Shown piece by piece: positions 1 through 64,000 of a stretch of 64,000 nucleotides of DNA (position 1 is its first letter; each line of letters opens with the position of its first letter). Under the pieces are notes generated by a model. The model ran no database searches. It was not told the origin of the DNA and saw only the letters and a list, made by a program, of their open reading frames with translations. This stretch comes from Rosistilla oblonga. GTDB lineage: Bacteria; Planctomycetota; Planctomycetia; Pirellulales; Pirellulaceae. Location of the stretch: NCBI RefSeq assembly GCF_007751715.1, contig NZ_CP036292.1, positions 6,331,339 through 6,395,338 of the forward strand. Reading direction: 5' to 3'. Both the position numbers and the translations under genes were made by a program.

Positions 1-3000
1 GTAGTCCTTGTCTTCGACCAGCGTGCGGCCGTTCTCGCGGACGATCACCGACAGCGCCGAGATCGTCGAAGCGTCGGGGCCGATCTGATTGAACTCGCTC
101 AACTGCACTCGGAACGACGACAGCACGCCGCTTTCGCGTGTGTCGCGGAAGACCGAGTTGGCGCGAGCGTCGCCGTCGATCAGCACGCCTTGCGACTGTT
201 CGCCATCAAACGGAGTCAACAGTTGAGCCAGTGGGCCGCGGCGATCGGATCGATCAAGCGCTCCGCGATCCTTGATGATCGCTTGTCCTTGTCCCGAGCT
301 GTTGTTGACCAGCGGATCGTCTTCACGCAACTGGCCGACCAAATCGCGGTTGGTCACCTTGATCGGACTCAGCCCAATCCCCACCGAATTCTTAGTGGAG
401 GCAAACAGCGAGCGATCGTTTTGGTTTTCGATACTCTTATCGATGATCGGGCTGCCGGCCGCGGGATACAGATTCGGTACGCCGCTGGCAGGATCGAACT
501 GGAACATGCCAAACAGTCCCGCCGCCCCCAGATCCAACGAATCGGGTTGCGACGGATCGCTGACCGTGTCGCCGACGATAAAGACATCGTCCCACTGGAT
601 CGCACCACCAATCGAAATCCGATCGGTTTCTGTAGCCGTTCCGGGAACCGAAGCCAACGCACCTTCGTTGACGACGGTTGTCCCGCGGATCACGGTGGTT
701 CCGGCCCCCGTAATATTGATCCCCGTCGCATTTTCGACAAGCACGTTGTTCAACAACGTCGGGCTGGCACCGTCGTTGACTCGAATCCCAGTTCCCGGAC
801 CGTAGATCGTGTTGTTGACGACGCGAGCAAACGGCGCAGGGGCGCCGAGATTGCTGCCTGCGGCGGAACCGTCGCCACTCACAAAGATGCCGTTGGCATT
901 GCGAATCAACAGATTGTTTTGGATCACCGCACCGGGGACCAAGTTGTTGGCGTTGAGCGTCGGGAAGTTCTGAACCGCACCGGGCTTAGGGCGATTCCCT
1001 TCATTGGGCACCTTGCTGCCTGGTGTGACATCGCCCGCGTCGACGACGATTCCGGTCGCCGTCGAGAAGCTGATCGTGTTCGAATCGATCACGAACTGCC
1101 CTTGATCGCGGTGCAGGTTGCGATCGCCATTGTCTTCACCACGACCGTTGTCGACACCGGTCACTACAGGATTCAAGATCGGCGTCCGCATCCCGTCGAT
1201 CGCGACGATCAATTGATAATCGTCCGTCGGATCTAGCCGGAAGCGACTGAACGGAGTCCCCGACAAGATGTCTGAGATTGAAACAAGACTGGACAGATCG
1301 GGCAGATTTGCTGGATCCAAAAACAGCGGCAGATCCGTGTCGGAGATCTTCCCGATAACAATTTGATATTCACCCGGTGTGTCAATCGTGTGTTCTACGA
1401 ATGGCGGATAGCCGAGGATTCCCGCAGCAAGAACCGTTGTGTTCGAGATATCGGAGAAATCGATCAACGCGATGATGCTGTTGAAGCTTGGATCGGGCAT
1501 CTCGATATTGACTGTCGTTCCAGGCTCGTCGACGGTGAACCGATAATGATCGGCGCGTGCGGACGCATTTCCTTTGCCATCGATCGTGATGAGAGGACGA
1601 ATCTGGCCATCGGGAGCGACCGCCAATTCGTACAACTCGCCGTCGAGGCGTTGAGCGTTCGAAGTAAACGCTTGCGTTAAGATATTGACGCTACCGAAGG
1701 TTCCACCCGCGTCGGCAACCATCGTTGGCGACGTAAATGTCGAACCGCCAAAGTTGTCGGTCGCTGCATATCCGTGCAGCACGATAGTGGTATCGCTGGC
1801 GTCGTTGAGTCGACCTCCGCTGGAAGTCGCTTCGATCCCCAGCACGGCGCGGACCGAGCTGCGATTGATCGCACCGCGAATCGCATCGGCGATCTCTCCG
1901 GCGGTACTGTCGATGCGGTACGAGACCTCGACATTGCCGGGCTCGATTCCCGAAACCGGCGCACCGGGAGTGACGTCGTTGAATTCAAAGGTCAGCGTTT
2001 CGTACCCGTTGGAAAGGTCGAAGGTATCGCCGTCGACAATGTGCGCCCCGCCATCGCCGATCTCAAGATTAAAGCCTTCGGCCAAGCGGTCGTTGATATC
2101 GAAGCGTTCTCCCTTGCCAACTTGGACTCCGGTTCCAGCCGGATCCGACAGATACTCGCGTCCCAAACGGACTTCTAATTGGTAGGGGCCTGCAGGAACA
2201 TCGAGAGCAACGGGAGCGACACCGCTGGTCGATGAATAGACAAGCGCCTCGTGATAGGGATTGTCGGCCAAGTTCGACCCGCTGCCGCCGGTCGCCGATT
2301 CGCCACGTTCGGCCAAACCAACCACGATGTCGTCCAGATAGACGCCCATCGCTCCGCCCAGACCGCGCGACCGTTCACCCGCTCGCAACAGTTCCGCGAC
2401 CGAATCGGTTCCGCCCGTGTAGACGCCAAAATCGGAGCCTGGCAGCGAATCATTACCGGCGTGTTCGCCACCGATCAACGCCATCGGCTTGTAGGCAGGT
2501 GCCAGGAAGGCCGCCGAATAAGTCGACGCATCCTGCGTAACGGTTGCATCGTAGAAGCGGATCGCATTGGACGTCGCGATCCTTGGGAAGCTCTCCAACT
2601 GCACCGGCGCTGTCGCATCTTTGATCGTGCCAGCCAAGACGGTTTGCGTCGCCACCAGCACCTGATCGACGTTCATGCTGTAATCGACGGGGATCGCGTT
2701 TGCCCCGCCCTGGACTCCAGGCGTTCCGACGACATAGTCGACAAGCGTTCCAAACCCATAGGATCCGGCCAACGTTTCGTTGCTAAATTGCAACAGCGAT
2801 GGATCGCTTGGATTAACAAATGCTCCACCCACCGAGGCTGCAATCTTTTCAGCAACCGTCGCGGCGCTGTCGCTGGCCAAGATGTTCCCGCCGGTTTGCA
2901 GCGAGATGATTGTTGCGCCACCCGGTCGCGTCAAATCCAACGTGCCACCAGCGGCAGCAACTTGAGCTCCCGAAGGCATCCGCACGACCAACCCGAGATC

Positions 3001-6000
3001 GTATTCGAAGGTCTCCGAGTAGTTTGATCCAGCGAGCGAACCGGCAACAGTAAAGGCTTGGCCGTCGACGATTTGATCGCTCGGCAACATCTGCAGATCG
3101 GTTTGATCGGGGCGACTCTCGCCCGCCGTCGAAAACTCAAAGCGAATCTTGACGTCGTTGTCGCCAGCCCAGGGACTCAGATCGATCCGAGCTTGCCGGA
3201 AGACGTTGTCGTCAAACAGCTCTTGGACAAAGACTTGGTTGGCGACATTCGTGTAGCCACCGCTGCCAACGGGATCGTATTCGTGCACGTTACCGCGACT
3301 GTCTTGCCAAACGCGGTTGTTTAACGCATCGTCCATGTTGTTGGTGGCAACCAGCTTCCATTGCTGGTCGGCACCGGCGACATAAACGCGAAGCGAATCG
3401 CGCATCACGTCGTCGAGATTTGCTTCGCTGAACGACGACGGGTTGTCGTCAGCGTTGGTGTTTTCCGAATCGAGGATGTAGTTGAAGTACAGCTTCGGCA
3501 GGTCGGCGCCGTCGATCCCCGACAAATCGATCGATTCACCTTGGATGTTTCCGTGGGCACCGCCGAGGAAGTTGTAGCCGCTGAAACCTTGCAAGTCATC
3601 GGCGCGAACGGTGCCGATATCATTGCCTAGGTGGTTGTAGTCTTCGCCGAGGGTATCGAAACCAAATCGCAGGCTACCGCCGCCAAGAACATCGGGGCGA
3701 TCATCCAACGCGTCCATCCCATGGCCCGCCGCCGGTGCGCTACTGGAAAGATGCCACAGGTTTTGGTCAAGGTTGCTGAAGAACAAACCCGCCAGGGCGC
3801 CGGAACCATCAAGTGTTCCATAGATAGGCACACTATCCGCACCATATTGGAAGATGCGCTGAGCCGTCCCGCCGGTTCCATCCATCGTAAATGCGTACAG
3901 GTTGCCCGTTGCACTTTCCACTCCAAAGTACATGCTCTCAACACCGGAGATCCCGTTAACCGCATCCGTGAAGTTTGCAGGCCCCTTGGTGACTTGAGCA
4001 AAGCTTAGCGTCGATCCGTCGGCAGCCTGAATCGCTTCGGCAGACGTTGGGTCGATCAACAGCCTCGGTGCGCCGGAGATATCGCCAGGATCATAGTTTG
4101 TCGTATTGTTTTCGGTGATCGACATCTCCCAGACCGCGCCAGTCGTGGTAAACGCGTAGAGGAGCGTCTGCCCTGCGGTGGTACTTGTCACGAGAGACGT
4201 AACATTTCCCGTGTTGCCACCCGTCGCAGGTGAAGTCGTCGGAATTTGAACCTGAGCGATTGCATTTGTACCCGCCCACGGTGCTTCCGATGGGATATTG
4301 AATCCGGTGTTGTTCTGAATCAGCGGATCTTGTGGATTTGCTGACTGGAATCCGCCAGGCATCGAAATCCCATTGCGAGACTGCACTGCGCCGGTGTCAG
4401 CACTCAACCGGTAGATCAAATTATTTGCGTTGATTGCCCCAGCATTGCCAGAGATCACGTCGGCCGTGTTCCCAGCATTCCGCCCGACGTTGCTCCCATT
4501 AAAGGTTCCTCGATTGGCGAGACCGTACAGATAGCTAGAGCTTGAGTTGTTGTCTTCATAGAACGCCAGGCTACTAAAGAGCATCCCGGAATCGGCATCG
4601 GTTCGATTGATGTGCGGGTTCGTTCCGCCCTGATTGAAATATTCGTAGGTCACAATCCCAGTTGCACCAACGGTGGTGAAAGATCCGTCGGCCGCAATCG
4701 AATAGACGGTGTCGGTGTTCGTATCGCTGGAACTGCCGATACTGCGTTCAATGGCAAGGACAAGCCCCGTCGAGCGCTGCGCCGCAGCGTTGATCGGGCT
4801 AGTATCTTCATCGATGATCGCATCGTGGCGACCTGTGTAGGGATTAAAGATGTTGATCTGAGAGTTATTGGTGTCCTGCACTCCAACGCGGCTGATCCCA
4901 ATTAGCGGGATGTCGCCAAAGTGCCAATCGATCACGCTCTCGGGCGTAAACGCTACCTCTTTAGCAGAAGGCAATTGGGCGGGATTCGGATTGGTCGTCT
5001 CGAAACGCGAGTCCTCGGTGCTGAAGCGGTCGTCGATAATCCGGACCGTCGGATCCAGCGGCTCCAAGCGGAAGTTCTTATTGGCAGCGTTTTGTTGCGT
5101 GAACTGCTGCATGTCAGCCAGCATTTCCGCGGCGGTGCTGACGACGACCGAGTAGTTGCCGTTGGGCAGTTCCAATGGCCCGATAAACGCATCGCGAGTT
5201 CCCTGCGAACCGCGCGACAGGTCGGTTTGAGTCGTCGGTTGGCCGGGAACGACAGGGGTGACTTGATCGTCCAGAATGTTTGAATTCGTTCCCAAAGCGA
5301 CCAAGTTGCCGCTTTGATCAAAGACGTACAACGTCGTGTCGGGGCGGACCAAACCGTCGGCCCAATCGATGTCGAAGACAAGCGACGTGTTCATTCCAGG
5401 AACGCTGCTGCGTTGCAACGAATCCTGAGCGATTTCGAAGGTGTACCGATCCTCCGACGCGTCGATATATCCCGAAGCGGAAACAGCGCCGCGGTCGGTG
5501 TTGGCAAAGCTGCCGATATTGATCGTGCTGTTCCCACCGGGATGCATGATTTCGGCGGCCAGCGGCGAATGAGCGGGGAGCCCGATAGCGCTGATCGCGG
5601 TATCGGCGTAACGCAGATCGGAATATCGCACAACCGAACCAGCCACCTCATCGGTCTCGCGCAAGCGGACCTGCATCTGGTAACCACCGGTCGTGCCGTT
5701 CTCTCCACTGACGCGGACGTAATATTTCTTAGTCGATCCCGTTGTGCCTGGAAGCACGATCCGCAAGCCGGCATCGCCGGGGTTCAGCGAATACAGATCG
5801 CGATAGCTGCCGTCGGCGTTGGTCAACGGATCGATATCCATTCGCATCGGCATCGCATGCCCATCGCGCACCGACGGATCGACATAGGTCAATTGCCCCG
5901 CCGCATCTTCGCTCGCCGAATCGGTACTGCGAGCCAAGACTTTGCCGTTGCCACTGCCATCGACCTCGATGATCTCGATCATCGAATTCAATCGAGGATC

Positions 6001-9000
6001 GGTGTTGTCGATATCGATCCAGACCATCGTTCCGGCAACGCCTTCGAACTGATAGGTATCCTGATCGCCGACGTCCGCGATGGCACCATAAACGGTGTAG
6101 CCCAAGCGAAGGTTTTCATCCCCCGACTTCTCATCTTTTGCCAACAGCCCCAGATCTTGATGGCTGCCGATCTGGCTGTTGATATCGCCAAACGCGCCGA
6201 TCGATCCCTCGCGTTCGGTATAGGTTGCGACGTTGCGATCGTGGCTGTAAGGATCAAAATTCAAGCCCTGCCAATTCGTGCTCGACGGCAACAGAACGGT
6301 GTCGCGATGCGGTTGCCCCAACGGCGAGAAGCCTGCACCGACGGTGTCGTCTTCCGTCGATGTGATGATCACGGGGAACCCAGGTTGTCCCAAGACAAGC
6401 AACCGACCGCCGATGCGATCGGTGATATCCAACGATCGCCCGGTCGCCAGGATCTGCGCATCGCTGTCGGCTTTCACCACCAACGACTCGGTGCTGCTGC
6501 TCTGCAGACGCAAACCGCCGTAGGTGTGGAAGTCGGGAATCACGATATCGTTCCGCAACACGTGCACGATGTCGGTATCGTCCCAGACGACTTCGGTCAT
6601 CAGCACTTCGCCGCGAACCAACAGACCGTTGATGCCATTGGCAAGCAATTTGCCATCGCTATCGGTCCCCTGTCCGAACTGGTTCCCGCGAATCACAGGG
6701 CCAACGTTGGCCGGTGGGACTTCGTAAGCGTCGACGTTGCCAGTCTGACGCCCGGTGTCGAAGCGGAATTCGGCATCCAGCGAGTTTGCGTTGATCGTGA
6801 TCGCAGCGCCGTCGTTCGACTGAATCGTATTGCCCACGATCGTTGGCTGAGCCGCGGTGACGTGGATCGTTGCGCTCGAATTTGGTGCCAGCCCGCTGCG
6901 GCCTCCATCCTGTTGTGATCCCACGCCGTCGGCGTTGTCTTCGAACAAACTGTTCGCGATCCGCGCGTTAGCTTGATGGATCTGAATCACGTTGTAGAAC
7001 GCGGTACCACCGTCGGTACCCGTCGTGCCGCCACCGAAGGAGAGCTGCGCGTGATCGATGCTCAGACCGCTCGTTGGCGAGGCGTAGATACCAGCCCATT
7101 CGCCCTTGCTGCCTTCGCTCGCTCCATCGTCATTGGTATCGAAACTGCCGCCGCGGCCAAAGCGATCGTCGGCGCGACCTGTAAAGATGATCTCGCGGCC
7201 CAACACGCCCTCGGCGATCAGGTTGGCGCCAAACTCCAGCTCGATCCGAGCCCCTTGGTTCTTGACAATCGTACCGGGGTCGATCACCAAACTAGCGTCG
7301 GTTCGCGGGCGAAGCGAAACCGGTTCCAAAACCGCAGCGGTCGGCGGTGCGGCGATGAGATCGTCGACGTAATCGAGCGTCGATTTATCGAGCTCAGCGA
7401 CCAACAAGAATTCCCCGCCGCTGCTTGCATCGCTGCGATACAGCCGACGTGCAACAAAGTCGCCGGTGGCAGGCGAAATGTTCGCCAGCTTCACCGATTG
7501 GCCTGCGGTAAGCGTTACGGATTGCGCAGTCGAAGGTTGGCTTTCGTAACCAAACGCATCGACGTAGGTGTAACGATATTCGTAGTTGCCAGCTGGCAGA
7601 TTGCCGCCAGCCTGTGGGATCAGACCAACGATCGGCGACGCAGGAATCCTGTGCAGCAGCGAGCCGCCCGCGTTTCCATTGACAACAAGGTTCTCTCCCA
7701 ACACGTGAACGATATCGGTATCGTCGAATCGCGCGGCGACCTCCAATTTCAACAGCTCATCGCCAGCGGGCGTATCGAGCCGGACAAACAGACCGTTTGT
7801 CGAATTCCCCAACAACGTGTTCCCCGACACGTCGGGACCGATCCGGTCGTAATCGGCGACAAACCCGTCGCCGATCGATGAACGCTGGTAGCGTGGCCCA
7901 ACAAACTCCGAAACCTCGAAGGTGCTCGGATCGGCTGAGATCGCCGCGTTGGAACTGTCGAGGATCGTGTTGTAAGAGATCTCCGCTCGCGCTGCCGACA
8001 GATGGACTGGATCGATCGTACGACCGACAGTGGAGACCTGTCCGCCGCCGAAAGAGATCTGCGCGTGGTTGATGTAGTTCCCGAAGATCCCTTGGAATTC
8101 GAGATCGCCTTGGCCCTGTTGGCGATCGACATCGTTGCGGATTTCGATACCGCCCCAGTCGCCAGGACCAGCGGGTTGGCTGGTGTCGCGGTTGGAGTTT
8201 TGCCCGATCGAAGTGTCGTTGTAACTGGTGAAATAGACGGGATCTTGAGGCGTTCCGAGGACCTTGATCGAACTGCCGCTGCGGTCGTCACCGTCGTCGC
8301 TGCTGCCGACCGAAATCTGGCTGTCCAAAAACTTCATGATCACGCCCGCTTCGACCATCAAGCTGACGCCGCCGGGCAGCAACAGATTGCGACCATCGGC
8401 CAAGGTGTCGTTCAACGATTGGACGTAACCGATCTCGTACGCCAGGTTGTCGTCGGTCGTTTGCAAATCGCCATCGTCACCCGCGTCGGGCAACAGTCGG
8501 ACAACGACGTGATCGATCGAATTAGAAGTGTCATCGATGATCGTCTTGGCAGCATCCAGAGCCGCCGAGATGTTTTGATAAGGATTGTTGGCGGATCCCG
8601 GAGTGCCCAAGCCCGGATCGAAATCGACAACATCTTGCCCGGTGGGGATCACAAACAGAGTCTGTTGGCCGGCGACATCTTCGACGGGACGGAACCAGAA
8701 GTTGTAATTGCCCCCCGCGTTTCCGTCGCGGTCGCCATCCAATGGGCTTCCCGCGCCGTCGGTCAAAGTGCTGATCTTGGTGATCGTCGTTCCATCGGCC
8801 ACGTCGATCGCTTCGGTTCCCAATTGAGCCCGCTGCAATTGCAGCACGTTGCCCACTGGCGGTGCCACGACGCGAGCGACTTCGCTGCCGATCCGAACAA
8901 GATCGCCAGCGACAAACAGACCGCCATCGACAACCGAAACGCTAGTCGCTCCGGCGGCAATGTCCACACCGCCATTAACCAACGGCGTGCCCGGATTGGC

Positions 9001-12000
9001 ATCGGCTTTGAAGTCCAATCGCAGATCGTAGACTCCCTGGCTGACACCACCAGCCGATGTCGTTCCGGCGTTGGGATCGAAGAAGTCGTTCCCCTCGGCC
9101 GCGACGCCTACGTAATACGTTCCGGGCTGGACCGAATATTGGATAAACGAATCGGTCCCGAAGTAATCATCGTTCGATGAAACCAGTTCCAACCGTTTGT
9201 TCCCCGACACATCGGTCAACTCTTGGAACAGCGTCAAACGCGTATCCAACAGACTCGACACGTTCATTCGCTCGGCGATCGTCTGCGCTTCCAAGGTCCC
9301 TGGCCGGACGACATCGATCTTATAGAGATCGACATCCAACGCCTCTTTTTGCAACAGATGCTCGCCGTGAATCAAATCGGATTCCGCGGGGAACGCCCAC
9401 TCCGAACTTGTATTCAGCGAGGAATACGCTCCCTCGGATCCCTGGAACGTCCCCGGTGGAAGATCGTAAGAGTGACCGAGTCCCAACACGTGGCCGATCT
9501 CGTGTAGCGCAGTATCGTAGAAGGAACCGCCGAACGTATTGGACGAACTGTCTTGATAATCGACGTAGTCCATCGTGACCTTAGTGCCACCCGCCACGCC
9601 AGCAACGCCACCTACGCCGCTGACCAAAGCGGGATCGTGCAAGCTGAGATCGCTCACCAACAACTGCAATCCACCGGCCCCTTCGACCTCGTAGAAGTCG
9701 ATTCCATAAGCCTCGCCGTAGATATCGAGAATCTCGCGGAAACGCTGCTCCTGCTGGGCACTCATCTGATTGTATTGAGCCTCGCCCTGGATCGTTCCGA
9801 TCGGAATGTTCCGCATGAAGGTGTAGGGCAGCGTCGCAATCGCGTCGTCGCCATCACGACTGCCAGGCGAGGCGTAGTGATCCTCGGCACCACCGGTATG
9901 CGTCACATCGATATCGCGATGGCCTGGTTCATCGACGGCCCCAGGGTTATCGGCTAAGCGAAACGCATCGATCGAAGTTGCGTTGCGGATCTCTTCGCTG
10001 ACCAACAGCGACCAATTTCCGTCGACCGGAGGTGCGACCAGGGTTGCGGCATCGGCAGCCAATACGCCCGGATCGCTGCCGACGGCAGGAAGATCCAAAA
10101 CCGCGGCGGCCGGCTGAAAGACATCGCCGACGCGGAGTCGCAGATTGTCGCCGTAGGTGGCCAACGGAGCGGCGAACAACAGCGTCACCTTGCGATCGTC
10201 ATCGTCTCGCGTGACCGTGGTCGGTAACACGGGAACGTCATCTTCGGTGCTGACGGTCCCCTTGTTGTCGATCAACTGGTAGAAGGCGGCCTCATTGATC
10301 ACCGATCCACTTTGGAACAGATCCAGATCGTCAAAATAGACTTCGATCTGATCCAACGCCGGCTGCATCGTCGTCGGATTGACCGGCTGTGGCACAACCG
10401 CCGTCACCCTCGCTCCTAGTTCCAATTCGAACCCAACGACCTCGCGGCTGGCGGTTGGGTTTCCAGGAACCAATTCGGGATAGATCGGTTCGAACGGCAC
10501 GCCCGAGGCGTCTGTCAAATCCGATGTTACCGACAATTGGTAAAAGCCATCGCGGAGATTTTCGGCAAACCGAACAATCACCTGACTTCCCTGCACCTCG
10601 AGATGTCCAACCGGCACCTCGACAAATCCATTGGCAAAATCGCCGGTCTCGCTGTATTGCACCGAGATTGCACCGTCGACCGACGACTGGCGAATCGCAT
10701 CGCGACTGGCAAACGAAAGCGTCAATTCCGTAGGGGCGACACGCCGGATGTTGTCGATCGATTGATCGTCGGGATCCAGATCGAACAGATCGCCATTGTT
10801 CGGCGCGACGGCGATCAATTGTGGATGCGCTTGGTTAAAGTTCGGAACCGTACCGGTGATCATGTACTGACCGACGCTGCCGTAGTCGGTGTATCCGGTC
10901 GGCGGATTGACCGATGGGTCACCAAATCCAATCCCATCGACGCTGACAAAATAGAACCCGGCTTCGAGATCGGTCGTCAGAGTCTTACTGAGCCCGGCAC
11001 CGGTTGCTACCGCCAGCTCATTGCCAGCGATGTCGTACAACCGCGCATCGATATTCAAATTGCTGCGGTGCAATGTCTGCGACAAGTTGGTGCCAAAGTC
11101 GTCGCTGTTTTCGTAGCTGACCGAATAACTGCCCGCACCGTTGGAAGTGTACAGCCGCGAAGCGTACGAATCGAAAGTTAATTCGATCGTTCCGGATCCA
11201 ACTTGGAATCCGAAGTAGTCCTTGTCGGTGCGATTGCCGATCACGCCAAACTGCGTCGCAACAACATCTTCCGCCAGCGACACCCCCGTCACGCTGAGAT
11301 TGGTGGCGGTGTCGATCGTATCGCCATGATCATCGGGGCGGAAACCAAAACCGTAGTTGGTGATCCTCTCCATATCATCTTGGTTGGGGTTGCTGGTGTC
11401 GAAGTATTCACCGTTGTCCCAGGTATCGATGTGAGCCGAAAACGCAGCTCCCATGATCGAGCCCCAGCGATGTTCCCCGGTGCCATGGGCGCTGTAATAA
11501 GTAGCTCCCCCAGCGGCCAAACCGTCGTGCCCCAATCCCAACGCATGCCCTACTTCGTGCGAGATCGTGGTTGCGACCGAACTGACGCCTGCGTTGTAGA
11601 CCCAAACCGGCGTATCGGTCGCTCCGGGGAAGTCGTAGCCGTCGTCGAAACTGCTGCCGTAGGCGATGCCGCCACAGCCGCAGGAGATCACATTATCGGT
11701 AGTCAATACAGCGCGCACGCCCCATGCATCGTCTCCCGCACCGGTGTTGACCAACGCAGCTTCGCCGGGATCTTCGGTCGTCACATTGACATCGAAGGGA
11801 CTGAAGTCTTCAGCGACGCGTTGCCACAGATCTTGAATCCGCATCAACTCGGTCGTCGTAAATGCCGCCCCATTGTTCTCGGGATCATACGCGGGCGAGT
11901 TGATCGTCACACCGCCTTCCCAACGCGAGGTAGTCACTGCGCCATCGGCGTCGATGAAGATCGTGTGCTTGGCGCTCGGATTGCTGTGCAGACGAAACGT

Positions 12001-12408
12001 GTCGGCCAAAGGGGCAAACGCGATCCCGGCAACCGCCGAATCGCCCTGCGCCGAAAGCGAGTTGTAATAAGCCAAGTCGGCGTCGATCATCGCCTGCGTT
12101 TCCAGCAGGCCGTGATCGGCGTAAACCGTGCCTGTCGATCCGGCGACCGCGTCGTTCAGCGGAGTCGACGAGACGACTTCATGATCGTGCAACTCCGCTG
12201 CGGCTAGCGACGCTGCAAACGCGTCGACTGCGTACGGACCATATTGAGTCGTATGCGCTTCGGCATGCAGGGAGGGCAAAAACGAATTCGGCTCGACCGA
12301 CAACAGTTGACGAGGCTCTAAGATCTCATTGAGCAGACGTCGCTTTTCCAAACGGTTTTTGATGCGGTTTTTCAGCTCGAGAGTCTTCTTTGATGTCCGC
12401 CAAGTCAT
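1..12408 (-). CDS. Giant-1: multidomain surface protein with two intact metallopeptidase sites (3' end outside window)
   Basis: The frame is open from ATG 12408 to the window edge (4136 residues, no stop), so the C-terminus is missing. The start is followed by a basic, helical head and LEPRQLLS, the LEPR-XLL motif of planctomycete exported proteins. Residues about 100-330 are a metzincin-like zinc peptidase: IFIDADG, a WQRVAEDFSPFDVNVTTEDPG-type segment, HEVGHALGLGH at 284-294 and a SIMG Met-turn. A second site, HEIGHVLGLGH, is at 969-979. Then follow PPC-like segments, a beta-helix passenger (about 1240-2000, with two DDTDIVHV motifs), 'DG...FEF' repeats, and another beta-helix near 3770-4000 (NNTIYGPGTGIRVNDG). 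The last residues (ENGRTLVEDKDY) match ENGRLLTEGVDY of giant-2 near 4406, so about a third of the protein is probably missing. Cysteines occur near the first site (ISCGCGG). Role inferred: exported or surface protease/adhesin. Confidence 0.88.
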   Translation of the reverse strand, partial: MTWRTSKKTLELKNRIKNRLEKRRLLNEILEPRQLLSVEPNSFLPSLHAEAHTTQYGPYAVDAFAASLAAAELHDHEVVSSTPLNDAVAGSTGTVYADHGLLETQAMIDADLAYYNSLSAQGDSAVAGIAFAPLADTFRLHSNPSAKHTIFIDADGAVTTSRWEGGVTINSPAYDPENNGAAFTTTELMRIQDLWQRVAEDFSPFDVNVTTEDPGEAALVNTGAGDDAWGVRAVLTTDNVISCGCGGIAYGSSFDDGYDFPGATDTPVWVYNAGVSSVATTISHEVGHALGLGHDGLAAGGATYYSAHGTGEHRWGSIMGAAFSAHIDTWDNGEYFDTSNPNQDDMERITNYGFGFRPDDHGDTIDTATNLSVTGVSLAEDVVATQFGVIGNRTDKDYFGFQVGSGTIELTFDSYASRLYTSNGAGSYSVSYENSDDFGTNLSQTLHRSNLNIDARLYDIAGNELAVATGAGLSKTLTTDLEAGFYFVSVDGIGFGDPSVNPPTGYTDYGSVGQYMITGTVPNFNQAHPQLIAVAPNNGDLFDLDPDDQSIDNIRRVAPTELTLSFASRDAIRQSSVDGAISVQYSETGDFANGFVEVPVGHLEVQGSQVIVRFAENLRDGFYQLSVTSDLTDASGVPFEPIYPELVPGNPTASREVVGFELELGARVTAVVPQPVNPTTMQPALDQIEVYFDDLDLFQSGSVINEAAFYQLIDNKGTVSTEDDVPVLPTTVTRDDDDRKVTLLFAAPLATYGDNLRLRVGDVFQPAAAVLDLPAVGSDPGVLAADAATLVAPPVDGNWSLLVSEEIRNATSIDAFRLADNPGAVDEPGHRDIDVTHTGGAEDHYASPGSRDGDDAIATLPYTFMRNIPIGTIQGEAQYNQMSAQQEQRFREILDIYGEAYGIDFYEVEGAGGLQLLVSDLSLHDPALVSGVGGVAGVAGGTKVTMDYVDYQDSSSNTFGGSFYDTALHEIGHVLGLGHSYDLPPGTFQGSEGAYSSLNTSSEWAFPAESDLIHGEHLLQKEALDVDLYKIDVVRPGTLEAQTIAERMNVSSLLDTRLTLFQELTDVSGNKRLELVSSNDDYFGTDSFIQYSVQPGTYYVGVAAEGNDFFDPNAGTTSAGGVSQGVYDLRLDFKADANPGTPLVNGGVDIAAGATSVSVVDGGLFVAGDLVRIGSEVARVVAPPVGNVLQLQRAQLGTEAIDVADGTTITKISTLTDGAGSPLDGDRDGNAGGNYNFWFRPVEDVAGQQTLFVIPTGQDVVDFDPGLGTPGSANNPYQNISAALDAAKTIIDDTSNSIDHVVVRLLPDAGDDGDLQTTDDNLAYEIGYVQSLNDTLADGRNLLLPGGVSLMVEAGVIMKFLDSQISVGSSDDGDDRSGSSIKVLGTPQDPVYFTSYNDTSIGQNSNRDTSQPAGPGDWGGIEIRNDVDRQQGQGDLEFQGIFGNYINHAQISFGGGQVSTVGRTIDPVHLSAARAEISYNTILDSSNAAISADPSTFEVSEFVGPRYQRSSIGDGFVADYDRIGPDVSGNTLLGNSTNGLFVRLDTPAGDELLKLEVAARFDDTDIVHVLGENLVVNGNAGGSLLHRIPASPIVGLIPQAGGNLPAGNYEYRYTYVDAFGYESQPSTAQSVTLTAGQSVKLANISPATGDFVARRLYRSDASSGGEFLLVAELDKSTLDYVDDLIAAPPTAAVLEPVSLRPRTDASLVIDPGTIVKNQGARIELEFGANLIAEGVLGREIIFTGRADDRFGRGGSFDTNDDGASEGSKGEWAGIYASPTSGLSIDHAQLSFGGGTTGTDGGTAFYNVIQIHQANARIANSLFEDNADGVGSQQDGGRSGLAPNSSATIHVTAAQPTIVGNTIQSNDGAAITINANSLDAEFRFDTGRQTGNVDAYEVPPANVGPVIRGNQFGQGTDSDGKLLANGINGLLVRGEVLMTEVVWDDTDIVHVLRNDIVIPDFHTYGGLRLQSSSTESLVVKADSDAQILATGRSLDITDRIGGRLLVLGQPGFPVIITSTEDDTVGAGFSPLGQPHRDTVLLPSSTNWQGLNFDPYSHDRNVATYTEREGSIGAFGDINSQIGSHQDLGLLAKDEKSGDENLRLGYTVYGAIADVGDQDTYQFEGVAGTMVWIDIDNTDPRLNSMIEIIEVDGSGNGKVLARSTDSASEDAAGQLTYVDPSVRDGHAMPMRMDIDPLTNADGSYRDLYSLNPGDAGLRIVLPGTTGSTKKYYVRVSGENGTTGGYQMQVRLRETDEVAGSVVRYSDLRYADTAISAIGLPAHSPLAAEIMHPGGNSTINIGSFANTDRGAVSASGYIDASEDRYTFEIAQDSLQRSSVPGMNTSLVFDIDWADGLVRPDTTLYVFDQSGNLVALGTNSNILDDQVTPVVPGQPTTQTDLSRGSQGTRDAFIGPLELPNGNYSVVVSTAAEMLADMQQFTQQNAANKNFRLEPLDPTVRIIDDRFSTEDSRFETTNPNPAQLPSAKEVAFTPESVIDWHFGDIPLIGISRVGVQDTNNSQINIFNPYTGRHDAIIDEDTSPINAAAQRSTGLVLAIERSIGSSSDTNTDTVYSIAADGSFTTVGATGIVTYEYFNQGGTNPHINRTDADSGMLFSSLAFYEDNNSSSSYLYGLANRGTFNGSNVGRNAGNTADVISGNAGAINANNLIYRLSADTGAVQSRNGISMPGGFQSANPQDPLIQNNTGFNIPSEAPWAGTNAIAQVQIPTTSPATGGNTGNVTSLVTSTTAGQTLLYAFTTTGAVWEMSITENNTTNYDPGDISGAPRLLIDPTSAEAIQAADGSTLSFAQVTKGPANFTDAVNGISGVESMYFGVESATGNLYAFTMDGTGGTAQRIFQYGADSVPIYGTLDGSGALAGLFFSNLDQNLWHLSSSAPAAGHGMDALDDRPDVLGGGSLRFGFDTLGEDYNHLGNDIGTVRADDLQGFSGYNFLGGAHGNIQGESIDLSGIDGADLPKLYFNYILDSENTNADDNPSSFSEANLDDVMRDSLRVYVAGADQQWKLVATNNMDDALNNRVWQDSRGNVHEYDPVGSGGYTNVANQVFVQELFDDNVFRQARIDLSPWAGDNDVKIRFEFSTAGESRPDQTDLQMLPSDQIVDGQAFTVAGSLAGSNYSETFEYDLGLVVRMPSGAQVAAAGGTLDLTRPGGATIISLQTGGNILASDSAATVAEKIAASVGGAFVNPSDPSLLQFSNETLAGSYGFGTLVDYVVGTPGVQGGANAIPVDYSMNVDQVLVATQTVLAGTIKDATAPVQLESFPRIATSNAIRFYDATVTQDASTYSAAFLAPAYKPMALIGGEHAGNDSLPGSDFGVYTGGTDSVAELLRAGERSRGLGGAMGVYLDDIVVGLAERGESATGGSGSNLADNPYHEALVYSSTSGVAPVALDVPAGPYQLEVRLGREYLSDPAGTGVQVGKGERFDINDRLAEGFNLEIGDGGAHIVDGDTFDLSNGYETLTFEFNDVTPGAPVSGIEPGNVEVSYRIDSTAGEIADAIRGAINRSSVRAVLGIEATSSGGRLNDASDTTIVLHGYAATDNFGGSTFTSPTMVADAGGTFGSVNILTQAFTSNAQRLDGELYELAVAPDGQIRPLITIDGKGNASARADHYRFTVDEPGTTVNIEMPDPSFNSIIALIDFSDISNTTVLAAGILGYPPFVEHTIDTPGEYQIVIGKISDTDLPLFLDPANLPDLSSLVSISDILSGTPFSRFRLDPTDDYQLIVAIDGMRTPILNPVVTGVDNGRGEDNGDRNLHRDQGQFVIDSNTISFSTATGIVVDAGDVTPGSKVPNEGNRPKPGAVQNFPTLNANNLVPGAVIQNNLLIRNANGIFVSGDGSAAGSNLGAPAPFARVVNNTIYGPGTGIRVNDGASPTLLNNVLVENATGINITGAGTTVIRGTTVVNEGALASVPGTATETDRISIGGAIQWDDVFIVGDTVSDPSQPDSLDLGAAGLFGMFQFDPASGVPNLYPAAGSPIIDKSIENQNDRSLFASTKNSVGIGLSPIKVTNRDLVGQLREDDPLVNNSSGQGQAIIKDRGALDRSDRRGPLAQLLTPFDGEQSQGVLIDGDARANSVFRDTRESGVLSSFRVQLSEFNQIGPDASTISALSVIVRENGRTLVEDKDY
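9472..9504 (-). other. Intact zinc site 2 of giant-1 (HEIGHVLGLGH)
   Basis: Residues 969-979 read HEIGHVLGLGH, preceded by YDTAL and followed by SYDLPPGTFQ. The domain is matrixin-like: a helix with REILDIYGEAYGIDFYEVEG lies ~95 residues upstream. Both paralogs keep this surrounding scaffold but not the catalytic residues. Confidence 0.85.
11527..11559 (-). other. Intact zinc site 1 of giant-1 (HEVGHALGLGH)
   Basis: Residues 284-294 read HEVGHALGLGH: the three zinc-binding histidines, the catalytic glutamate and the conserved glycine of metzincins. About 30 residues later SIMG supplies a plausible Met-turn. The site is embedded in a domain typical of planctomycete M12B/reprolysin-like proteins. 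Confidence 0.88.
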
Positions 12409-12788
12409 GCGATTTCGCCCTTACAGAAAAAACGATCGGATAATTGATTTTTGAGGAAACAAATGCGAGGAATTGCGATCTAAATCTTCGTGAAGCAGAT
12501 GGAATGCCGACCGCGATAGCTGCACGAGACCCCGCAATAGGTGGGGAGGTCTCATACTAGCTACGCGTTGTAGTCCATGCAATAAAATCGCAAGAATCGT
12601 TACGACCGTGAGCTGCAGAGAACTCTGCAGTTTCCAGGTCGCTATGCGCAGTGGCCCACATCGTGATGGCAAGATCTTTGCCGCGGGCTCGCGTTGATAA
12701 CGAATCAGCCTCTGAGTTGTCCTCAGAATCCCTAAAATCGGTCCAAATTAACAAACATTTGGACCGATTCTGAGCTGTTCCTTAATCG
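12409..12788. other. Intergenic region between giant-2 and giant-1
   Basis: This 380-nt stretch carries the giant-2 terminator hairpin (12736-12769) and a second short palindrome, CTGCAGA-GAAC-TCTGCAG (12613-12630). I found no convincing -35/-10 pair for giant-1 and no supported gene. Confidence 0.6.
12736..12769 (-). terminator. Rho-independent-like terminator after giant-2
   Basis: A perfect 13-bp stem, AATCGGTCCAAAT / ATTTGGACCGATT, with an 8-nt loop starts about 20 nt after the giant-2 stop. On the minus strand the stem runs into TTTTAGGGATT, a short U-rich tail. A further CTCAGAATC / GATTCTGAG pair (12722-12774) can extend or compete with it. Confidence 0.72.
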
Positions 12789-15700
12789 CTAGAAGTTGCT
12801 CCAGAACTCATCGAGTCCTTCGGCGGTGGGTTGATCGTCTCGCGAATCGGCGAGTTCATCGATGACGGGATCCAATTCGATCCGGCGGCCAGTCTCCTCT
12901 TCGCCCAACTGAGTCAAAGCAAGCGATGTCGCCGCTTCGGGTGTCAGCTCTTCGGGCTCTTCGGCCGGAGCATGCATCCAAGTTGCAGCACCCACGACGA
13001 CCGAGGAGACATCGGGAGCAACAACCGCTTCGAATTCACCGCTGGCACCATTGGTACCGTTGAGGTAATTGATAATCGTCAGCGCGTCCAACGGAGTGAT
13101 CGACCCGTCGCCGTTGACGTCCATGAACGGCCCATCGGAAATCGAGATCGTGCCGTTATCGACCAACGCATCGACATCGTTTTCGGTGTTCCGATTCAGA
13201 TGATTGATAATGATCAACGCATCGATCGGCGAAACCTCTCCGCTGTCGTTGACGTCGCGGATGTTGAGCGTGTTCTGCCCAGCACTTCGCGACACCGACA
13301 CAACAACGCTGGTCGGATCGGAAGCCAAACCAAGCGTGTCGGCGACGGTGTACTGGAACTGCGCCGTTCCCACAAAACCGTTGGCGGGAGTAAAGCGAAC
13401 CATTCCACCTGCCAGCACCTGCACCGATCCAACCGCTTCTGCAGGCTGGGTCGTGATTCGCAGACTGGCTGGATCCAACGCACCCGCAACGCCTTGATCG
13501 TTGACCAACACATCGATATCGACGGGGCGATTGATCGAGGTTCGAACAACATCGCCGCTGGTGATCGGCGTGTCGCTGACCTGCATCGAAAGCGTCAGCG
13601 GGCCGCTGCGATTCCCTTGCTCATCGGCGATCGTGAATTGGAATTCATCCGATCCCTTATAGCCTTCGCGAGGGCTGTAGCTGAGCGTGCCGTCGCCGTT
13701 ATTGGTCAACGTACCGTTGAGCGAAGCGAGAGTCACAACCAACGATGCCGGATCGACGCCACCGGTCGATGATTCGGGATCTTCGACCAAATCCAACACG
13801 TTGATCACGGTCACTCGGTTGCTGGCAACACGAATCTGATCCTGCGTCAATCGCGGTGCATCGTCGCGTCCGCTGACAGTGATCGAAACACGGCCCTCGG
13901 AAACGCCGACGACGTTGTTCGAATCGACAACCTGATACGTAAACGTATCGACTCGCGACTCTCCCGTCGTCAAGCGATCGAGAATCTGCGAAGTCGACGG
14001 ATCGTAAACAAATCCACCTTCCGCTTCGTTCTGATCGTTGAGGGTGAACGTGACAGTTGCTCCCAACGAGGTGATCCCCGTCAGCGTACCGGCTGGCCTG
14101 CCACCAAACGCGTAGATCGACAACACGTCGCCGTCGATGTCGACGTCGTTCGACAACACGCCAGGTCCATCGATTTCCAGCAGCGTATTTTCATCCGTGC
14201 TGTAGCTATCGTTGACCGGAACCGGAATGTCGTTGACCGGTACGATCGAGATCGTCAGCAGGATCGACTGCGATCGATTCATGTTATCGCCGGTCGCAAG
14301 TCCGGTATCGACAGCCGTAACCGTCACAACGGCTTCACCATTCTGATTTGGTGCAGGCGTAAACCGCAGCCCGCCGGTCGATGTGACCGATGGGGCCAGG
14401 GCGAACAATTCGGGTCGATCGGTGGTGACAACAAAGTTGACGCCTTGGCCCTGTTCGTCGAGTGCCGACGCGGGGCCCGCCGCGATTGGCGATGCCCACG
14501 TAGGATCGAGATAGAATCCGCTGCCCTCGGTCACTTTGATCCGGTTTGGATCGTCGGGTGCGTTGGGATAACCAAACTCGGGCGGATCGTTGACCGCGTT
14601 GACGGTAATCGTGAACTTCTGCGACTCCGATGCCAACGGATTGTTTGGATCGTCGTCGATCGCTGTCACGGTCACGATTGCGATTCCGTTCTGATTCAAC
14701 TGGAGGTTGAATTCGAGATCGCCATCGGGGGAGATGCTGATGTCGGGTCGCTGCGTGACAACTCCCGACGCATCGCTGGAGATCTGATCGAACAATCCTG
14801 GGTTGGTCGTCGTGACTTCGAAGCGAACGTTTTGCGATGCTTCATCCAACGCGTCGCCAGGACCTGGACGAACCGATTTCACAAAGCCGGGCAGCGTCAC
14901 GTGCCCAGGATCGTTGGCGTCGTAAACCGTCGTGTCCTCGCTGACGGTCACGTTTTCATCGATCACAAACTGCGGAGGATCGTTGACCGGAGTGACTTGA
15001 ATCTCCACCGTTGCGGTCGATCGCAGCGGCGATGAATTCGCAACCGGGTTGCCGTTGGCATCCAACGTAAACGTGACGCCATCGTCTTGGATCGTGTACG
15101 TAAACGTATCGACCATCGCGGCTGTCGAACTAGCAAAGTTCAACGGCGGCGTGTAGAGAACCTGCTCGAATCCGTTTGTCAAATCGCTATCGGTATCGAT
15201 GAACTGAACCGTTCCACCGCGGGATGTGGTGATCTCCGTCGAAGACGCGTTTGGCGACAGCACGATCAACTTCTGCGACAGCGTTTCGCCGGCGGTGTCT
15301 TTGATATTGTTGCCACCGAGATCTTCGTTTGGCCCCGCCGAATCGAGCGACGTCGGCAGCGATTGACCGATTCCCAAGCCGGCGACGATCGCGTCGGTCG
15401 GAATCAATTCGCTGACGTCCAACGTCAACGGCGTATCTTCGGTGACACGGTTGATCAAAGTGTGGACTTGGCCCAGCGGAGCATCGTTGACAGGGAAGAC
15501 CTTCAACTGCAACGGCACGTCGACAGTCTTCGGATCCGCTTGAGAGACATAACCGCCGTTGCCATCGTCGACGAAACTGATCCCTTGATCGCTGAGCGTG
15601 TAGATCAGGTTCAACGGTGGTTGAGCGGAGGTGGTCGCGTCGAGCTCGGTGAAATAATCGCGTGGTAAGGTCACTCGCACGCTGCCATTGCCGAGCAGCG

Positions 15701-18700
15701 AAACAGCCGCTCCCGCAGGTGCACCCGCACCAAGTCGGATGCCTTGAACAACCAAACTCTGCGGCACGTTTCCGACGTTGTCGACGTCGGTTGTTTCATC
15801 GATCCCCGATTCGTTGACCAATTTGTCGGTGAACAACGGCCCCAGATCGATCACCAAGTTGGTGTCGTCTTCGATCGCGTTAACCGATGTTGGCGTCGAT
15901 GCGTTTGGATCGAACGGAGCATCGTTGACAGGTCGGACCGTGGCGGTGATCTCGACGTCGGTCTGCAACGCCGGCGAACCACTGTCGGTAAGCGTCAAGC
16001 GAATGATGTCGATGCCGAAGAAATCAGCGGCCGGGGTGTAGGTCAGCTGATTACCAACGATCTCGATCGATCCGCCCTGAGTCGTCGTCAGGTCGTTGTT
16101 TGTCGCCGAGATCGTGACGTTGCCGGTTTCATTTGGCCCGTCGAAGATCCCGAAGAACGCAACGGCATCGTCGAAGACCATCGCTTGGTCTTCGAGCGTC
16201 TCGAACTCAGTCGTGCTGATCACGGGAGCGTCGTTGACAGGATTGACCGTCAGCGTGATTCGGCCGACTGTCGTCTTGGCATCGTCTTGCAAGCGAACCC
16301 AACTGCCATCGGCCAACTGTTGATAGCCCGTTGGCGGATTGTTTGGATTCGCTGGCGCGGCAGTCGGCACATACGACTGCGGCAATCCAGTCGAGGTCGC
16401 AGGGGTTGTCGGTGGCTCAAAGCCATTGGTCGCTGTGTCGACATCGCCGATTCGATAGAAGATCGCATCGGTGCCAAAGAAGTCGGCAGGAGGCGTGTAG
16501 AGAATGATCGGATCGCCCGCGAGGTTGGTACTCAGTACCGCGGTGCCTCCGTTTTCGGTCTCCAACTGGATTCCATCGGGGAACAAACCGTCGACGTCTT
16601 CCGCCAACGCAACCTCTTGGTAGGTCAACTCGAAGATATCGCGATTGCTGACTCGGTTTGGTGCCGCATCGTCGTCGCTCAAGATCGAATCGACAGAGAT
16701 TTCAAACGCGGTATCCTCGATGGCTGTCAAGTTGAGGCCAGCGTGCGATGTTTCATCGGGAACCGGCGCGTCGTTGACCTTCAAGAATTCCATGGTCACG
16801 GTCGCGGCGATCGCCGATTGCAGCGGATCGCTGACGCCGTTGGTCATTCCGTCGTCGGTCACATGGTAGACGAACTGCGCGATTCCGACGGAGTGCTGTT
16901 GCGGCACGATCTCGATCATCGGCTCTGGCGTGCTGCTGTCATTGATGATCCGCACGGTTACGGGAACCGTCTGCGAAGCTGGCAGGCCTGGCGTGATCCC
17001 TTCGGCGAAGGTGATCTGCAGGTTCTCCAAAGCCGCTTCGTTGGCTGGGAAGCCGCCATCGTTGGCCAACAACACCGACCATGGAATGCGAACGACTTGG
17101 TCTTCGAGATAGCGGAACGCAGGCAGTCCCGAGGCGACCGAAGGATCGTCGACAACAACCGGCACGTCGTTGACAGGAGTTACTGTCAGCGTGACGGTTC
17201 CAAATTCGTTGGATGGCATCACACCATCGAACGCACGATAGGTGAACGTTCCGGTGCCGTAGAAGTTGAGAGCCGGTTCGAAGGCAAACGAACCGTCACG
17301 ATTCAGACGCACTACGCCAGCGCGACCACCATCGATCGGGATCTGCTTAGGAAAACCGGTGCCATCGATATCGAAGACCGACAACCCGACGCCATCGTTT
17401 TGCAGAATGCCGCTGCTCGCGGGAATCGTAAGCGTCGTGTCTTCGGCGGTCGTGTAAGTATCGACAGCGTTTCCAGGATTGACGACCGGTGGCGTACCCA
17501 CCAGGTTCTCGACGACGTAATCCTCGACCTCACCGCCCACAGCGATGCCAGTCGGGCTGACGCCGCCGGTTTGCGAAACGCGGAATCGTGCATAGGTGAT
17601 CCCTGGAACAAATCCGTCGACCAGCGGCGCGGGGATCGCGATCGATTCGATTCCGGTGGAGACCGGTCGCATCGATACGATCTGTTCGCCCAAGTCGTCG
17701 AAGTCGCCGTCGCGGTTGAAGTCGACCCAACCATCCAGGACACCGGCACCTTGCACAGTGACTTGGATCACCGAAGCGGTGTAGTTCGGATTGAAGAAGG
17801 CCTGCGTCAGATCGACGCCATCCTCGGCGGCATCGCCATCGGCGGTGATTCCGACCACGTTGGCATCCGTCTCAGCAGTGGTCACACCGCTGCCAAGCGA
17901 AACGCTACCGGGAACGATGACGTGCCGGGCTCCGTTGTCGTCGAGGAGCGTTGCATACGGTGCATCGCCAAAGTCGAGCGTCAGACCTGGGGTCAAGATC
18001 GTGAATTGCGTTTCGCTGTTGGGGCGATTCGGTTGCAACGGGTTGCCAGCGATATCGCGGATCGCCGAAACGTCGACTGAACTGAGGTTGCCGCTTGCAT
18101 CGACAACGTCGCTAACGCCACTGAGGAACAGCGTGTCGCTGCCTCGCAACGTTGCAACTCCAGCAAACGGACCGTCGTTCGGATTCGAAGCGACATCGAT
18201 CTCGTTGATCGCTCGCACCAAAGCCAACGCCATTTGGCTGCTGCTAAAACTCAGCGGACTGAATTCGACGCGAACCGCTCCGCCAGCAACGCCGTCGGCG
18301 ACCAAACCGCTGTTGTTCATATCGAACGTCGTTCCCAGCGGTTCGTTCAATTGAACGATTCCACCAGCTTCAGCGACAGGTTGAATTCCAAGGCTCGATT
18401 GGCCGATCACGCGAGCGATCTCCGCCGCCAATTCATCGGCGTCCAGCAGCACGTTGAGGCCCGGGATCGAAGGATCGGGCTTGGTCAAGCTGATCACCTG
18501 GTTGCCAGGCGTGGTTGCCGGATCGACGTTCGAATCGTTGAACTCGTAGCGGACCGTGTTGCCAGCAATCGTTAGAGTGAAACTGGTTCCATCGATCACC
18601 GTCGGAACGCCACCGGCGTCGACAGGCACTGCCAAGTGCAAGCTCTCTTCGACACCCGGGGTGCCGATCGAAACCAACGCCGAACTGTCGACGTCGACCG

Positions 18701-21700
18701 TGACGCTGGTAGTACCGCCAAGCTGCACCACGCCCTGTCCGAGATCGCGAGCACTATCGAGTTCGACCGACGCACCGCGAACCGCTTGAGCGATCGCCGC
18801 AGCGATCTCTTCGTGCGTCGCAGTCGGCTGGATCGCGATTCGTTCATGCCCAGCAGTGATCGTGGCGACCGAATCGGTATCGAATTCGAAGGTCGTCGTG
18901 CCAGCGGAATGCGTGACAGTCAACAACTCACCATCTTGAACGCCCGCTGCAACACCTTGCTGTGTCAGACCCGATTGCTCGTCGCCCGCGGTGCTCAACG
19001 CCAACGCAGGAGAGTTACCGATCTGGATCTTGTCGCCGGCAACTGCCACGGGTTGCAAGATCGTGGAATCGTTCGCTGGCAGGTTCGCCAACAACGTCGT
19101 GATCGCTGCCAGGATCTTGTCGCGCAACTGCGTCTGAGTATCGGTGACGTCGAAGGCGATCGGAGTCCGCGTGGCGCTGAAGTTGGCGTCGCTTGTCAGT
19201 TCGAAGACACGTGTTGTGCCGCCGTCGTTGATCGTAAACGTCTCGCCATCGACAACGGCGCTTCCACCGTTGGCGGGCACGACCAAAGTCAAGGTTTGCG
19301 GGACGATCAGCACATAACCGCTGTCGTATTCCAGCGTCGCTTCGATCCCGTTTTCATCGGTCACGATGACTTGGTCGCCATCTTGAACCGCCGAACCAGT
19401 CGGCGCGGTCAGGACCATCCGATCACGATTGTTCAGCGTGATCTCATAGATGCTCTCCGGACGCCAGATCCCGGTCAGCGGAGTCAGCAGAATCTTCCCG
19501 TTGGTCGGCGAGAAGCCAAGCGAATAATCGACTCCCTCGGTCAACAAGCGACCGTTTTCGGTGATGCTGATGGCCGACAGATCGGTCGGATCGCCCGCGG
19601 GATCGATCGTCGCGACATCGGGACCGGTTCCGTTGATGTCGGAGATCAGAATTTCGAAGTAGTTCAGCGAGCCCTGCGTCAATTGAACGTAGGTATCGTT
19701 GGGATCCTTGTCCTGCCCGCCGCTGTCGTTGTCCTGCGGAGTGACCAGGGCAGCGACTGGGCCAACAAAGTCGGAGCGTTCGAACGCACCGAGATCCTTG
19801 AACACATTCTGTCCGGTACCCGATGCAGGCGTGCTGGGGTCGTCGGTTCGGAATTGTCCCGTCACGTCGCGATCGGGAGCCAGGATCGGCGACGCGCCAA
19901 TTCCCAACGGTCCCTTGATCGTCAGCATGTAGCTTCGATCGTTGATCACTTCGCGAGAGGTATCGATCGCGGGAGAATCGACAACGGGATAGAAGTTGCG
20001 ATTTTCGGGGTCGACAAAAACGGGCGTCGCGGGATCGCTGACCAATACAAACGACGTTCCCAGATCGCCACCGCGATAGGTGCTAGCCGTTCCGGTGCGG
20101 TAATACAGCGACGTGCTGACTTCCGTCGTGGCATCGCTCGACGCATCGACCGAGATACCGGTTCCCACGTTGGCGACGATATTGTTGCTGAGCGTTGGGC
20201 CGGCATTGTTTTGGACCTGGATGCCGATCCCCGCTCCCGAACTGTTTCCATAAACAGTATTGTTAAAGATGCGTGCAAACGGAACTGCCGCGTCTTCGGT
20301 AGCTTCGCCCGCGATTCGGATTCCCGCGGTGCCACTGGCGACCACGATGTTGTTGAAGACCGAAACGCCGGGAGCCAAGCGTTCGTCGTTGAACTCTTGG
20401 GTTGCACGCGGCGGACCGGCGTGCGGTAGCGAACCGGCAAGCGGTGAGATCTCGACGTCGCGAGCACCAGGGATGATGTTGATACCGTAAGACAACGCAT
20501 CGCTGATCACGTTGCCTTGCAACAGCACTTGACCTTGATCGCGTTTGCGATTGCGGTCTCCACCATCGACGCTGTTGAACTGGTCGACGCCGTACAGCGT
20601 GTAATCGTCCTGTTCGCCTGGGAAGACGTTGCCGAAGAAATCGGTGACAACTGGCGTCATGTTATTCAAGTCGGCAAAGTCGGAGTTGCCGAAGTTGTCG
20701 ACCGCCACGGTTCCGTGAAGAGCCACGACGTAGGAGTTGCTTGGCGTCCCCAAAACCGTCGTCGATCCGCTGATCGATCCATCCAGCATCGAAGCCGTCA
20801 CGCCCAAGGTCGCTTGAGCTTGAGCTCCATTGATGGCGTCGCGAATGTTACGGCCCAGTTCGGCGCGAGTCATATCGCCCAACGGATTGAATGGAATCCG
20901 AACGTTTCCGGCGACCGACAATCCATAACCAAGTTGGCCTGGTGTCAGCGTAGCATCATCAAATTCGAAGGTGACGGTGTTCGTTCCATCGCTGAGATCG
21001 AACGTCTGACCATCGTAAACCTGTTCGGGCGACGGAGCGTTCAACGACACACCGGTTGCCAATCGATCGTTTGTATTAAACGTGCGATAGACAAACAGAT
21101 CGCGAATAAAGCCATCGGGCTCGGTACCGTAATCGGCACCGGTACGAATTTCGACCTGGTAATAACCGGTGTCGGTTTCCGCTTTCACACCGTTGCTGAG
21201 CAATGGTTCGTATTCGAGGTTGTCGACAAATCCAGTCTGGTCGGAAGTCGAATTGATCACCATTTCGCCCCGCTCGCGGAAGCCGACGATGATGTCGTCC
21301 AGATAGACGCCAGTGAAGGCGTTGTTCTGGCTGCGGAACGCATTGTCGATGCTGGTCGAAGTGAACTGACCAAACTCATCGCCCGGCAAAGCGTTTCCGC
21401 CGGAGCCATGTTGCGACAATCCCATCGGTCCGGAATCGAGCACGTTGTAGCCGTAAACCTTGATCAGATAGCCGTTGCGAACCGGATACGATGTAGTGAC
21501 GTCCTGGGCTCCAGCGAGATTTAACGCCTCGGTGAGACTCTTCTGCACCTGGATCGCAACTTCTTCAGCGGTCATTCCCGAATGGACCGCGATCGGCGTA
21601 TTGCCTGCGGTGACGCCCGGTTGCCCGACGATAAACCCGCTGGGCATATCGACCGAAGCTCGGCTGGTGGTCACGCCTTCGACACTGATCCGATTTCCCA

Positions 21701-24700
21701 TCGTTGTATCGAGATGAGCAGTTAAACCAGCACTCAACAACTCATCCTGCAGGCGTTGAGCGATAGCGCTGGGCGTGTCGGTCAAATTAAAGTTGATCAA
21801 ACCGTCGCCAACGACCTCGGTCCCGCCCTCTTGGAACGTGAAGCGATGAGCATCGATCTGCACAAATCCTCCCGAAGGGATCGTGACAGCACTTGGCACA
21901 CGCATCTCCAGCCCGTTGTCGAACTCGAAGGTCGACAACGCGCCAGTGCTTGCGTCCCGCAACTGCATCGTATCGCCATCGGTGATGTTCGCTCCCGCGA
22001 CAGCTCGCAGTTCTTCACCACCCAAGAATGGACTTCCGATCGCCATCGAACCCGCAGTCGAGAAATCGAATCGGATCCGAACGCCCGACATCCCAGCAAA
22101 ATCGTCCAACGACACGCGAGCCTGACGCCAACTGACAGGAGCACCGTTGTCGTTGACGTCGTATAGTTCCTGAACCAGATCGGTTCCACCCGCAGTAAGC
22201 TCGTCGAATTCGTCGCCACTACCGCTATTGATAGCTCGCGGTTGGCTAGGGTTCAACCCGCCGTTAGTGTTAAATCCGTCAGGAGACCCACCGGCGTCGG
22301 TGCGATCGCTGTTGTTGGTCGCCAACAACCGCCACACGCCGTCTTCGCCGGCGGCAAAGACACGCAGCGAATCGAGCATCCAATCGTCGCGATTGGCCCC
22401 GTTGGAACCGGCCAGATCGTCGTTGGCGTTTTCGGTTTCCAGGAAGTAGTTGAAGTACAGAGCGGGACGATCAGCCGAACTGTAGGCCGACAGATCCAAC
22501 GGATTACTTTCGATCGACCCCAACGCACCGCCGGGGAAGTTGTACGTGTTGTAGTCTCCAGCGTAGTCGTCGACCACGCCTGCACCGCTGCGATTGTCAC
22601 CGATGTCGTAGATACCGTTCCAATTGCCGGTCTGGATATCGCTGCCCGAGGTGCGTGGATTCTCGAATCCGAAATACAAGTGATTGTTGCTGGTTCCCGA
22701 TTCGACGTTGCGATTGGAATTGCCATCGGGCGAGGGGTCGACGCCGTAACCATCCTGATCGCTGGCGGCACTTCCGATATCGGGATTGCTGTTCGAAACG
22801 TGCCACAGGTTGACGTCGAGATTCGAAAACGCCAATCCGGTCGCGCCGAACTGATTGGTTTGCAACGACGTTGCCCCGTTGGCGAAGATCGCTTGTGGCC
22901 GGCCCATCGTATCAAACGCATAGATCGTACCGTTGGTCGCGACACCAAACAGCGTATCGCTCAAGCGACCACCTTCCAGGTTCCGTGGCCCGACCGTCAA
23001 ACCCGAAAACTGGATCCGATTCCCATTGGCATCGGTCAACGTCGCGATGTAATCACCGCGATTGCTGGACGATCCTAGTTGGAACGGCGCCGCATTAGAA
23101 GACGACGTGTTTCCGACCACACGGTACAAGTCGCCTGTTTCACTGACGGCGAACAATTCGACTTCGTCAAAGCCATCGAATCGGAAATCGGTTTCCACGG
23201 TCGCCAAGCCGGTGATGTTGCCGCCACCGGGCGTGTCTTGAACATCGAAGGCACTGCTGATCGATGTGTGCTCGAACAGGCCATCGACAGCGACCAGTTT
23301 GTCGCCGTATTGATCGACGCCGAAGTTCAACGACTCCAACACACTCGCCAATCGCGTCGCCAACTCGGTCCCCGATTCCCCGACAACCAATGCCACGGGA
23401 ACGCGTCCAGCCTGAACGCCCGCGGTGACTGGATCGCCAGAGACCGTCATGTAGGTCGCTGTGGGAGTGACACTGATCGCAGTGGCACCAGCAAAGATGG
23501 TCGACGTTCCAACGGCGACGGTATCCAATCGAGATCCGAAATCGGAGACGTCGAGATCGCCAAATGCTTCAGCGATCTCTTGGCTGGAAGCAAACGCGTT
23601 GATCGAAAGCGCAACCGCACCGGGAGTTGTAATCCCCGCCTGGCCAGTCGCCAGCAGGCCGCTGGAGCCGATCGAGATCGATTGTTCGCCTTGAATATCG
23701 ATTTCGTCACCGACCGCAACTGCGGACAGGCCACCGATATTTGCTTGATTCACCGCAGCAGCGATCGCTGTCGCAAGCTGTGCCGATGTCTGCGTTGCTT
23801 GGAATGCGATCGCGATCCGGTTGGGATCGTCCAACGTGTTATTGCTGTCGAATTCGAATTCAAGTGGGAAACCCGACGCGGTCGTGACTGTCAACGTATC
23901 GCCGTCGCTGATGCTGGTCACACCGCCAACTTGTTGGGACTGTAAGATCTCGCCCGTGTCGACTTCGATCGCATGAATCGATCCCGACGAATCGGTGATC
24001 GTGATCAGATCGCCATCGGTTAGGGTGCCCAAACTGGTATCGAAATCGATCGACAGCCCGGAATCAAACTCCAACGTCCCCGTCCCGCCATTTTGCGAGA
24101 CCGTAAACAGTTCCGCATCGAGAATCGACGGGAACGGTACGACATTCACAAACGCGCTCTGCGTATTCAGGATTTCATCGATGTCCGTATCGATGTATCC
24201 GCGTTCGACGACGACGGTACCCGATCGATAGTCTGGTGCCGATCCGCCGACCACGCCATTGGCGTTGGTGCGGTTGCCGCTTGGCGAACTGATGCCAGCC
24301 CCATTCGACGGATTGTGCCGGTAGATCCAGTTGGTTTCGTGAACATCATTAACGCTGACATCGGCGCGTTGCGACACCGAAACCAAAGCGAGATCCTTGG
24401 CAAATTCACCGATCTGCGTGCTGTTGCCGCTGGCGCCGACGTAGGTGATCGCTTCGAATGACAATCCATCACCGTTACGCGTGGTGCCACCTTGAGTGTT
24501 ACTTTGGGCACGTTGTGCAGTGCCGTTGGCCGGATTCACCTCATACGTAAGGATCCCCGCATCGCCGACCTTGTTGGAGTCGCCACCCTCGGTCGACAAC
24601 CGCAAGAAGTCATCGTAGTTGGCGTCGGTGATCGCTCCGCTGGTTTCACCAAAGCCGTACAGATTTCCGTCGGGACGCATCGCGATATCGCGAACGTTGT

Positions 24701-27700
24701 ATCCCGTACCGCCGTCGGTCGAATTCGAAACGATCGACTCGCGAACCCCGGTGTAAGGATCGACTGTCGACAACGTCGAACTGGTCGTCACGTACAACAC
24801 AACATCGCTAAGCGTATAGTCGATGCGGTTGCTGTTGCCATCGAAGGCCACCGTGACCGGTGCGGTGGCAGTCGTCGAACCGGCAAATCCTACCAACCCG
24901 TTGCCGGTGTTGAAGTAATTGTCTTGAATGCCATCGTCGTTGAAATCGTGATCCGATGAGATCCGTTCAACGCTGCTGATCGGTTCGACGCGGACCAACG
25001 GATTGCTTGGATTGGCGGTCTGGAATTGTTCCAGTTGTTCGCTGACCCGGCTGTTGTTGGTGACCGCCAAGTAGTAGCTGCCCGCGGTCAGTTCCATCGT
25101 CCCCAGCCAAGCGTCCAACGGACCTCCCGAACCACGCGACAGATCGTTTTGGTCGACGCCTTGGTTTGGAGCACTCTGGTCGTCGAGAATGTTCGAATCG
25201 GTACCGAAGGCCAACAAGCGGATCTCGTTGGCGCCGACGCCGCCGATATCGGGACGCCCGAACAACCAGATCGATGTGTTAGGCCGGGCCAAGCCGTCGG
25301 CATAATCGACGTCGATAACGACAGGTGTGTGCAGAACATTTTGGTTCAACGGATCGACCGAATCGGATTCGACCTGGAATTCGAACCAGTCGATATCGTC
25401 GGTACGGCTGGGGTTGGAGAGGTCGAAGATCTGTCCGGCAACCGACAACGCAGCCCGATCGGTCGCGTTGAGCGCGCCCAAGTCGATAGCACCGCCGATG
25501 GTATTGTTCCCATCGCTGCTGCCGGTCATCGGTTCGGAAGCTTCACCCAATAGCGGGCTGTGCATCGGCAAGCCACGCACCTCGATCGCCGAGGTTGCAT
25601 AACGGATCTCGGCCTGACGAATCGTCGATCCACCATGCTCTTGCTGTTCGCCGATTCGCAACTGCAACTGATACGTGCCGCTGGTTCGTCCTTCGCCGAC
25701 AAGATCGTTTTCGTACGCGACGCCATCGGCCGGATCGTTCACGATATCGCGGGGCTGAGGATCGTTCGGATCCTGGTTGTTGCTGCGAACACGAACGAAG
25801 AAGGTGTTTGTCGTCCCCGTCGATCCTGGCAATGTCAATCGCATGCCGGCGTCGTAGAGATTGGTCGAATAATCGTCGCGGAACGAACCGTCGATCGAAT
25901 TGGTCGGTCCCAGCGGATCGCGTTGCATCACGTTGACGCGGTTGGCTGGCAGCAGGCTTTCGTTCGCCAACAGCGTGGTGGTCATCGTCGATTCGGCGTG
26001 CGAATTGTCGCTGAGTGCGATGATGTCGCCATTGACGTTGATGACTTCGATGATCGTATCCAAAGCCGACGAAGTTCGGTCGATATCGATCCAAACCTCG
26101 GTCCCCGCTTTGGCGTTAAAGCTGTAGACGTCGACGTCGGCAGGCTGGCTGATCACACCATGCACGGTGAATCCAAGCCGCAGGTTGTCGTCGCTGCTGG
26201 TTTCCGATGCCGCCAAATCGCCCAGGAACTCGGCGCTGCTGGGGTTGGCGTTGTTGCCGACAGCGTTTTGCGATTGCACGCGGTCGGGCGATTCGGTCTC
26301 GTTGACGGTTTCGACGTTTCGGTCGTTGCTGAATTCATCCAGCACCAAACCCTGCCAATCGCCAGCGGCCGGTGTCGTTGCGTTTCCGTTGCCATTGGTG
26401 TCGCTGAGCGCTTGCCCCAAGGGGTCGAACCCGGCACCCACGGTGTCGTCGTCCAAACTTGTCAAGACAACGGGGAATCCAGGAGCTCCCAATACGTGCA
26501 GCGTGCCGCCGACGCGATCTTCGATATCCAGCGGTCGCCCGGTGGCGATGATCTCAGCTCCCGTACCAAACTTGACAACCAAGCTCTCCTGCGGATCGCT
26601 CTGCAATCGCAGGCCGCCATAGCTGAACAGATCTGGGATCTGAATCAATTCGGGACCGCCCTGCAGGTCGGGGCGGAAATTATCGACGACGTGTACGATG
26701 TCGGTGTCATCCCAGACGACTTCGGTCGTCAATGTGCCGCCGCGAACCGCCAAACCATTGATCGCGTTGTCGCCCAAGCGGTTTCCGTCGACCAGCGGAC
26801 CAAAGTTGGTGCGGACATCGGTGCGATTGTCGGCAGTTCCGGTTTGACGTCCATAATCCAACACGATCTCGCTGTTGAGCGCGTTGACGTTGATGCTGAT
26901 CGCAGCGGTCAGCCCCACGTCGTTGTTGCGGATCACGTTGTCGACGATCACCGGTTGCGCGTTGCGAACAAAGATCACCGCGGGCTCGTTGAAACCGTGC
27001 CCGTCGCGTTGCACGCCAGCTTGGCCACCCAGCCCCGATGCGTTGTGTTCGAACGTTGTATTGGCAACGCGGCCTTCGGCTTGAATGATCTCCAAGGCGT
27101 TAAAGCCGGCAAACGTACCACCGGTCTCCACGACACCGCCAGCAAACGCGATATACGCGTGATCGATGCTGACACTACCGATTGGGCCGATGTAGATACC
27201 GCCCCAATCGCCAGCCGATGCGACCGTTGCCGCAACGTCGCCGTTGGTGTCAAAACTTCCACCGGCACCGTATCGGTCGTCCGAAGACGAGGTAAACAGG
27301 ACCTGTTTCCCGTCGGTTCCCTCGGCGATCAATTGAGCGCCAAATCCGGTTTCGATTCGGGCGTCGTCCATTTTGACGATGATGCCTGGATCGATCGCCA
27401 GCCGCGCATCGGTCCGCGCCCGCAGTTGGGTCGCGCTGATCGTCGGCAGGCTGTCGAGCGGATCGCCAGTGATGGTTCCGATGATCAGAGTCGAACCATC
27501 GTCGACAAAGCTGCTCTCGTTGAGATTTGTGATCCCAGCCACATCGAACTCACCGCTGACGGTGTTCAAGCGATAGATCACGCGGAACTGCGTCTCGCCA
27601 CTGAAACCGGTGTTCAAAGCGCCCAACTGAGTGATCGGCGACGAACTGGTCTCCAACCCCGAGAAGTTCTCGAAACTCACCTGTTCGCCGGCGGCTGTCG

Positions 27701-30700
27701 TGACGCGGATCACCTCGTCGAAGACAACTTCGGTTTGATTACCGATCGAGGCCTCGTTCAGCAGCCCAATCCGATAGACGTGGGTGCCAGCGGGGAGCGT
27801 CGAATCGATGTTCGGTTCCGCAGTCGCAACGGTTGCGTTAAGCGTAGCGCCAAGGCTGGTGCCGAGATCGACATACGAGGTGCGGTTACGGTCGAGTTCC
27901 GCAACCAATTCGAACTTACCGGCGCCATCGGGTTGGCTGCGATACAGTCGCCGTGCAATGAAGTCGCCCGTGGCCGCAGGTAGGCTGGTCAGCGCGACTT
28001 GTTCTCCAGCGACAACGTTGATCGACGCGGTTGCATCGCTCGGCAACGATTCTCCGCCAAAGCGATCGACGTAGGTCACGCGATACGTGTACGTTCCGGT
28101 CGCCAAGGTGCTGTCGGCGTTGGCCGAAGCGTTCGACACGATACCTGTCGCTGGCGGCTTGGTCGACTCCAGAATCGGACCACCTGGGGTCCCTTGGATC
28201 AACAGGTTTTCGCCGATCACATGGACGATATCGGTATCGTCGAAGCGGGCGGGAACCGACAGTTGTTTTGTCGCTTCACCAGCAGGCGTGTCGACGCGAA
28301 CGAACAACCCGTTGGTCGAATTGCTCAGCAGGACGTTGCCGCGAATATCGGGACCGACGCGGTCGTAATCGCTGACAAACGCATCGTTGCGTTGGTACAG
28401 CGGAGAGTTGAAGTTGGTCTCCAGGAAGCTATCGCCATCGGCGCTGATCGCCGCGTCGGCACTAAATTGGATCTCGTTGTAAAGCAGCGTCGGTCGCGCG
28501 GCCGACATATGGATTGGGTTGACCGTCTGGCTTTGGCTGTTGACGGTAACACGACCACCGCCGTATTGGAAATCGCCATGCCCGACGTAGTTCAAGAAGA
28601 TGCCTTGTCGCTCCAAGTTGGCGCGTCCCTCGGCATTGTCGACGTCGTTTTTGAATTCGATACCGCCCCAGTTGCCACTGGCTGGCGTGGTCGCCAGCGG
28701 GTTGGTGTCGACGCCGATCGATTGATCGTCGTAACTTGTGAACCGCACCTCGCCGTCGCCACGGCCAAAGATGCCATTGGTGCCGACCAGAATATCGTTG
28801 GCGTCGCGGAGATCGTAATACGGGGTGCCGAGCACCTGCAACGAACCGCCACTGACATCGACACTGCTGCTGCTGCTGCCAGCGACGATCCGAGCGTCCT
28901 TCAATTTGAAGATCGCCCCAGCGTCGATCTGGACATGCACGCCCTGCGGAACTTCCATCGTCGCACCATCAGCCAACGGTGCATTGGACGAACCACCGCG
29001 ACCGATCTCGTAAGCGAAGTTATCGCCCAGCGTGGTCATGTTGCCATCCAAGCCACCGTTGCCGACGATCCGAACCGTGTCGCCCGGACGTGCGGCGGCA
29101 AACGCGTTTTTGATGTTGTTGTAGGGATTGTCTAGCGTGCCGACCAATTGCCCCACACCGTTGTTGGTGCTGTGCGATTTATCGACATACAGCGTCCGAG
29201 GCTGCGTCGGCGTCTGCCCCGCCAGATTGCCTTCATCCAGCACGCTGCGGAACCAGAAGTTGAACTCGCCACCGGCGGCGCCGTCGCCATCGCCGTCCAA
29301 CGGCGTCCCCTGCGTATCGACGATCTGAGAAACCGAGTTTGGCGAGAAGTTCACCAGCAGTTCATACGTTCCCTCGCTGGTTCCTCCCATGCCGCTGTCG
29401 GGCAAAGACAGGTCAAACGCTTCGTTACCCGAAGCCGATACGGCCAGATAATATTCGCCCGGCTCGAGGTTCAATTCGATGAACGCATCTTCGCCGTAAT
29501 AATCGTCGTTGCGGGCGATCAGTTCCTGAACACCATCGTTGTCGCGATAGACCGACAGATAGGAATCCAACAGGCTCGCCGAACCGTTCAATCGTTCCGC
29601 AAACGTCTCAGCGGTGAAGACACCCGCCTCGGCGACTTGGAATTTGTAGACGTCGATGTCGCGACTTTCAGGCCGGTACAGATGTTGTCCCAGAACGTTG
29701 TCGACGTCGCCAGGGAGCGATGGTTCGACAGGATTGACGGCTGTCAGATTCGTGGCGCCGTTGTTGGCATACGTCACGCCAGCCAGCAAATTCTCTTCGC
29801 CACCCAAGGTGTAGTTGCGGATGACTCCCGAAGCGACGGTGCCGGGAGGGGCTTCGCTGGCCGATCCGACTCCCAGGGCCGACATCACCAACGTCATCGC
29901 GTGGGCGTAATAGCTGAGCCGCGAGGCGTTGAGCGGATCGGGGAGGCTCGATTCGTTGAACCATGATTCGCCAGCATCCATCAAGACGACGGTGCGGCCA
30001 AAGGTGTGAGCTTGTTGAGCGATTTCGGGTTGATTGGCGACCGAACCGAAGACGCCGCCAGGGCCGCTCTCGATACCCGCCACGACAAGATTGCCGGTCA
30101 CGATCGTCAAGCTGACGCCATCGATGCCGTTGACGCTGTGCGAATTGGTTTCGACAAAGTCGATACCCCAGCTATCGCCCAAGACCTCAAAGATCTCCCG
30201 CACCCGCTGTTTTTGCGCGTCGGTGATCGCATTAAACAAACTTTGTCCGAACCCGTCCTGTCCGTAAGGTAGGCTAGTATTGAAGTTGTAATATAGTCGC
30301 GAAATCGACGATCCCGTGGTGCCATCGAGCTCGTCGCCGTCTTGGAACAAGAAATGGCTCAGTTGATCGAAATCGCGCAGCCCCTGTTCGTCGTATCCGC
30401 CGGGATATTCCAACGCGTAACTATCCAACGCTCGGATCTCTTGTCGAATCAGCGTCGACGTCGATCCACTCAACGCGCCCAACGACAACGAATCGGCTCC
30501 CGCAAAACTGCTGCCGACATCGCTGGAAACTCCCAATCGCAGATTGGTCGTCGAAACCGTTTGTCCCTCGCGAGTGTCGATCGCGATTCCATCCTCGGTG
30601 ACCACCGGAGACAGATTCAGTTCGGGATGAGCTTCGAGCGCCGACAGAATCGCGTCGCGGATCTGTGCGTTTGTCGCGCCAGCCGAAATCACGATCGGCA

Positions 30701-32750
30701 TGTTGGTGGGCGAGCTGATCGCGGTCGACGAATCGGTGAACTCAAAGGTTACGCTAGTTCCGTCGGTCAGCGAGACCGACATCAGATCGCGTTGGACTCC
30801 CGAAACGATCGGGTCGGTGAAGTTCAGGTCGGCGGCGTTGCCGGTGAAACGCAGTACAGCCGGATCGACTGACGCGGGCTGGATTGGATGATCCTTCGAA
30901 GCGACTTGATCGCTGCTGCCGACGCGCAATCGGAACGTCGCCTCTCCGCTGGCGATTCCCGCCAGGACCGGAATCTGTGCCAAGTCCGAGATACCAGTCG
31001 TCCCCGACGTATCGGTGAACTCGTTGAACGTCAGGACGGCGCGATCCAAGCTCGGATCGTAACTGATGCTGGTCGGTTGGACGACGACGTCGTCGTTTCC
31101 TGAAACCGTATCGTTTGTCAAAATCAGCTGGTAATACTGCGGTTGAACCACGCGTGGCTGATTCGCCAACGTCGCCGGATCGGACGAACTGGTGATCACG
31201 CCAGCCCCCAGGTCCGAGAGATCGTCGTCGTTGAAGTAGACGACGATCTGATCTTTCCGCTGGATCAAATTGCCAACCGCATCGCGGCCGATCGGTTGGG
31301 GAACGACAGCGACAACCTGCGCGCCAAGTTCCAATTCGAAGTACAGCGTTTCGATGTTGTCGTTGACGCCATCGATCTCGAAGCCATTCACATTGGCTGG
31401 TTCAAACAGCACGCCGCCAACGTTCTGGCTTGTCGAAACGGTGCGAACACCCTCGATGTCGCGGCTGGCATCGTCGAACCCAAACACGCGCACGCGGTAG
31501 CTGTCATCGGGCAATGTTTCGCTGAACCGCGCGACGACGACTCGCTGCGTTTCATCGAGGCCCAGATAACCAGGAGTGATCGTGATGTCATCGCCATCGC
31601 CAAAGATGCCGTTGACCGAACGCGTGATCTCGATTCCCTTGGCCAACGTGTCGGCATCGATCGCGTCGTCGCTGGCAAAACGGAGCGTCAGTTCGGTCGG
31701 CGCATCGTCCAACAGATTGCGTGGCGACAGCGTGGCGAGGTCCAACGACCCGGTACCGCTGGCAAAATCCTGAGTGCTGGCAAACAGGCTGCCCGCATCG
31801 GGATTGATGCCGATCAATTGTGGCCCGCCTTCGGAATCGTCGGTCGTCGGCAGAGACACCTTGTCGCGAGTTCCGATGTTGTCGATCAACGCCTGCAGCG
31901 GATTGACCACCGCGCCGCCGGCTTCGGGGCTGGTCGCCGAGAGAGCGAATTCACGGCTGCTGATAAATTCCTGCGGCTGTGCGTCTTGCGGGTTGGATCC
32001 CAACACGCCCATCGCTGGCGTCAGGCCACGCAGCGTCTGAGCTCCCGCGGATTGCACGTCGGTCAGCGTCAGCACCTGGCCGAGTTCGTGCAGCACCGAA
32101 TTGGCGATCGAGAGGGACGTGTAGGTCAGATTCCCCGACGTCAGCGCGTCGCTGGGCGTCAACGTGCCGGCATTCAATTGGCTGTTGAGATTGTCGACAA
32201 AGACGGTTCCAATCGAACTGCCAACCGCTGCGGTGTTGGGATTGCCAGCACCATCGCGAACATCGTTTTGCAGCGTTGTTCCGACCAGAGCGGGCGATCC
32301 GCCAACCGTGTTGCCGATCAACAGCGTGTAATATTCGCTGGCTCCGTTGATCGGAGCGACTCCCGCGTCGCCGATATAGATGTCGATGTCCAGTTCTTGC
32401 CCCGCAGCCAGTGGGCTGGCGGAGTTTGTACCGGCATCGGGGATGTTCAAAAAGCCCGACCGAACTTGAGCCAAGACTTCGTTGGCGATCTGCTGCTGGT
32501 CCCCCGCGGCGAACCCGAAGCTAGAAGCATCAAAGGGAGCGACCGTGTTGCCGCTCTTGTCGACCAATTGCCCCTGAGTCGATTCGACGAAATCGAGCAC
32601 AAAAGTGAGCGAATTGGCATCCAATAATTGCCGCGCTTCGAGCACTTCATGCCGCAAAGCACGTCGCGACAGCTTATTGCGCCGTTTGGCACCGATATCT
32701 CGTCGGCGATTTTTGTTGTTCAAAAGCTCACGTTCGATGCTTCTCTTCAT
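12789..32750 (-). CDS. Giant-2: 6653-aa dockerin-ended surface protein, metallopeptidase sites lost
   Basis: ATG 32750 has an AAGGA ribosome site 8 nt upstream. The basic head carries LEARQLLDA, a variant of LEPR-XLL. Order seen: a decayed peptidase motif HELGQVLTLTD at 221-231; Ig-like repeats (300-830); a second decayed site, TLVMSALGVGS, at 953-963; PPC; a beta-helix passenger (about 1190-2030) with two DDTDIVHV motifs; PPC (~2215); 'DG...FEF' clusters (2870-3190, ~3570-4010, 4440-4880); a second beta-helix (4060-4260); GEVED (4920-5080, DFGDAP...GWVDFNRDGD); about ten cadherin-like repeats joined by VNDxP (5090-6490); a dockerin pair (DVNDSGEVSPIDALIIINHL and DVNGDGSITPLDALTIINYL, 6495-6570); and an acidic tail. 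I saw no cysteine. It lies 129 nt downstream of giant-3 and is followed by a hairpin terminator. Likely a secreted, calcium-binding surface protein; the ligand is unknown. Confidence 0.93.
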   Translation of the reverse strand: MKRSIERELLNNKNRRRDIGAKRRNKLSRRALRHEVLEARQLLDANSLTFVLDFVESTQGQLVDKSGNTVAPFDASSFGFAAGDQQQIANEVLAQVRSGFLNIPDAGTNSASPLAAGQELDIDIYIGDAGVAPINGASEYYTLLIGNTVGGSPALVGTTLQNDVRDGAGNPNTAAVGSSIGTVFVDNLNSQLNAGTLTPSDALTSGNLTYTSLSIANSVLHELGQVLTLTDVQSAGAQTLRGLTPAMGVLGSNPQDAQPQEFISSREFALSATSPEAGGAVVNPLQALIDNIGTRDKVSLPTTDDSEGGPQLIGINPDAGSLFASTQDFASGTGSLDLATLSPRNLLDDAPTELTLRFASDDAIDADTLAKGIEITRSVNGIFGDGDDITITPGYLGLDETQRVVVARFSETLPDDSYRVRVFGFDDASRDIEGVRTVSTSQNVGGVLFEPANVNGFEIDGVNDNIETLYFELELGAQVVAVVPQPIGRDAVGNLIQRKDQIVVYFNDDDLSDLGAGVITSSSDPATLANQPRVVQPQYYQLILTNDTVSGNDDVVVQPTSISYDPSLDRAVLTFNEFTDTSGTTGISDLAQIPVLAGIASGEATFRLRVGSSDQVASKDHPIQPASVDPAVLRFTGNAADLNFTDPIVSGVQRDLMSVSLTDGTSVTFEFTDSSTAISSPTNMPIVISAGATNAQIRDAILSALEAHPELNLSPVVTEDGIAIDTREGQTVSTTNLRLGVSSDVGSSFAGADSLSLGALSGSTSTLIRQEIRALDSYALEYPGGYDEQGLRDFDQLSHFLFQDGDELDGTTGSSISRLYYNFNTSLPYGQDGFGQSLFNAITDAQKQRVREIFEVLGDSWGIDFVETNSHSVNGIDGVSLTIVTGNLVVAGIESGPGGVFGSVANQPEIAQQAHTFGRTVVLMDAGESWFNESSLPDPLNASRLSYYAHAMTLVMSALGVGSASEAPPGTVASGVIRNYTLGGEENLLAGVTYANNGATNLTAVNPVEPSLPGDVDNVLGQHLYRPESRDIDVYKFQVAEAGVFTAETFAERLNGSASLLDSYLSVYRDNDGVQELIARNDDYYGEDAFIELNLEPGEYYLAVSASGNEAFDLSLPDSGMGGTSEGTYELLVNFSPNSVSQIVDTQGTPLDGDGDGAAGGEFNFWFRSVLDEGNLAGQTPTQPRTLYVDKSHSTNNGVGQLVGTLDNPYNNIKNAFAAARPGDTVRIVGNGGLDGNMTTLGDNFAYEIGRGGSSNAPLADGATMEVPQGVHVQIDAGAIFKLKDARIVAGSSSSSVDVSGGSLQVLGTPYYDLRDANDILVGTNGIFGRGDGEVRFTSYDDQSIGVDTNPLATTPASGNWGGIEFKNDVDNAEGRANLERQGIFLNYVGHGDFQYGGGRVTVNSQSQTVNPIHMSAARPTLLYNEIQFSADAAISADGDSFLETNFNSPLYQRNDAFVSDYDRVGPDIRGNVLLSNSTNGLFVRVDTPAGEATKQLSVPARFDDTDIVHVIGENLLIQGTPGGPILESTKPPATGIVSNASANADSTLATGTYTYRVTYVDRFGGESLPSDATASINVVAGEQVALTSLPAATGDFIARRLYRSQPDGAGKFELVAELDRNRTSYVDLGTSLGATLNATVATAEPNIDSTLPAGTHVYRIGLLNEASIGNQTEVVFDEVIRVTTAAGEQVSFENFSGLETSSSPITQLGALNTGFSGETQFRVIYRLNTVSGEFDVAGITNLNESSFVDDGSTLIIGTITGDPLDSLPTISATQLRARTDARLAIDPGIIVKMDDARIETGFGAQLIAEGTDGKQVLFTSSSDDRYGAGGSFDTNGDVAATVASAGDWGGIYIGPIGSVSIDHAYIAFAGGVVETGGTFAGFNALEIIQAEGRVANTTFEHNASGLGGQAGVQRDGHGFNEPAVIFVRNAQPVIVDNVIRNNDVGLTAAISINVNALNSEIVLDYGRQTGTADNRTDVRTNFGPLVDGNRLGDNAINGLAVRGGTLTTEVVWDDTDIVHVVDNFRPDLQGGPELIQIPDLFSYGGLRLQSDPQESLVVKFGTGAEIIATGRPLDIEDRVGGTLHVLGAPGFPVVLTSLDDDTVGAGFDPLGQALSDTNGNGNATTPAAGDWQGLVLDEFSNDRNVETVNETESPDRVQSQNAVGNNANPSSAEFLGDLAASETSSDDNLRLGFTVHGVISQPADVDVYSFNAKAGTEVWIDIDRTSSALDTIIEVINVNGDIIALSDNSHAESTMTTTLLANESLLPANRVNVMQRDPLGPTNSIDGSFRDDYSTNLYDAGMRLTLPGSTGTTNTFFVRVRSNNQDPNDPQPRDIVNDPADGVAYENDLVGEGRTSGTYQLQLRIGEQQEHGGSTIRQAEIRYATSAIEVRGLPMHSPLLGEASEPMTGSSDGNNTIGGAIDLGALNATDRAALSVAGQIFDLSNPSRTDDIDWFEFQVESDSVDPLNQNVLHTPVVIDVDYADGLARPNTSIWLFGRPDIGGVGANEIRLLAFGTDSNILDDQSAPNQGVDQNDLSRGSGGPLDAWLGTMELTAGSYYLAVTNNSRVSEQLEQFQTANPSNPLVRVEPISSVERISSDHDFNDDGIQDNYFNTGNGLVGFAGSTTATAPVTVAFDGNSNRIDYTLSDVVLYVTTSSTLSTVDPYTGVRESIVSNSTDGGTGYNVRDIAMRPDGNLYGFGETSGAITDANYDDFLRLSTEGGDSNKVGDAGILTYEVNPANGTAQRAQSNTQGGTTRNGDGLSFEAITYVGASGNSTQIGEFAKDLALVSVSQRADVSVNDVHETNWIYRHNPSNGAGISSPSGNRTNANGVVGGSAPDYRSGTVVVERGYIDTDIDEILNTQSAFVNVVPFPSILDAELFTVSQNGGTGTLEFDSGLSIDFDTSLGTLTDGDLITITDSSGSIHAIEVDTGEILQSQQVGGVTSISDGDTLTVTTASGFPLEFEFDSNNTLDDPNRIAIAFQATQTSAQLATAIAAAVNQANIGGLSAVAVGDEIDIQGEQSISIGSSGLLATGQAGITTPGAVALSINAFASSQEIAEAFGDLDVSDFGSRLDTVAVGTSTIFAGATAISVTPTATYMTVSGDPVTAGVQAGRVPVALVVGESGTELATRLASVLESLNFGVDQYGDKLVAVDGLFEHTSISSAFDVQDTPGGGNITGLATVETDFRFDGFDEVELFAVSETGDLYRVVGNTSSSNAAPFQLGSSSNRGDYIATLTDANGNRIQFSGLTVGPRNLEGGRLSDTLFGVATNGTIYAFDTMGRPQAIFANGATSLQTNQFGATGLAFSNLDVNLWHVSNSNPDIGSAASDQDGYGVDPSPDGNSNRNVESGTSNNHLYFGFENPRTSGSDIQTGNWNGIYDIGDNRSGAGVVDDYAGDYNTYNFPGGALGSIESNPLDLSAYSSADRPALYFNYFLETENANDDLAGSNGANRDDWMLDSLRVFAAGEDGVWRLLATNNSDRTDAGGSPDGFNTNGGLNPSQPRAINSGSGDEFDELTAGGTDLVQELYDVNDNGAPVSWRQARVSLDDFAGMSGVRIRFDFSTAGSMAIGSPFLGGEELRAVAGANITDGDTMQLRDASTGALSTFEFDNGLEMRVPSAVTIPSGGFVQIDAHRFTFQEGGTEVVGDGLINFNLTDTPSAIAQRLQDELLSAGLTAHLDTTMGNRISVEGVTTSRASVDMPSGFIVGQPGVTAGNTPIAVHSGMTAEEVAIQVQKSLTEALNLAGAQDVTTSYPVRNGYLIKVYGYNVLDSGPMGLSQHGSGGNALPGDEFGQFTSTSIDNAFRSQNNAFTGVYLDDIIVGFRERGEMVINSTSDQTGFVDNLEYEPLLSNGVKAETDTGYYQVEIRTGADYGTEPDGFIRDLFVYRTFNTNDRLATGVSLNAPSPEQVYDGQTFDLSDGTNTVTFEFDDATLTPGQLGYGLSVAGNVRIPFNPLGDMTRAELGRNIRDAINGAQAQATLGVTASMLDGSISGSTTVLGTPSNSYVVALHGTVAVDNFGNSDFADLNNMTPVVTDFFGNVFPGEQDDYTLYGVDQFNSVDGGDRNRKRDQGQVLLQGNVISDALSYGINIIPGARDVEISPLAGSLPHAGPPRATQEFNDERLAPGVSVFNNIVVASGTAGIRIAGEATEDAAVPFARIFNNTVYGNSSGAGIGIQVQNNAGPTLSNNIVANVGTGISVDASSDATTEVSTSLYYRTGTASTYRGGDLGTSFVLVSDPATPVFVDPENRNFYPVVDSPAIDTSREVINDRSYMLTIKGPLGIGASPILAPDRDVTGQFRTDDPSTPASGTGQNVFKDLGAFERSDFVGPVAALVTPQDNDSGGQDKDPNDTYVQLTQGSLNYFEILISDINGTGPDVATIDPAGDPTDLSAISITENGRLLTEGVDYSLGFSPTNGKILLTPLTGIWRPESIYEITLNNRDRMVLTAPTGSAVQDGDQVIVTDENGIEATLEYDSGYVLIVPQTLTLVVPANGGSAVVDGETFTINDGGTTRVFELTSDANFSATRTPIAFDVTDTQTQLRDKILAAITTLLANLPANDSTILQPVAVAGDKIQIGNSPALALSTAGDEQSGLTQQGVAAGVQDGELLTVTHSAGTTTFEFDTDSVATITAGHERIAIQPTATHEEIAAAIAQAVRGASVELDSARDLGQGVVQLGGTTSVTVDVDSSALVSIGTPGVEESLHLAVPVDAGGVPTVIDGTSFTLTIAGNTVRYEFNDSNVDPATTPGNQVISLTKPDPSIPGLNVLLDADELAAEIARVIGQSSLGIQPVAEAGGIVQLNEPLGTTFDMNNSGLVADGVAGGAVRVEFSPLSFSSSQMALALVRAINEIDVASNPNDGPFAGVATLRGSDTLFLSGVSDVVDASGNLSSVDVSAIRDIAGNPLQPNRPNSETQFTILTPGLTLDFGDAPYATLLDDNGARHVIVPGSVSLGSGVTTAETDANVVGITADGDAAEDGVDLTQAFFNPNYTASVIQVTVQGAGVLDGWVDFNRDGDFDDLGEQIVSMRPVSTGIESIAIPAPLVDGFVPGITYARFRVSQTGGVSPTGIAVGGEVEDYVVENLVGTPPVVNPGNAVDTYTTAEDTTLTIPASSGILQNDGVGLSVFDIDGTGFPKQIPIDGGRAGVVRLNRDGSFAFEPALNFYGTGTFTYRAFDGVMPSNEFGTVTLTVTPVNDVPVVVDDPSVASGLPAFRYLEDQVVRIPWSVLLANDGGFPANEAALENLQITFAEGITPGLPASQTVPVTVRIINDSSTPEPMIEIVPQQHSVGIAQFVYHVTDDGMTNGVSDPLQSAIAATVTMEFLKVNDAPVPDETSHAGLNLTAIEDTAFEISVDSILSDDDAAPNRVSNRDIFELTYQEVALAEDVDGLFPDGIQLETENGGTAVLSTNLAGDPIILYTPPADFFGTDAIFYRIGDVDTATNGFEPPTTPATSTGLPQSYVPTAAPANPNNPPTGYQQLADGSWVRLQDDAKTTVGRITLTVNPVNDAPVISTTEFETLEDQAMVFDDAVAFFGIFDGPNETGNVTISATNNDLTTTQGGSIEIVGNQLTYTPAADFFGIDIIRLTLTDSGSPALQTDVEITATVRPVNDAPFDPNASTPTSVNAIEDDTNLVIDLGPLFTDKLVNESGIDETTDVDNVGNVPQSLVVQGIRLGAGAPAGAAVSLLGNGSVRVTLPRDYFTELDATTSAQPPLNLIYTLSDQGISFVDDGNGGYVSQADPKTVDVPLQLKVFPVNDAPLGQVHTLINRVTEDTPLTLDVSELIPTDAIVAGLGIGQSLPTSLDSAGPNEDLGGNNIKDTAGETLSQKLIVLSPNASSTEITTSRGGTVQFIDTDSDLTNGFEQVLYTPPLNFASSTAAMVDTFTYTIQDDGVTFTLDANGNPVANSSPLRSTATVEIQVTPVNDPPQFVIDENVTVSEDTTVYDANDPGHVTLPGFVKSVRPGPGDALDEASQNVRFEVTTTNPGLFDQISSDASGVVTQRPDISISPDGDLEFNLQLNQNGIAIVTVTAIDDDPNNPLASESQKFTITVNAVNDPPEFGYPNAPDDPNRIKVTEGSGFYLDPTWASPIAAGPASALDEQGQGVNFVVTTDRPELFALAPSVTSTGGLRFTPAPNQNGEAVVTVTAVDTGLATGDNMNRSQSILLTISIVPVNDIPVPVNDSYSTDENTLLEIDGPGVLSNDVDIDGDVLSIYAFGGRPAGTLTGITSLGATVTFTLNDQNEAEGGFVYDPSTSQILDRLTTGESRVDTFTYQVVDSNNVVGVSEGRVSITVSGRDDAPRLTQDQIRVASNRVTVINVLDLVEDPESSTGGVDPASLVVTLASLNGTLTNNGDGTLSYSPREGYKGSDEFQFTIADEQGNRSGPLTLSMQVSDTPITSGDVVRTSINRPVDIDVLVNDQGVAGALDPASLRITTQPAEAVGSVQVLAGGMVRFTPANGFVGTAQFQYTVADTLGLASDPTSVVVSVSRSAGQNTLNIRDVNDSGEVSPIDALIIINHLNRNTENDVDALVDNGTISISDGPFMDVNGDGSITPLDALTIINYLNGTNGASGEFEAVVAPDVSSVVVGAATWMHAPAEEPEELTPEAATSLALTQLGEEETGRRIELDPVIDELADSRDDQPTAEGLDEFWSNF
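13040..13275 (-). other. Dockerin I pair of giant-2
   Basis: Two 20-22-residue Ca loops, DVNDSGEVSPIDALIIINHL and DVNGDGSITPLDALTIINYL, match dockerin type I. No cohesin was recognised in the window, as is usual for planctomycete dockerin proteins. Confidence 0.88.
13280..17480 (-). repeat. About ten cadherin-like (tandem-95) repeats in giant-2
   Basis: Successive modules of about 110-150 residues are joined by VNDxP linkers (VNDVPV, VNDAPV twice, VNDAPF, VNDAPL, VNDPPQ, VNDPPE, VNDIPV, then RDDAPR). Each contains TxEDT and YTPxxxFxGxDxFTYxxxD-like patterns. These Ig-like folds usually bind Ca2+ at linkers and form stalks on surface proteins. Confidence 0.88.
17510..17985 (-). other. GEVED domain of giant-2 (uninterrupted)
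   Basis: It runs DFGDAPYATLLDDNGARHVI, ADGDAAEDGVDL, GWVDFNRDGDFDDLGE, then GGEVEDYVVENL. This is the usual GEVED layout of bacterial surface proteins and the reference for the interrupted copy in giant-3. Confidence 0.85.
18100..19425 (-). repeat. Cluster of 'DG...FEF' repeats in giant-2
   Basis: Four copies are recognisable by VQDGDQVIVTD, VVDGETFTINDGG, VQDGELLTVTH and VIDGTSFTLTIAG, each followed by a LEYD/FEL/FEFD/YEFN strand. The block lies just upstream of GEVED, the same position as the giant-3 cluster. Confidence 0.8.
20720..24150 (-). repeat. Scattered 'DG...FEF' repeats in giant-2 between the passenger and second beta-helix
   Basis: Copies at LTDGDLITITDSSG, ISDGDTLTVTTASG, ITDGDTMQLRDAST and VYDGQTFDLSDGTN are interspersed with other beta domains rather than in one block. 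The last one has its equivalent in giant-1 (IVDGDTFDLSNG) and giant-3 (LADGDFFELSDG), so this copy predates the paralog split. Confidence 0.7.
29862..29894 (-). other. Decayed zinc site 2 of giant-2 (TLVMSALGVGS)
   Basis: Residues 953-963 align with giant-1 HEIGHVLGLGH when anchored on the PPGT that follows in both. All three His and the Glu are replaced, while the LGxG core is kept. Confidence 0.7.
32058..32090 (-). other. Decayed zinc site 1 of giant-2 (HELGQVLTLTD)
   Basis: Residues 221-231. The first His and the Glu remain, but the second His is Gln, the Gly is Thr and the third ligand is Asp. An Asp third ligand is known in snapalysin, but Gln at the second ligand makes zinc catalysis unlikely. 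Confidence 0.75.
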
Positions 32751-32879
32751 CGATTTTTTCCTTGGGAACTAGCCAAGCGACGCGGCAACAGAAGCTGCCG
32801 GTCGCTTGAAATCGCTTAGTAACGAATATGGTGGTGGGGCTATTATCTCAATCAATAACTCGAAGGGTTGCCTACGAGT
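32751..32879. other. Short gap between giant-3 and giant-2
   Basis: 129 nt with no clear terminator and only weak promoter-like sequence (for example TTGAGA with AT-rich sequence downstream on the minus strand). The AAGGA ribosome site of giant-2 is at 32759-32763. Read-through from giant-3 is plausible. Confidence 0.5.
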
Positions 32880-35800
32880 CTAGTCATTCAGGCGGAAATC
32901 ACCCAGCAATTGGTCGATCGCAGCATCAAATGTTTCCGCGGCCTCCTGCTCTCCATCTTCCGACCCGGGTACCGCGATGGCATCCAGAACCAAATCCATT
33001 TGGTCGTTGTGCAAACTGTCAACGACCTCAGCATGATCAACGACCCCATGATTCTCAAGATCTTCGATCAAATCGGTCGTCGAATCAGCATCGGATGCCG
33101 CCGGCTTAGGATTGACCAACTGAGGCACATTCACCGCACCGCGACCGGCAACGACCGAACTGGTCGCATAGTCGATGGCGTCGGTCGAATCATTCGCCTC
33201 GCCCTCAGCCGATGGTGTGGCGGATCGCTGATTCAGAGCATTGATCACCTGCAGGGCGTCGATCGCCGTGACATAGGCATCACCCGAAACATCGTAGAAC
33301 GCCGGCGGGGTATCGAGATCGAGCACCGAGATGGCGGTTCCCGAACTACGGTTCAGCAGGTTGATGACCAACAGGGCATCGATCGGCGAGACCGTTCCAT
33401 CGGCGTTGACGTCCAGCGAGTTGCTTGGGTTCTGGTGCGACAACAACGGGGTGCCGATTTCCAACAAGACTGTCGCAGTGCTGCTGAGCCCATTGGAATC
33501 GGTGATCGTGTACTGGAACGAATCGACGGTTCCAGTCTCTCCCGAGGTATTCGTGTAGACGAATCCGCCGGTCGCCGCATCGACAGTGATCGTGCCCGTG
33601 TTGTTCAACGGTTGCGTGAAGTTGGTGATCGTAAACGAATCGCCATCGCCATCGAAATCGTTGGCCAACAGTCCCTTGGTCGGATCGCTGACGCGGTAGA
33701 TACCACCTTGGAAGATCTCTGCCGGATTGGCTGGGTTCGGATAGACGTCGCCAACGGCTGTCGGTGCGTCTTCGACCGAATTGACAGTCACCAAGAACTG
33801 CTCCGAGACAATGAAGCCCGATCCGTCACCGACTTCCACCGTGATCGTGGACTGGCCGCTGGCGTTTGGCACCAAGGTCAGTTCCAGTTGTCCGGTGGCA
33901 GGGTTGTAGACCGCGGTCACAACACCTTCGTCGCTGCTGGTCACGTCGAACTGCAACGTGTCCCCATCGGGATCGTTGAAGATGTTCGCCATGTTGATCG
34001 GCGCGATCTGTGCGTCCTCGGGGACCACCAGGTCGTCCAACGTTCCGATCACCTGAGGTGGATCGTTTTCTGGATTAACCCGCACATTGATCGTCAGGCG
34101 GTTGGAGATCAAGCCGGTGGAGTCTTTCGCCTTGACGTAGACCGTCGCGATTCCCGACGCATTGGCTTGCGGCGTGATCGTCAACAATGGTCCGGTCACG
34201 TTGGCATTCACTTGAGCACCGCCAACACCCGGCACAACAACCTCTTCGACCTCGTAGGTCAAGAAGTCACCGTAGACGATATCGGGATCGGTGAACAAGC
34301 CGTCGAGATCGACGAATCCAGGAGCTCCGTCTTCGGTCAACAACACGCTTGTTGGAGTTGCCGAAACGGTGCGAGGAGCGTCGGGCTGCGACACAACCGT
34401 GATCGTTACATCGGCGGTGTTTGTGCTGCCGTCGGCATCGCGAACCGTGTACGTGAACTGATCGGTTCCAGCGTAATCGGCTTGCGGAGTGTAGACGAAC
34501 TGGCCGTCCGGAGAGATCACTACGCTGCCGCCGGCTTGAGTCGTGATCGTTCCGGTATTGGTAACAATCAACACGTCGCCGGGGTTGCCGTCGGGATCGC
34601 TCGCTCCGGTCAACAAACCATCGATCAGGACGGCACTGTTGTCCGAATCGAACGAGACGTCTTCGTTTGTGGTCACGAAGTGGTTTCGCAGTACCGGTGG
34701 ATCGTTGGCTTCACCAACATCAACCGTCACCGTCACGTTGACGCCCTGCGATGGAACACCGTTGTCGACCACGCGGTAGACAAAGCTGTCCTGGCCGCTG
34801 AAATCGAACAGCGGAGTATAGATCAGGTCGGTTCCCTGAATCCGTACGGTTCCACCACCGGCGGTGGCACCGCCAGCGGTCAGTTCGATGCTGAGCGTTT
34901 GATCCGATTCGTTTGCTGGGCCCGGAGTGAAATCGTCCGACGTCGTCGCAGTCAGATTTCGCAACAGGCTGTCGATCGGAACCGTCAGGGCAAAGTCTTC
35001 GTTGGTCGCCAGCGTTTGCTGTGTCGCACCGCCGCGAGGAGCATCGTTGACGCTGCCCACGTTGATCGTGACTTCCGCAGGTGCCGAGACCAGCAAAGCG
35101 CCGGTGGCATCGAACAGAGTCTGATCAAACGCTCGGTAGCTGAACGTCTCGGTTCCGAAGAAGTCGGCGTTTGGCGTGTAGGTGAAGCTACCGTCGGCCA
35201 GCAGTTCCAGCGTACCGTTGGCAAGGGTTCGCGTTCCAACATCCTCGGCGTAAACGCTGAGCGTTGTCGATGGGCGAGCCACATCGTTGCTCAACACACC
35301 TTGGCTGGCGTCGAGGCTAAGCACATTGTCTTCGAAGACGCTGTACAAGCCGCCGACGTCGGGATTGGCAGTCGTTTGACCGCGGACGATGCGAACCTGA
35401 TAGTCTTCGACTTCGCCGTCGAGCGCCAGTCCGGTAGGAGCCGAAACTCCCGCGGTGCTCAATCGGAAGCGAGCCATCGTGGTCACGCCCTCGGGAGACT
35501 GCAGGATCGCTGCAGTCGAAGGAACAGTGATCTCGAAGGTCGTCTTCGACGAGATCGCAACGTGCTCGAAAATGCGTTCGCCCGGATCATCCCAGTCGCC
35601 ATCGCGATTGAAATCGATCCATCCGTCCAACAGGCCTTCGCCGGTTACGTCGACTGTCAAAATCGTCGTTTCACCAACTTGCAAAACGGTGGTCGGCGAT
35701 TCTGGCGAACCAAACGTGACGCCGTCTTCATCGTCGGCGATCAGAGTCAGATTCGATCCCGAAAGCGTCTTGCCAGCCAACTGCAACCCGCTGCGACGGA

Positions 35801-38800
35801 TGGCGTCGACCAGGTTGGCCGCCAGAGCGGCGGGAGTTGTCTTGGCACCGAAGTCCCCATCGGGATCAAACGCGATGCGGATATGGTCTTCGTTGAACAT
35901 GCCGTCCGAATCGACTTCGAACGTGACGCGTTCCAAACCGTTGTCGATAACCAACAACCGACCTTCGAACGACGCGGGGATTTCCGCGTTCGCAGTGCTG
36001 ACCTTGATCGTTGGTCCGGCGGGGTTTTCCGCGGTGATCGTGAACAGAGCAGGTTCGGTTGGATGAGCGGCATCGTCGGTCAACACGACTAGCGAGCTAT
36101 CGTCGCCGTCGGCAGCACGTTGCGGCTGGCCATCGGCATCGGCGTCGACCAACTGACCCAAGATCGGACCGTCGGGGACCAACAAGTGGCGAGCCCCGTC
36201 GTATTCACGCGACGTTGGGTAGCGTCCTGGAACGTCGTCGACTGGATCGGGAGCGTCGCCGTAATCGAACTGAGCTCCCGACAACAAGATCGTAAACGTA
36301 ACGGTGTCGTCCAACTGGTTGCTCTTCAACGGATTGCCCACGTTGTCGGCAACCGCACGCAAGTAGTAGTTCGGGATCGACTGGTCGACCGTCGTGGCAC
36401 CTTCCAGGAAGATCGTGTTGTCGCCTCGCACGCTTGCACTCAGCGATGGAACACGCGAACTGTTGATCGCTTCGATGATCGCATCGCGAACTTCGATATC
36501 CGAAACGGTGCCCGAGCGGACGACGGAGATCGGAACCGCACCGCCCGGTGTACCGCTGACCTCGACCGAATTGGTGTTGGCAACATCGATCGTTGTTTGC
36601 GAGGTCGCACCATCCATCGTGATCTGGCTGCCGTTGACTGTCGTGGCAATTCCCAGGATCGAATTACGGATCGCTGCAGCCAAGCTGACTGCGACGTCGT
36701 CGGACGTTCCGGTGGAACTGAAGATCACCGCTTGGTTGCCCGCGCGAACTCCGCCGCCACCAACGCTCCGTTCGAATTCGAACGTCACGGTTTGGACACC
36801 GTCGGAGATCGTGACAAACTCGCCATCGCTGACCGTGCCGCGACGGCTGGTCAACGGTGTGCTCGCCGGGATCACCAACTGCGATTCCTCGACGCCATCG
36901 AGTTCGACCGAACCGCCAACGCTGGTTCGCGATGTGATTCCCAAGCCCGATGCGTTGATCGCCGCTTGGATGCTCGCAGCGATCTGCGTTGCCGAGTCGC
37001 CCAACGTGTAAGGGATTGCCACGGAGTTCGGATTGTTCAACCGGGTCGGCGTGTTGAGATCGAACTCGAAGACAACGGTCTGGCCGTTGTTGGTGAGCGT
37101 AAAGGTCGCTCCATCGGGAATCGAAACACCGCCGGCAGGTTGCACGCTCAAGACCAACGGCCCGGCGATCGTCAACGTCGAGTTGGTGGTCACGCCAGGT
37201 TGCCCCGACGCTTGCAGTGGCGAACCGTCGATGATTTCCATCACCAAGCCAGCTTGGCCACCGATCGAGATCAGCCCGCCATCGATTGCCGTTGGCGACA
37301 ACCCCAGCCCGGTTTGGGCGGCGATTGCAGCGACGGTATCTTGAGCGATGCGTTCGTTCGAATCGGTCAGTTCAACAGGGATCAATTCGACCGAGGAATC
37401 GGGCAAACCATCGCCGTCGGCGTCGACATCGATCGCCACGTCAGCCAGCGGTCCGTCGGTCAAGATCGGCAGACCGGTGTTCGGATCCAAAGGATAGGTG
37501 AGCACGCGATTGGATTCGATTTGAATCGCGATCGGCACGCGGTTGGTGACTCCATCGCCACCGATCTCGCCATTGTCGTCGGCGTAGATCAAGGTGCGGA
37601 TATCTTCGAACCCGTCGCCGTTGATGTCGCGTGGGAACCGCACATCGAGGATGCCATCGCCGTCGAAATCGGCTTCGTAGGCAACCGCCGAGCGTGCAGG
37701 GTAGAACAACGGTCGATCGACATCGCCATCTTCGTTCGAATCGATAGCGATCGTGACCGCGGCAAACGTCGATCCGTTTGGCCCAGGCAACATGATCTGC
37801 AACGCTTCGTTGACGCCGTTTCCATCGACGTCCAGGAATTGCCGGACGTCTTCGAATCCGTCTTGATCGAAGTCGGCGGGGAACCGCAGATCCAATTCCA
37901 GGTCGTTGTCGAAATCAGCCTCGAACGGCGTGATCATCAACGCTGGCATATCGATCTGAACATCCAACACGCCATCGAGATTGCTGTCGAACGTGAAGGT
38001 GAAATCGGGAACCAAGTTGCCCAAAACATCTTGCTGCGAAACGCCATCGACATCGATTTCGACGCGTTCGATCACGCCATCGGAATTGCTGTCGACAAAG
38101 GTGTAGACGTCGACAACGCCATCGGAATTTAGATCCGTTGGAACCGTGAAGTCGGCCAAACCGTCGCCGTCGAGGTCGTGCGAGACAACCGCACCAACGA
38201 TCAGGCTCGACGTTGGAACGTATTGGAATTCAACCGTGCTGCCGCCGTTAGCCGCGTCGCCACTCGAGAGCGAGAAGCCATCGCCATCTTGCAGCGGACG
38301 AGCGTATCCGACCGACGAAACACCGCTGCCGGTGGTCGTCACGCTGGCACCTTCGGAGAGTCCTAGGAAGATGATCCGATTGCTTACGACTTCAGGCTGT
38401 GCCGCCAAGTCGGAGACGGAGATCGCTTGAGCGATCGCGTCGGCCAATTGACGGGTGGAGGTGAACGTCGTGATATCGATCGCGACATTGTTGCCCGACG
38501 TGTTGCCGTCGGTATCGAGTTCGAACGTGACGCTCAAACCACCGTCGTTGATCGTAAACGTCTGACCATCGGCGACGCCACCGATGCCGAAGCCCAATTC
38601 GGAGATCGACAGGGCGATGCTGCCCACGGGCTGGCCGATCGCGCTGAATCCGGTATCGACAACGGTCCCCGATTGAGCCGCGAGGAACAACGTTCCAGGA
38701 TCGATCGATGGATCCGAAGACGAGATCTCAACCGCAGCGATCGAGAACAAGCGACTGCGGATTGCAGCGGTGATGCCATTGGCAATCTGTTGCTGATTGG

Positions 38801-41800
38801 TCGTGCTGGCGAAGGTCATCGCCACGTTGCCGTCGGCTACCGAACCATCGGTGTCGACTTCGAAGACAAAGCTGTCGCTGCCCGAGGTGATCCGCATCAG
38901 ATCGCCATCGTAAACGATCGTGTTGGCGGGCACTTGGACTTGCAGATTGCCATCGACCATCGTGCTGCTGAGTCGCGAGACAGGAGCCGATGTGACCGTC
39001 GCGGTCCGTGCTGGCTTTGGAACCAACGTGATCAGACCACCAACCGGCGCGGCGGCCGTCTGGAATGGGAACTGATTGCTATTGATGCTGTTGATGCCGG
39101 TTTGGATATCCTCGGCAACCAACGTTGGGTTGGCGGGATTGCGGATCGGAATCTGAAGATGATTCGTCGCGACCGCTGCCGTTCCAGCAAAATCCAACTC
39201 GAAGGTAAACGTCTGCGTTCCCGAGGTGATCACGATCAGATCGCCGTCGGCAACCTGTCGCACAGGATCGACTTGGATCTGCGAATTGACTGCCGAATTG
39301 GTGACTTCGATCGCGGGAACCGTCGGCTCGTAGCTGACCGATACCGTTTCGCCCTGCTTCGGCGTCAACAGGATCAAACCATTGCCAGCGTTGGCGACGG
39401 CATCCAGTGGGAAACGTGTTCGGTCGACCAAGACCTCGTTCAACGAATTCACGATATCCGCTTGTGTGTCGGTCAACACAAACGGAACGGGAACGTTTCC
39501 TGCGAGCGTGGTTCCGTCGCGGTCGAACTCAAACGTTGTGACCGTCAAACCATCGGGCGAAGTGATACGGATCCGATCGCCATCGCGAACGCCACCCGCT
39601 CCGCCGCCTGCCAGCGGAATTTGCAGGTTGATGTCGGTCGGCAACTGCAACTGGTATCCCGTCTCGTATTCGAACGTGACGGTTCCACCTTGCGTATCGG
39701 TGACGACAAACTGCGATCCATCGACAGCTTGGGTTCCCGGAGGTGCCAGCAACACAAAGCGATCGCGATTGTTGATGCCAATCTGGTAGACCGCATCGGG
39801 CAACCAAGCACCAGCCAACGGATTCAGGATCACGGTTTCGGTTGTCGCGTCGTAACGGAAGGTGTAATCGACGCCCTCCTCCAACAGTTTGCCGTTTTCG
39901 AACAGCGTGACCACGGCACCTGGTTTGCGGAGATCTTCCAGAGCGGAGTTGATCACCGTGTTGTTGTCGATATTCGATCCGACAAACGGATCCGATGGAT
40001 CGGCAACGTCTTGCAGACGGATGCGGAACTCCGACGGCGGCGGCGACTGCAGATCGACTCGGGTCAGGTTCCGATCGGTATCGGTTCCCGCACCATCGTT
40101 GTCAAACGGCAGGATCAGCGTCGCACCGGGACCAACAAAGTCGGCGCGATCGACAGCACCGCGATCGACAAACACGTTACCACCGATACCCGGCGGGGTC
40201 GCGACCGACGGATCGTCGACTCGCAACAGACCAAACACATCGCGGTTTGGTGCCAACACAGGGCTTGGCGAGATTCCCAACGCGTTCTTCAACGATGCGA
40301 ACTGATCGCGTTCGAGCAGCGATTCGATCGACGAATCGATCGCGTACGAACCTGGATTCGGGATAAAGTTATCCCCTTCAGGGTTGTTGACGATCTGCTG
40401 GCCGCCAGGAATCACGTCGTTGAAATCGTCGAACACGTTCCCTGGATTGACGTTCGATGCCGAACCTCGCACGCCTTGGAAGATGTTGTTACCAACGATC
40501 ACTTCGTCCTTGCGAGCAGGATTTGGGCCCAACACGCTAGTCGTTTCATCGACGACACCGTTGCGGGTGTTCATGATGATGTTGTTCAAAATCGTGGGGC
40601 TTGCACCACGCACCATGATCGCCGATTCGGGAAGGAATCGGTTTTGATTGGTGCTCAACGATTCGCCAGTCAACGGCGTGCCGTTAACCGAAATCGTGGC
40701 GGCGTTGCTGATCACGACAAACTGCTCGGTGGTACCATCGCCGGTGCTACCGGTGCTGTTCAAGCGATCGTGTCCAAAACCGTTCTGCGAATCGATCGCG
40801 GTTCCCAAAGCATGGTGGAACCGCAACAGGATCTCGTTGATTCCGGGATCGTCGCCCGAGATACCGCCCAGAGCAACCGCTTCGACGCGTGAGACGGGAC
40901 CGTTGAGTCCGCCTGGGCCGTTGCCATTTTCGTGGTTTGGCAGCGTGTTACCGGCGGAGTTATTGATCGTTGTCGCCAAGTTGCGAGCTTGGTCCCAAGG
41001 ACGATCGTTTGCGGGAACCGTAAACGTGTTGGTGTTACCCGCGACGTCGGTGATTTGGACCGTGTCGCCAGCGTTCAGGTCGGCCAGAGCCAAGATGAAC
41101 TCGCGTGGAGCCGAGACGTTGATATCGATCTCATAATCGCCTTGTCCGTTTCCATCAACACGTCCGGCCAAGCTCAACGGGTCGTAGCTCTCGTTGCCCG
41201 CCGCACTGACGGCAACGTAATAGGTTCCCTTGTAGGTCGCGGTGAAGTCGAGATACGGATCGTTGCTCGCCGCTTCGCCAGGAGCTTGTCCGGATTCGTT
41301 GAAGTCGGCTTGAATCGCCAACCCCGATCCGAGGCTCGCCGGACGTCCTGCACTGTCGAACAGACGCAGCACGGTGTCGACTGGGTTGATGATCGAGCTC
41401 GCTCCAAACGAATCGACATCGACTTGAACGCGATCGCCCGCGTCGAGTTCGATTCGGTAGATATCGACATCTTGCAAGGCACCCAACGATGGCGAATCGC
41501 CGATCGCGCCGGTGGTGCTAAACGACAGCGGCGTCACTGCCGAACCCTGATGCGTGACCACGGCTCCCGCGATCGTGTCGTTGGGTTCGTCGACTCCCGA
41601 GCCTACCGAATCCGTCAGATTCCCATCGGCACCATAGATCGTATTGTTAACGATCCGCACAAACGGCTGAGGAGCTTCTGCAAGGGTCAATTCGCGAGCT
41701 GTCAACCAGCGGCGTGCTTGAATCGGTTGGATAACAACGTTGGTTACGCCTTCCAGATAAAGAGCTGGATTGACGAAGCCCATCTCTCCGGCACCGTTGC

Positions 41801-44800
41801 CGGTGTTCGAAGTGATGCTGTCTTCCAGCACGCTTGGGCCGATCGTCGGCGTGACCAAACTGACCAGATTGTTGGTTACCAACACGCTGCCCAAGATCGC
41901 ATCGTACATCGCCGCGACGACTTCGTGTTCGGTATAGCCGAAGCTGCGGTTTGGTGCTGTCCCCTGCGGATTGTAGGTCGTCCCACCGGCATCCTTACGG
42001 ATGTAGATCGGTACCGCACCGGCGGAAACGCCATCGCCACCACGCACGCCGCTACCACCGTCGCCGGTGACGTCGCCACTGATGTCTTCAAATTCGAACA
42101 GCACCGAGATGCCGGCTGCCCAAATGGTCATCTGATCGCCATCGGAGATCGCATCGCCAAAGTGAACCTCGGGAACTCGCGGTGTATTGGTCGCCGCGGT
42201 CGCTTCGGTCGTATCCTCAGCCAATCCAAAGTTGCCGTTGGTATTGATGATCCAAGTCGGCGTTGTCCCTTCGACAGTGATCCCAGAAACGCCAGATTGA
42301 TCGATGACGTTGTTGACAACCACGGCACCGGGAACCAAGCCCCCTTCGACCGAGTTGTTCAGAGCGCGAAGGTTGCGAACCGCCCCGCCGTAGCTGCGTC
42401 CCAGATTCGGCTGGCCAAGATCGCCGTGAGGCGTTCCGCTGCCGAAACCGGTGGGCGAGCCATCGGCGCGGAAGTCTTCAGGATCCTGTTCGCGGTCGGC
42501 ACCTTCGATCCAAACACCGTAGACCTGCGAATCGCTGATCACGTTGCTGTGGATCAACAATTGGCCCTGCTGGCGTTTGGCGTTTGTGTCGCCAGTGCCC
42601 AAGTGAACGATCGCTGGCAAGGTTACGCGGCCGTCGACGGCGATCAGGTTCGGGTTCCCAGCATCTTCGCTGGAGATCGAACGGGCGCGGATGAAGACTG
42701 CCGAATCGTTGGCGTCGACAGGGCTGAGGCTGTCCGCCACATCGGCGACAACGACCTTCACGGTGTAGACGCGAGAAGCGACCAAGCCGCCGATCGTTGC
42801 TGTCAACGGACGCGAGATTCCGTCGAAGCCGGTCTCGGTCAAGAACTTGCCAGCCATGTTCGGATCGTTGTTGACGACTTCCGCTTCGGGCAGGTTACCC
42901 GCTCCCACAGCATCCAGTCCATTGATAGGCACTGGTACCGTCACAGGAATCGAATTCAGCGGATCGCTGTCATCCATGTACGAAAGGAAGACAGCCGCAA
43001 CATCGGGGTTGGCTCCGTTTTCGAAGAACTCTTCCGATGCAAAACCAAGCTCCAGGAACAGGCTCTTGAGCCCGCTGACATCATCGAAGCTGAACTGGAA
43101 TTCCAGCGAAGTCGAATCGACCGTGGTGCTACCGGCCGGCAGGACTCCCGGGGTATTGTCGACGTCGTTGTCACCAAAGCCCGACGCCGAAGCAGTCGTG
43201 TTGTCGCTGAGGTTGAAACCGGTCACGGTCGACAGGTCGCCGTTGGTCAAGACAACGCCTTGATCCATTCCCAGCACCTGCGATCCACCGGTGAAGCTGC
43301 CAGCGTTGCCGTTCAAGAGTGCCGAACCCGATACCAGAGTCAGCCCATCGCCCAACAATTGGCTAGCCAATGCGTCGGGATCGGTGCTTGCGGTAACCGA
43401 CAGCGATTCGTCGGCAAGCTCTGCAAAGTCGCCGCGGACGCTGCCGAAGAGGTTGATCCGCGCGTCGCCTTGCGTGCTACCCTGAGTGATTCCACCGCTG
43501 GAAGCCGCACTGAAGCTGGCTTTCGCTGCAACCGCAGGACTGTTGATCGCAGCGATCATCGCCCCGGCAACCGTGCTGGCCGAATCGGTCGGCTGGAACG
43601 GAATCTGCACGCGGCCCAGCGTGACGCCGCCGGTCGAATTGAATTCGAATTCTTGTGTGATGAAGCCGTCGCTGAGTTCAAAGAAATCGCCGTCGGCCAA
43701 CTGATAACCGGCGGGAGCGATCACGGTGATCGATTCCGACTGGCGATCGTTGGTGTCGAAGACCTCGCGGACGTTCAGCGAAGTCCCCACGGTGTCGGCG
43801 TAATCGGTTCCAGGTCGGACCTCCAACTGATAAGCACCCGAGGTGAATGTCCCCGGCGTACCTTGTTGAACGAAGTCGACGTTGGAGGCGGTCACGAACG
43901 AAGAACCGGTGACAAGTTCACCGTGCTCTGCGAAGCCAACGATAAAGTCGTCGACGTACAGACCTTCGCCCGTCGAACCGCCCGGCGTGTTGTATTGGAA
44001 TTCAACCGTCACGCCCGAATCGCCAGCGAAATCGGCCAGCGAAATTCTCGCTTGACGCCAGATATTGTCGTTTGTCAAAACGCTACCGCTGAACGCCGTA
44101 TCGCTCGACGCAACCGTTTGTCCCACGGGATCATCATTGCTGGTGATTCGCACCGAGACCAGATCGCCGGGATCGGTATCCAAGGCGTAGTTGAAATACA
44201 GGAACGGTTGATCGCCGGCGGTGTATCCCGACAGATCAAACTGGTTCGCCGAAAGAGTCCCGCTGCCAGCAGCTGGATTGAAATGCAGACTCTCGTTCAA
44301 AACCGAACCGCCCAACGCACCAACAGCATGTCCTTCGACCGACACATGCAGGGTATAGTTGCCGTTTTCGATCAACGTATCCGGAGCGGTATAGGTTCCG
44401 GTGGTCGCGTTAAACGTCGAACCGTCTTCGACCACGGCGACCACGTAGGTTCCAGGAGCCAACGTCGTGTCGATCATCGGATCGGCAAAACCGCCAAACG
44501 AACTGCTGCCGGTGTCGAAACCGTTGTCGACACTGACGGCCACGGGAGTCGTGAGATTGGCATCGACGCCGGTGATCGCAAACAACTCCAACGTGAAGTC
44601 GTCCGACCCCAACGTGTTGAGGAAGTCGAATCCGTTATCGATGTCGAGGATCACGCGGTTGCCAGCACCGGCATTGGTGTCCGGAACCGTGAAACGGAAG
44701 AAGTCGACGCTGTCATCCAAAACACCTCGAATCGAAGTGTGCGGAATCGTGGTCGATGTGTTGATGTCGACAAAGTCTTGGGTGATATCGCTGTTGAAGT

Positions 44801-47800
44801 TCAATCCCCAGTTGGCCGCAGAATCGATGCTGTCGGCCGAGAACAACGTGTCGTTCGATTCGACCTCGGGCTGTTCAGCCAACAGAGGGTCGATCCCGAT
44901 GCGTTCCCCATCAAACGTCGAATACAGGCCGTGCCCGACTTCGGTCGCTCGATTGGTCGTGACTTGCCATCCGGCAGGCAGCGTCGATTGATCGATGAAC
45001 TGCAGAACAGCAGGTGGGTTATTGGTGTTTGGATCGATCGCTTCGATATGATCGTCGACCAACCGCTTGATCGATGCGATCGGTTCGCGGCGGAGCAGCG
45101 GATCGGTTGTCAGAATCGAAGGCACTCGGCTCGATTCGGTTACCGCGACAAAATACGAACCCTCTGGCAATTCGACCGATCCGATAAACGGATCGCCCGC
45201 GCCAACGCTACCGCGATCGAAGTCCAAGGCGGGATCGCTGTTCAGCGAATCGCTGCGGTCTTCGGCAATATTGCTGTCCGCACCGGTGTAGACCAGTCGC
45301 GGCGGCAGGCTGCCCGATTGCCCATCGGCGTCGTAATAGACCCACAGCGTGGTGTCTGGACGTCCCAGATCGTCGGCGTAATCGACGTCGAAGACGGTTG
45401 GGAAATGGGATCCCGAACTGCCGTCGGTGCTGATGATGTCGAACTGATAGAAGTCGATATCGGTCAGATTCGACAGTTCGCCACCAACGCTCAAGACGGT
45501 CAAATCGCTGTTCAACAGGTTGCCGACATACTGAGCCCGATCTTCGGAAGACGCGGCGTTGGTGAAGATGTTGTCGTTGCTGATCGACGAACCAGGACCT
45601 TCATCCTCCTGCGCCTCACCCAACAATGGGCTGTGGTACGGCAAGCCCTTGGCGTGGATACCGTGCTTGGCATAACGGATATCGGCGTACCGAACCGTCG
45701 AACCCGAGAACTCCTGTTCCTCTTGCATCCGGATCTGGAATTCGTATTTGCCAGTCGTGATACCGCCGGCGAAATCGTTTGGATCGACCGATGCCGATCG
45801 AATTCGGACGTAATAGGTATCGCGGGCACCGCGGACACCCGGCAGCGAGATGCGGAATCCAGCGTCGCGCGGATTCGTCGTGCCGTATTCATCCAGCAGA
45901 CCAAACTCGTTGAAGTTGTTGAGCTCTTCGGCTCCCTTCTGCAACGTTCCCAGTTGCTCGTCACGCAAGCCAAAGTTCTCGAACAGTTCGTCGGTGCTAT
46001 TGGTGCTTCGCGCCAACAGCTGGCCTTCGGAATCGAGCACTTCGACGACGGTGTCCAGGTTGAAGCTGGTGCGGTCGATATCGAGCCAGACTTCGGTACC
46101 GGCAACAGCGCTAAACGCATAGACGTCGATGTCGTTTTCGGTCAAGAAACCGGAGACTTCAAAGCCCAATCGCAGCGTGTCGTCGGAGTCGTATTGGCTG
46201 GCGGCCAAGTCACCGATCACTTCGGGGTTAACCGTATCGGCGTTCAGACCAGGCGCTGGCGCGTCGTGCGCTTCGCGTTCGAGCACGACCTCGACGTTGC
46301 GGTCGTTGGAGAATTCATCCAGGTAGATACCGCGCCAATCGTTTGGCTCTGGACGCGTTGCCCATAGATCGTTGTTGGTATCGGTATGCGGAGTCCCATC
46401 GGGCTTCAACGAAGCACCGACGGTATCGTCGGACAACGCCGTCAAAACAACGGGCGATCCGGGAAGACCGATAATCTGCAACGTACCACCGACGCGATCG
46501 TCGATGTCGCCAAGAGTTCCCGTTGCGGTCAGACCGGTTCCATAAAACGGATCGGCCGAACTGCCCGAGCCGATGTCTTTGCCTTGGCTGGTCGTCTCGG
46601 AGCCGGCGAATTTCACGACCAAGCTCTCGTCGGGACGGCTCTGCAATCGCAGACCGCTACTGCCGTGCAGGTTCCCCGTGATGAACTGCTGGTAAGGGAC
46701 GTGCACGATGTCGGTGTCATCCCAGATGCTGCGCGTCGTTAGGATCACAGCGGATACCGCTAGCTCGCCAGCGGACAAAGGATCGCCTGCGACCGTGGTA
46801 TTGACCGTGATCACATTGTCGGGCGTTCGAACATCGTCGACCCCAGGAACCCGGTCGCCGACGACGTTGCCAACCGTGTATTGGCTCGTCTCGCTGGTGA
46901 ACTCGCGTCCGCCGACGAAGATCGTGTCGCGTCCGCGAATTTCCAGACCGTTGAGCCCGTTATTGTCCATCCGGTTGCGGCGCACCAAGGGGCCGTAGTT
47001 GTCGTCGAGATCATCGATCCGCGCGATCGGGCCGGTATCGCGGCCGATGTCGACGATGTATTCGTCGGTCATCGAATTACCGTCGATGTTGATCGTGCTA
47101 CCGACGTTGTTGATGAACGTATTTCCAACGATCACCGGTTGGGCACCGCGAACGAAGATCGTTGTTCCGCTGAGCGCCCGGAACGATTCGCCAGCATCGG
47201 CCGATGGCGCGTCGCGAAGATCGATCGCAACGTTGTCCAAACGTCCCAAGCGGTCGCGAGGCCCTTGGCCGCCCAAGCCCTCGTGATTGTCTTCGAACGA
47301 GGTGTTGGTGATCCGCGCCGTCGCTTGCTGCAGCTCGACAGCACTGAACGCACGGAATGTACCTTCGATGCGTGTCAGACCACCGCCAAACGCGACGATC
47401 GAATTGTCGAGGCTCAGATGCGCCCCGGGAGCAAAATACAAACCGCCCCAATCGCCAGCCTCTGGAGGCAGCGGATTGACGCCATCGATCAAGCCACCGT
47501 TTTCGGTATCGAACTCACCGCCAGCACCGTAGCGATCGTCAAGGATACTGGTGAAGATGATCTCTTGACCATCGAGACCTTCGGCCAGCAACTGCGTTCC
47601 GAATTCAAATTCGATCCGCGAACCCTGGACCTTGATCACGCTGCCTGGATCGATCTTCAACGACGCATCCGGACGCGCCAAGCGAACCTCGGTGCTCGTC
47701 ACGTCCAACTTGATCGGAACGGTGTTCAAACGGTCGCCGCCATCGATGAAGTCGGGATCGTTGGCGTCGAGAATCGCAACCAGATCGTACCCGGTTCCGG

Positions 47801-50800
47801 CAGCGTTCAATCGATAGATGCGACGGAACAAGAATCCATCTTCAGCCGGTGGCAGACCGCTGAGCGTGATTCGCCCCTCGGTTCCCACCAGTACTGGCGA
47901 GACGATTGCATCCGAAGGCAGCCCTTCGCGGCCAAATGAGTCGACCGAAACGATGCGGTATTCATAAGCCACGCCCGCTGGCAACGAACCGCCACTGGAA
48001 GCTTCCGTGTTGACCAGATCGACGGGCAACCGACTCTCGTACAAACGTGGACCGCCCGGCGTGCCGTCGACGATCAAGTTCTCCGCGATGACATGCACAA
48101 CATCGGTGTCGTCGAAACGACCGGCGACTGTCAATTTACGCAACGTCCCGCCGGCTGGCGTCGTGGCGCGAATGAACATCCCGTTGATGCTGTTGTCGGT
48201 CAACTGGTTTCCGTAGACATCGGGACCAACGCGGTCGTAGTCTGCGGTAAACGCGCCGGCCAATTGGTATTCGACGGTTTGGAAATTGGTCTCTTGGAAA
48301 CTGTCCGGCGTCGCGCTGATCGCGGCATCGGCACTGTTGGAGATCGTGTTGTTGGCGACCGTCGGACGCATGTCGACGATCTGGATAGGATTGACCAACG
48401 TCTGGTTACCGTCGATCACCGCGCTGGCACCACCACCGTATTTGATCTCGGCAAATCCGATGTGCTGCAGGAAGATACCTTGATCTTCCAGATCGGCGCG
48501 ACCTTCGATCTGATCGATGTCGCGACGCAACAACAATCCGCCCCAATCACCCGCGCCAGGCGTTGTCGCCAAACCGGCTTGTGGCGTTCCGATCGAACTG
48601 TCCAGAGCACTTGTGAAGTAGACCGATCCCTCGATCGCGTTACCCAACGCGTCGCGAAGCACCGCACCGTTGTCGTCGACAAGTGTTGGCGTACCCAAAA
48701 CTTGCAACGCACCACCGCTGCGATCCACCAACAGGTTGCTGCTACCGACACCGATGTACGAGCGACGCAATTTGAAGATCGCGTTGGCGTCGATCATCGC
48801 CGTCACGCCCTGCGGTACCTCCATCTCGGTACCGTCTTGCAACACCTGGCCTGGCAGCGAACCGAAACCAAGCTCATAAGCAAAGTTGTCGTTGAGCGTC
48901 GTTGGATCTTGGTCTAAACCGCCGTTGCCAACGATCCGCACGATGTCGCCAGGATGCGCCGCCGCAAACGCGTTTGGAATCCCCGTTCCCGAAATGCTGT
49001 CGAACGGACGATCCGCCGAACCATCGGCGTTTGGACCGCCAAAGTTGTCGACAAAGATGGTCCGTCCCATGACGTCCATCGCGAGGAAGTTGTCCGGTAC
49101 CGTGATCTCCTGTTCGCCAGTGATCTCGATCACCGTACCGTTGACCGATACCGAATCGAGGAACGATCCGCCGGTGACCACAGCCCCTTGGAGCGCCGCG
49201 GCAAACTTGTCCGCCAAAATCTCTGGCGTGTCGCTGTCATTATAAGCGACCATGATCCGGCCCGATGCAACCGAACCATCGTTGGAGAACTCGAACCGCC
49301 GCGTGATTCCGCGGTAATTGGTAACCTCGATCACCTGGCCATTGGTGACGCTGTCGCCGCCGCTGACAAAGTCCAGCTGCCGATTCAGTGGTCGTGTTTG
49401 GAACCAGAAGTTGAAGACACCACCGGGAGTCCCGTCGTTGGAAGCGTCGACGCGCGTTCCTGGCAAACGGAATGGATCGCTGCTGTCGAGATTGTTGCCG
49501 TCCAAGTCACGCAACACATCGGTTTCGTCGACCTGCGGACGGAACTTCAACAACAGTTCGTATTCGCCCTGCGTTGTGCCACCAAATCCGGTGCCGCTGA
49601 TCGTTGGATCGGGAAGGTCGTTGCCCGATGCGGTGACACCGATGTAATAAACGCCGCTGCCGAGTTCGACCTCGAGGAACGAATCCTCGCTGTAATAATC
49701 GTCGTTGCGAGCTACCGAAACGATCCCGCCGCCGCTCAACAACACTCGCGGCGCATCTTCTTGCAAGCCGTTAAATGTTGGGATTTCGGTCGGATCGATG
49801 TCCTCGCTCAATTGCAGCGATGCCGTCACCAGATTCGCCGCCGCTGGCGAAGCATTGATCGCATCGACCACCTGCTGGACCGTCGTGTTGTCCGGGTCGG
49901 ACATGTAGACGCTGATCTGGTTTTCGGTGACTTCCACCGTCGGCGTCGGGTTGCTGCCCGCAGGCGTGATCACCAACTGCACGCTGGTTCGGTTGCCCAA
50001 GTCGCCCGGTTGGACCGCGGTAAAGTTGATCTCGAAGTTGCCAAACACACCAAAGTCGGTGGTCACGCTGGCTTGTTGTTGCTTGTAGAGCGTCAGCGAG
50101 GTGTCCAACAAACTGCTGTCGCCCAAGCGTTCAGCAAACGTTTCCGCCGTCACGACGGCCAGCTTAGTCGGATCGTCGAGGTCGACCTCAAAGCGATACA
50201 GATCGATGTCACCCGATTCCGGACGCCACAGATATTGGCCGTGCAGAATGTCGTAGTTGCCCGGGAAGACAGGTTCCAAAGTCGAATTGTTCGCCAGGAA
50301 GTTGCTGTCCAAATTCATCAGCGTCGAAGCGGGCAGGTCCTCTGCCTGTTCCAAGCCCAACAGCAAACCGATTCCCGCGATCGCGGTGCGGAAATAGTCT
50401 TCGCCGTAGAGGTCTCCCCATTCGACAAACGAATCCATCACCAGCGTCGCGTTGGTGTTGGCACCCGTCGTTGTGATGTCGGGATCGACGCGTACACCAA
50501 AGGTCGATTGAGTGAACACGTTGCCGGTCGGCAACGGAGCTCCGGTGCTTGGATCGTTGTCCAAAACCGAGAGGTCGCCGGTGGCGAAGGTGAAGCCTTG
50601 GTTGTCGGTCTCGTAGAACTGCACGCCCAGTTCGCTCGCCCACATGTCGAGCGCTTCGCGGATCCGTTCCTTCTGGCGTTCGGAAACCGAGTTGACGCGC
50701 GACGTACCGTTATCGTCGATACCGTAATCGCTGCGGAAGTTGTATGGGATCGTTGTGATTCCCGGCGTCGAATCGGCGCCGAAATTATCGTTGACGTGCT

Positions 50801-52598
50801 GCGAAAACGCGTCGTTGAGATTCTCGACGAGATCGCTGTGCCCCGGATCGTCGTTGCCACCCAACAGTTCCAACCGATAATCGATCGGATCGATCGCGCT
50901 CGAAAGCACGACGCTGCGGAAGTTGATCGCGTTGGGGTCGATTCCGAAGGTACCGATGTCAGCCGCCGCGGTGAACGAATCGCCCGGTTCCAACAGCGAA
51001 ACAGGAGCGTAGGTTGCCGGTGTGGTTCCGACGCTATTGCTGGCCAGACCGTCGACGCTCGATTGAACCAGCAGCGAAGCCGCTGGGTGCGCATTGATCG
51101 CGTTGGAGATGTCGGCAAACGTCGTCCCCGCACCCATGTCGACAGTCACCACCGAACCGGCGACCGCTACGGAAACCGCGCCGGTTCCCGATCGGACAAA
51201 TTGAACCTGCAGATCTGCGGGAGCGCCCACGACCGATTGGAATCGCAAGACCGATTCGCCACCGGTGTTCAAGTCGGTCGCGCCCACGGCGCCACCAAGC
51301 TCGACGCGCTGCGGTGCCAATGGAATCGCTTCGGCCGTACCGACTCGCAAACGGAACGTCCCGATCCCACCATCGCCGCCGACCAAGTCGGAGAGATCCG
51401 AATCGAAGACCAACGTCGCGGTGTCGGCGGCTGGATTGTAGACCACGCGCGTTGGAGCGATCTCGACGTCGTCGCGATTGCTGACCGAATCCTGCGTGAA
51501 GATCAAGGTGTAGAAGCGAGGGTTCTCAGCCGATCGGTCGGTTGGCGTGCCGTCGGAGAAGTTCTCGACAAACAGATCGTCATCGTTGAAGTAGACGACG
51601 ATCTCGTTGCGGCGTTGATTCAAGCTGCCATCGGCCAAACGAACCACAGGCTGCGGAACGACCGCTTGGACCTGAGCACCGAGGTCGAGCGTGAAGTCGA
51701 CGACTTCCTTGCGAGCTCCCTCTTGCCGCGGAACCAATAGCGTGTCGGGATCGCTCGCCGAGATGCTGCGAAGTCCGACGATCCCCAACGCGGGATCATC
51801 GAATCCGAAGACTTCGATCCGGTAGTCGTCGTCGGGCAGCGCATTGGAGAACCGCGCCACAACTTCGTTCTGATTCGGGGCCGCACCAACTTCCAAGAAG
51901 GTCGGGATGATCTCTACGTCTCCGCTCGACGAGATATCAAACGCGGGCAGGGTGCTGACGGCGGGATCGCGCATCAATTCTGCGTCGCTGTGGCCACCCT
52001 TCAACTGAGCGCTCAGGAAGGTGTTGACAGTCGTCGAGGCATTGAAGGCTTCCACGAAGGTTCGCGCCGTCGTGCCGGGAGCCAGAGTGACGGTCAGCGG
52101 AACGGTCCCCGCGACGCTCGCCCCTACAGCAAACTGAGGCGCGGTGCCGACTGGCAGCGCATCGTTGCGAGTCACAGTCACGCGAACCGGTTGCCCCGAT
52201 GCGATCTGCGTCAATTGAATGTCCACACCGCCGGTCAGGTCGATCACCGAAGTGTCGGGATCGCGATAGACGCTGCCGAAGTCGCTCGAACCGACGGGTA
52301 GATCAAACGTCCCGTCGCCACCGCTGCGGACGATTCGGATCGCATCTAAGGTCGCCGCATCGATGACTTGATTTTCGTCAAATCGGAAGACGAGTTCACT
52401 AGGCGACTCGTTGCGAACACTACCATCGGTGATCAAATCCCCGCTGTTTGGCTGGATTCCGATCAATTGCGGGCCGGCGGCCAACAATTTCCTCGGTTCC
52501 AGGGATTCCAGCATCGATTTGCGAAGAGAATTCCTCTTCGTTACCTTTCTCACCGAGTGGAGGCGGCTTGAAACATCTTGCCGTTTGCGATTGGCCAT
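32880..52598 (-). CDS. Giant-3: 6572-aa dockerin-ended surface protein with Ca-loop array, pseudo-peptidase
   Basis: I place the start at ATG 52598 because GAAGGT lies 7 nt upstream. A TTG at 52670 would add 24 residues but has no ribosome site and would put extra basic/Cys sequence before the head. MLESLEPRKLLAAG is the LEPR-XLL motif. Order: Ig-like modules; a fully decayed peptidase site AGIGLLLGLEQ at 741-751; PPC; a beta-helix passenger (1190-2000); PPC (~2160); a choice-of-anchor-L-like domain (about 3070-3310, FASEEFFENGANPDVAAVFL); beta-helix stretches (NNTIYG, NNIIMNT); a cluster of 'DG...FEF' repeats (4280-5400) interrupted by about 11 DxDxDG loops (4805-5070); GEVED (5440-5730) interrupted by one more such repeat; about six cadherin-like repeats (5740-6380); and a dockerin pair (6387-6470, DVNADGTVSPIDALLVINLL and DVSGDAYVTAIDALQVINAL). 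No cysteine was seen. It is the first of the three giant genes in transcription order. Confidence 0.93.
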   Translation of the reverse strand: MANRKRQDVSSRLHSVRKVTKRNSLRKSMLESLEPRKLLAAGPQLIGIQPNSGDLITDGSVRNESPSELVFRFDENQVIDAATLDAIRIVRSGGDGTFDLPVGSSDFGSVYRDPDTSVIDLTGGVDIQLTQIASGQPVRVTVTRNDALPVGTAPQFAVGASVAGTVPLTVTLAPGTTARTFVEAFNASTTVNTFLSAQLKGGHSDAELMRDPAVSTLPAFDISSSGDVEIIPTFLEVGAAPNQNEVVARFSNALPDDDYRIEVFGFDDPALGIVGLRSISASDPDTLLVPRQEGARKEVVDFTLDLGAQVQAVVPQPVVRLADGSLNQRRNEIVVYFNDDDLFVENFSDGTPTDRSAENPRFYTLIFTQDSVSNRDDVEIAPTRVVYNPAADTATLVFDSDLSDLVGGDGGIGTFRLRVGTAEAIPLAPQRVELGGAVGATDLNTGGESVLRFQSVVGAPADLQVQFVRSGTGAVSVAVAGSVVTVDMGAGTTFADISNAINAHPAASLLVQSSVDGLASNSVGTTPATYAPVSLLEPGDSFTAAADIGTFGIDPNAINFRSVVLSSAIDPIDYRLELLGGNDDPGHSDLVENLNDAFSQHVNDNFGADSTPGITTIPYNFRSDYGIDDNGTSRVNSVSERQKERIREALDMWASELGVQFYETDNQGFTFATGDLSVLDNDPSTGAPLPTGNVFTQSTFGVRVDPDITTTGANTNATLVMDSFVEWGDLYGEDYFRTAIAGIGLLLGLEQAEDLPASTLMNLDSNFLANNSTLEPVFPGNYDILHGQYLWRPESGDIDLYRFEVDLDDPTKLAVVTAETFAERLGDSSLLDTSLTLYKQQQASVTTDFGVFGNFEINFTAVQPGDLGNRTSVQLVITPAGSNPTPTVEVTENQISVYMSDPDNTTVQQVVDAINASPAAANLVTASLQLSEDIDPTEIPTFNGLQEDAPRVLLSGGGIVSVARNDDYYSEDSFLEVELGSGVYYIGVTASGNDLPDPTISGTGFGGTTQGEYELLLKFRPQVDETDVLRDLDGNNLDSSDPFRLPGTRVDASNDGTPGGVFNFWFQTRPLNRQLDFVSGGDSVTNGQVIEVTNYRGITRRFEFSNDGSVASGRIMVAYNDSDTPEILADKFAAALQGAVVTGGSFLDSVSVNGTVIEITGEQEITVPDNFLAMDVMGRTIFVDNFGGPNADGSADRPFDSISGTGIPNAFAAAHPGDIVRIVGNGGLDQDPTTLNDNFAYELGFGSLPGQVLQDGTEMEVPQGVTAMIDANAIFKLRRSYIGVGSSNLLVDRSGGALQVLGTPTLVDDNGAVLRDALGNAIEGSVYFTSALDSSIGTPQAGLATTPGAGDWGGLLLRRDIDQIEGRADLEDQGIFLQHIGFAEIKYGGGASAVIDGNQTLVNPIQIVDMRPTVANNTISNSADAAISATPDSFQETNFQTVEYQLAGAFTADYDRVGPDVYGNQLTDNSINGMFIRATTPAGGTLRKLTVAGRFDDTDVVHVIAENLIVDGTPGGPRLYESRLPVDLVNTEASSGGSLPAGVAYEYRIVSVDSFGREGLPSDAIVSPVLVGTEGRITLSGLPPAEDGFLFRRIYRLNAAGTGYDLVAILDANDPDFIDGGDRLNTVPIKLDVTSTEVRLARPDASLKIDPGSVIKVQGSRIEFEFGTQLLAEGLDGQEIIFTSILDDRYGAGGEFDTENGGLIDGVNPLPPEAGDWGGLYFAPGAHLSLDNSIVAFGGGLTRIEGTFRAFSAVELQQATARITNTSFEDNHEGLGGQGPRDRLGRLDNVAIDLRDAPSADAGESFRALSGTTIFVRGAQPVIVGNTFINNVGSTINIDGNSMTDEYIVDIGRDTGPIARIDDLDDNYGPLVRRNRMDNNGLNGLEIRGRDTIFVGGREFTSETSQYTVGNVVGDRVPGVDDVRTPDNVITVNTTVAGDPLSAGELAVSAVILTTRSIWDDTDIVHVPYQQFITGNLHGSSGLRLQSRPDESLVVKFAGSETTSQGKDIGSGSSADPFYGTGLTATGTLGDIDDRVGGTLQIIGLPGSPVVLTALSDDTVGASLKPDGTPHTDTNNDLWATRPEPNDWRGIYLDEFSNDRNVEVVLEREAHDAPAPGLNADTVNPEVIGDLAASQYDSDDTLRLGFEVSGFLTENDIDVYAFSAVAGTEVWLDIDRTSFNLDTVVEVLDSEGQLLARSTNSTDELFENFGLRDEQLGTLQKGAEELNNFNEFGLLDEYGTTNPRDAGFRISLPGVRGARDTYYVRIRSASVDPNDFAGGITTGKYEFQIRMQEEQEFSGSTVRYADIRYAKHGIHAKGLPYHSPLLGEAQEDEGPGSSISNDNIFTNAASSEDRAQYVGNLLNSDLTVLSVGGELSNLTDIDFYQFDIISTDGSSGSHFPTVFDVDYADDLGRPDTTLWVYYDADGQSGSLPPRLVYTGADSNIAEDRSDSLNSDPALDFDRGSVGAGDPFIGSVELPEGSYFVAVTESSRVPSILTTDPLLRREPIASIKRLVDDHIEAIDPNTNNPPAVLQFIDQSTLPAGWQVTTNRATEVGHGLYSTFDGERIGIDPLLAEQPEVESNDTLFSADSIDSAANWGLNFNSDITQDFVDINTSTTIPHTSIRGVLDDSVDFFRFTVPDTNAGAGNRVILDIDNGFDFLNTLGSDDFTLELFAITGVDANLTTPVAVSVDNGFDTGSSSFGGFADPMIDTTLAPGTYVVAVVEDGSTFNATTGTYTAPDTLIENGNYTLHVSVEGHAVGALGGSVLNESLHFNPAAGSGTLSANQFDLSGYTAGDQPFLYFNYALDTDPGDLVSVRITSNDDPVGQTVASSDTAFSGSVLTNDNIWRQARISLADFAGDSGVTVEFQYNTPGGSTGEGLYVDDFIVGFAEHGELVTGSSFVTASNVDFVQQGTPGTFTSGAYQLEVRPGTDYADTVGTSLNVREVFDTNDRQSESITVIAPAGYQLADGDFFELSDGFITQEFEFNSTGGVTLGRVQIPFQPTDSASTVAGAMIAAINSPAVAAKASFSAASSGGITQGSTQGDARINLFGSVRGDFAELADESLSVTASTDPDALASQLLGDGLTLVSGSALLNGNAGSFTGGSQVLGMDQGVVLTNGDLSTVTGFNLSDNTTASASGFGDNDVDNTPGVLPAGSTTVDSTSLEFQFSFDDVSGLKSLFLELGFASEEFFENGANPDVAAVFLSYMDDSDPLNSIPVTVPVPINGLDAVGAGNLPEAEVVNNDPNMAGKFLTETGFDGISRPLTATIGGLVASRVYTVKVVVADVADSLSPVDANDSAVFIRARSISSEDAGNPNLIAVDGRVTLPAIVHLGTGDTNAKRQQGQLLIHSNVISDSQVYGVWIEGADREQDPEDFRADGSPTGFGSGTPHGDLGQPNLGRSYGGAVRNLRALNNSVEGGLVPGAVVVNNVIDQSGVSGITVEGTTPTWIINTNGNFGLAEDTTEATAATNTPRVPEVHFGDAISDGDQMTIWAAGISVLFEFEDISGDVTGDGGSGVRGGDGVSAGAVPIYIRKDAGGTTYNPQGTAPNRSFGYTEHEVVAAMYDAILGSVLVTNNLVSLVTPTIGPSVLEDSITSNTGNGAGEMGFVNPALYLEGVTNVVIQPIQARRWLTARELTLAEAPQPFVRIVNNTIYGADGNLTDSVGSGVDEPNDTIAGAVVTHQGSAVTPLSFSTTGAIGDSPSLGALQDVDIYRIELDAGDRVQVDVDSFGASSIINPVDTVLRLFDSAGRPASLGSGLAIQADFNESGQAPGEAASNDPYLDFTATYKGTYYVAVSAAGNESYDPLSLAGRVDGNGQGDYEIDINVSAPREFILALADLNAGDTVQITDVAGNTNTFTVPANDRPWDQARNLATTINNSAGNTLPNHENGNGPGGLNGPVSRVEAVALGGISGDDPGINEILLRFHHALGTAIDSQNGFGHDRLNSTGSTGDGTTEQFVVISNAATISVNGTPLTGESLSTNQNRFLPESAIMVRGASPTILNNIIMNTRNGVVDETTSVLGPNPARKDEVIVGNNIFQGVRGSASNVNPGNVFDDFNDVIPGGQQIVNNPEGDNFIPNPGSYAIDSSIESLLERDQFASLKNALGISPSPVLAPNRDVFGLLRVDDPSVATPPGIGGNVFVDRGAVDRADFVGPGATLILPFDNDGAGTDTDRNLTRVDLQSPPPSEFRIRLQDVADPSDPFVGSNIDNNTVINSALEDLRKPGAVVTLFENGKLLEEGVDYTFRYDATTETVILNPLAGAWLPDAVYQIGINNRDRFVLLAPPGTQAVDGSQFVVTDTQGGTVTFEYETGYQLQLPTDINLQIPLAGGGAGGVRDGDRIRITSPDGLTVTTFEFDRDGTTLAGNVPVPFVLTDTQADIVNSLNEVLVDRTRFPLDAVANAGNGLILLTPKQGETVSVSYEPTVPAIEVTNSAVNSQIQVDPVRQVADGDLIVITSGTQTFTFELDFAGTAAVATNHLQIPIRNPANPTLVAEDIQTGINSINSNQFPFQTAAAPVGGLITLVPKPARTATVTSAPVSRLSSTMVDGNLQVQVPANTIVYDGDLMRITSGSDSFVFEVDTDGSVADGNVAMTFASTTNQQQIANGITAAIRSRLFSIAAVEISSSDPSIDPGTLFLAAQSGTVVDTGFSAIGQPVGSIALSISELGFGIGGVADGQTFTINDGGLSVTFELDTDGNTSGNNVAIDITTFTSTRQLADAIAQAISVSDLAAQPEVVSNRIIFLGLSEGASVTTTGSGVSSVGYARPLQDGDGFSLSSGDAANGGSTVEFQYVPTSSLIVGAVVSHDLDGDGLADFTVPTDLNSDGVVDVYTFVDSNSDGVIERVEIDVDGVSQQDVLGNLVPDFTFTFDSNLDGVLDVQIDMPALMITPFEADFDNDLELDLRFPADFDQDGFEDVRQFLDVDGNGVNEALQIMLPGPNGSTFAAVTIAIDSNEDGDVDRPLFYPARSAVAYEADFDGDGILDVRFPRDINGDGFEDIRTLIYADDNGEIGGDGVTNRVPIAIQIESNRVLTYPLDPNTGLPILTDGPLADVAIDVDADGDGLPDSSVELIPVELTDSNERIAQDTVAAIAAQTGLGLSPTAIDGGLISIGGQAGLVMEIIDGSPLQASGQPGVTTNSTLTIAGPLVLSVQPAGGVSIPDGATFTLTNNGQTVVFEFDLNTPTRLNNPNSVAIPYTLGDSATQIAASIQAAINASGLGITSRTSVGGSVELDGVEESQLVIPASTPLTSRRGTVSDGEFVTISDGVQTVTFEFERSVGGGGVRAGNQAVIFSSTGTSDDVAVSLAAAIRNSILGIATTVNGSQITMDGATSQTTIDVANTNSVEVSGTPGGAVPISVVRSGTVSDIEVRDAIIEAINSSRVPSLSASVRGDNTIFLEGATTVDQSIPNYYLRAVADNVGNPLKSNQLDDTVTFTILLSGAQFDYGDAPDPVDDVPGRYPTSREYDGARHLLVPDGPILGQLVDADADGQPQRAADGDDSSLVVLTDDAAHPTEPALFTITAENPAGPTIKVSTANAEIPASFEGRLLVIDNGLERVTFEVDSDGMFNEDHIRIAFDPDGDFGAKTTPAALAANLVDAIRRSGLQLAGKTLSGSNLTLIADDEDGVTFGSPESPTTVLQVGETTILTVDVTGEGLLDGWIDFNRDGDWDDPGERIFEHVAISSKTTFEITVPSTAAILQSPEGVTTMARFRLSTAGVSAPTGLALDGEVEDYQVRIVRGQTTANPDVGGLYSVFEDNVLSLDASQGVLSNDVARPSTTLSVYAEDVGTRTLANGTLELLADGSFTYTPNADFFGTETFSYRAFDQTLFDATGALLVSAPAEVTINVGSVNDAPRGGATQQTLATNEDFALTVPIDSLLRNLTATTSDDFTPGPANESDQTLSIELTAGGATAGGGTVRIQGTDLIYTPLFDFSGQDSFVYRVVDNGVPSQGVNVTVTVDVGEANDPPVLRNHFVTTNEDVSFDSDNSAVLIDGLLTGASDPDGNPGDVLIVTNTGTITTQAGGSVVISPDGQFVYTPQADYAGTDQFTYTVRDADGSTNTADVTITVVSQPDAPRTVSATPTSVLLTEDGAPGFVDLDGLFTDPDIVYGDFLTYEVEEVVVPGVGGAQVNANVTGPLLTITPQANASGIATVYVKAKDSTGLISNRLTINVRVNPENDPPQVIGTLDDLVVPEDAQIAPINMANIFNDPDGDTLQFDVTSSDEGVVTAVYNPATGQLELTLVPNASGQSTITVEVGDGSGFIVSEQFLVTVNSVEDAPTAVGDVYPNPANPAEIFQGGIYRVSDPTKGLLANDFDGDGDSFTITNFTQPLNNTGTITVDAATGGFVYTNTSGETGTVDSFQYTITDSNGLSSTATVLLEIGTPLLSHQNPSNSLDVNADGTVSPIDALLVINLLNRSSGTAISVLDLDTPPAFYDVSGDAYVTAIDALQVINALNQRSATPSAEGEANDSTDAIDYATSSVVAGRGAVNVPQLVNPKPAASDADSTTDLIEDLENHGVVDHAEVVDSLHNDQMDLVLDAIAVPGSEDGEQEAAETFDAAIDQLLGDFRLND
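33190..33440 (-). other. Dockerin I pair of giant-3
   Basis: DVNADGTVSPIDALLVINLL is a good dockerin loop. The second, DVSGDAYVTAIDALQVINAL, has Ala where the loop usually has Gly, so its calcium site is probably weaker. Confidence 0.85.
33450..35380 (-). repeat. About six cadherin-like (tandem-95) repeats in giant-3
   Basis: Same module as in giant-2 but fewer copies. Junctions are VNDAPR, ANDPPV, QPDAPR, ENDPPQ and VEDAPT. YTPNADFFGTETFSYRAFD and YTPQADYAGTDQFTYTVRD are typical units. The stalk is about half as long as in giant-2. Confidence 0.85.
35400..36270 (-). other. GEVED domain of giant-3, interrupted by a 'DG...FEF' repeat
   Basis: The domain opens with FDYGDAPDPVDD and ADGDDSS and resumes with DEDGVTF, GWIDFNRDGDWDDPGE and DGEVEDYQVRIV. 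Between ADGDD and DEDGV lie about 100 residues (35745-36050) containing LLVIDNGLERVTFEVDSDG and AALAANLVDAIRRSGLQL, a complete copy of the repeat. In giant-2 the two GEVED halves are contiguous. Confidence 0.8.
36400..39770 (-). repeat. Cluster of 'DG...FEF' ~100-residue repeats in giant-3
   Basis: About eight copies of one module lie in tandem. Each begins near VxDGDxxxI, has a FEFD/FELD strand about 12-16 residues later, then a TxxQIAxAIxxAI helix-like segment and an IxLxG strand, and ends near SxxGxPG. The unit is roughly 80-110 residues and copies are divergent. I do not recognise a named family. Four further copies occur elsewhere in giant-3. Confidence 0.8.
37390..38185 (-). repeat. Array of about 11 DxDxDG calcium-type loops in giant-3
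   Basis: Residues about 4805-5070 contain, in order, DLDGDGLAD, DLNSDGVVD, DSNSDGVIE, DSNLDGVLD, DFDNDLELD, DFDQDGFED, DVDGNGVNE, DSNEDGDVD, DFDGDGILD, DINGDGFED and DVDADGDGLPD. The spacing is irregular (about 10-40 residues). Such loops resemble EF-hand, dockerin or thrombospondin-3 calcium loops. Sequence on both sides belongs to a single 'DG...FEF' repeat, so this is an insertion. The corresponding region of giant-2 does not have it. Confidence 0.85.
42670..43400 (-). other. Choice-of-anchor-L-like domain of giant-3
   Basis: LLGDGLTLVSGSALLNGN, VLGMDQGVVLTNGD, then FQFSFDD, LGFASEEFFENG and VAAVFLSYMDD follow the pattern of 'choice-of-anchor L' domains (usual FGSEEYPEFVG replaced by FASEEFFENG). 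I did not find an equivalent in giant-2. Confidence 0.65.
50346..50378 (-). other. Decayed zinc site of giant-3 (AGIGLLLGLEQ)
   Basis: Residues 741-751 align with giant-1 HEIGHVLGLGH when anchored on the following xxDLP. All ligands and the Glu are lost, but the hydrophobic/Gly scaffold (IG..LGL) is kept. The upstream helix (REALDMWASELGVQFYETDN) matches giant-1. Confidence 0.72.
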
Positions 52599-52605
52599 GG
52601 AGCGA

Positions 52606-52611
52606 ACCTTC
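52606..52611 (-). promoter_or_regulatory. Ribosome binding site of giant-3
   Basis: GAAGGT lies 7 nt upstream of ATG 52598. It decides this start over the TTG at 52670, which has no such site. Confidence 0.65.
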
Positions 52612-52787
52612 AAATGATTTGGGCAAAGAGTGCTCTTCGAGAACCGTCTCGAACGACACAAACGCCTCAAATCAAACGACTTACGAACTTGTGAAAATTG
52701 AACAGGAACCGACCTACCGAATTCGGTCGGCCCACGCGAGAAAAGTCCTCGAACCCGAGGAGATCACGGCTGGACCAGCAAGCACCG

Positions 52788-52815
52788 AGTATAGTTAGCT
52801 GCATTTTGGACGCAA
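52788..52815 (-). promoter_or_regulatory. Candidate sigma-70-type promoter of giant-3
   Basis: On the minus strand TTGCGT (52810-52815) is followed after 16 nt by TATACT (52788-52793). This implies a 5' leader of about 180 nt before ATG 52598. The leader contains a small CCTCG-AACC-CGAGG hairpin. Confidence 0.45.
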
Positions 52816-53177
52816 ATTTGTTTTGCCTATCCGCCGCAGCCTCGCCATCTTAACGCCTGGAAATTTCGGTTTTGTCGATCATTCGCGTTGAACGGTTGCG
52901 AATCACATGCACCTGTACAAATCTCTACCGAGGCTTTTTCGGCGCATGCGCGTTCCTGTTTGACGCCAGTATTTTCACTAAGTTCCCTGCAAACGACGCG
53001 ACCCACCCAGGCTGACTGCCCAGCCCCCGCAGAATCGGTCCGCGAGAGTGTCTCAGCTGCCGAAACGCCTGGTTTTCAAGGGCTTCGCCCCCTTTGACTT
53101 GGTTATTCCAAGCGGTTGCGTAGAATGGAGACACACCGATCGCCGGTCACTCTCTCCTCCGCAGCCCACAGCGATTC

Positions 53178-53747
53178 ATGTCTGTCTCCAAGCTCCGCTA
53201 CTATCAGAACTACCGCAGTCTGCGGCAGGCCCAAGGACTCTTGGAATTGATCTCGTGCAACGACGATCTCTGGGGTCTCGATCCCGAAATCAAGCGACGG
53301 CTGGCCCGCCGAGCGCTTGCGATGCTGCAAGGCGCTCGTCCCCGCGGCCACCGACGGGCGGCTTGGTACTATCTTCGTGGGCGGGCTTGGAGCATGTTGG
53401 GGAAATACCATCGGGGGATCCGGACCTTCAGAAGGGCGGCTAAGCTGGATCCCCACCATATTGCGACCTACCTGTCGCTCGCTTGGTGTCTGAAGCGAGT
53501 CGACCGCCTGGAACAATCGATCTCGATCTTGAACCATGCGATCGCGCGAGCTCCCCACCACCCGCTGGTCCGATACAACCAAGCTTGCTACTTGAGCCTC
53601 GCTGGTCAGCCGCAGTTGGCGGCGATGGAATTGTCGATCGCGCTCGAATTAAAGCCCGACCTCCGCAGCAAAGTCGCTCGCGAGGCGGACTTCGATCCGA
53701 TCCGAAACCATCCGGCGTTCGACGCCGCCCTGCAGGTGGTCGTCTAA
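53178..53747 (+). CDS. Small TPR-repeat protein
   Basis: 189 aa, the only plus-strand gene. Residues about 50-165 contain three to four tetratricopeptide-like helix pairs: AAWYYLRGRAWSMLGKYHRG, then FRRAAKLDPHHIATYLSLAW, ILNHAIARAPHHPLVRYNQA, and QLAAMELSIALELKPDLR. The end, ADFDPIRNHPAFDAAL, is the usual final helix of bacterial TPR proteins. There is no signal peptide or membrane segment, so it is probably a cytoplasmic scaffold. No Shine-Dalgarno is evident; I chose ATG 53178 because the homology-like sequence starts soon after it. It is convergent with cpaE and divergent from giant-3. A role with the pilus or the giant proteins is possible but unsupported. Confidence 0.8.
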   Translation: MSVSKLRYYQNYRSLRQAQGLLELISCNDDLWGLDPEIKRRLARRALAMLQGARPRGHRRAAWYYLRGRAWSMLGKYHRGIRTFRRAAKLDPHHIATYLSLAWCLKRVDRLEQSISILNHAIARAPHHPLVRYNQACYLSLAGQPQLAAMELSIALELKPDLRSKVAREADFDPIRNHPAFDAALQVVV

Positions 53748-53882
53748 AAAAGAAGTCGCTCGCCAAACGAGACTGCTGACAGCAGCGGGGGCAGCATGCA
53801 CCCAAACAGCGGGGGACGGCGGAGGCGTCAGAGAACGCGGAGCGATATAAAATCGCGGCCGAGAAGATTTGGACGGGAAGCG

Positions 53883-53907
53883 AGGTGCCGCGGATCTCGC
53901 GGCACCT
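53883..53907. terminator. GC-rich hairpin between convergent TPR gene and cpaE
   Basis: A perfect 10-bp stem AGGTGCCGCG / CGCGGCACCT with a GATCT loop lies 12 nt past the cpaE stop and about 135 nt past the TPR stop. There is no U-tract on either side, so it is a terminator-like or RNA-protecting structure rather than a classic intrinsic terminator. Confidence 0.55.
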
Positions 53908-53918
53908 GCTGCCATACC

Positions 53919-55154
53919 TTAAGACTTCTTTTGCTTGCCGCCGCGCGGCCAGAAGTTCAACCAGCCGCTACTTTCGTTGACCGCAACGGCTTCGCCCGAT
54001 TCCTCCTCCTGCGTCTCTTTCGAGGAACCGCTCAACCGCTCGACCAAACCAAGCATCGCCAGCGTGATGGCGGCTTTGGGATCTTGTTCGAACAACGGCA
54101 CGCCGTTGTTGCGGACTTCGACCATCGTGCGGTAGTCGTTGGGCAATTGGGCGTAGATATCGCAACCGATCGTTTCCCGCGCCTTGCGGATGCTGATCGG
54201 GCCCGACTCCAAGCCCGCGCGGTTGACGACCACGTGGACCTTCTCTTTCAAGCCTTCATATTGCTCGAAGCTCAACAGCAGCCGAACGACGTTTCGCAGG
54301 CAGGGAACATCCAACTGGGTCACGAGGATGATCTTTGCCGCCATCTGCATCGCGGCCATATCGACTTCGGAGTAGGTCTTCGAGAGATCGATCACCAGAT
54401 GCGTGAAGGAAGCCTTCAGCAGCGTGATCACTTTTTCGATGCTGTCGCCGTTGATGATCGACATGTCTTGCAGTTCGACCGGCCGCGGCAACAGGTACAA
54501 ACCCGAGCTGTGTTTGGTCAGCGAGCGCTTCAGCAGCGTGAAGTCGAGCCGGGCGATGTTCTGGGTGACATCGGCCAGCGTGTAATCGGGGATCGAATCC
54601 AGGAAGACGTCGGCGTCGCCAACGGCTAGATCGAGGTCCATCAGCGCGACCGAGTTGCCTTCTCGCGACGCGAGCATACATCCCATGTTGACTGCAACAC
54701 TGGTTGCACCGACACCGCCAGTCGCTCCGGCGACAACGATCACTTCGCAATTGCGATTCCGCGAATCGCTGGCGCCAAATTTCTGTTCGCCGATCCGGTG
54801 CAGCGCCGCCGAAAGATCGCCTCCGCTCAACGGAAGCGTCAAAAACTCTTTCGCTCCCGCTCGCATCGACTGCAGAATCAACTGACCGCTGGTGCTGCTG
54901 CTGACGACCAACAGCGCACAATCGGGAGTTGTCGAGCGGATTGTGTTGAGCAGTTCGATTCCGCGCTCGGGGTCGCTGTCTAGCGAGACCACGCCGATAT
55001 CGGGGTGTGTTTGCGTAACGACGTCGGGAAAGAATTCGTAACGAGAACACTCCGCCTCTAGCCAAACGACATCCAGCCCCAACAACATTGCTTTGAGGTC
55101 TTCACGAGTTTTATCGTTAGGATCGACGACAGCCAAGCGGAGTACGTTAGGCAT
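53919..55154 (-). CDS. cpaE: CpaE/TadZ-like pilus localisation ATPase
   Basis: 411 aa from ATG 55154, chosen because GGTGA lies 5 nt upstream; a GTG at 55163 would add three residues. Residues 5-120 are a receiver-like domain (LAVVDPND, VVSLDSD) in which the usual KP is LP (FLTLPLS), so it is probably a pseudo-receiver. Residues about 135-360 are a ParA/MinD-like ATPase: GATGGVGATS in the Walker A position, VALMDLDLAVGDAD, and HLVIDLSKTYSEV. Both Walker lysines are missing. CpaE/TadZ positions the Tad pilus machine at the cell pole or membrane. It is the last gene of the minus-strand pilus cluster, 99 nt after cpaC. The usual next gene, the CpaF ATPase, is not present. C-terminal tail is Glu-rich then basic. 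Confidence 0.88.
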   Translation of the reverse strand: MPNVLRLAVVDPNDKTREDLKAMLLGLDVVWLEAECSRYEFFPDVVTQTHPDIGVVSLDSDPERGIELLNTIRSTTPDCALLVVSSSTSGQLILQSMRAGAKEFLTLPLSGGDLSAALHRIGEQKFGASDSRNRNCEVIVVAGATGGVGATSVAVNMGCMLASREGNSVALMDLDLAVGDADVFLDSIPDYTLADVTQNIARLDFTLLKRSLTKHSSGLYLLPRPVELQDMSIINGDSIEKVITLLKASFTHLVIDLSKTYSEVDMAAMQMAAKIILVTQLDVPCLRNVVRLLLSFEQYEGLKEKVHVVVNRAGLESGPISIRKARETIGCDIYAQLPNDYRTMVEVRNNGVPLFEQDPKAAITLAMLGLVERLSGSSKETQEEESGEAVAVNESSGWLNFWPRGGKQKKS

Positions 55155-55159
55155 GCTCT

Positions 55160-55164
55160 TCACC
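55160..55164 (-). promoter_or_regulatory. Ribosome binding site of cpaE
   Basis: GGTGA, 5 nt before ATG 55154; it favours this start over GTG 55163. Confidence 0.55.
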
Positions 55165-55253
55165 AGAGGATTCGGTATTTGTGATTAGTAAATAATACGG
55201 GGCACGGTACATGACACAGCAATCTGTCAACATGCAGCTCCAATCAATCAGGT

Positions 55254-56753
55254 TCACGGTTGCGATACAGGGGCAGTGTAGGTGCTGCTTTCTTGAACGG
55301 GGAGCGTTTGTTGCATCGCGGGGGCCAGCGGTTCGTAAACCGGCTCCTGCATGCAACCCTCTTCGTTGATGCTGTCGACACGTGGCACTTCGATGTAGCC
55401 CTTGAAGTACAGTTCGGTATCCGATGGGACCGTCGTATCGACTCCCGGTCCACCCGGCATCACTTCGTGTGGATCCATCGCATCGACCAGTTCCGGCGTT
55501 ACGGTGACTAGCAATTCGATTTCGTTTTCGACCGATTCCACATGGCGAAACAACGTTCCAATCCAGGGAACCGAGATCAGGAACGGAGGTCCCGTCGAGA
55601 TCGTTTCGGTGCGAGTCTGCAACAGACCCGCGATCGCATAGGTTTGTCCGGCTTGCATCTCGACAGCGGTTTCGACATAACGTTGCCGAATCGCGGGAAC
55701 GGTGAAGCCATTCAACGCGACGCCATTGGCATCGTCGCGTTCGCTAACCTCGGGGCGAATCTCCAATCGGACACGTCCTGGGCCGACCAAAAACGGCAGG
55801 AAGTCGACGCTAGTACCAAATTCTTCAAACGTCACCGTCGATCCACCCTGACCATCGGGCGCAATGATCGGGAATTTACCGCCGACGATAAACCGACTCG
55901 GCCGACCGTGTGTGGCGACGACGGTTGGTTCGGCCAAGATCTTGGCGCAATTGTTCTGTTGTAAAGCTCGGATCAGGAAGTCCAGCGATTCGCCGTTGCG
56001 GAGCAGACCGACCCGCGCATTGGGCGCTCCGGTTGCCACGACGCTACCGATCGAAGACTTCAACGCATCGACGGTTCCATTGATGCCGAAGGCAAACACG
56101 CTAGTCGAATTGGCGGTACCCCAGTCGAGCCCGAGGTCGCGAAGCTTGGTCCGCGAGACCTCCATGACTTTGGTGTGCAACAGAATCGTCTGCACGCCAA
56201 CAACCTTGATGTTATTGACGACCTTTGGATAAAACTGTTCGGCCACCGCCATCACGCGATCGATGTCGTCGGTATCGGTTACCGTACCGTCGATCACCGC
56301 GCCGGTCGGCAGCGGCGTGATCCGTAGACTAGCGTAGGGGAACTGAGCCTGCATGACAGTGCTCAGCTCGCGAGCGTCGCCGGTCACGATCACATCGACT
56401 GTATATAAAGTGTCGTCGACATCCCACAGATTCAACTGAGTGACACCAGCGGCTTGAGCGGAGATTTGAACCTGATTGGGCGCCACCGGATTGGCAATCA
56501 GGATCTCTTCGTTTTGAACCTGAAAACGAGGGACGACCTTTTCGAGCTTCAAGATCCGGCTCGAATTGACGATCATCTCCAACCGCTGCGTCGGCTGCGA
56601 GACGGCGTAGGTTACCGCAGAAGAAGACGATCGCGACGACGCGGCATAGGCGTCGACCGATTGTGCAAGTGCAGGCGCGCTGTTTCCAACAACACATGCG
56701 ACGATCATCATGATATGGGAGGGTGAAACACCCGCCATGGTCTGCTTGAACAT
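55254..56753 (-). CDS. cpaC: CpaC/RcpA-type Tad pilus secretin
   Basis: 499 aa. A signal peptide is visible (hydrophobic IMMIVACVVGNSAPALA, cleavage after ALA). Residues about 60-130 form the pilus/secretin N domain with LKLEKVVPRFQVQNEEILI and a LNLWDVDDT segment. A BON-like piece follows (IDGTVTDTDDIDRVMAVAEQ). The secretin core is about 190-430, with ILAEPTVVATHGRPSRFIVG, the aromatic VPWIGTLFRHVES signature near 400, and ELLVTVTPELVDAM. The protein forms the outer-membrane pore through which the Flp pilus leaves. The C-terminal 60 residues (Pro/Gln/Thr-rich) are probably disordered. ATG 56753 has AAGGA about 9 nt upstream. Eighty nt separate it from cpaB, so both are probably cotranscribed. 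Confidence 0.92.
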   Translation of the reverse strand: MFKQTMAGVSPSHIMMIVACVVGNSAPALAQSVDAYAASSRSSSSAVTYAVSQPTQRLEMIVNSSRILKLEKVVPRFQVQNEEILIANPVAPNQVQISAQAAGVTQLNLWDVDDTLYTVDVIVTGDARELSTVMQAQFPYASLRITPLPTGAVIDGTVTDTDDIDRVMAVAEQFYPKVVNNIKVVGVQTILLHTKVMEVSRTKLRDLGLDWGTANSTSVFAFGINGTVDALKSSIGSVVATGAPNARVGLLRNGESLDFLIRALQQNNCAKILAEPTVVATHGRPSRFIVGGKFPIIAPDGQGGSTVTFEEFGTSVDFLPFLVGPGRVRLEIRPEVSERDDANGVALNGFTVPAIRQRYVETAVEMQAGQTYAIAGLLQTRTETISTGPPFLISVPWIGTLFRHVESVENEIELLVTVTPELVDAMDPHEVMPGGPGVDTTVPSDTELYFKGYIEVPRVDSINEEGCMQEPVYEPLAPAMQQTLPVQESSTYTAPVSQP

Positions 56754-56833
56754 ACCTGCGCATCCTTGCGATAGGTTCTAACGAACAATTATTTCTTTAG
56801 CATGTCAGCCGGTAAACGATCCTTCGTTTCTGG

Positions 56834-57868
56834 CTAACGCGCTCGATTAATTCGATATGCTTCGTTGACAGTGCTGCTGTCTCCCGCATCGACTTGGGGA
56901 ACGCTAGCCGCTCCGGGAAGTCCCGAACTTGCATCAGGTGCAACCGCGCCAGCATCCGCCGCGGACGTCCCCGCCCCCAGCTGTGCATCGTTTGGCGCGT
57001 GCTCCTGAATCAACTCCATCGTCTGCGTTCCCTTGTTCCATCGAAATAATCGATAGCCCTTGGGAGTTAACATCTTGATGATCTCACCACCTGGCTTCTC
57101 GACCAACACCTCGGTAGGCTTTGTCTCTACCTGACCAAGTCGGCGTTCTTCAGCATAGTCATCGAGCCATTTCATGAATTCTATGCCAGCCGCATTTGGA
57201 GTGTTCGGATTAACCGGTTCATTCGGATTTCCCAACGTCAGCTGTAGCGACCCAACCTTCTTGGCCCAGTTCCAAACCCGTTCGTCCTCTTGCTTGATCA
57301 GCAACAAGATCGAACTGACCGGGCCACGTTTGGCTTTCTCTTCGGTCTCGCGACTGGTTCGCCCATCGACGGCGAAGATCTTCACGTTGCGAAACACGTC
57401 GCGGTGTGTCGTTTCCGGCACGATATCGCTCTTCTCAAAGAACCCGATCACGTTGATCCGGTCCCCCGGTTCGATCAGGTTGGCGATCCCTGGATCGCTG
57501 CCGATGCTATACGTAACGACGGTGTGCCCCGGCGGAATCCCGACGGTCGCCCGTTCGGTCGCGTCGACCACCTTTTGTTTCAGAATCGCTTCGCCCGCAT
57601 AGATGTGCTGCTTGGCGTATTTGTTTTCGATCGCCGTGACATCGGTGATCGCCCCCTCGGGCGTCTTTCCGGCCGGCCATTTCTCTAACATGATGTTGTC
57701 CGCCGCGATCTTCGCGTTCGATGGGATATCCATCGATGCGACCAAGATCTCGACCATCTTTGTCGGCTGCGCTTCGCTGCCGCTCATCACGACCTGGCTG
57801 ATTCCAACCGACGCAATCATTCCGCAACCCAGCGCGATTGCGAGCAGTATGACAGATTTGTTTCGCAT
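56834..57868 (-). CDS. cpaB: CpaB/RcpC Flp pilus assembly protein
   Basis: 344 aa from ATG 57868. An upstream TTG (57940) would add 24 residues including two Cys, without a ribosome site, so I reject it. An N-terminal membrane anchor (SVILLAIALGCGMIASVGI, about 4-25) is followed by an SAF domain (EILVASMDIPSNAKIAADNI, WPAGKTPEGAITDV) and the RcpC domain (VVTYSIGSDPGIANLIEPGD, RINVIGFFEKSD). CpaB sits in the periplasm and helps the secretin work; SAF domains are thought to bind carbohydrate or peptidoglycan. A low-complexity Ala/Asp/Gly tail ends the protein. It lies after a ~400-nt gap from cpaA and 80 nt before cpaC. Confidence 0.9.
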   Translation of the reverse strand: MRNKSVILLAIALGCGMIASVGISQVVMSGSEAQPTKMVEILVASMDIPSNAKIAADNIMLEKWPAGKTPEGAITDVTAIENKYAKQHIYAGEAILKQKVVDATERATVGIPPGHTVVTYSIGSDPGIANLIEPGDRINVIGFFEKSDIVPETTHRDVFRNVKIFAVDGRTSRETEEKAKRGPVSSILLLIKQEDERVWNWAKKVGSLQLTLGNPNEPVNPNTPNAAGIEFMKWLDDYAEERRLGQVETKPTEVLVEKPGGEIIKMLTPKGYRLFRWNKGTQTMELIQEHAPNDAQLGAGTSAADAGAVAPDASSGLPGAASVPQVDAGDSSTVNEAYRINRAR

Positions 57869-58266
57869 GATATTGGACGCCTTGGGCGTGGCTGAAAAGC
57901 CGCACGAGTCACAATGCCGTCCCGGCTCGGAACCCGACAACGTTTAGTTTTTTGATCCCATCGAACGCTTCAAAAGCGTTCCGTTCACCTGGCGTGGTAT
58001 CACGCCCAGTGTCTACTCCATTGGCAGTTCGGGTGGGTCCGCTTCAGCATTTTCCAATCGAGTCGCATAAACCAACCTTTTGGAAAACTACGCACACCCG
58101 TTGCGAGCCGAACGACCAATCGCGTCAAAACTCCCCGAGCTGGAATTTTTGGGACAAGAGGTAAGATCGGAACATTCCGCACAACCTCTCCAAACGATCA
58201 TCGGGAGTCCTTAAAGACAACCCCGATGACCAGCCCAACGCAGCTTGAATTTGCTAGCACGTTCGC
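57869..58266. other. Gene-free gap inside the pilus cluster with three stem-loops
   Basis: Three perfect inverted repeats occur between the cpaA stop and the cpaB start: GAACGCTT-CAA-AAGCGTTC (57963-57981), TTTTCCAA...TTGGAAAA (58050-58057 with 58080-58087) and TCATCGGG...CCCGATGA (58198-58205 with 58222-58229). None has a U-tract on the minus strand. They may be transcript pause, processing or partial termination sites that set the pilin/peptidase to secretin ratio. No gene is supported here. Confidence 0.5.
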
Positions 58267-58830
58267 TTAAACGAACATCCCTGCGTAAGCAAAATACAAA
58301 ATTGATCCGATTGCCATCGGAATTCCGTATGGCAACAGCTTCATCGTCGGTTTTCGCTCTCGCGCGATCGCCGCTAGCTTCTCTGGATTGCGGATCGTGA
58401 CGAACTCTTGAATGATCTGATGGAACATCGCGTAGTGCTTGAACCAGTTGCCGCTCATCGCGATCATGATCACGGCGATGATCCCGCCGACGACCGTCGT
58501 CCAGACAAACGCCCACCAGGCGGTCGAAGCACCCATCCAGGCGCCCAGGCCAGCCAACAACTTCACGTCGCCAGCTCCCATGCCGCCAACGGCACGCACA
58601 ACCAACAACAGCATCATGCCAACAAAAGTTCCTAACAGACTGTATCCCAGTCCGTTCCATCCGCTGGCCATCGCGGCGTATACCCATCCCGAAATGATGA
58701 ACGGGTAGGTCAACCAATTTGGGACCTTCAAGATCATCCCGTCGATCACGGCCGCCACGATCATCACGACGGCAACCAGCCAGACGTGCCAGTTGTACAT
58801 CAGAGATTCGATCAGTGTATTTGTATCCAT
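58267..58830 (-). CDS. cpaA: CpaA/TadV-like prepilin peptidase (A24 family)
   Basis: 187 aa polytopic membrane protein. The two catalytic aspartates of A24 aspartic prepilin peptidases are visible: Asp30 in IDGMILKVPNWLT (canonical D....IPN.LT) and Asp88 in GGMGAGDVKLLAGLG (canonical GxGD). About five to six hydrophobic segments span the chain, ending PYGIPMAIGSILYFAYAG. It cleaves the leader of the Flp prepilin encoded just upstream at 59125. The length matches short CpaA/TadV proteins without the methylase domain of PilD. Start ATG 58830, 70 nt after the stop of the 36-aa gene, follows a purine-rich GGGGGGAATAGAAG. Confidence 0.9.
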   Translation of the reverse strand: MDTNTLIESLMYNWHVWLVAVVMIVAAVIDGMILKVPNWLTYPFIISGWVYAAMASGWNGLGYSLLGTFVGMMLLLVVRAVGGMGAGDVKLLAGLGAWMGASTAWWAFVWTTVVGGIIAVIMIAMSGNWFKHYAMFHQIIQEFVTIRNPEKLAAIARERKPTMKLLPYGIPMAIGSILYFAYAGMFV

Positions 58831-58900
58831 CGTCTTCTATTCCCCCCGGAATCGATATTCTGTTTATTGCGACCGCAGCGCCCTAGGCTATCTCAGCGCG

Positions 58901-59011
58901 TTAGCGTCCCAAGGAAAACCAGCTGAACATGGCCATCACAATCGTGATGACATAGCACGCGATTTGCCATGCATGTTGGGCGGCGTCGACCGGCAGCAGC
59001 GGATAGTTCAT
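58901..59011 (-). CDS. 36-aa predicted membrane protein in the pilus cluster
   Basis: The frame from ATG 59011 to TAA 58901 encodes MNYPLLPVDAAQHAWQI, then a hydrophobic stretch ACYVITIVMAMFSWFSLGR. That gives one transmembrane segment of about 18 residues with a short hydrophilic N-terminus and a final Arg. It lies between flp and cpaA on the same strand, 113 nt after the pilin stop, with AAGAACG about 7 nt upstream as a weak ribosome site. I recognise no family. It could be a minor inner-membrane subunit of the pilus machine, or an unexpressed frame; position and single-helix character favour a real gene. Confidence 0.5.
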   Translation of the reverse strand: MNYPLLPVDAAQHAWQIACYVITIVMAMFSWFSLGR

Positions 59012-59124
59012 AGTGTTTCGTTCTTAAGTTGAAAAATCGCCGGTCACACACGGCGGCCTCAAACAGGCCACCGTGCGCTCCGACGAATCGACTCGTATTG
59101 ACGCTGGGTAACCCCAGCCGGCAA

Positions 59125-59295
59125 TTACAGGTTGTCGGCGATCTTGGTGAACTGGCTGTTCGCCTTGGTTCCGATCGTCTTCACTGTGCTCAAGCACACA
59201 ACGATGATCAATGCCATCATGACGGCGTACTCAACCGCGGTTGGTCCGTCTTCTTCCTTCAAGAAATTAACTACTTTTTCGGTGAACTTCTTCAT
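59125..59295 (-). CDS. flp: Flp-type prepilin (major pilin)
   Basis: 56 aa from ATG 59295; GGGGAAG lies 5 nt upstream. Upstream codons in frame do not look coding. MKKFTEKVVNFLKEEDG is the charged leader, cleaved after Gly by the A24 peptidase. The mature pilin begins PTAVEYAVMMALIIVVCLST, with Glu5-Tyr6 of the Flp motif and a long hydrophobic helix, then a short polar end (KTIGTKANSQFTKIADNL). Pro at mature position 1 is less usual than Ala/Ser. It would polymerise into a thin Tad pilus used for surface attachment. First gene of the cluster on the minus strand. Confidence 0.93.
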   Translation of the reverse strand: MKKFTEKVVNFLKEEDGPTAVEYAVMMALIIVVCLSTVKTIGTKANSQFTKIADNL

Positions 59296-59300
59296 CGTGT

Positions 59301-59307
59301 CTTCCCC
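59301..59307 (-). promoter_or_regulatory. Strong ribosome binding site of flp
   Basis: GGGGAAG at 5 nt from ATG 59295. It fixes the pilin start against upstream in-frame starts (59418) and fits high expression of a major pilin. Confidence 0.65.
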
Positions 59308-59836
59308 TACCAGGTAGTAACTTGCGTTACTGGAAACAAACAGTTGGTTGCACCACCGCGGTGCAATCCTCTGCAGCCTCAATCTCCTAACACCATAGGT
59401 AGCAGTGGGGCAGGACAATCAACAAGCATCGCTCGCTGACTTACCCTCTGCGCCATTGGCAGTCCGGCAATCCCAAAGGACCCGTAACTTTGCGCCCCGC
59501 CCTTTCGAACGGTTTGCCTTTTTCAAGGGAGCGTTGGCCGGCTGGACGCGTTTAATGCTTCCGCATCACGCCCAGCAACGAATCGATCTGATTCGCTCTA
59601 CAGGGAAAGTACGACACAATTCGGCTCAGTCAAAAAGAAACGATCGGGTAGTTTGCAAGGCCTCGACTAACAAACCGACCGACCAAGGGGCTCGATCGCC
59701 TGTGGATGGCCACACACAAAACCCAAAATGCCCTACATCTCGCATCCAATCGTTACAACCAACACACGCTGGCGGCCGAAGCGAACCAAAATAGAGACAT
59801 TCACTGATCGCTGGTCCAACGCAATAAAAGCAAGTC

Positions 59837-59874
59837 GGGGAAGCAGGGCGTCAAGCGCCCTGTGGGAATTCCCC
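59837..59874. repeat. Large imperfect stem-loop, REP-like
   Basis: GGGGAA + GCAGGGCG - TCAAG - CGCCCTG + TGGGAA + TTCCCC pairs as an outer 6-bp and an inner 7-bp stem (CAGGGCG 59844-59850, CGCCCTG 59856-59862). GTC/GAC extends it with a bulge. No U-tract follows. Confidence 0.5.
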
Positions 59875-59910
59875 TGACAGCGTTCCAGCTGTAGCGATGC
59901 TGCCGGTCGT

Positions 59911-59928
59911 CCGGTTGAAAGCAACCGG
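59911..59928 (-). terminator. Hairpin downstream of hemDE
   Basis: CCGGTTG-AAAG-CAACCGG, a perfect 7-bp stem with a tetraloop, about 46 nt past the hemDE stop on the minus strand. The U-tract is absent, so termination is uncertain. Confidence 0.4.
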
Positions 59929-59973
59929 AAACTCACGTCGCAGCAGAGAAAGAAGTGGCTGCCGCCGGCCGTT

Positions 59974-61908
59974 TTAAACCGCGCTCAGCTCTTTGACCAT
60001 CTCGACCAACGCGATCACGTTTTCGACAGGCGTCTGTTGGAACACACCGTGGCCAAGGTTAAAGATATGACCAGGCCGCCCGCCCGCTTGCTGCAGCACC
60101 ATCGCCGCCCGCTCTTTGATCAATTCGGGCGTTCCCAACAAAACGGCAGGCTCCAGATTGCCTTGCACCGGCCGGTCGGCACCGATCATCTTCCAGGCGG
60201 CATCGAGATCGATCCGCCAATCGACGCCGACGACCGTCCGCCGATCACCTCGCATCAACGGCAACAGCATCGGATTGCCGGTTCCGAAGTTGATCACCGG
60301 TACGCTCGGGTCGACTCCTTCGAAGATGTGCCGCATGTGTGGCAACACGAACTGCTTGTAATCGTTGGTCGACAGGCAACCGACCCAGCTGTCGAACAAT
60401 TGAACACAGTTGGCTCCGGCGGCGATCTGTTCGTTCAAATAGAGCACGATCGCTCGCGACAACCGGCTCATCAACGCATTCCAAGCCCCAGGATCGGTGT
60501 ACATCAATTGCTTGGTATTGGTGTAGGCGCGGCTGCCGCCCCCCTCGATCGCATAACTGGCAAGCGTGAATGGGGAACCCGAGAACCCGATCACTGGGAT
60601 CTCGTCGGGCATGTCGGCTCGCGTTTGCCGAACGGTATCATAAACGAACTGCATGCTGCCCGGTTCGTCCAACTCTTTCACGCGATCGACTTGCGCCCCG
60701 CCGCGAATCGGATTGTGGATCACCGGGCCGTCTCCCTTGACGAACTCCAGGTCGAAGCCGAGTGGTTCCAGGATCGGCAACAGATCCGAGAAGATGATCG
60801 CCGCGTCGACCCCCAGCTTGTCGACAGCGGTGCACATCACTTCGCTGCACAGCTGAGGATTTTTGCACAGATCCAGGAAGCTGGTCTTGGCTCGGACCTC
60901 GCGATATTCGGCCATGTAGCGTCCGGCTTGACGCATCAACCAAATCGGCGTCCGCTCGGTTGGTTCTCCTCGGCAAGCTTTCAAAAACAAGCTCTGCTGC
61001 CACGCCGGTCCAGTCGTCTCTGCTGCGTTCATCGGTAACTCATCGTGTATTGGCATCATCTGAATGGTATGCCGATTGGTATGGATCTCGCCCGCTCGGC
61101 GAGCGGTGTCGACAACGAGATGTCCCATCTTGGGATGCTCAGGTTCCAGATCGACACGAATCTCCGACTCCTCCAGCATCTGGCTGGTCGTCGGGCCAAT
61201 CGACGCAACCACCATCCGCTTCAGCCCCTGCCGCAATTCGTTGACCAATTTCAGCTCTTCGGCACAGCGCAGCAGGTTCACCGCTTGGTGAGCACTTGTG
61301 AACATCACCACATCGCGCTGCCCCGACGCCAACGCTCGCACGTTCTGTCGCAGCAAAGTCTGGTCTTCCGGGAAATCCCACGCATACGGACGAACCGGAA
61401 AAACCGTCGCTCCCCGCGCTTCCAAGCCCGCGATCAAACTGGTGTTCGTGACGCCGTATTCCTGCAGCCCGACATTCTGATTGACCAGCGAGACGTTTTC
61501 GTCGAGCGTCGTCAACAACTCTCGCCACGTGTTCGGCTCGGGAACCCGATGCGTCGGCTTCAGCCCCACTTCTTTCATCGCCGCGACCGGCTTGGGACCG
61601 CGACAAACGGTCACGATGTCCGACAGCGAATCCAAAAACTTCTGGTTGTCCAGATGCTTCTCCGTCGCTCGCAACAGATGCCGGAACCCAACGCCGGTCG
61701 TCAAGATCACGACGCCGATCTGTCCCGTCATCACCTTGTAGGCAAAATCGATCGCGTCGCGATTTGGTTCGATCGGAACCTCGCGCATCGAGGGACTGAC
61801 AAACGCAACGCCGCCATGCTTTTCGATCATCCGCTTCAGATCGTCAGCCCGGCGGCTTTCGAGTGCTGCAACGCGCAGGCCGCCAAAATCTGGTTTTCGA
61901 TCCGTCAT
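59974..61908 (-). CDS. hemDE: HemD-HemE fusion: uroporphyrinogen-III synthase / uroporphyrinogen decarboxylase
   Basis: 644 aa, one uninterrupted frame from ATG 61908. Residues 1-285 are HemD-like: LRVAALESRRADDLKRMIEK, VILTTGVGFRHLL, and VVMFTSAHQAVNLL with VASIGPTTSQML. This enzyme cyclises hydroxymethylbilane to uroporphyrinogen III. Residues about 293-644 are a full-length HemE: TPIWLMRQAGRYMAEYRE, IFSDLLPILEPLGF (catalytic Asp), GGGSRAYTNTK, and GHIFNLGHGV (active-site His). It decarboxylates uroporphyrinogen III to coproporphyrinogen III. The two consecutive heme-pathway steps are thus joined, separated by a short linker (HTNRHTIQMMPIHDELP). It starts 65 nt after the DUF4159 gene and may be cotranscribed with it. 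An internal ATG (61032) could in principle start free HemE, but it lacks a good ribosome site. Confidence 0.92.
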   Translation of the reverse strand: MTDRKPDFGGLRVAALESRRADDLKRMIEKHGGVAFVSPSMREVPIEPNRDAIDFAYKVMTGQIGVVILTTGVGFRHLLRATEKHLDNQKFLDSLSDIVTVCRGPKPVAAMKEVGLKPTHRVPEPNTWRELLTTLDENVSLVNQNVGLQEYGVTNTSLIAGLEARGATVFPVRPYAWDFPEDQTLLRQNVRALASGQRDVVMFTSAHQAVNLLRCAEELKLVNELRQGLKRMVVASIGPTTSQMLEESEIRVDLEPEHPKMGHLVVDTARRAGEIHTNRHTIQMMPIHDELPMNAAETTGPAWQQSLFLKACRGEPTERTPIWLMRQAGRYMAEYREVRAKTSFLDLCKNPQLCSEVMCTAVDKLGVDAAIIFSDLLPILEPLGFDLEFVKGDGPVIHNPIRGGAQVDRVKELDEPGSMQFVYDTVRQTRADMPDEIPVIGFSGSPFTLASYAIEGGGSRAYTNTKQLMYTDPGAWNALMSRLSRAIVLYLNEQIAAGANCVQLFDSWVGCLSTNDYKQFVLPHMRHIFEGVDPSVPVINFGTGNPMLLPLMRGDRRTVVGVDWRIDLDAAWKMIGADRPVQGNLEPAVLLGTPELIKERAAMVLQQAGGRPGHIFNLGHGVFQQTPVENVIALVEMVKELSAV

Positions 61909-61973
61909 GGGAATTTCGCCTTCCGCTGGTATATCGCGATTCGGTGGGGGACAAACCAGTTTGTCTTACCCCG

Positions 61974-64000
61974 TTACTGCAGCATTGCATAGAGGATCAG
62001 ATTAATTCCAATCTTGGCCGCGTCCACCGTGTCGTAGCCGGCGCACTGAATCCCGCCTTGATTTTCCAACGCGCAACTGAGATCAAACGGAGAGAAGAAG
62101 ACGCAATCGCGATCGTCCTGCCGCATCACTTCGATTAACGGCGCGCCGACCTTCTGGCTGACCACGATCCCCGACTCTCCTTCGACCGGCTTCCGCAGCG
62201 TCACCGACGACAGGTTGTATCCGCGGAACCGCGACGTAAACGCCTCGTGATCGGCAGCCAATGGCGACAGCGGAACGCCCGGCAACACAAGCTGCATCTC
62301 GCGGCGGAACGACTGAGTGAATTCGTCGTTGCCGCAGATCGCTCCCGCAAAAATGGTCCCGCCGCCGGTCAAGAAATCGTGGAGCACGTTCCGCTGGGCT
62401 TCGGTCAGCGTGAAACTGTAGCGACCGTGCATAAAGACGATGCTATAATCCTGCAACGTCTTGGCATCGAAGCCGGCCATCTCGGCCGGGCTGGCGATCT
62501 CGGTGGCAACCTGCCGCCGCATCCATTCCATCAAGTTCGGTAGCGCTCGCGGCGCTTCGTCCCCACCGGCGCCGATCTCCAATTGAGGAACGATCAACGT
62601 ATTCCGCGGCGACATCGCCAGATCGGTCTGCGGCACCAAGACGGTCTGTCCGTCCAGCTTGTCCCGCAACCGGCGTCCGGTCGCATAAGCGATCACGTTT
62701 TGCCCCAAGTGCGCCGCCGTTTCGATCGCCGGTTTCCAACGGTCCGGCAATTCGCGGCGTCCCGTCGGATCGCTCAGCTCCCACAAACAGGCCAGCGAAA
62801 CCGGACTGTAGACGATGCTGGTCCGGCAGCACGCCTGAACGCCATACAACCAGAAGTTGTCCGGCATCTTGGTCGGCTTCAAACGATACTCCGCATGCCA
62901 GATCGGATGATCGACCGGCAGCTTCTCCAACGGCGCATCGAACAACTCCTCGACCAACTGCCGTAGCGATTGTTCGAACTCGCGGCTCGGCTGGCATCCG
63001 CTGGCCGCTGTTGCTTGAGCGAAGATGAAGCCCCCCTGCTCGACATACTGTTTCAGCACATCGCGTTGTTGTGCCGTCGTCACAAGCGGCCCGCTGCCGC
63101 TGATAAACAAGACGGGCGACTTCAGCAGTTCCTCGACCGACGCACCAGCCAGTTGAACCGTTTGCCATGTCAGATCCTGCTGCCACTTGCGTTCCACGTG
63201 ATGCGTCAACTGACGCAGCGCGTCGGGATGCCAGTTCCAATCGGATGCCACGCCGTGTTGCAAGCGGCTGATCACCACCTGCCGCTTCCCCTTGGCAAGG
63301 AACAGCAGCGCGAACGACGTGCCGACCGTGGGAATACTGTCGTCGTGCCCGACGCCGCGCCAAAAGCCTTCGAAACCATCCTGACGTTTCAGTAGATATT
63401 CAGCTCCTTCGCGATACCAATCGTGCCCACCGATCAATCGATGTCCAGTCAAACGACCGACGCGTTCCAACGCATAAAGATAATACAGCCCATGCACCCG
63501 CACGCCTGGATTCGCCGACACAAGAAAATTCTTCCCCAACCAGTCCAAGCCCGCTTGGATCGGATCGCGCTCGTCGATGTCGGCTCCGCAGCACTGGATC
63601 ATCCCTTTTTCGATCCTCGCCTGGCTCTTGCCCGTTCGCCCGCGAGTGATCACCAGCGATGCGATCCCGGCGCACGTCATGCTTCCGCTGGCGGGAGCCC
63701 CTTTTGCGGTGGAGGAATAGGTCCAGCCTCCCTGACGCTGCTGGCGACGCAGCCAATAGTCTTCGGCGATCTCGAACACTTCCTTCGAAACCGCCACGCC
63801 CCGTTCCTCCGCAGCGCTTAGCGCCAGCAGAGCGAACTGCGAATTCGAGGGATCGCCGTTTCCTTGCCCTGTCTGATACGGCCATCCGCCCGGTTGCATC
63901 GGACCGTCGTCGCGGCGGATCATCAAATTTTCCAGCAGCCGCACGTTGGTCAGGATCGTCGCCAGATCGCGAGCCTGCCGCGCCTGGCAAAAGACCATCG
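61974..64000 (-). CDS. DUF4159 / prenyltransferase-like protein (5' end outside window)
   Basis: At least 674 aa; the frame is open to the window edge. No signal peptide follows the first Met (63998), and the chain begins mid-domain, so the true start is probably outside. Residues 1-240 resemble squalene-cyclase/prenyltransferase alpha-alpha repeats (QPGGWPYQT, RQGGWTYSS, GFEGFWRGVG). Residues about 265-440 are a class-I-glutaminase-like or DUF4159 fold (PVLFISGSGPLVTTAQQRDV, QGGFIFAQA). A second DUF4159 copy lies at about 540-670 (YSIVFMHGRYSFTLTEAQRN, FLTGGGTIFAGAICG, then GINLILYAML). Function is unknown in the family, which is common in planctomycetes. The tandem DUF4159-like halves are visible here. 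Heme synthesis is the next gene, 65 nt away, without a known functional link. Confidence 0.8.
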   Translation of the reverse strand, partial: MVFCQARQARDLATILTNVRLLENLMIRRDDGPMQPGGWPYQTGQGNGDPSNSQFALLALSAAEERGVAVSKEVFEIAEDYWLRRQQRQGGWTYSSTAKGAPASGSMTCAGIASLVITRGRTGKSQARIEKGMIQCCGADIDERDPIQAGLDWLGKNFLVSANPGVRVHGLYYLYALERVGRLTGHRLIGGHDWYREGAEYLLKRQDGFEGFWRGVGHDDSIPTVGTSFALLFLAKGKRQVVISRLQHGVASDWNWHPDALRQLTHHVERKWQQDLTWQTVQLAGASVEELLKSPVLFISGSGPLVTTAQQRDVLKQYVEQGGFIFAQATAASGCQPSREFEQSLRQLVEELFDAPLEKLPVDHPIWHAEYRLKPTKMPDNFWLYGVQACCRTSIVYSPVSLACLWELSDPTGRRELPDRWKPAIETAAHLGQNVIAYATGRRLRDKLDGQTVLVPQTDLAMSPRNTLIVPQLEIGAGGDEAPRALPNLMEWMRRQVATEIASPAEMAGFDAKTLQDYSIVFMHGRYSFTLTEAQRNVLHDFLTGGGTIFAGAICGNDEFTQSFRREMQLVLPGVPLSPLAADHEAFTSRFRGYNLSSVTLRKPVEGESGIVVSQKVGAPLIEVMRQDDRDCVFFSPFDLSCALENQGGIQCAGYDTVDAAKIGINLILYAMLQ

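Follow-up and report, generated by a model that had tools for sequence, protein, structure and literature searches.

Intact and putatively inactivated metzincin head domains in collinear giant proteins of Rosistilla oblonga and related planctomycetes

Three collinear giant genes and their metzincin domains

The window analyzed here, a stretch of 64,000 nucleotides from Rosistilla oblonga, contains three collinear giant open reading frames, all on the minus strand and transcribed in the order giant-3 (g3), giant-2 (g2), giant-1 (g1) (Table 1). The open frame of g1 comprises 8487 codons and continues beyond the edge of the window. For g3, the ATG at 52598 is a more likely start codon than the TTG given in Table 1. 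The three proteins are collinear paralogs that share 27-46% identity across long stretches. Big_9/cadherin-like repeats and a dockerin occupy the C-terminal part of g2 and are also found in g3, together with GEVED. Such giants would be long, exported and probably surface-anchored proteins of planctomycetes (Pirellulaceae), and a matrixin-type metzincin module appears to be carried in their N-terminal part.

Table 1. Features of the three giant genes, with positions in the window.
Feature	Position	Strand	Remarks
g1	1..12408	(-)	N-terminal 4136 codons in window; two intact metzincin sites; ORF 12408..<1
g1 EPRQLL, planctomycete N-terminal motif	12301..12318	(-)	Pfam PF07595 match, below cut-off
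g1 D1 (first domain)	11338..11997	(-)	Intact reprolysin-like metzincin; PF13582, E 4.4e-12; HEVGHALGLGH at 11527-11559; Met-turn SIMGA at 11446-11460
g1 D2 (second domain)	9334..9936	(-)	Intact matrixin-like metzincin; PF00413 match; HEIGHVLGLGH at 9472-9504
g2	12789..32750	(-)	6653 aa; both metzincin sites degraded; ORF 32750..12789
g2 EARQLL, N-terminal motif	32622..32639	(-)	
g2 first domain	31827..32615	(-)	Belongs to a separate metzincin-like family, degraded; HELGQVLTLTD at 32058-32090
g2 D2, dead	29658..30395	(-)	TLVMSALGVGS at 29862-29894; 0/4 ligands
g2 type I dockerin	13059..13256	(-)	PF00404, E 7.1e-13; coordinates converted from protein match
g3	32880..52670	(-)	6596 aa from TTG at 52670; ORF 52670..32880
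g3 EPRKLL, N-terminal motif	52482..52499	(-)	
g3 D2, dead	50208..50855	(-)	AGIGLLLGLEQ at 50346-50378; 0/4 ligands
g3 type I dockerin	33231..33413	(-)	PF00404, E 6.5e-12; coordinates converted from protein match

The HExxHxxGxxH zinc site is complete in both the first (D1) and the second (D2) domain of g1, and the motifs and coordinates of the two intact sites reported in a preliminary description of this DNA were confirmed. Judged by its sequence, g1 would be an active protease that cleaves at the surface. Homologs of D1 occur in 101 of the 241 genomes of the family, and a comparison of D1 with solved chains gave no match at E ≤ 0.01.

The preliminary description also placed HELGQVLTLTD at the first position of g2 and saw no equivalent in g3, and both statements hold in the sequence. 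In g3, EPRKLL runs straight into the linker that comes after the first domain in the other two proteins. The g1 and g2 first domains had been treated as matching positions; however, hhalign gave this pairing a probability of only 0.8, and no sequence relationship was seen. When 13 domains of the g2 first-domain family were aligned, nine of the ten members from outside the genus were intact and one was degraded, and all three genus copies were degraded. The g2 motif retains H and E, with the second and third His gone; thus, the earlier statement that all ligands are lost applies to D2 of g2 and g3 but not to the first site of g2.

At D2, the site can be aligned in all three paralogs, with TLVMSALGVGS in g2 and AGIGLLLGLEQ in g3 confirmed in both motif and coordinates. 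The conserved flanks described as PPGT and xxDLP were upheld in that the site aligns between them, but they read EAPPGT in g2 and DLPAST in g3, compared with DLPPGT in g1. The Met-turn column holds Gln in g1 (PPGTFQG), Ala in g2 and Met in g3. Motif scans of the whole g2 and g3 frames revealed no HExxH.

Selection, predicted fold and phylogeny of the D2 domains

Nei-Gojobori dN/dS values, calculated with our own script from genus orthologs, were 0.056 and 0.083 for the dead D2 of g2 (a third pair was saturated), 0.058-0.100 for the dead D2 of g3 and 0.102-0.110 for the degraded first domain of g2. The corresponding values for intact g1, taken against the window copy, were 0.113 for D1 and 0.091-0.113 for D2. 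The dead D2 domains are under purifying selection (0.06-0.10 versus 0.09-0.11 in intact g1), and the dN/dS check proposed in the preliminary description places all dead domains at 0.06-0.11, similar to the intact ones.

Structure prediction had likewise been proposed, and the AlphaFold model of each dead D2 domain has matches among matrixin-type metzincins, in agreement with the earlier view that the scaffold is kept without its ligands. The best Foldseek match of the g3 model (pLDDT 83.2, pTM 0.85) in the PDB was snapalysin (1kuh, E 8.4e-6), among 132 matches at E ≤ 1e-3, and karilysin and MMPs were matched as well. The g2 model (pLDDT 78.3, pTM 0.80) gave weak matches to MMPs (best 3ma2_D, E 4.7e-4; seven matches at E ≤ 1e-3). 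Both domains appear to keep the metzincin catalytic-domain fold with its active-site helix, although intact relatives inside the AlphaFold alignments may pull the dead domains towards this fold.

In these models, D2 shares the fold of matrixin/serralysin-type metzincins (PF00413, Peptidase_M10). PF00413 is matched by 42 of the 62 A4 members, and intact D2 members possess HExxHxxGxxH. In contrast to matrixins, g2 and g3 lack all D2 ligands and, in a Pfam scan of the N-terminal parts at E up to 1, matched no peptidase family, such families being found in g1 only; moreover, the D2 module sits in giant frames with cadherin-like repeats and dockerins. As expected of pseudoenzymes, the D2 domains of g2 and g3 combine the loss of catalytic residues with a predicted fold and purifying selection that are retained. 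The preliminary picture of one intact protease and two pseudoproteases is consistent with the sequences and with this selection.

Among 221 sampled D2 domains, 105 are intact and at least one ligand is missing in 116, with 98, 10, 5 and 3 domains retaining 0, 1, 2 and 3 of the four ligands, respectively; high-scoring domains are over-represented in these counts, as 118 regions (besides two from the window's own genome) were hand-picked from an E-value-sorted listing that covered the best-scoring matches. The analysis used 50 of the 80 named loci, the rest being 28 duplicates and two that were left out (L227 and L233). L326 was dropped as a duplicate and L039 and L294 for coverage, L294 being assigned to the g3 type by motif alone. 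Among the matches listed, D2 frames are mostly 4000-11000 codons long, and most run for thousands of codons without stops; one listed match contains a stop.

The stepwise loss of the active site among the paralogs, as originally proposed, fails because the g1/g2/g3 genus trio as a single clade is rejected (p-AU 1.8e-9, in AU tests on 78 of the 221 rows, chosen by us) and because g3 falls in an old dead clade spanning 18 genera. A single loss for all dead D2 rows is also rejected (p-AU 1.0e-5), and 27 separate intact/dead changes occur on the 221-row tree. A common loss of g2 and g3 is compatible with the AU test (p-AU 0.315, or 0.479 with the middle dead clade included). Grouping g2 with the middle clade gave a likelihood above that of the free tree (+13.1, p-AU 0.797), so dead-dead-intact may be an old order. 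On sequence grounds, the module appears to come as an intact g1 type and as several old types that are dead (g3, middle and solo).

These dead forms differ in what they have kept. In the g3-type clade, counted over 29 rows (the clade has 30; L144 was left out), the scaffold residues G, G and L at motif positions +3, +7 and +8 are retained in 29/29 rows. Variability is comparatively high at three of the four ligand columns, and the former active-site face therefore does not resemble a conserved binding site, a point against the docking reading preferred below. The Met-turn Met persists in 25/29 g3-type rows, 0/19 solo rows and 0/9 middle rows; in intact D2 domains, this column holds Met, ten residues past the third His, in 66/105 and Gln in 30/105. 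In the solo clade, the second His column and the Met-turn column both hold Gln throughout (19/19 each), the third His column has Tyr (17/19) or Phe (2/19), and the middle clade has Arg and Gly at former ligand columns (9/9 each). The fixed Gln/Tyr/Gln pattern would suit the idea that some dead clades, chiefly the solo clade, have gained a new ligand or chemistry at the old site, but g2 and g3 lie outside that clade and we consider this explanation very unlikely. Equally slim are the prospects of neutral decay, whereby activity became unneeded and the domains are vestigial: the variable ligand columns of the g3-type clade and the many intact/dead changes would be in keeping with it, whereas the dN/dS of dead domains resembles that of intact ones, a dead clade extends across 18 genera and the long frames are mostly free of stops.

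Among D2 rows with at least 450 residues upstream, an upstream intact site was present in 17 of 61 intact and 3 of 83 dead rows (Fisher p 4e-5); however, a link between the two was not supported by ten phylogenetically independent pairs (on average, 1.3 changed the same way and 0.4 the other).

Gene arrays in relatives and the role of the dead heads

Of 27 genomes hand-picked for long contigs and hits, 24 contain a g3-type giant and three do not. In 18 of these 24, the g3 type has an intact D2 giant on its own strand no more than 60 kb away (0.21 expected by random placement); the other six have none in that range. The intact giant is found downstream of the g3 type in 17 of the 18; the exception (G103) has it upstream, and in two genomes (G068 and G048) intact giants flank the g3 type on both sides. 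Any D2 giant is present within 60 kb in 22/24 genomes, the remaining two being drafts. A D2 giant follows the g3 type downstream in 21/24, and 19 of these 21 have none within 60 kb upstream (in three of them, the contig ends before 60 kb is reached). Dead and intact giants are thus conserved in their co-location, and the conserved arrays favour a joint function. A dead solo-type giant, typed by the tree or, in the window's genome, by genus copies, lies outside the array in 17/24 genomes.

Tad pilus genes were considered as conserved neighbours and rejected: RcpC is encoded in 26/27 genomes but stands beside the array only in the three genus genomes, and in the other 23 it is not within 60 kb of the array on one contig. 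Cohesins, as candidate partners for the dockerins, were matched in five of ten genomes searched; the three genus genomes are among these, each with a single weak match.

It is possible, if rather doubtful, that the dead domain has a purely structural role, as a cap or spacer close to the start of each giant, and that the arrays reflect old tandem duplication with no partnership. Tandem duplication naturally gives adjacency and could alone hold paralogs side by side; the retained scaffold glycines and leucine beside variable ligand columns in the g3-type clade, as well as the solo-type giants outside the array, also agree with such a role. Against it stand the D2 giants found downstream of the g3 type and so seldom upstream, and the clade-specific residues retained at former ligand columns in the solo and middle clades.

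Taking together ligand loss, a fold kept in the models, selection, age and co-location, all obtained from sequence and computation, we consider that the old pseudo-metzincin heads are probably folded non-catalytic docking modules working with the intact giant (probability roughly 0.55). Since the fold is kept in models and selection is purifying, the dead heads would have a role that needs no zinc catalysis. Most likely they would serve as folded modules for docking or assembly, holding one another, a partner or a substrate, and the intact head (two heads in g1) would cleave. Because the g3-type giant usually has D2 giants, often intact, downstream, dead and intact giants most likely cooperate, presumably as physical partners at the cell surface. 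The dead kind is kept near the intact kind in many genera; thus, the heads look retained for a non-enzymatic job and not decaying. More tentatively, the pseudo-metzincin giant, encoded first, might recruit or position the active downstream giant, with the g3, g2 and g1 heads assembling into a single heteromeric protease machine carried by fibres that run to thousands of residues, family-wide. It is improbable that the dead heads regulate the intact head as pseudoproteases, serving it as decoys, substrates or inhibitors, an explanation that overlaps with docking; co-location with intact giants would fit, and passages of one paper describe pseudopeptidases that regulate active cousins (PMC11266112), yet the sequences give no pointer to inhibition over docking.

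Known systems and significance

Dead metzincin heads are likewise carried on multi-domain surface proteins by the pseudopeptidase ADAMs (M12; ADAM2, 11, 22 and 23). In ADAM22, according to passages of the same paper, LGI1 is bound by the surface of the dead domain (PMC11266112). ADAMs, however, are animal proteins of another metzincin family and, in these passages, typically keep the Met-turn, unlike the solo and middle clades (PMC11266112). The CLCA family, comprising zincins of animals and some prokaryotes, is described as having many conserved, non-random HExxH substitutions (PMC3650047), but it is a different family, and tandem giants with intact partners are unmentioned in the relevant passages of that paper. 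Our literature search of titles and abstracts, covering the best-ranked matches (e.g., the best 15 of 514; one stem was hardly matchable), returned no description of the D2 giant family.

Genes longer than 5 and even 20 kb are described as a planctomycete trait, and giant genes overall are stated to code for surface proteins or PKS/NRPS in more than 90% of cases (PMC5177795). The main text of that paper, by which the giant genes of planctomycetes are widespread and mostly unexplained, uses none of the words metallo-, peptidase, dockerin or cadherin (PMC5177795). A recognisable head module that has both intact and old dead subfamilies, and whose gene order recurs, would make many of these giants a family with testable roles. 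The D2 domains further provide a large natural set of bacterial metzincin inactivations, which may be useful for understanding how pseudoenzymes originate and persist near active relatives.

Architecture of the giant array

The three giant proteins of Rosistilla oblonga, transcribed in the order g3, g2, g1, are encoded by consecutive ORFs on the minus strand, with spacings of 129 and 380 bases between the ORFs as tabulated. They are collinear paralogs, sharing 27–46% identity across long stretches. Each has a planctomycete EPRxLL/EARQLL-type motif at its N-terminus, which may direct export, and C-terminal Big_9/cadherin-like repeats with a type I dockerin (for g1, this end is in locus L040), which may serve in anchoring. 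Judging from sequence, a weakly matching cohesin frame in the same genome (G000), which has one counterpart each in G006 and G072, the other genus genomes, is a possible partner of these dockerins. Among the 27 genomes searched, RcpC adjoins the array in the three genus genomes only.

Features of the array, its surroundings and two further frames of the same genome
Feature	Position	Strand	Remark
g3 ORF	52670-32880	minus	
g2 ORF	32750-12789	minus	
g1 ORF	from 12408	minus	leaves the window; open frame of 8487 codons
Choice-of-anchor L domain in g3	42000-49100	minus	NF038133, E 2.5e-25
Tad/Flp pilus genes (TadZ-like ATPase, secretin, RcpC/CpaB, prepilin peptidase)	53922-58830	minus	upstream of g3, on its strand
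HEM4 (uroporphyrinogen-III synthase) and URO-D (uroporphyrinogen decarboxylase) domains	59977-61908	minus	single ORF
L039, fourth D2 giant	G000:C1:695534-696457		dead; 5320-codon frame
Cohesin match	G000:C1:5518767-5519141		one weak match; 670-codon frame

Catalytic sites and predicted fold

All five active-site motifs were found at the positions reported in the preliminary description. Around the second, matrixin-type domain (D2), the three proteins can be aligned, and the reported pattern held: g1 has an intact HExxHxxGxxH site, and g2 and g3 retain none of its four ligands. When N-terminal parts were scanned against Pfam peptidase families, g1 was matched and g2 and g3 were not. The Met-turn column of g1 D2 (PPGTFQG) holds Gln rather than Met, as it does in 30 of the 105 intact D2 domains. 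The closest named relative for D2, at 51% identity, is from Roseimaritima sediminicola.

The proposal that the scaffold outlived its ligands gains support from AlphaFold models of the dead D2 domains, in which the metzincin fold is kept; since their 62-row alignments included intact relatives, the models support, rather than prove, this retention. For g3 (pLDDT 83.2, pTM 0.85), the top PDB matches were snapalysin, karilysin and MMPs, with 132 matches at E ≤ 1e-3; for g2 (pLDDT 78.3, pTM 0.80), they were MMPs and weaker, with 7 matches at that threshold.

At the first position (D1), g3 indeed has no counterpart of either first domain and the g2 site is degraded, but the latter still contains H and E. 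In g1 this position is occupied by an intact reprolysin-like domain (PF13582), which bears no visible relationship to the first domain of g2; its homologs occur in 101 of 241 family genomes, and many of them sit in frames of 800–1600 codons. The g2 domain belongs to a rarer family (12 of 241 genomes; 13 matched domains aligned), in which nine of ten members outside the genus are intact (HExxHxxSxxH, followed by Met) and one is degraded, as are all three genus copies, each of which retains H and E. Thus, no single character decayed stepwise at the first position. An intact relative of the g2 domain also occurs in the 286-codon frame of locus L250 (G027:C121), whose C-terminal end we take to resemble a PEP-CTERM signal; this frame is perhaps a free-standing form of the family.

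History of D2 and selection on dead heads

Of 149 family genomes, 119 yielded D2 domains. A tree of 171 of these, with site columns removed, required 24 changes between intact and non-intact states, and one of 221 rows, with array members added, required 27. In the latter set, 105 rows are intact, whereas no ligand remains in 98, one in 10, two in 5 and three in 3; HExxH occurs anywhere in the D2-PPC stretch in only 2 of 116 non-intact rows, both with three ligands. The g3 domain lies within a 30-row dead clade (SH-aLRT 89; 29 rows counted, 18 genera), with better support for smaller groups around it (15 rows, 96; 16 rows, 99), and the clade that contains g1 (support 98) has 24 rows, 23 of them intact. 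For g2, only the grouping with its genus copies is firm (100), its deeper position being unsure.

AU tests on 78 of the 221 rows rejected a single clade of the genus trio (p-AU 1.8e-9), and with it the stepwise loss among paralogs that had been proposed. A single clade of all dead D2 domains was likewise rejected (p-AU 1.0e-5). Joining g2 to the middle dead clade was at least equal to the free tree (+13.1, p-AU 0.797); neither g2 with the g3 clade (p-AU 0.315) nor g2 with the g3 and middle clades together (p-AU 0.479) was rejected. The D2 losses are therefore old and happened more than once in the family, with one loss or more behind g2 and g3. The L039 copies in G006 and G072 fall with another dead clade, the solo clade, marked by GYGYADDLPQPVTQS-like sequences.

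The dead heads are under selection. Among the three genus genomes, dN/dS, a rough figure because several dS values exceed 1, was 0.056 and 0.083 for g2 D2 (third pair saturated), 0.058–0.100 for g3 D2, 0.102–0.110 for g2 D1, 0.113 (D1) and 0.091–0.113 (D2) for intact g1 against the window copy, and 0.023 and 0.040 for the G006–G072 pair of g1 copies, which are very close to each other. All 29 rows of the g3-type clade keep the helix residues G, G and L, and three of four ligand columns vary there; the second His column is Gln in 19/19 rows of the solo clade, and the middle clade has Arg-Gly at the first two ligand columns (9/9). Between G006 and G072, g1 (loci L264–L273) is far more alike (94% protein identity; N-terminal dS 0.05–0.29) than g2 (82%) or g3 (85%), a pattern suggesting that g1 was recently exchanged or converted between species.

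Gene arrays and a possible role

Dead and intact giants are co-located. Among 27 genomes hand-chosen for long contigs or hits, 24 have a g3-type giant, and 18 of these carry an intact D2 giant on the same strand and no more than 60 kb away (0.21 expected under random placement), downstream in 17, upstream only in G103 and on both sides in G068 and G048. Any D2 giant lies within 60 kb in 22 of 24 genomes (downstream in 21), and the dead-dead-intact order is shared by the three genus genomes with G087, G111, G055 and G137. However, the neighbours are dead only in G147, G129, G011 and G037, and two drafts, G060 and G042, have no D2 neighbour, which counts against pairing with an intact giant.

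Without its ligands, a metzincin is not expected to bind catalytic zinc. Dead zincins are already known in ADAMs (PMC11266112) and, including prokaryotic members, in CLCAs (PMC3650047), and dead metzincin heads, for instance the one on ADAM22, act in binding (PMC11266112). Giant planctomycete genes have also been reported (PMC5177795); the D2 module and its arrays are described in none of the literature matches listed. A purely structural role of the dead heads seems less likely; the rival readings overlap in part. We favor, at a probability of roughly 55%, the reading that they are kept as non-catalytic docking heads that cooperate with the intact giant or with its substrates; g1 would then be the catalytic member, and the three giants would act jointly.
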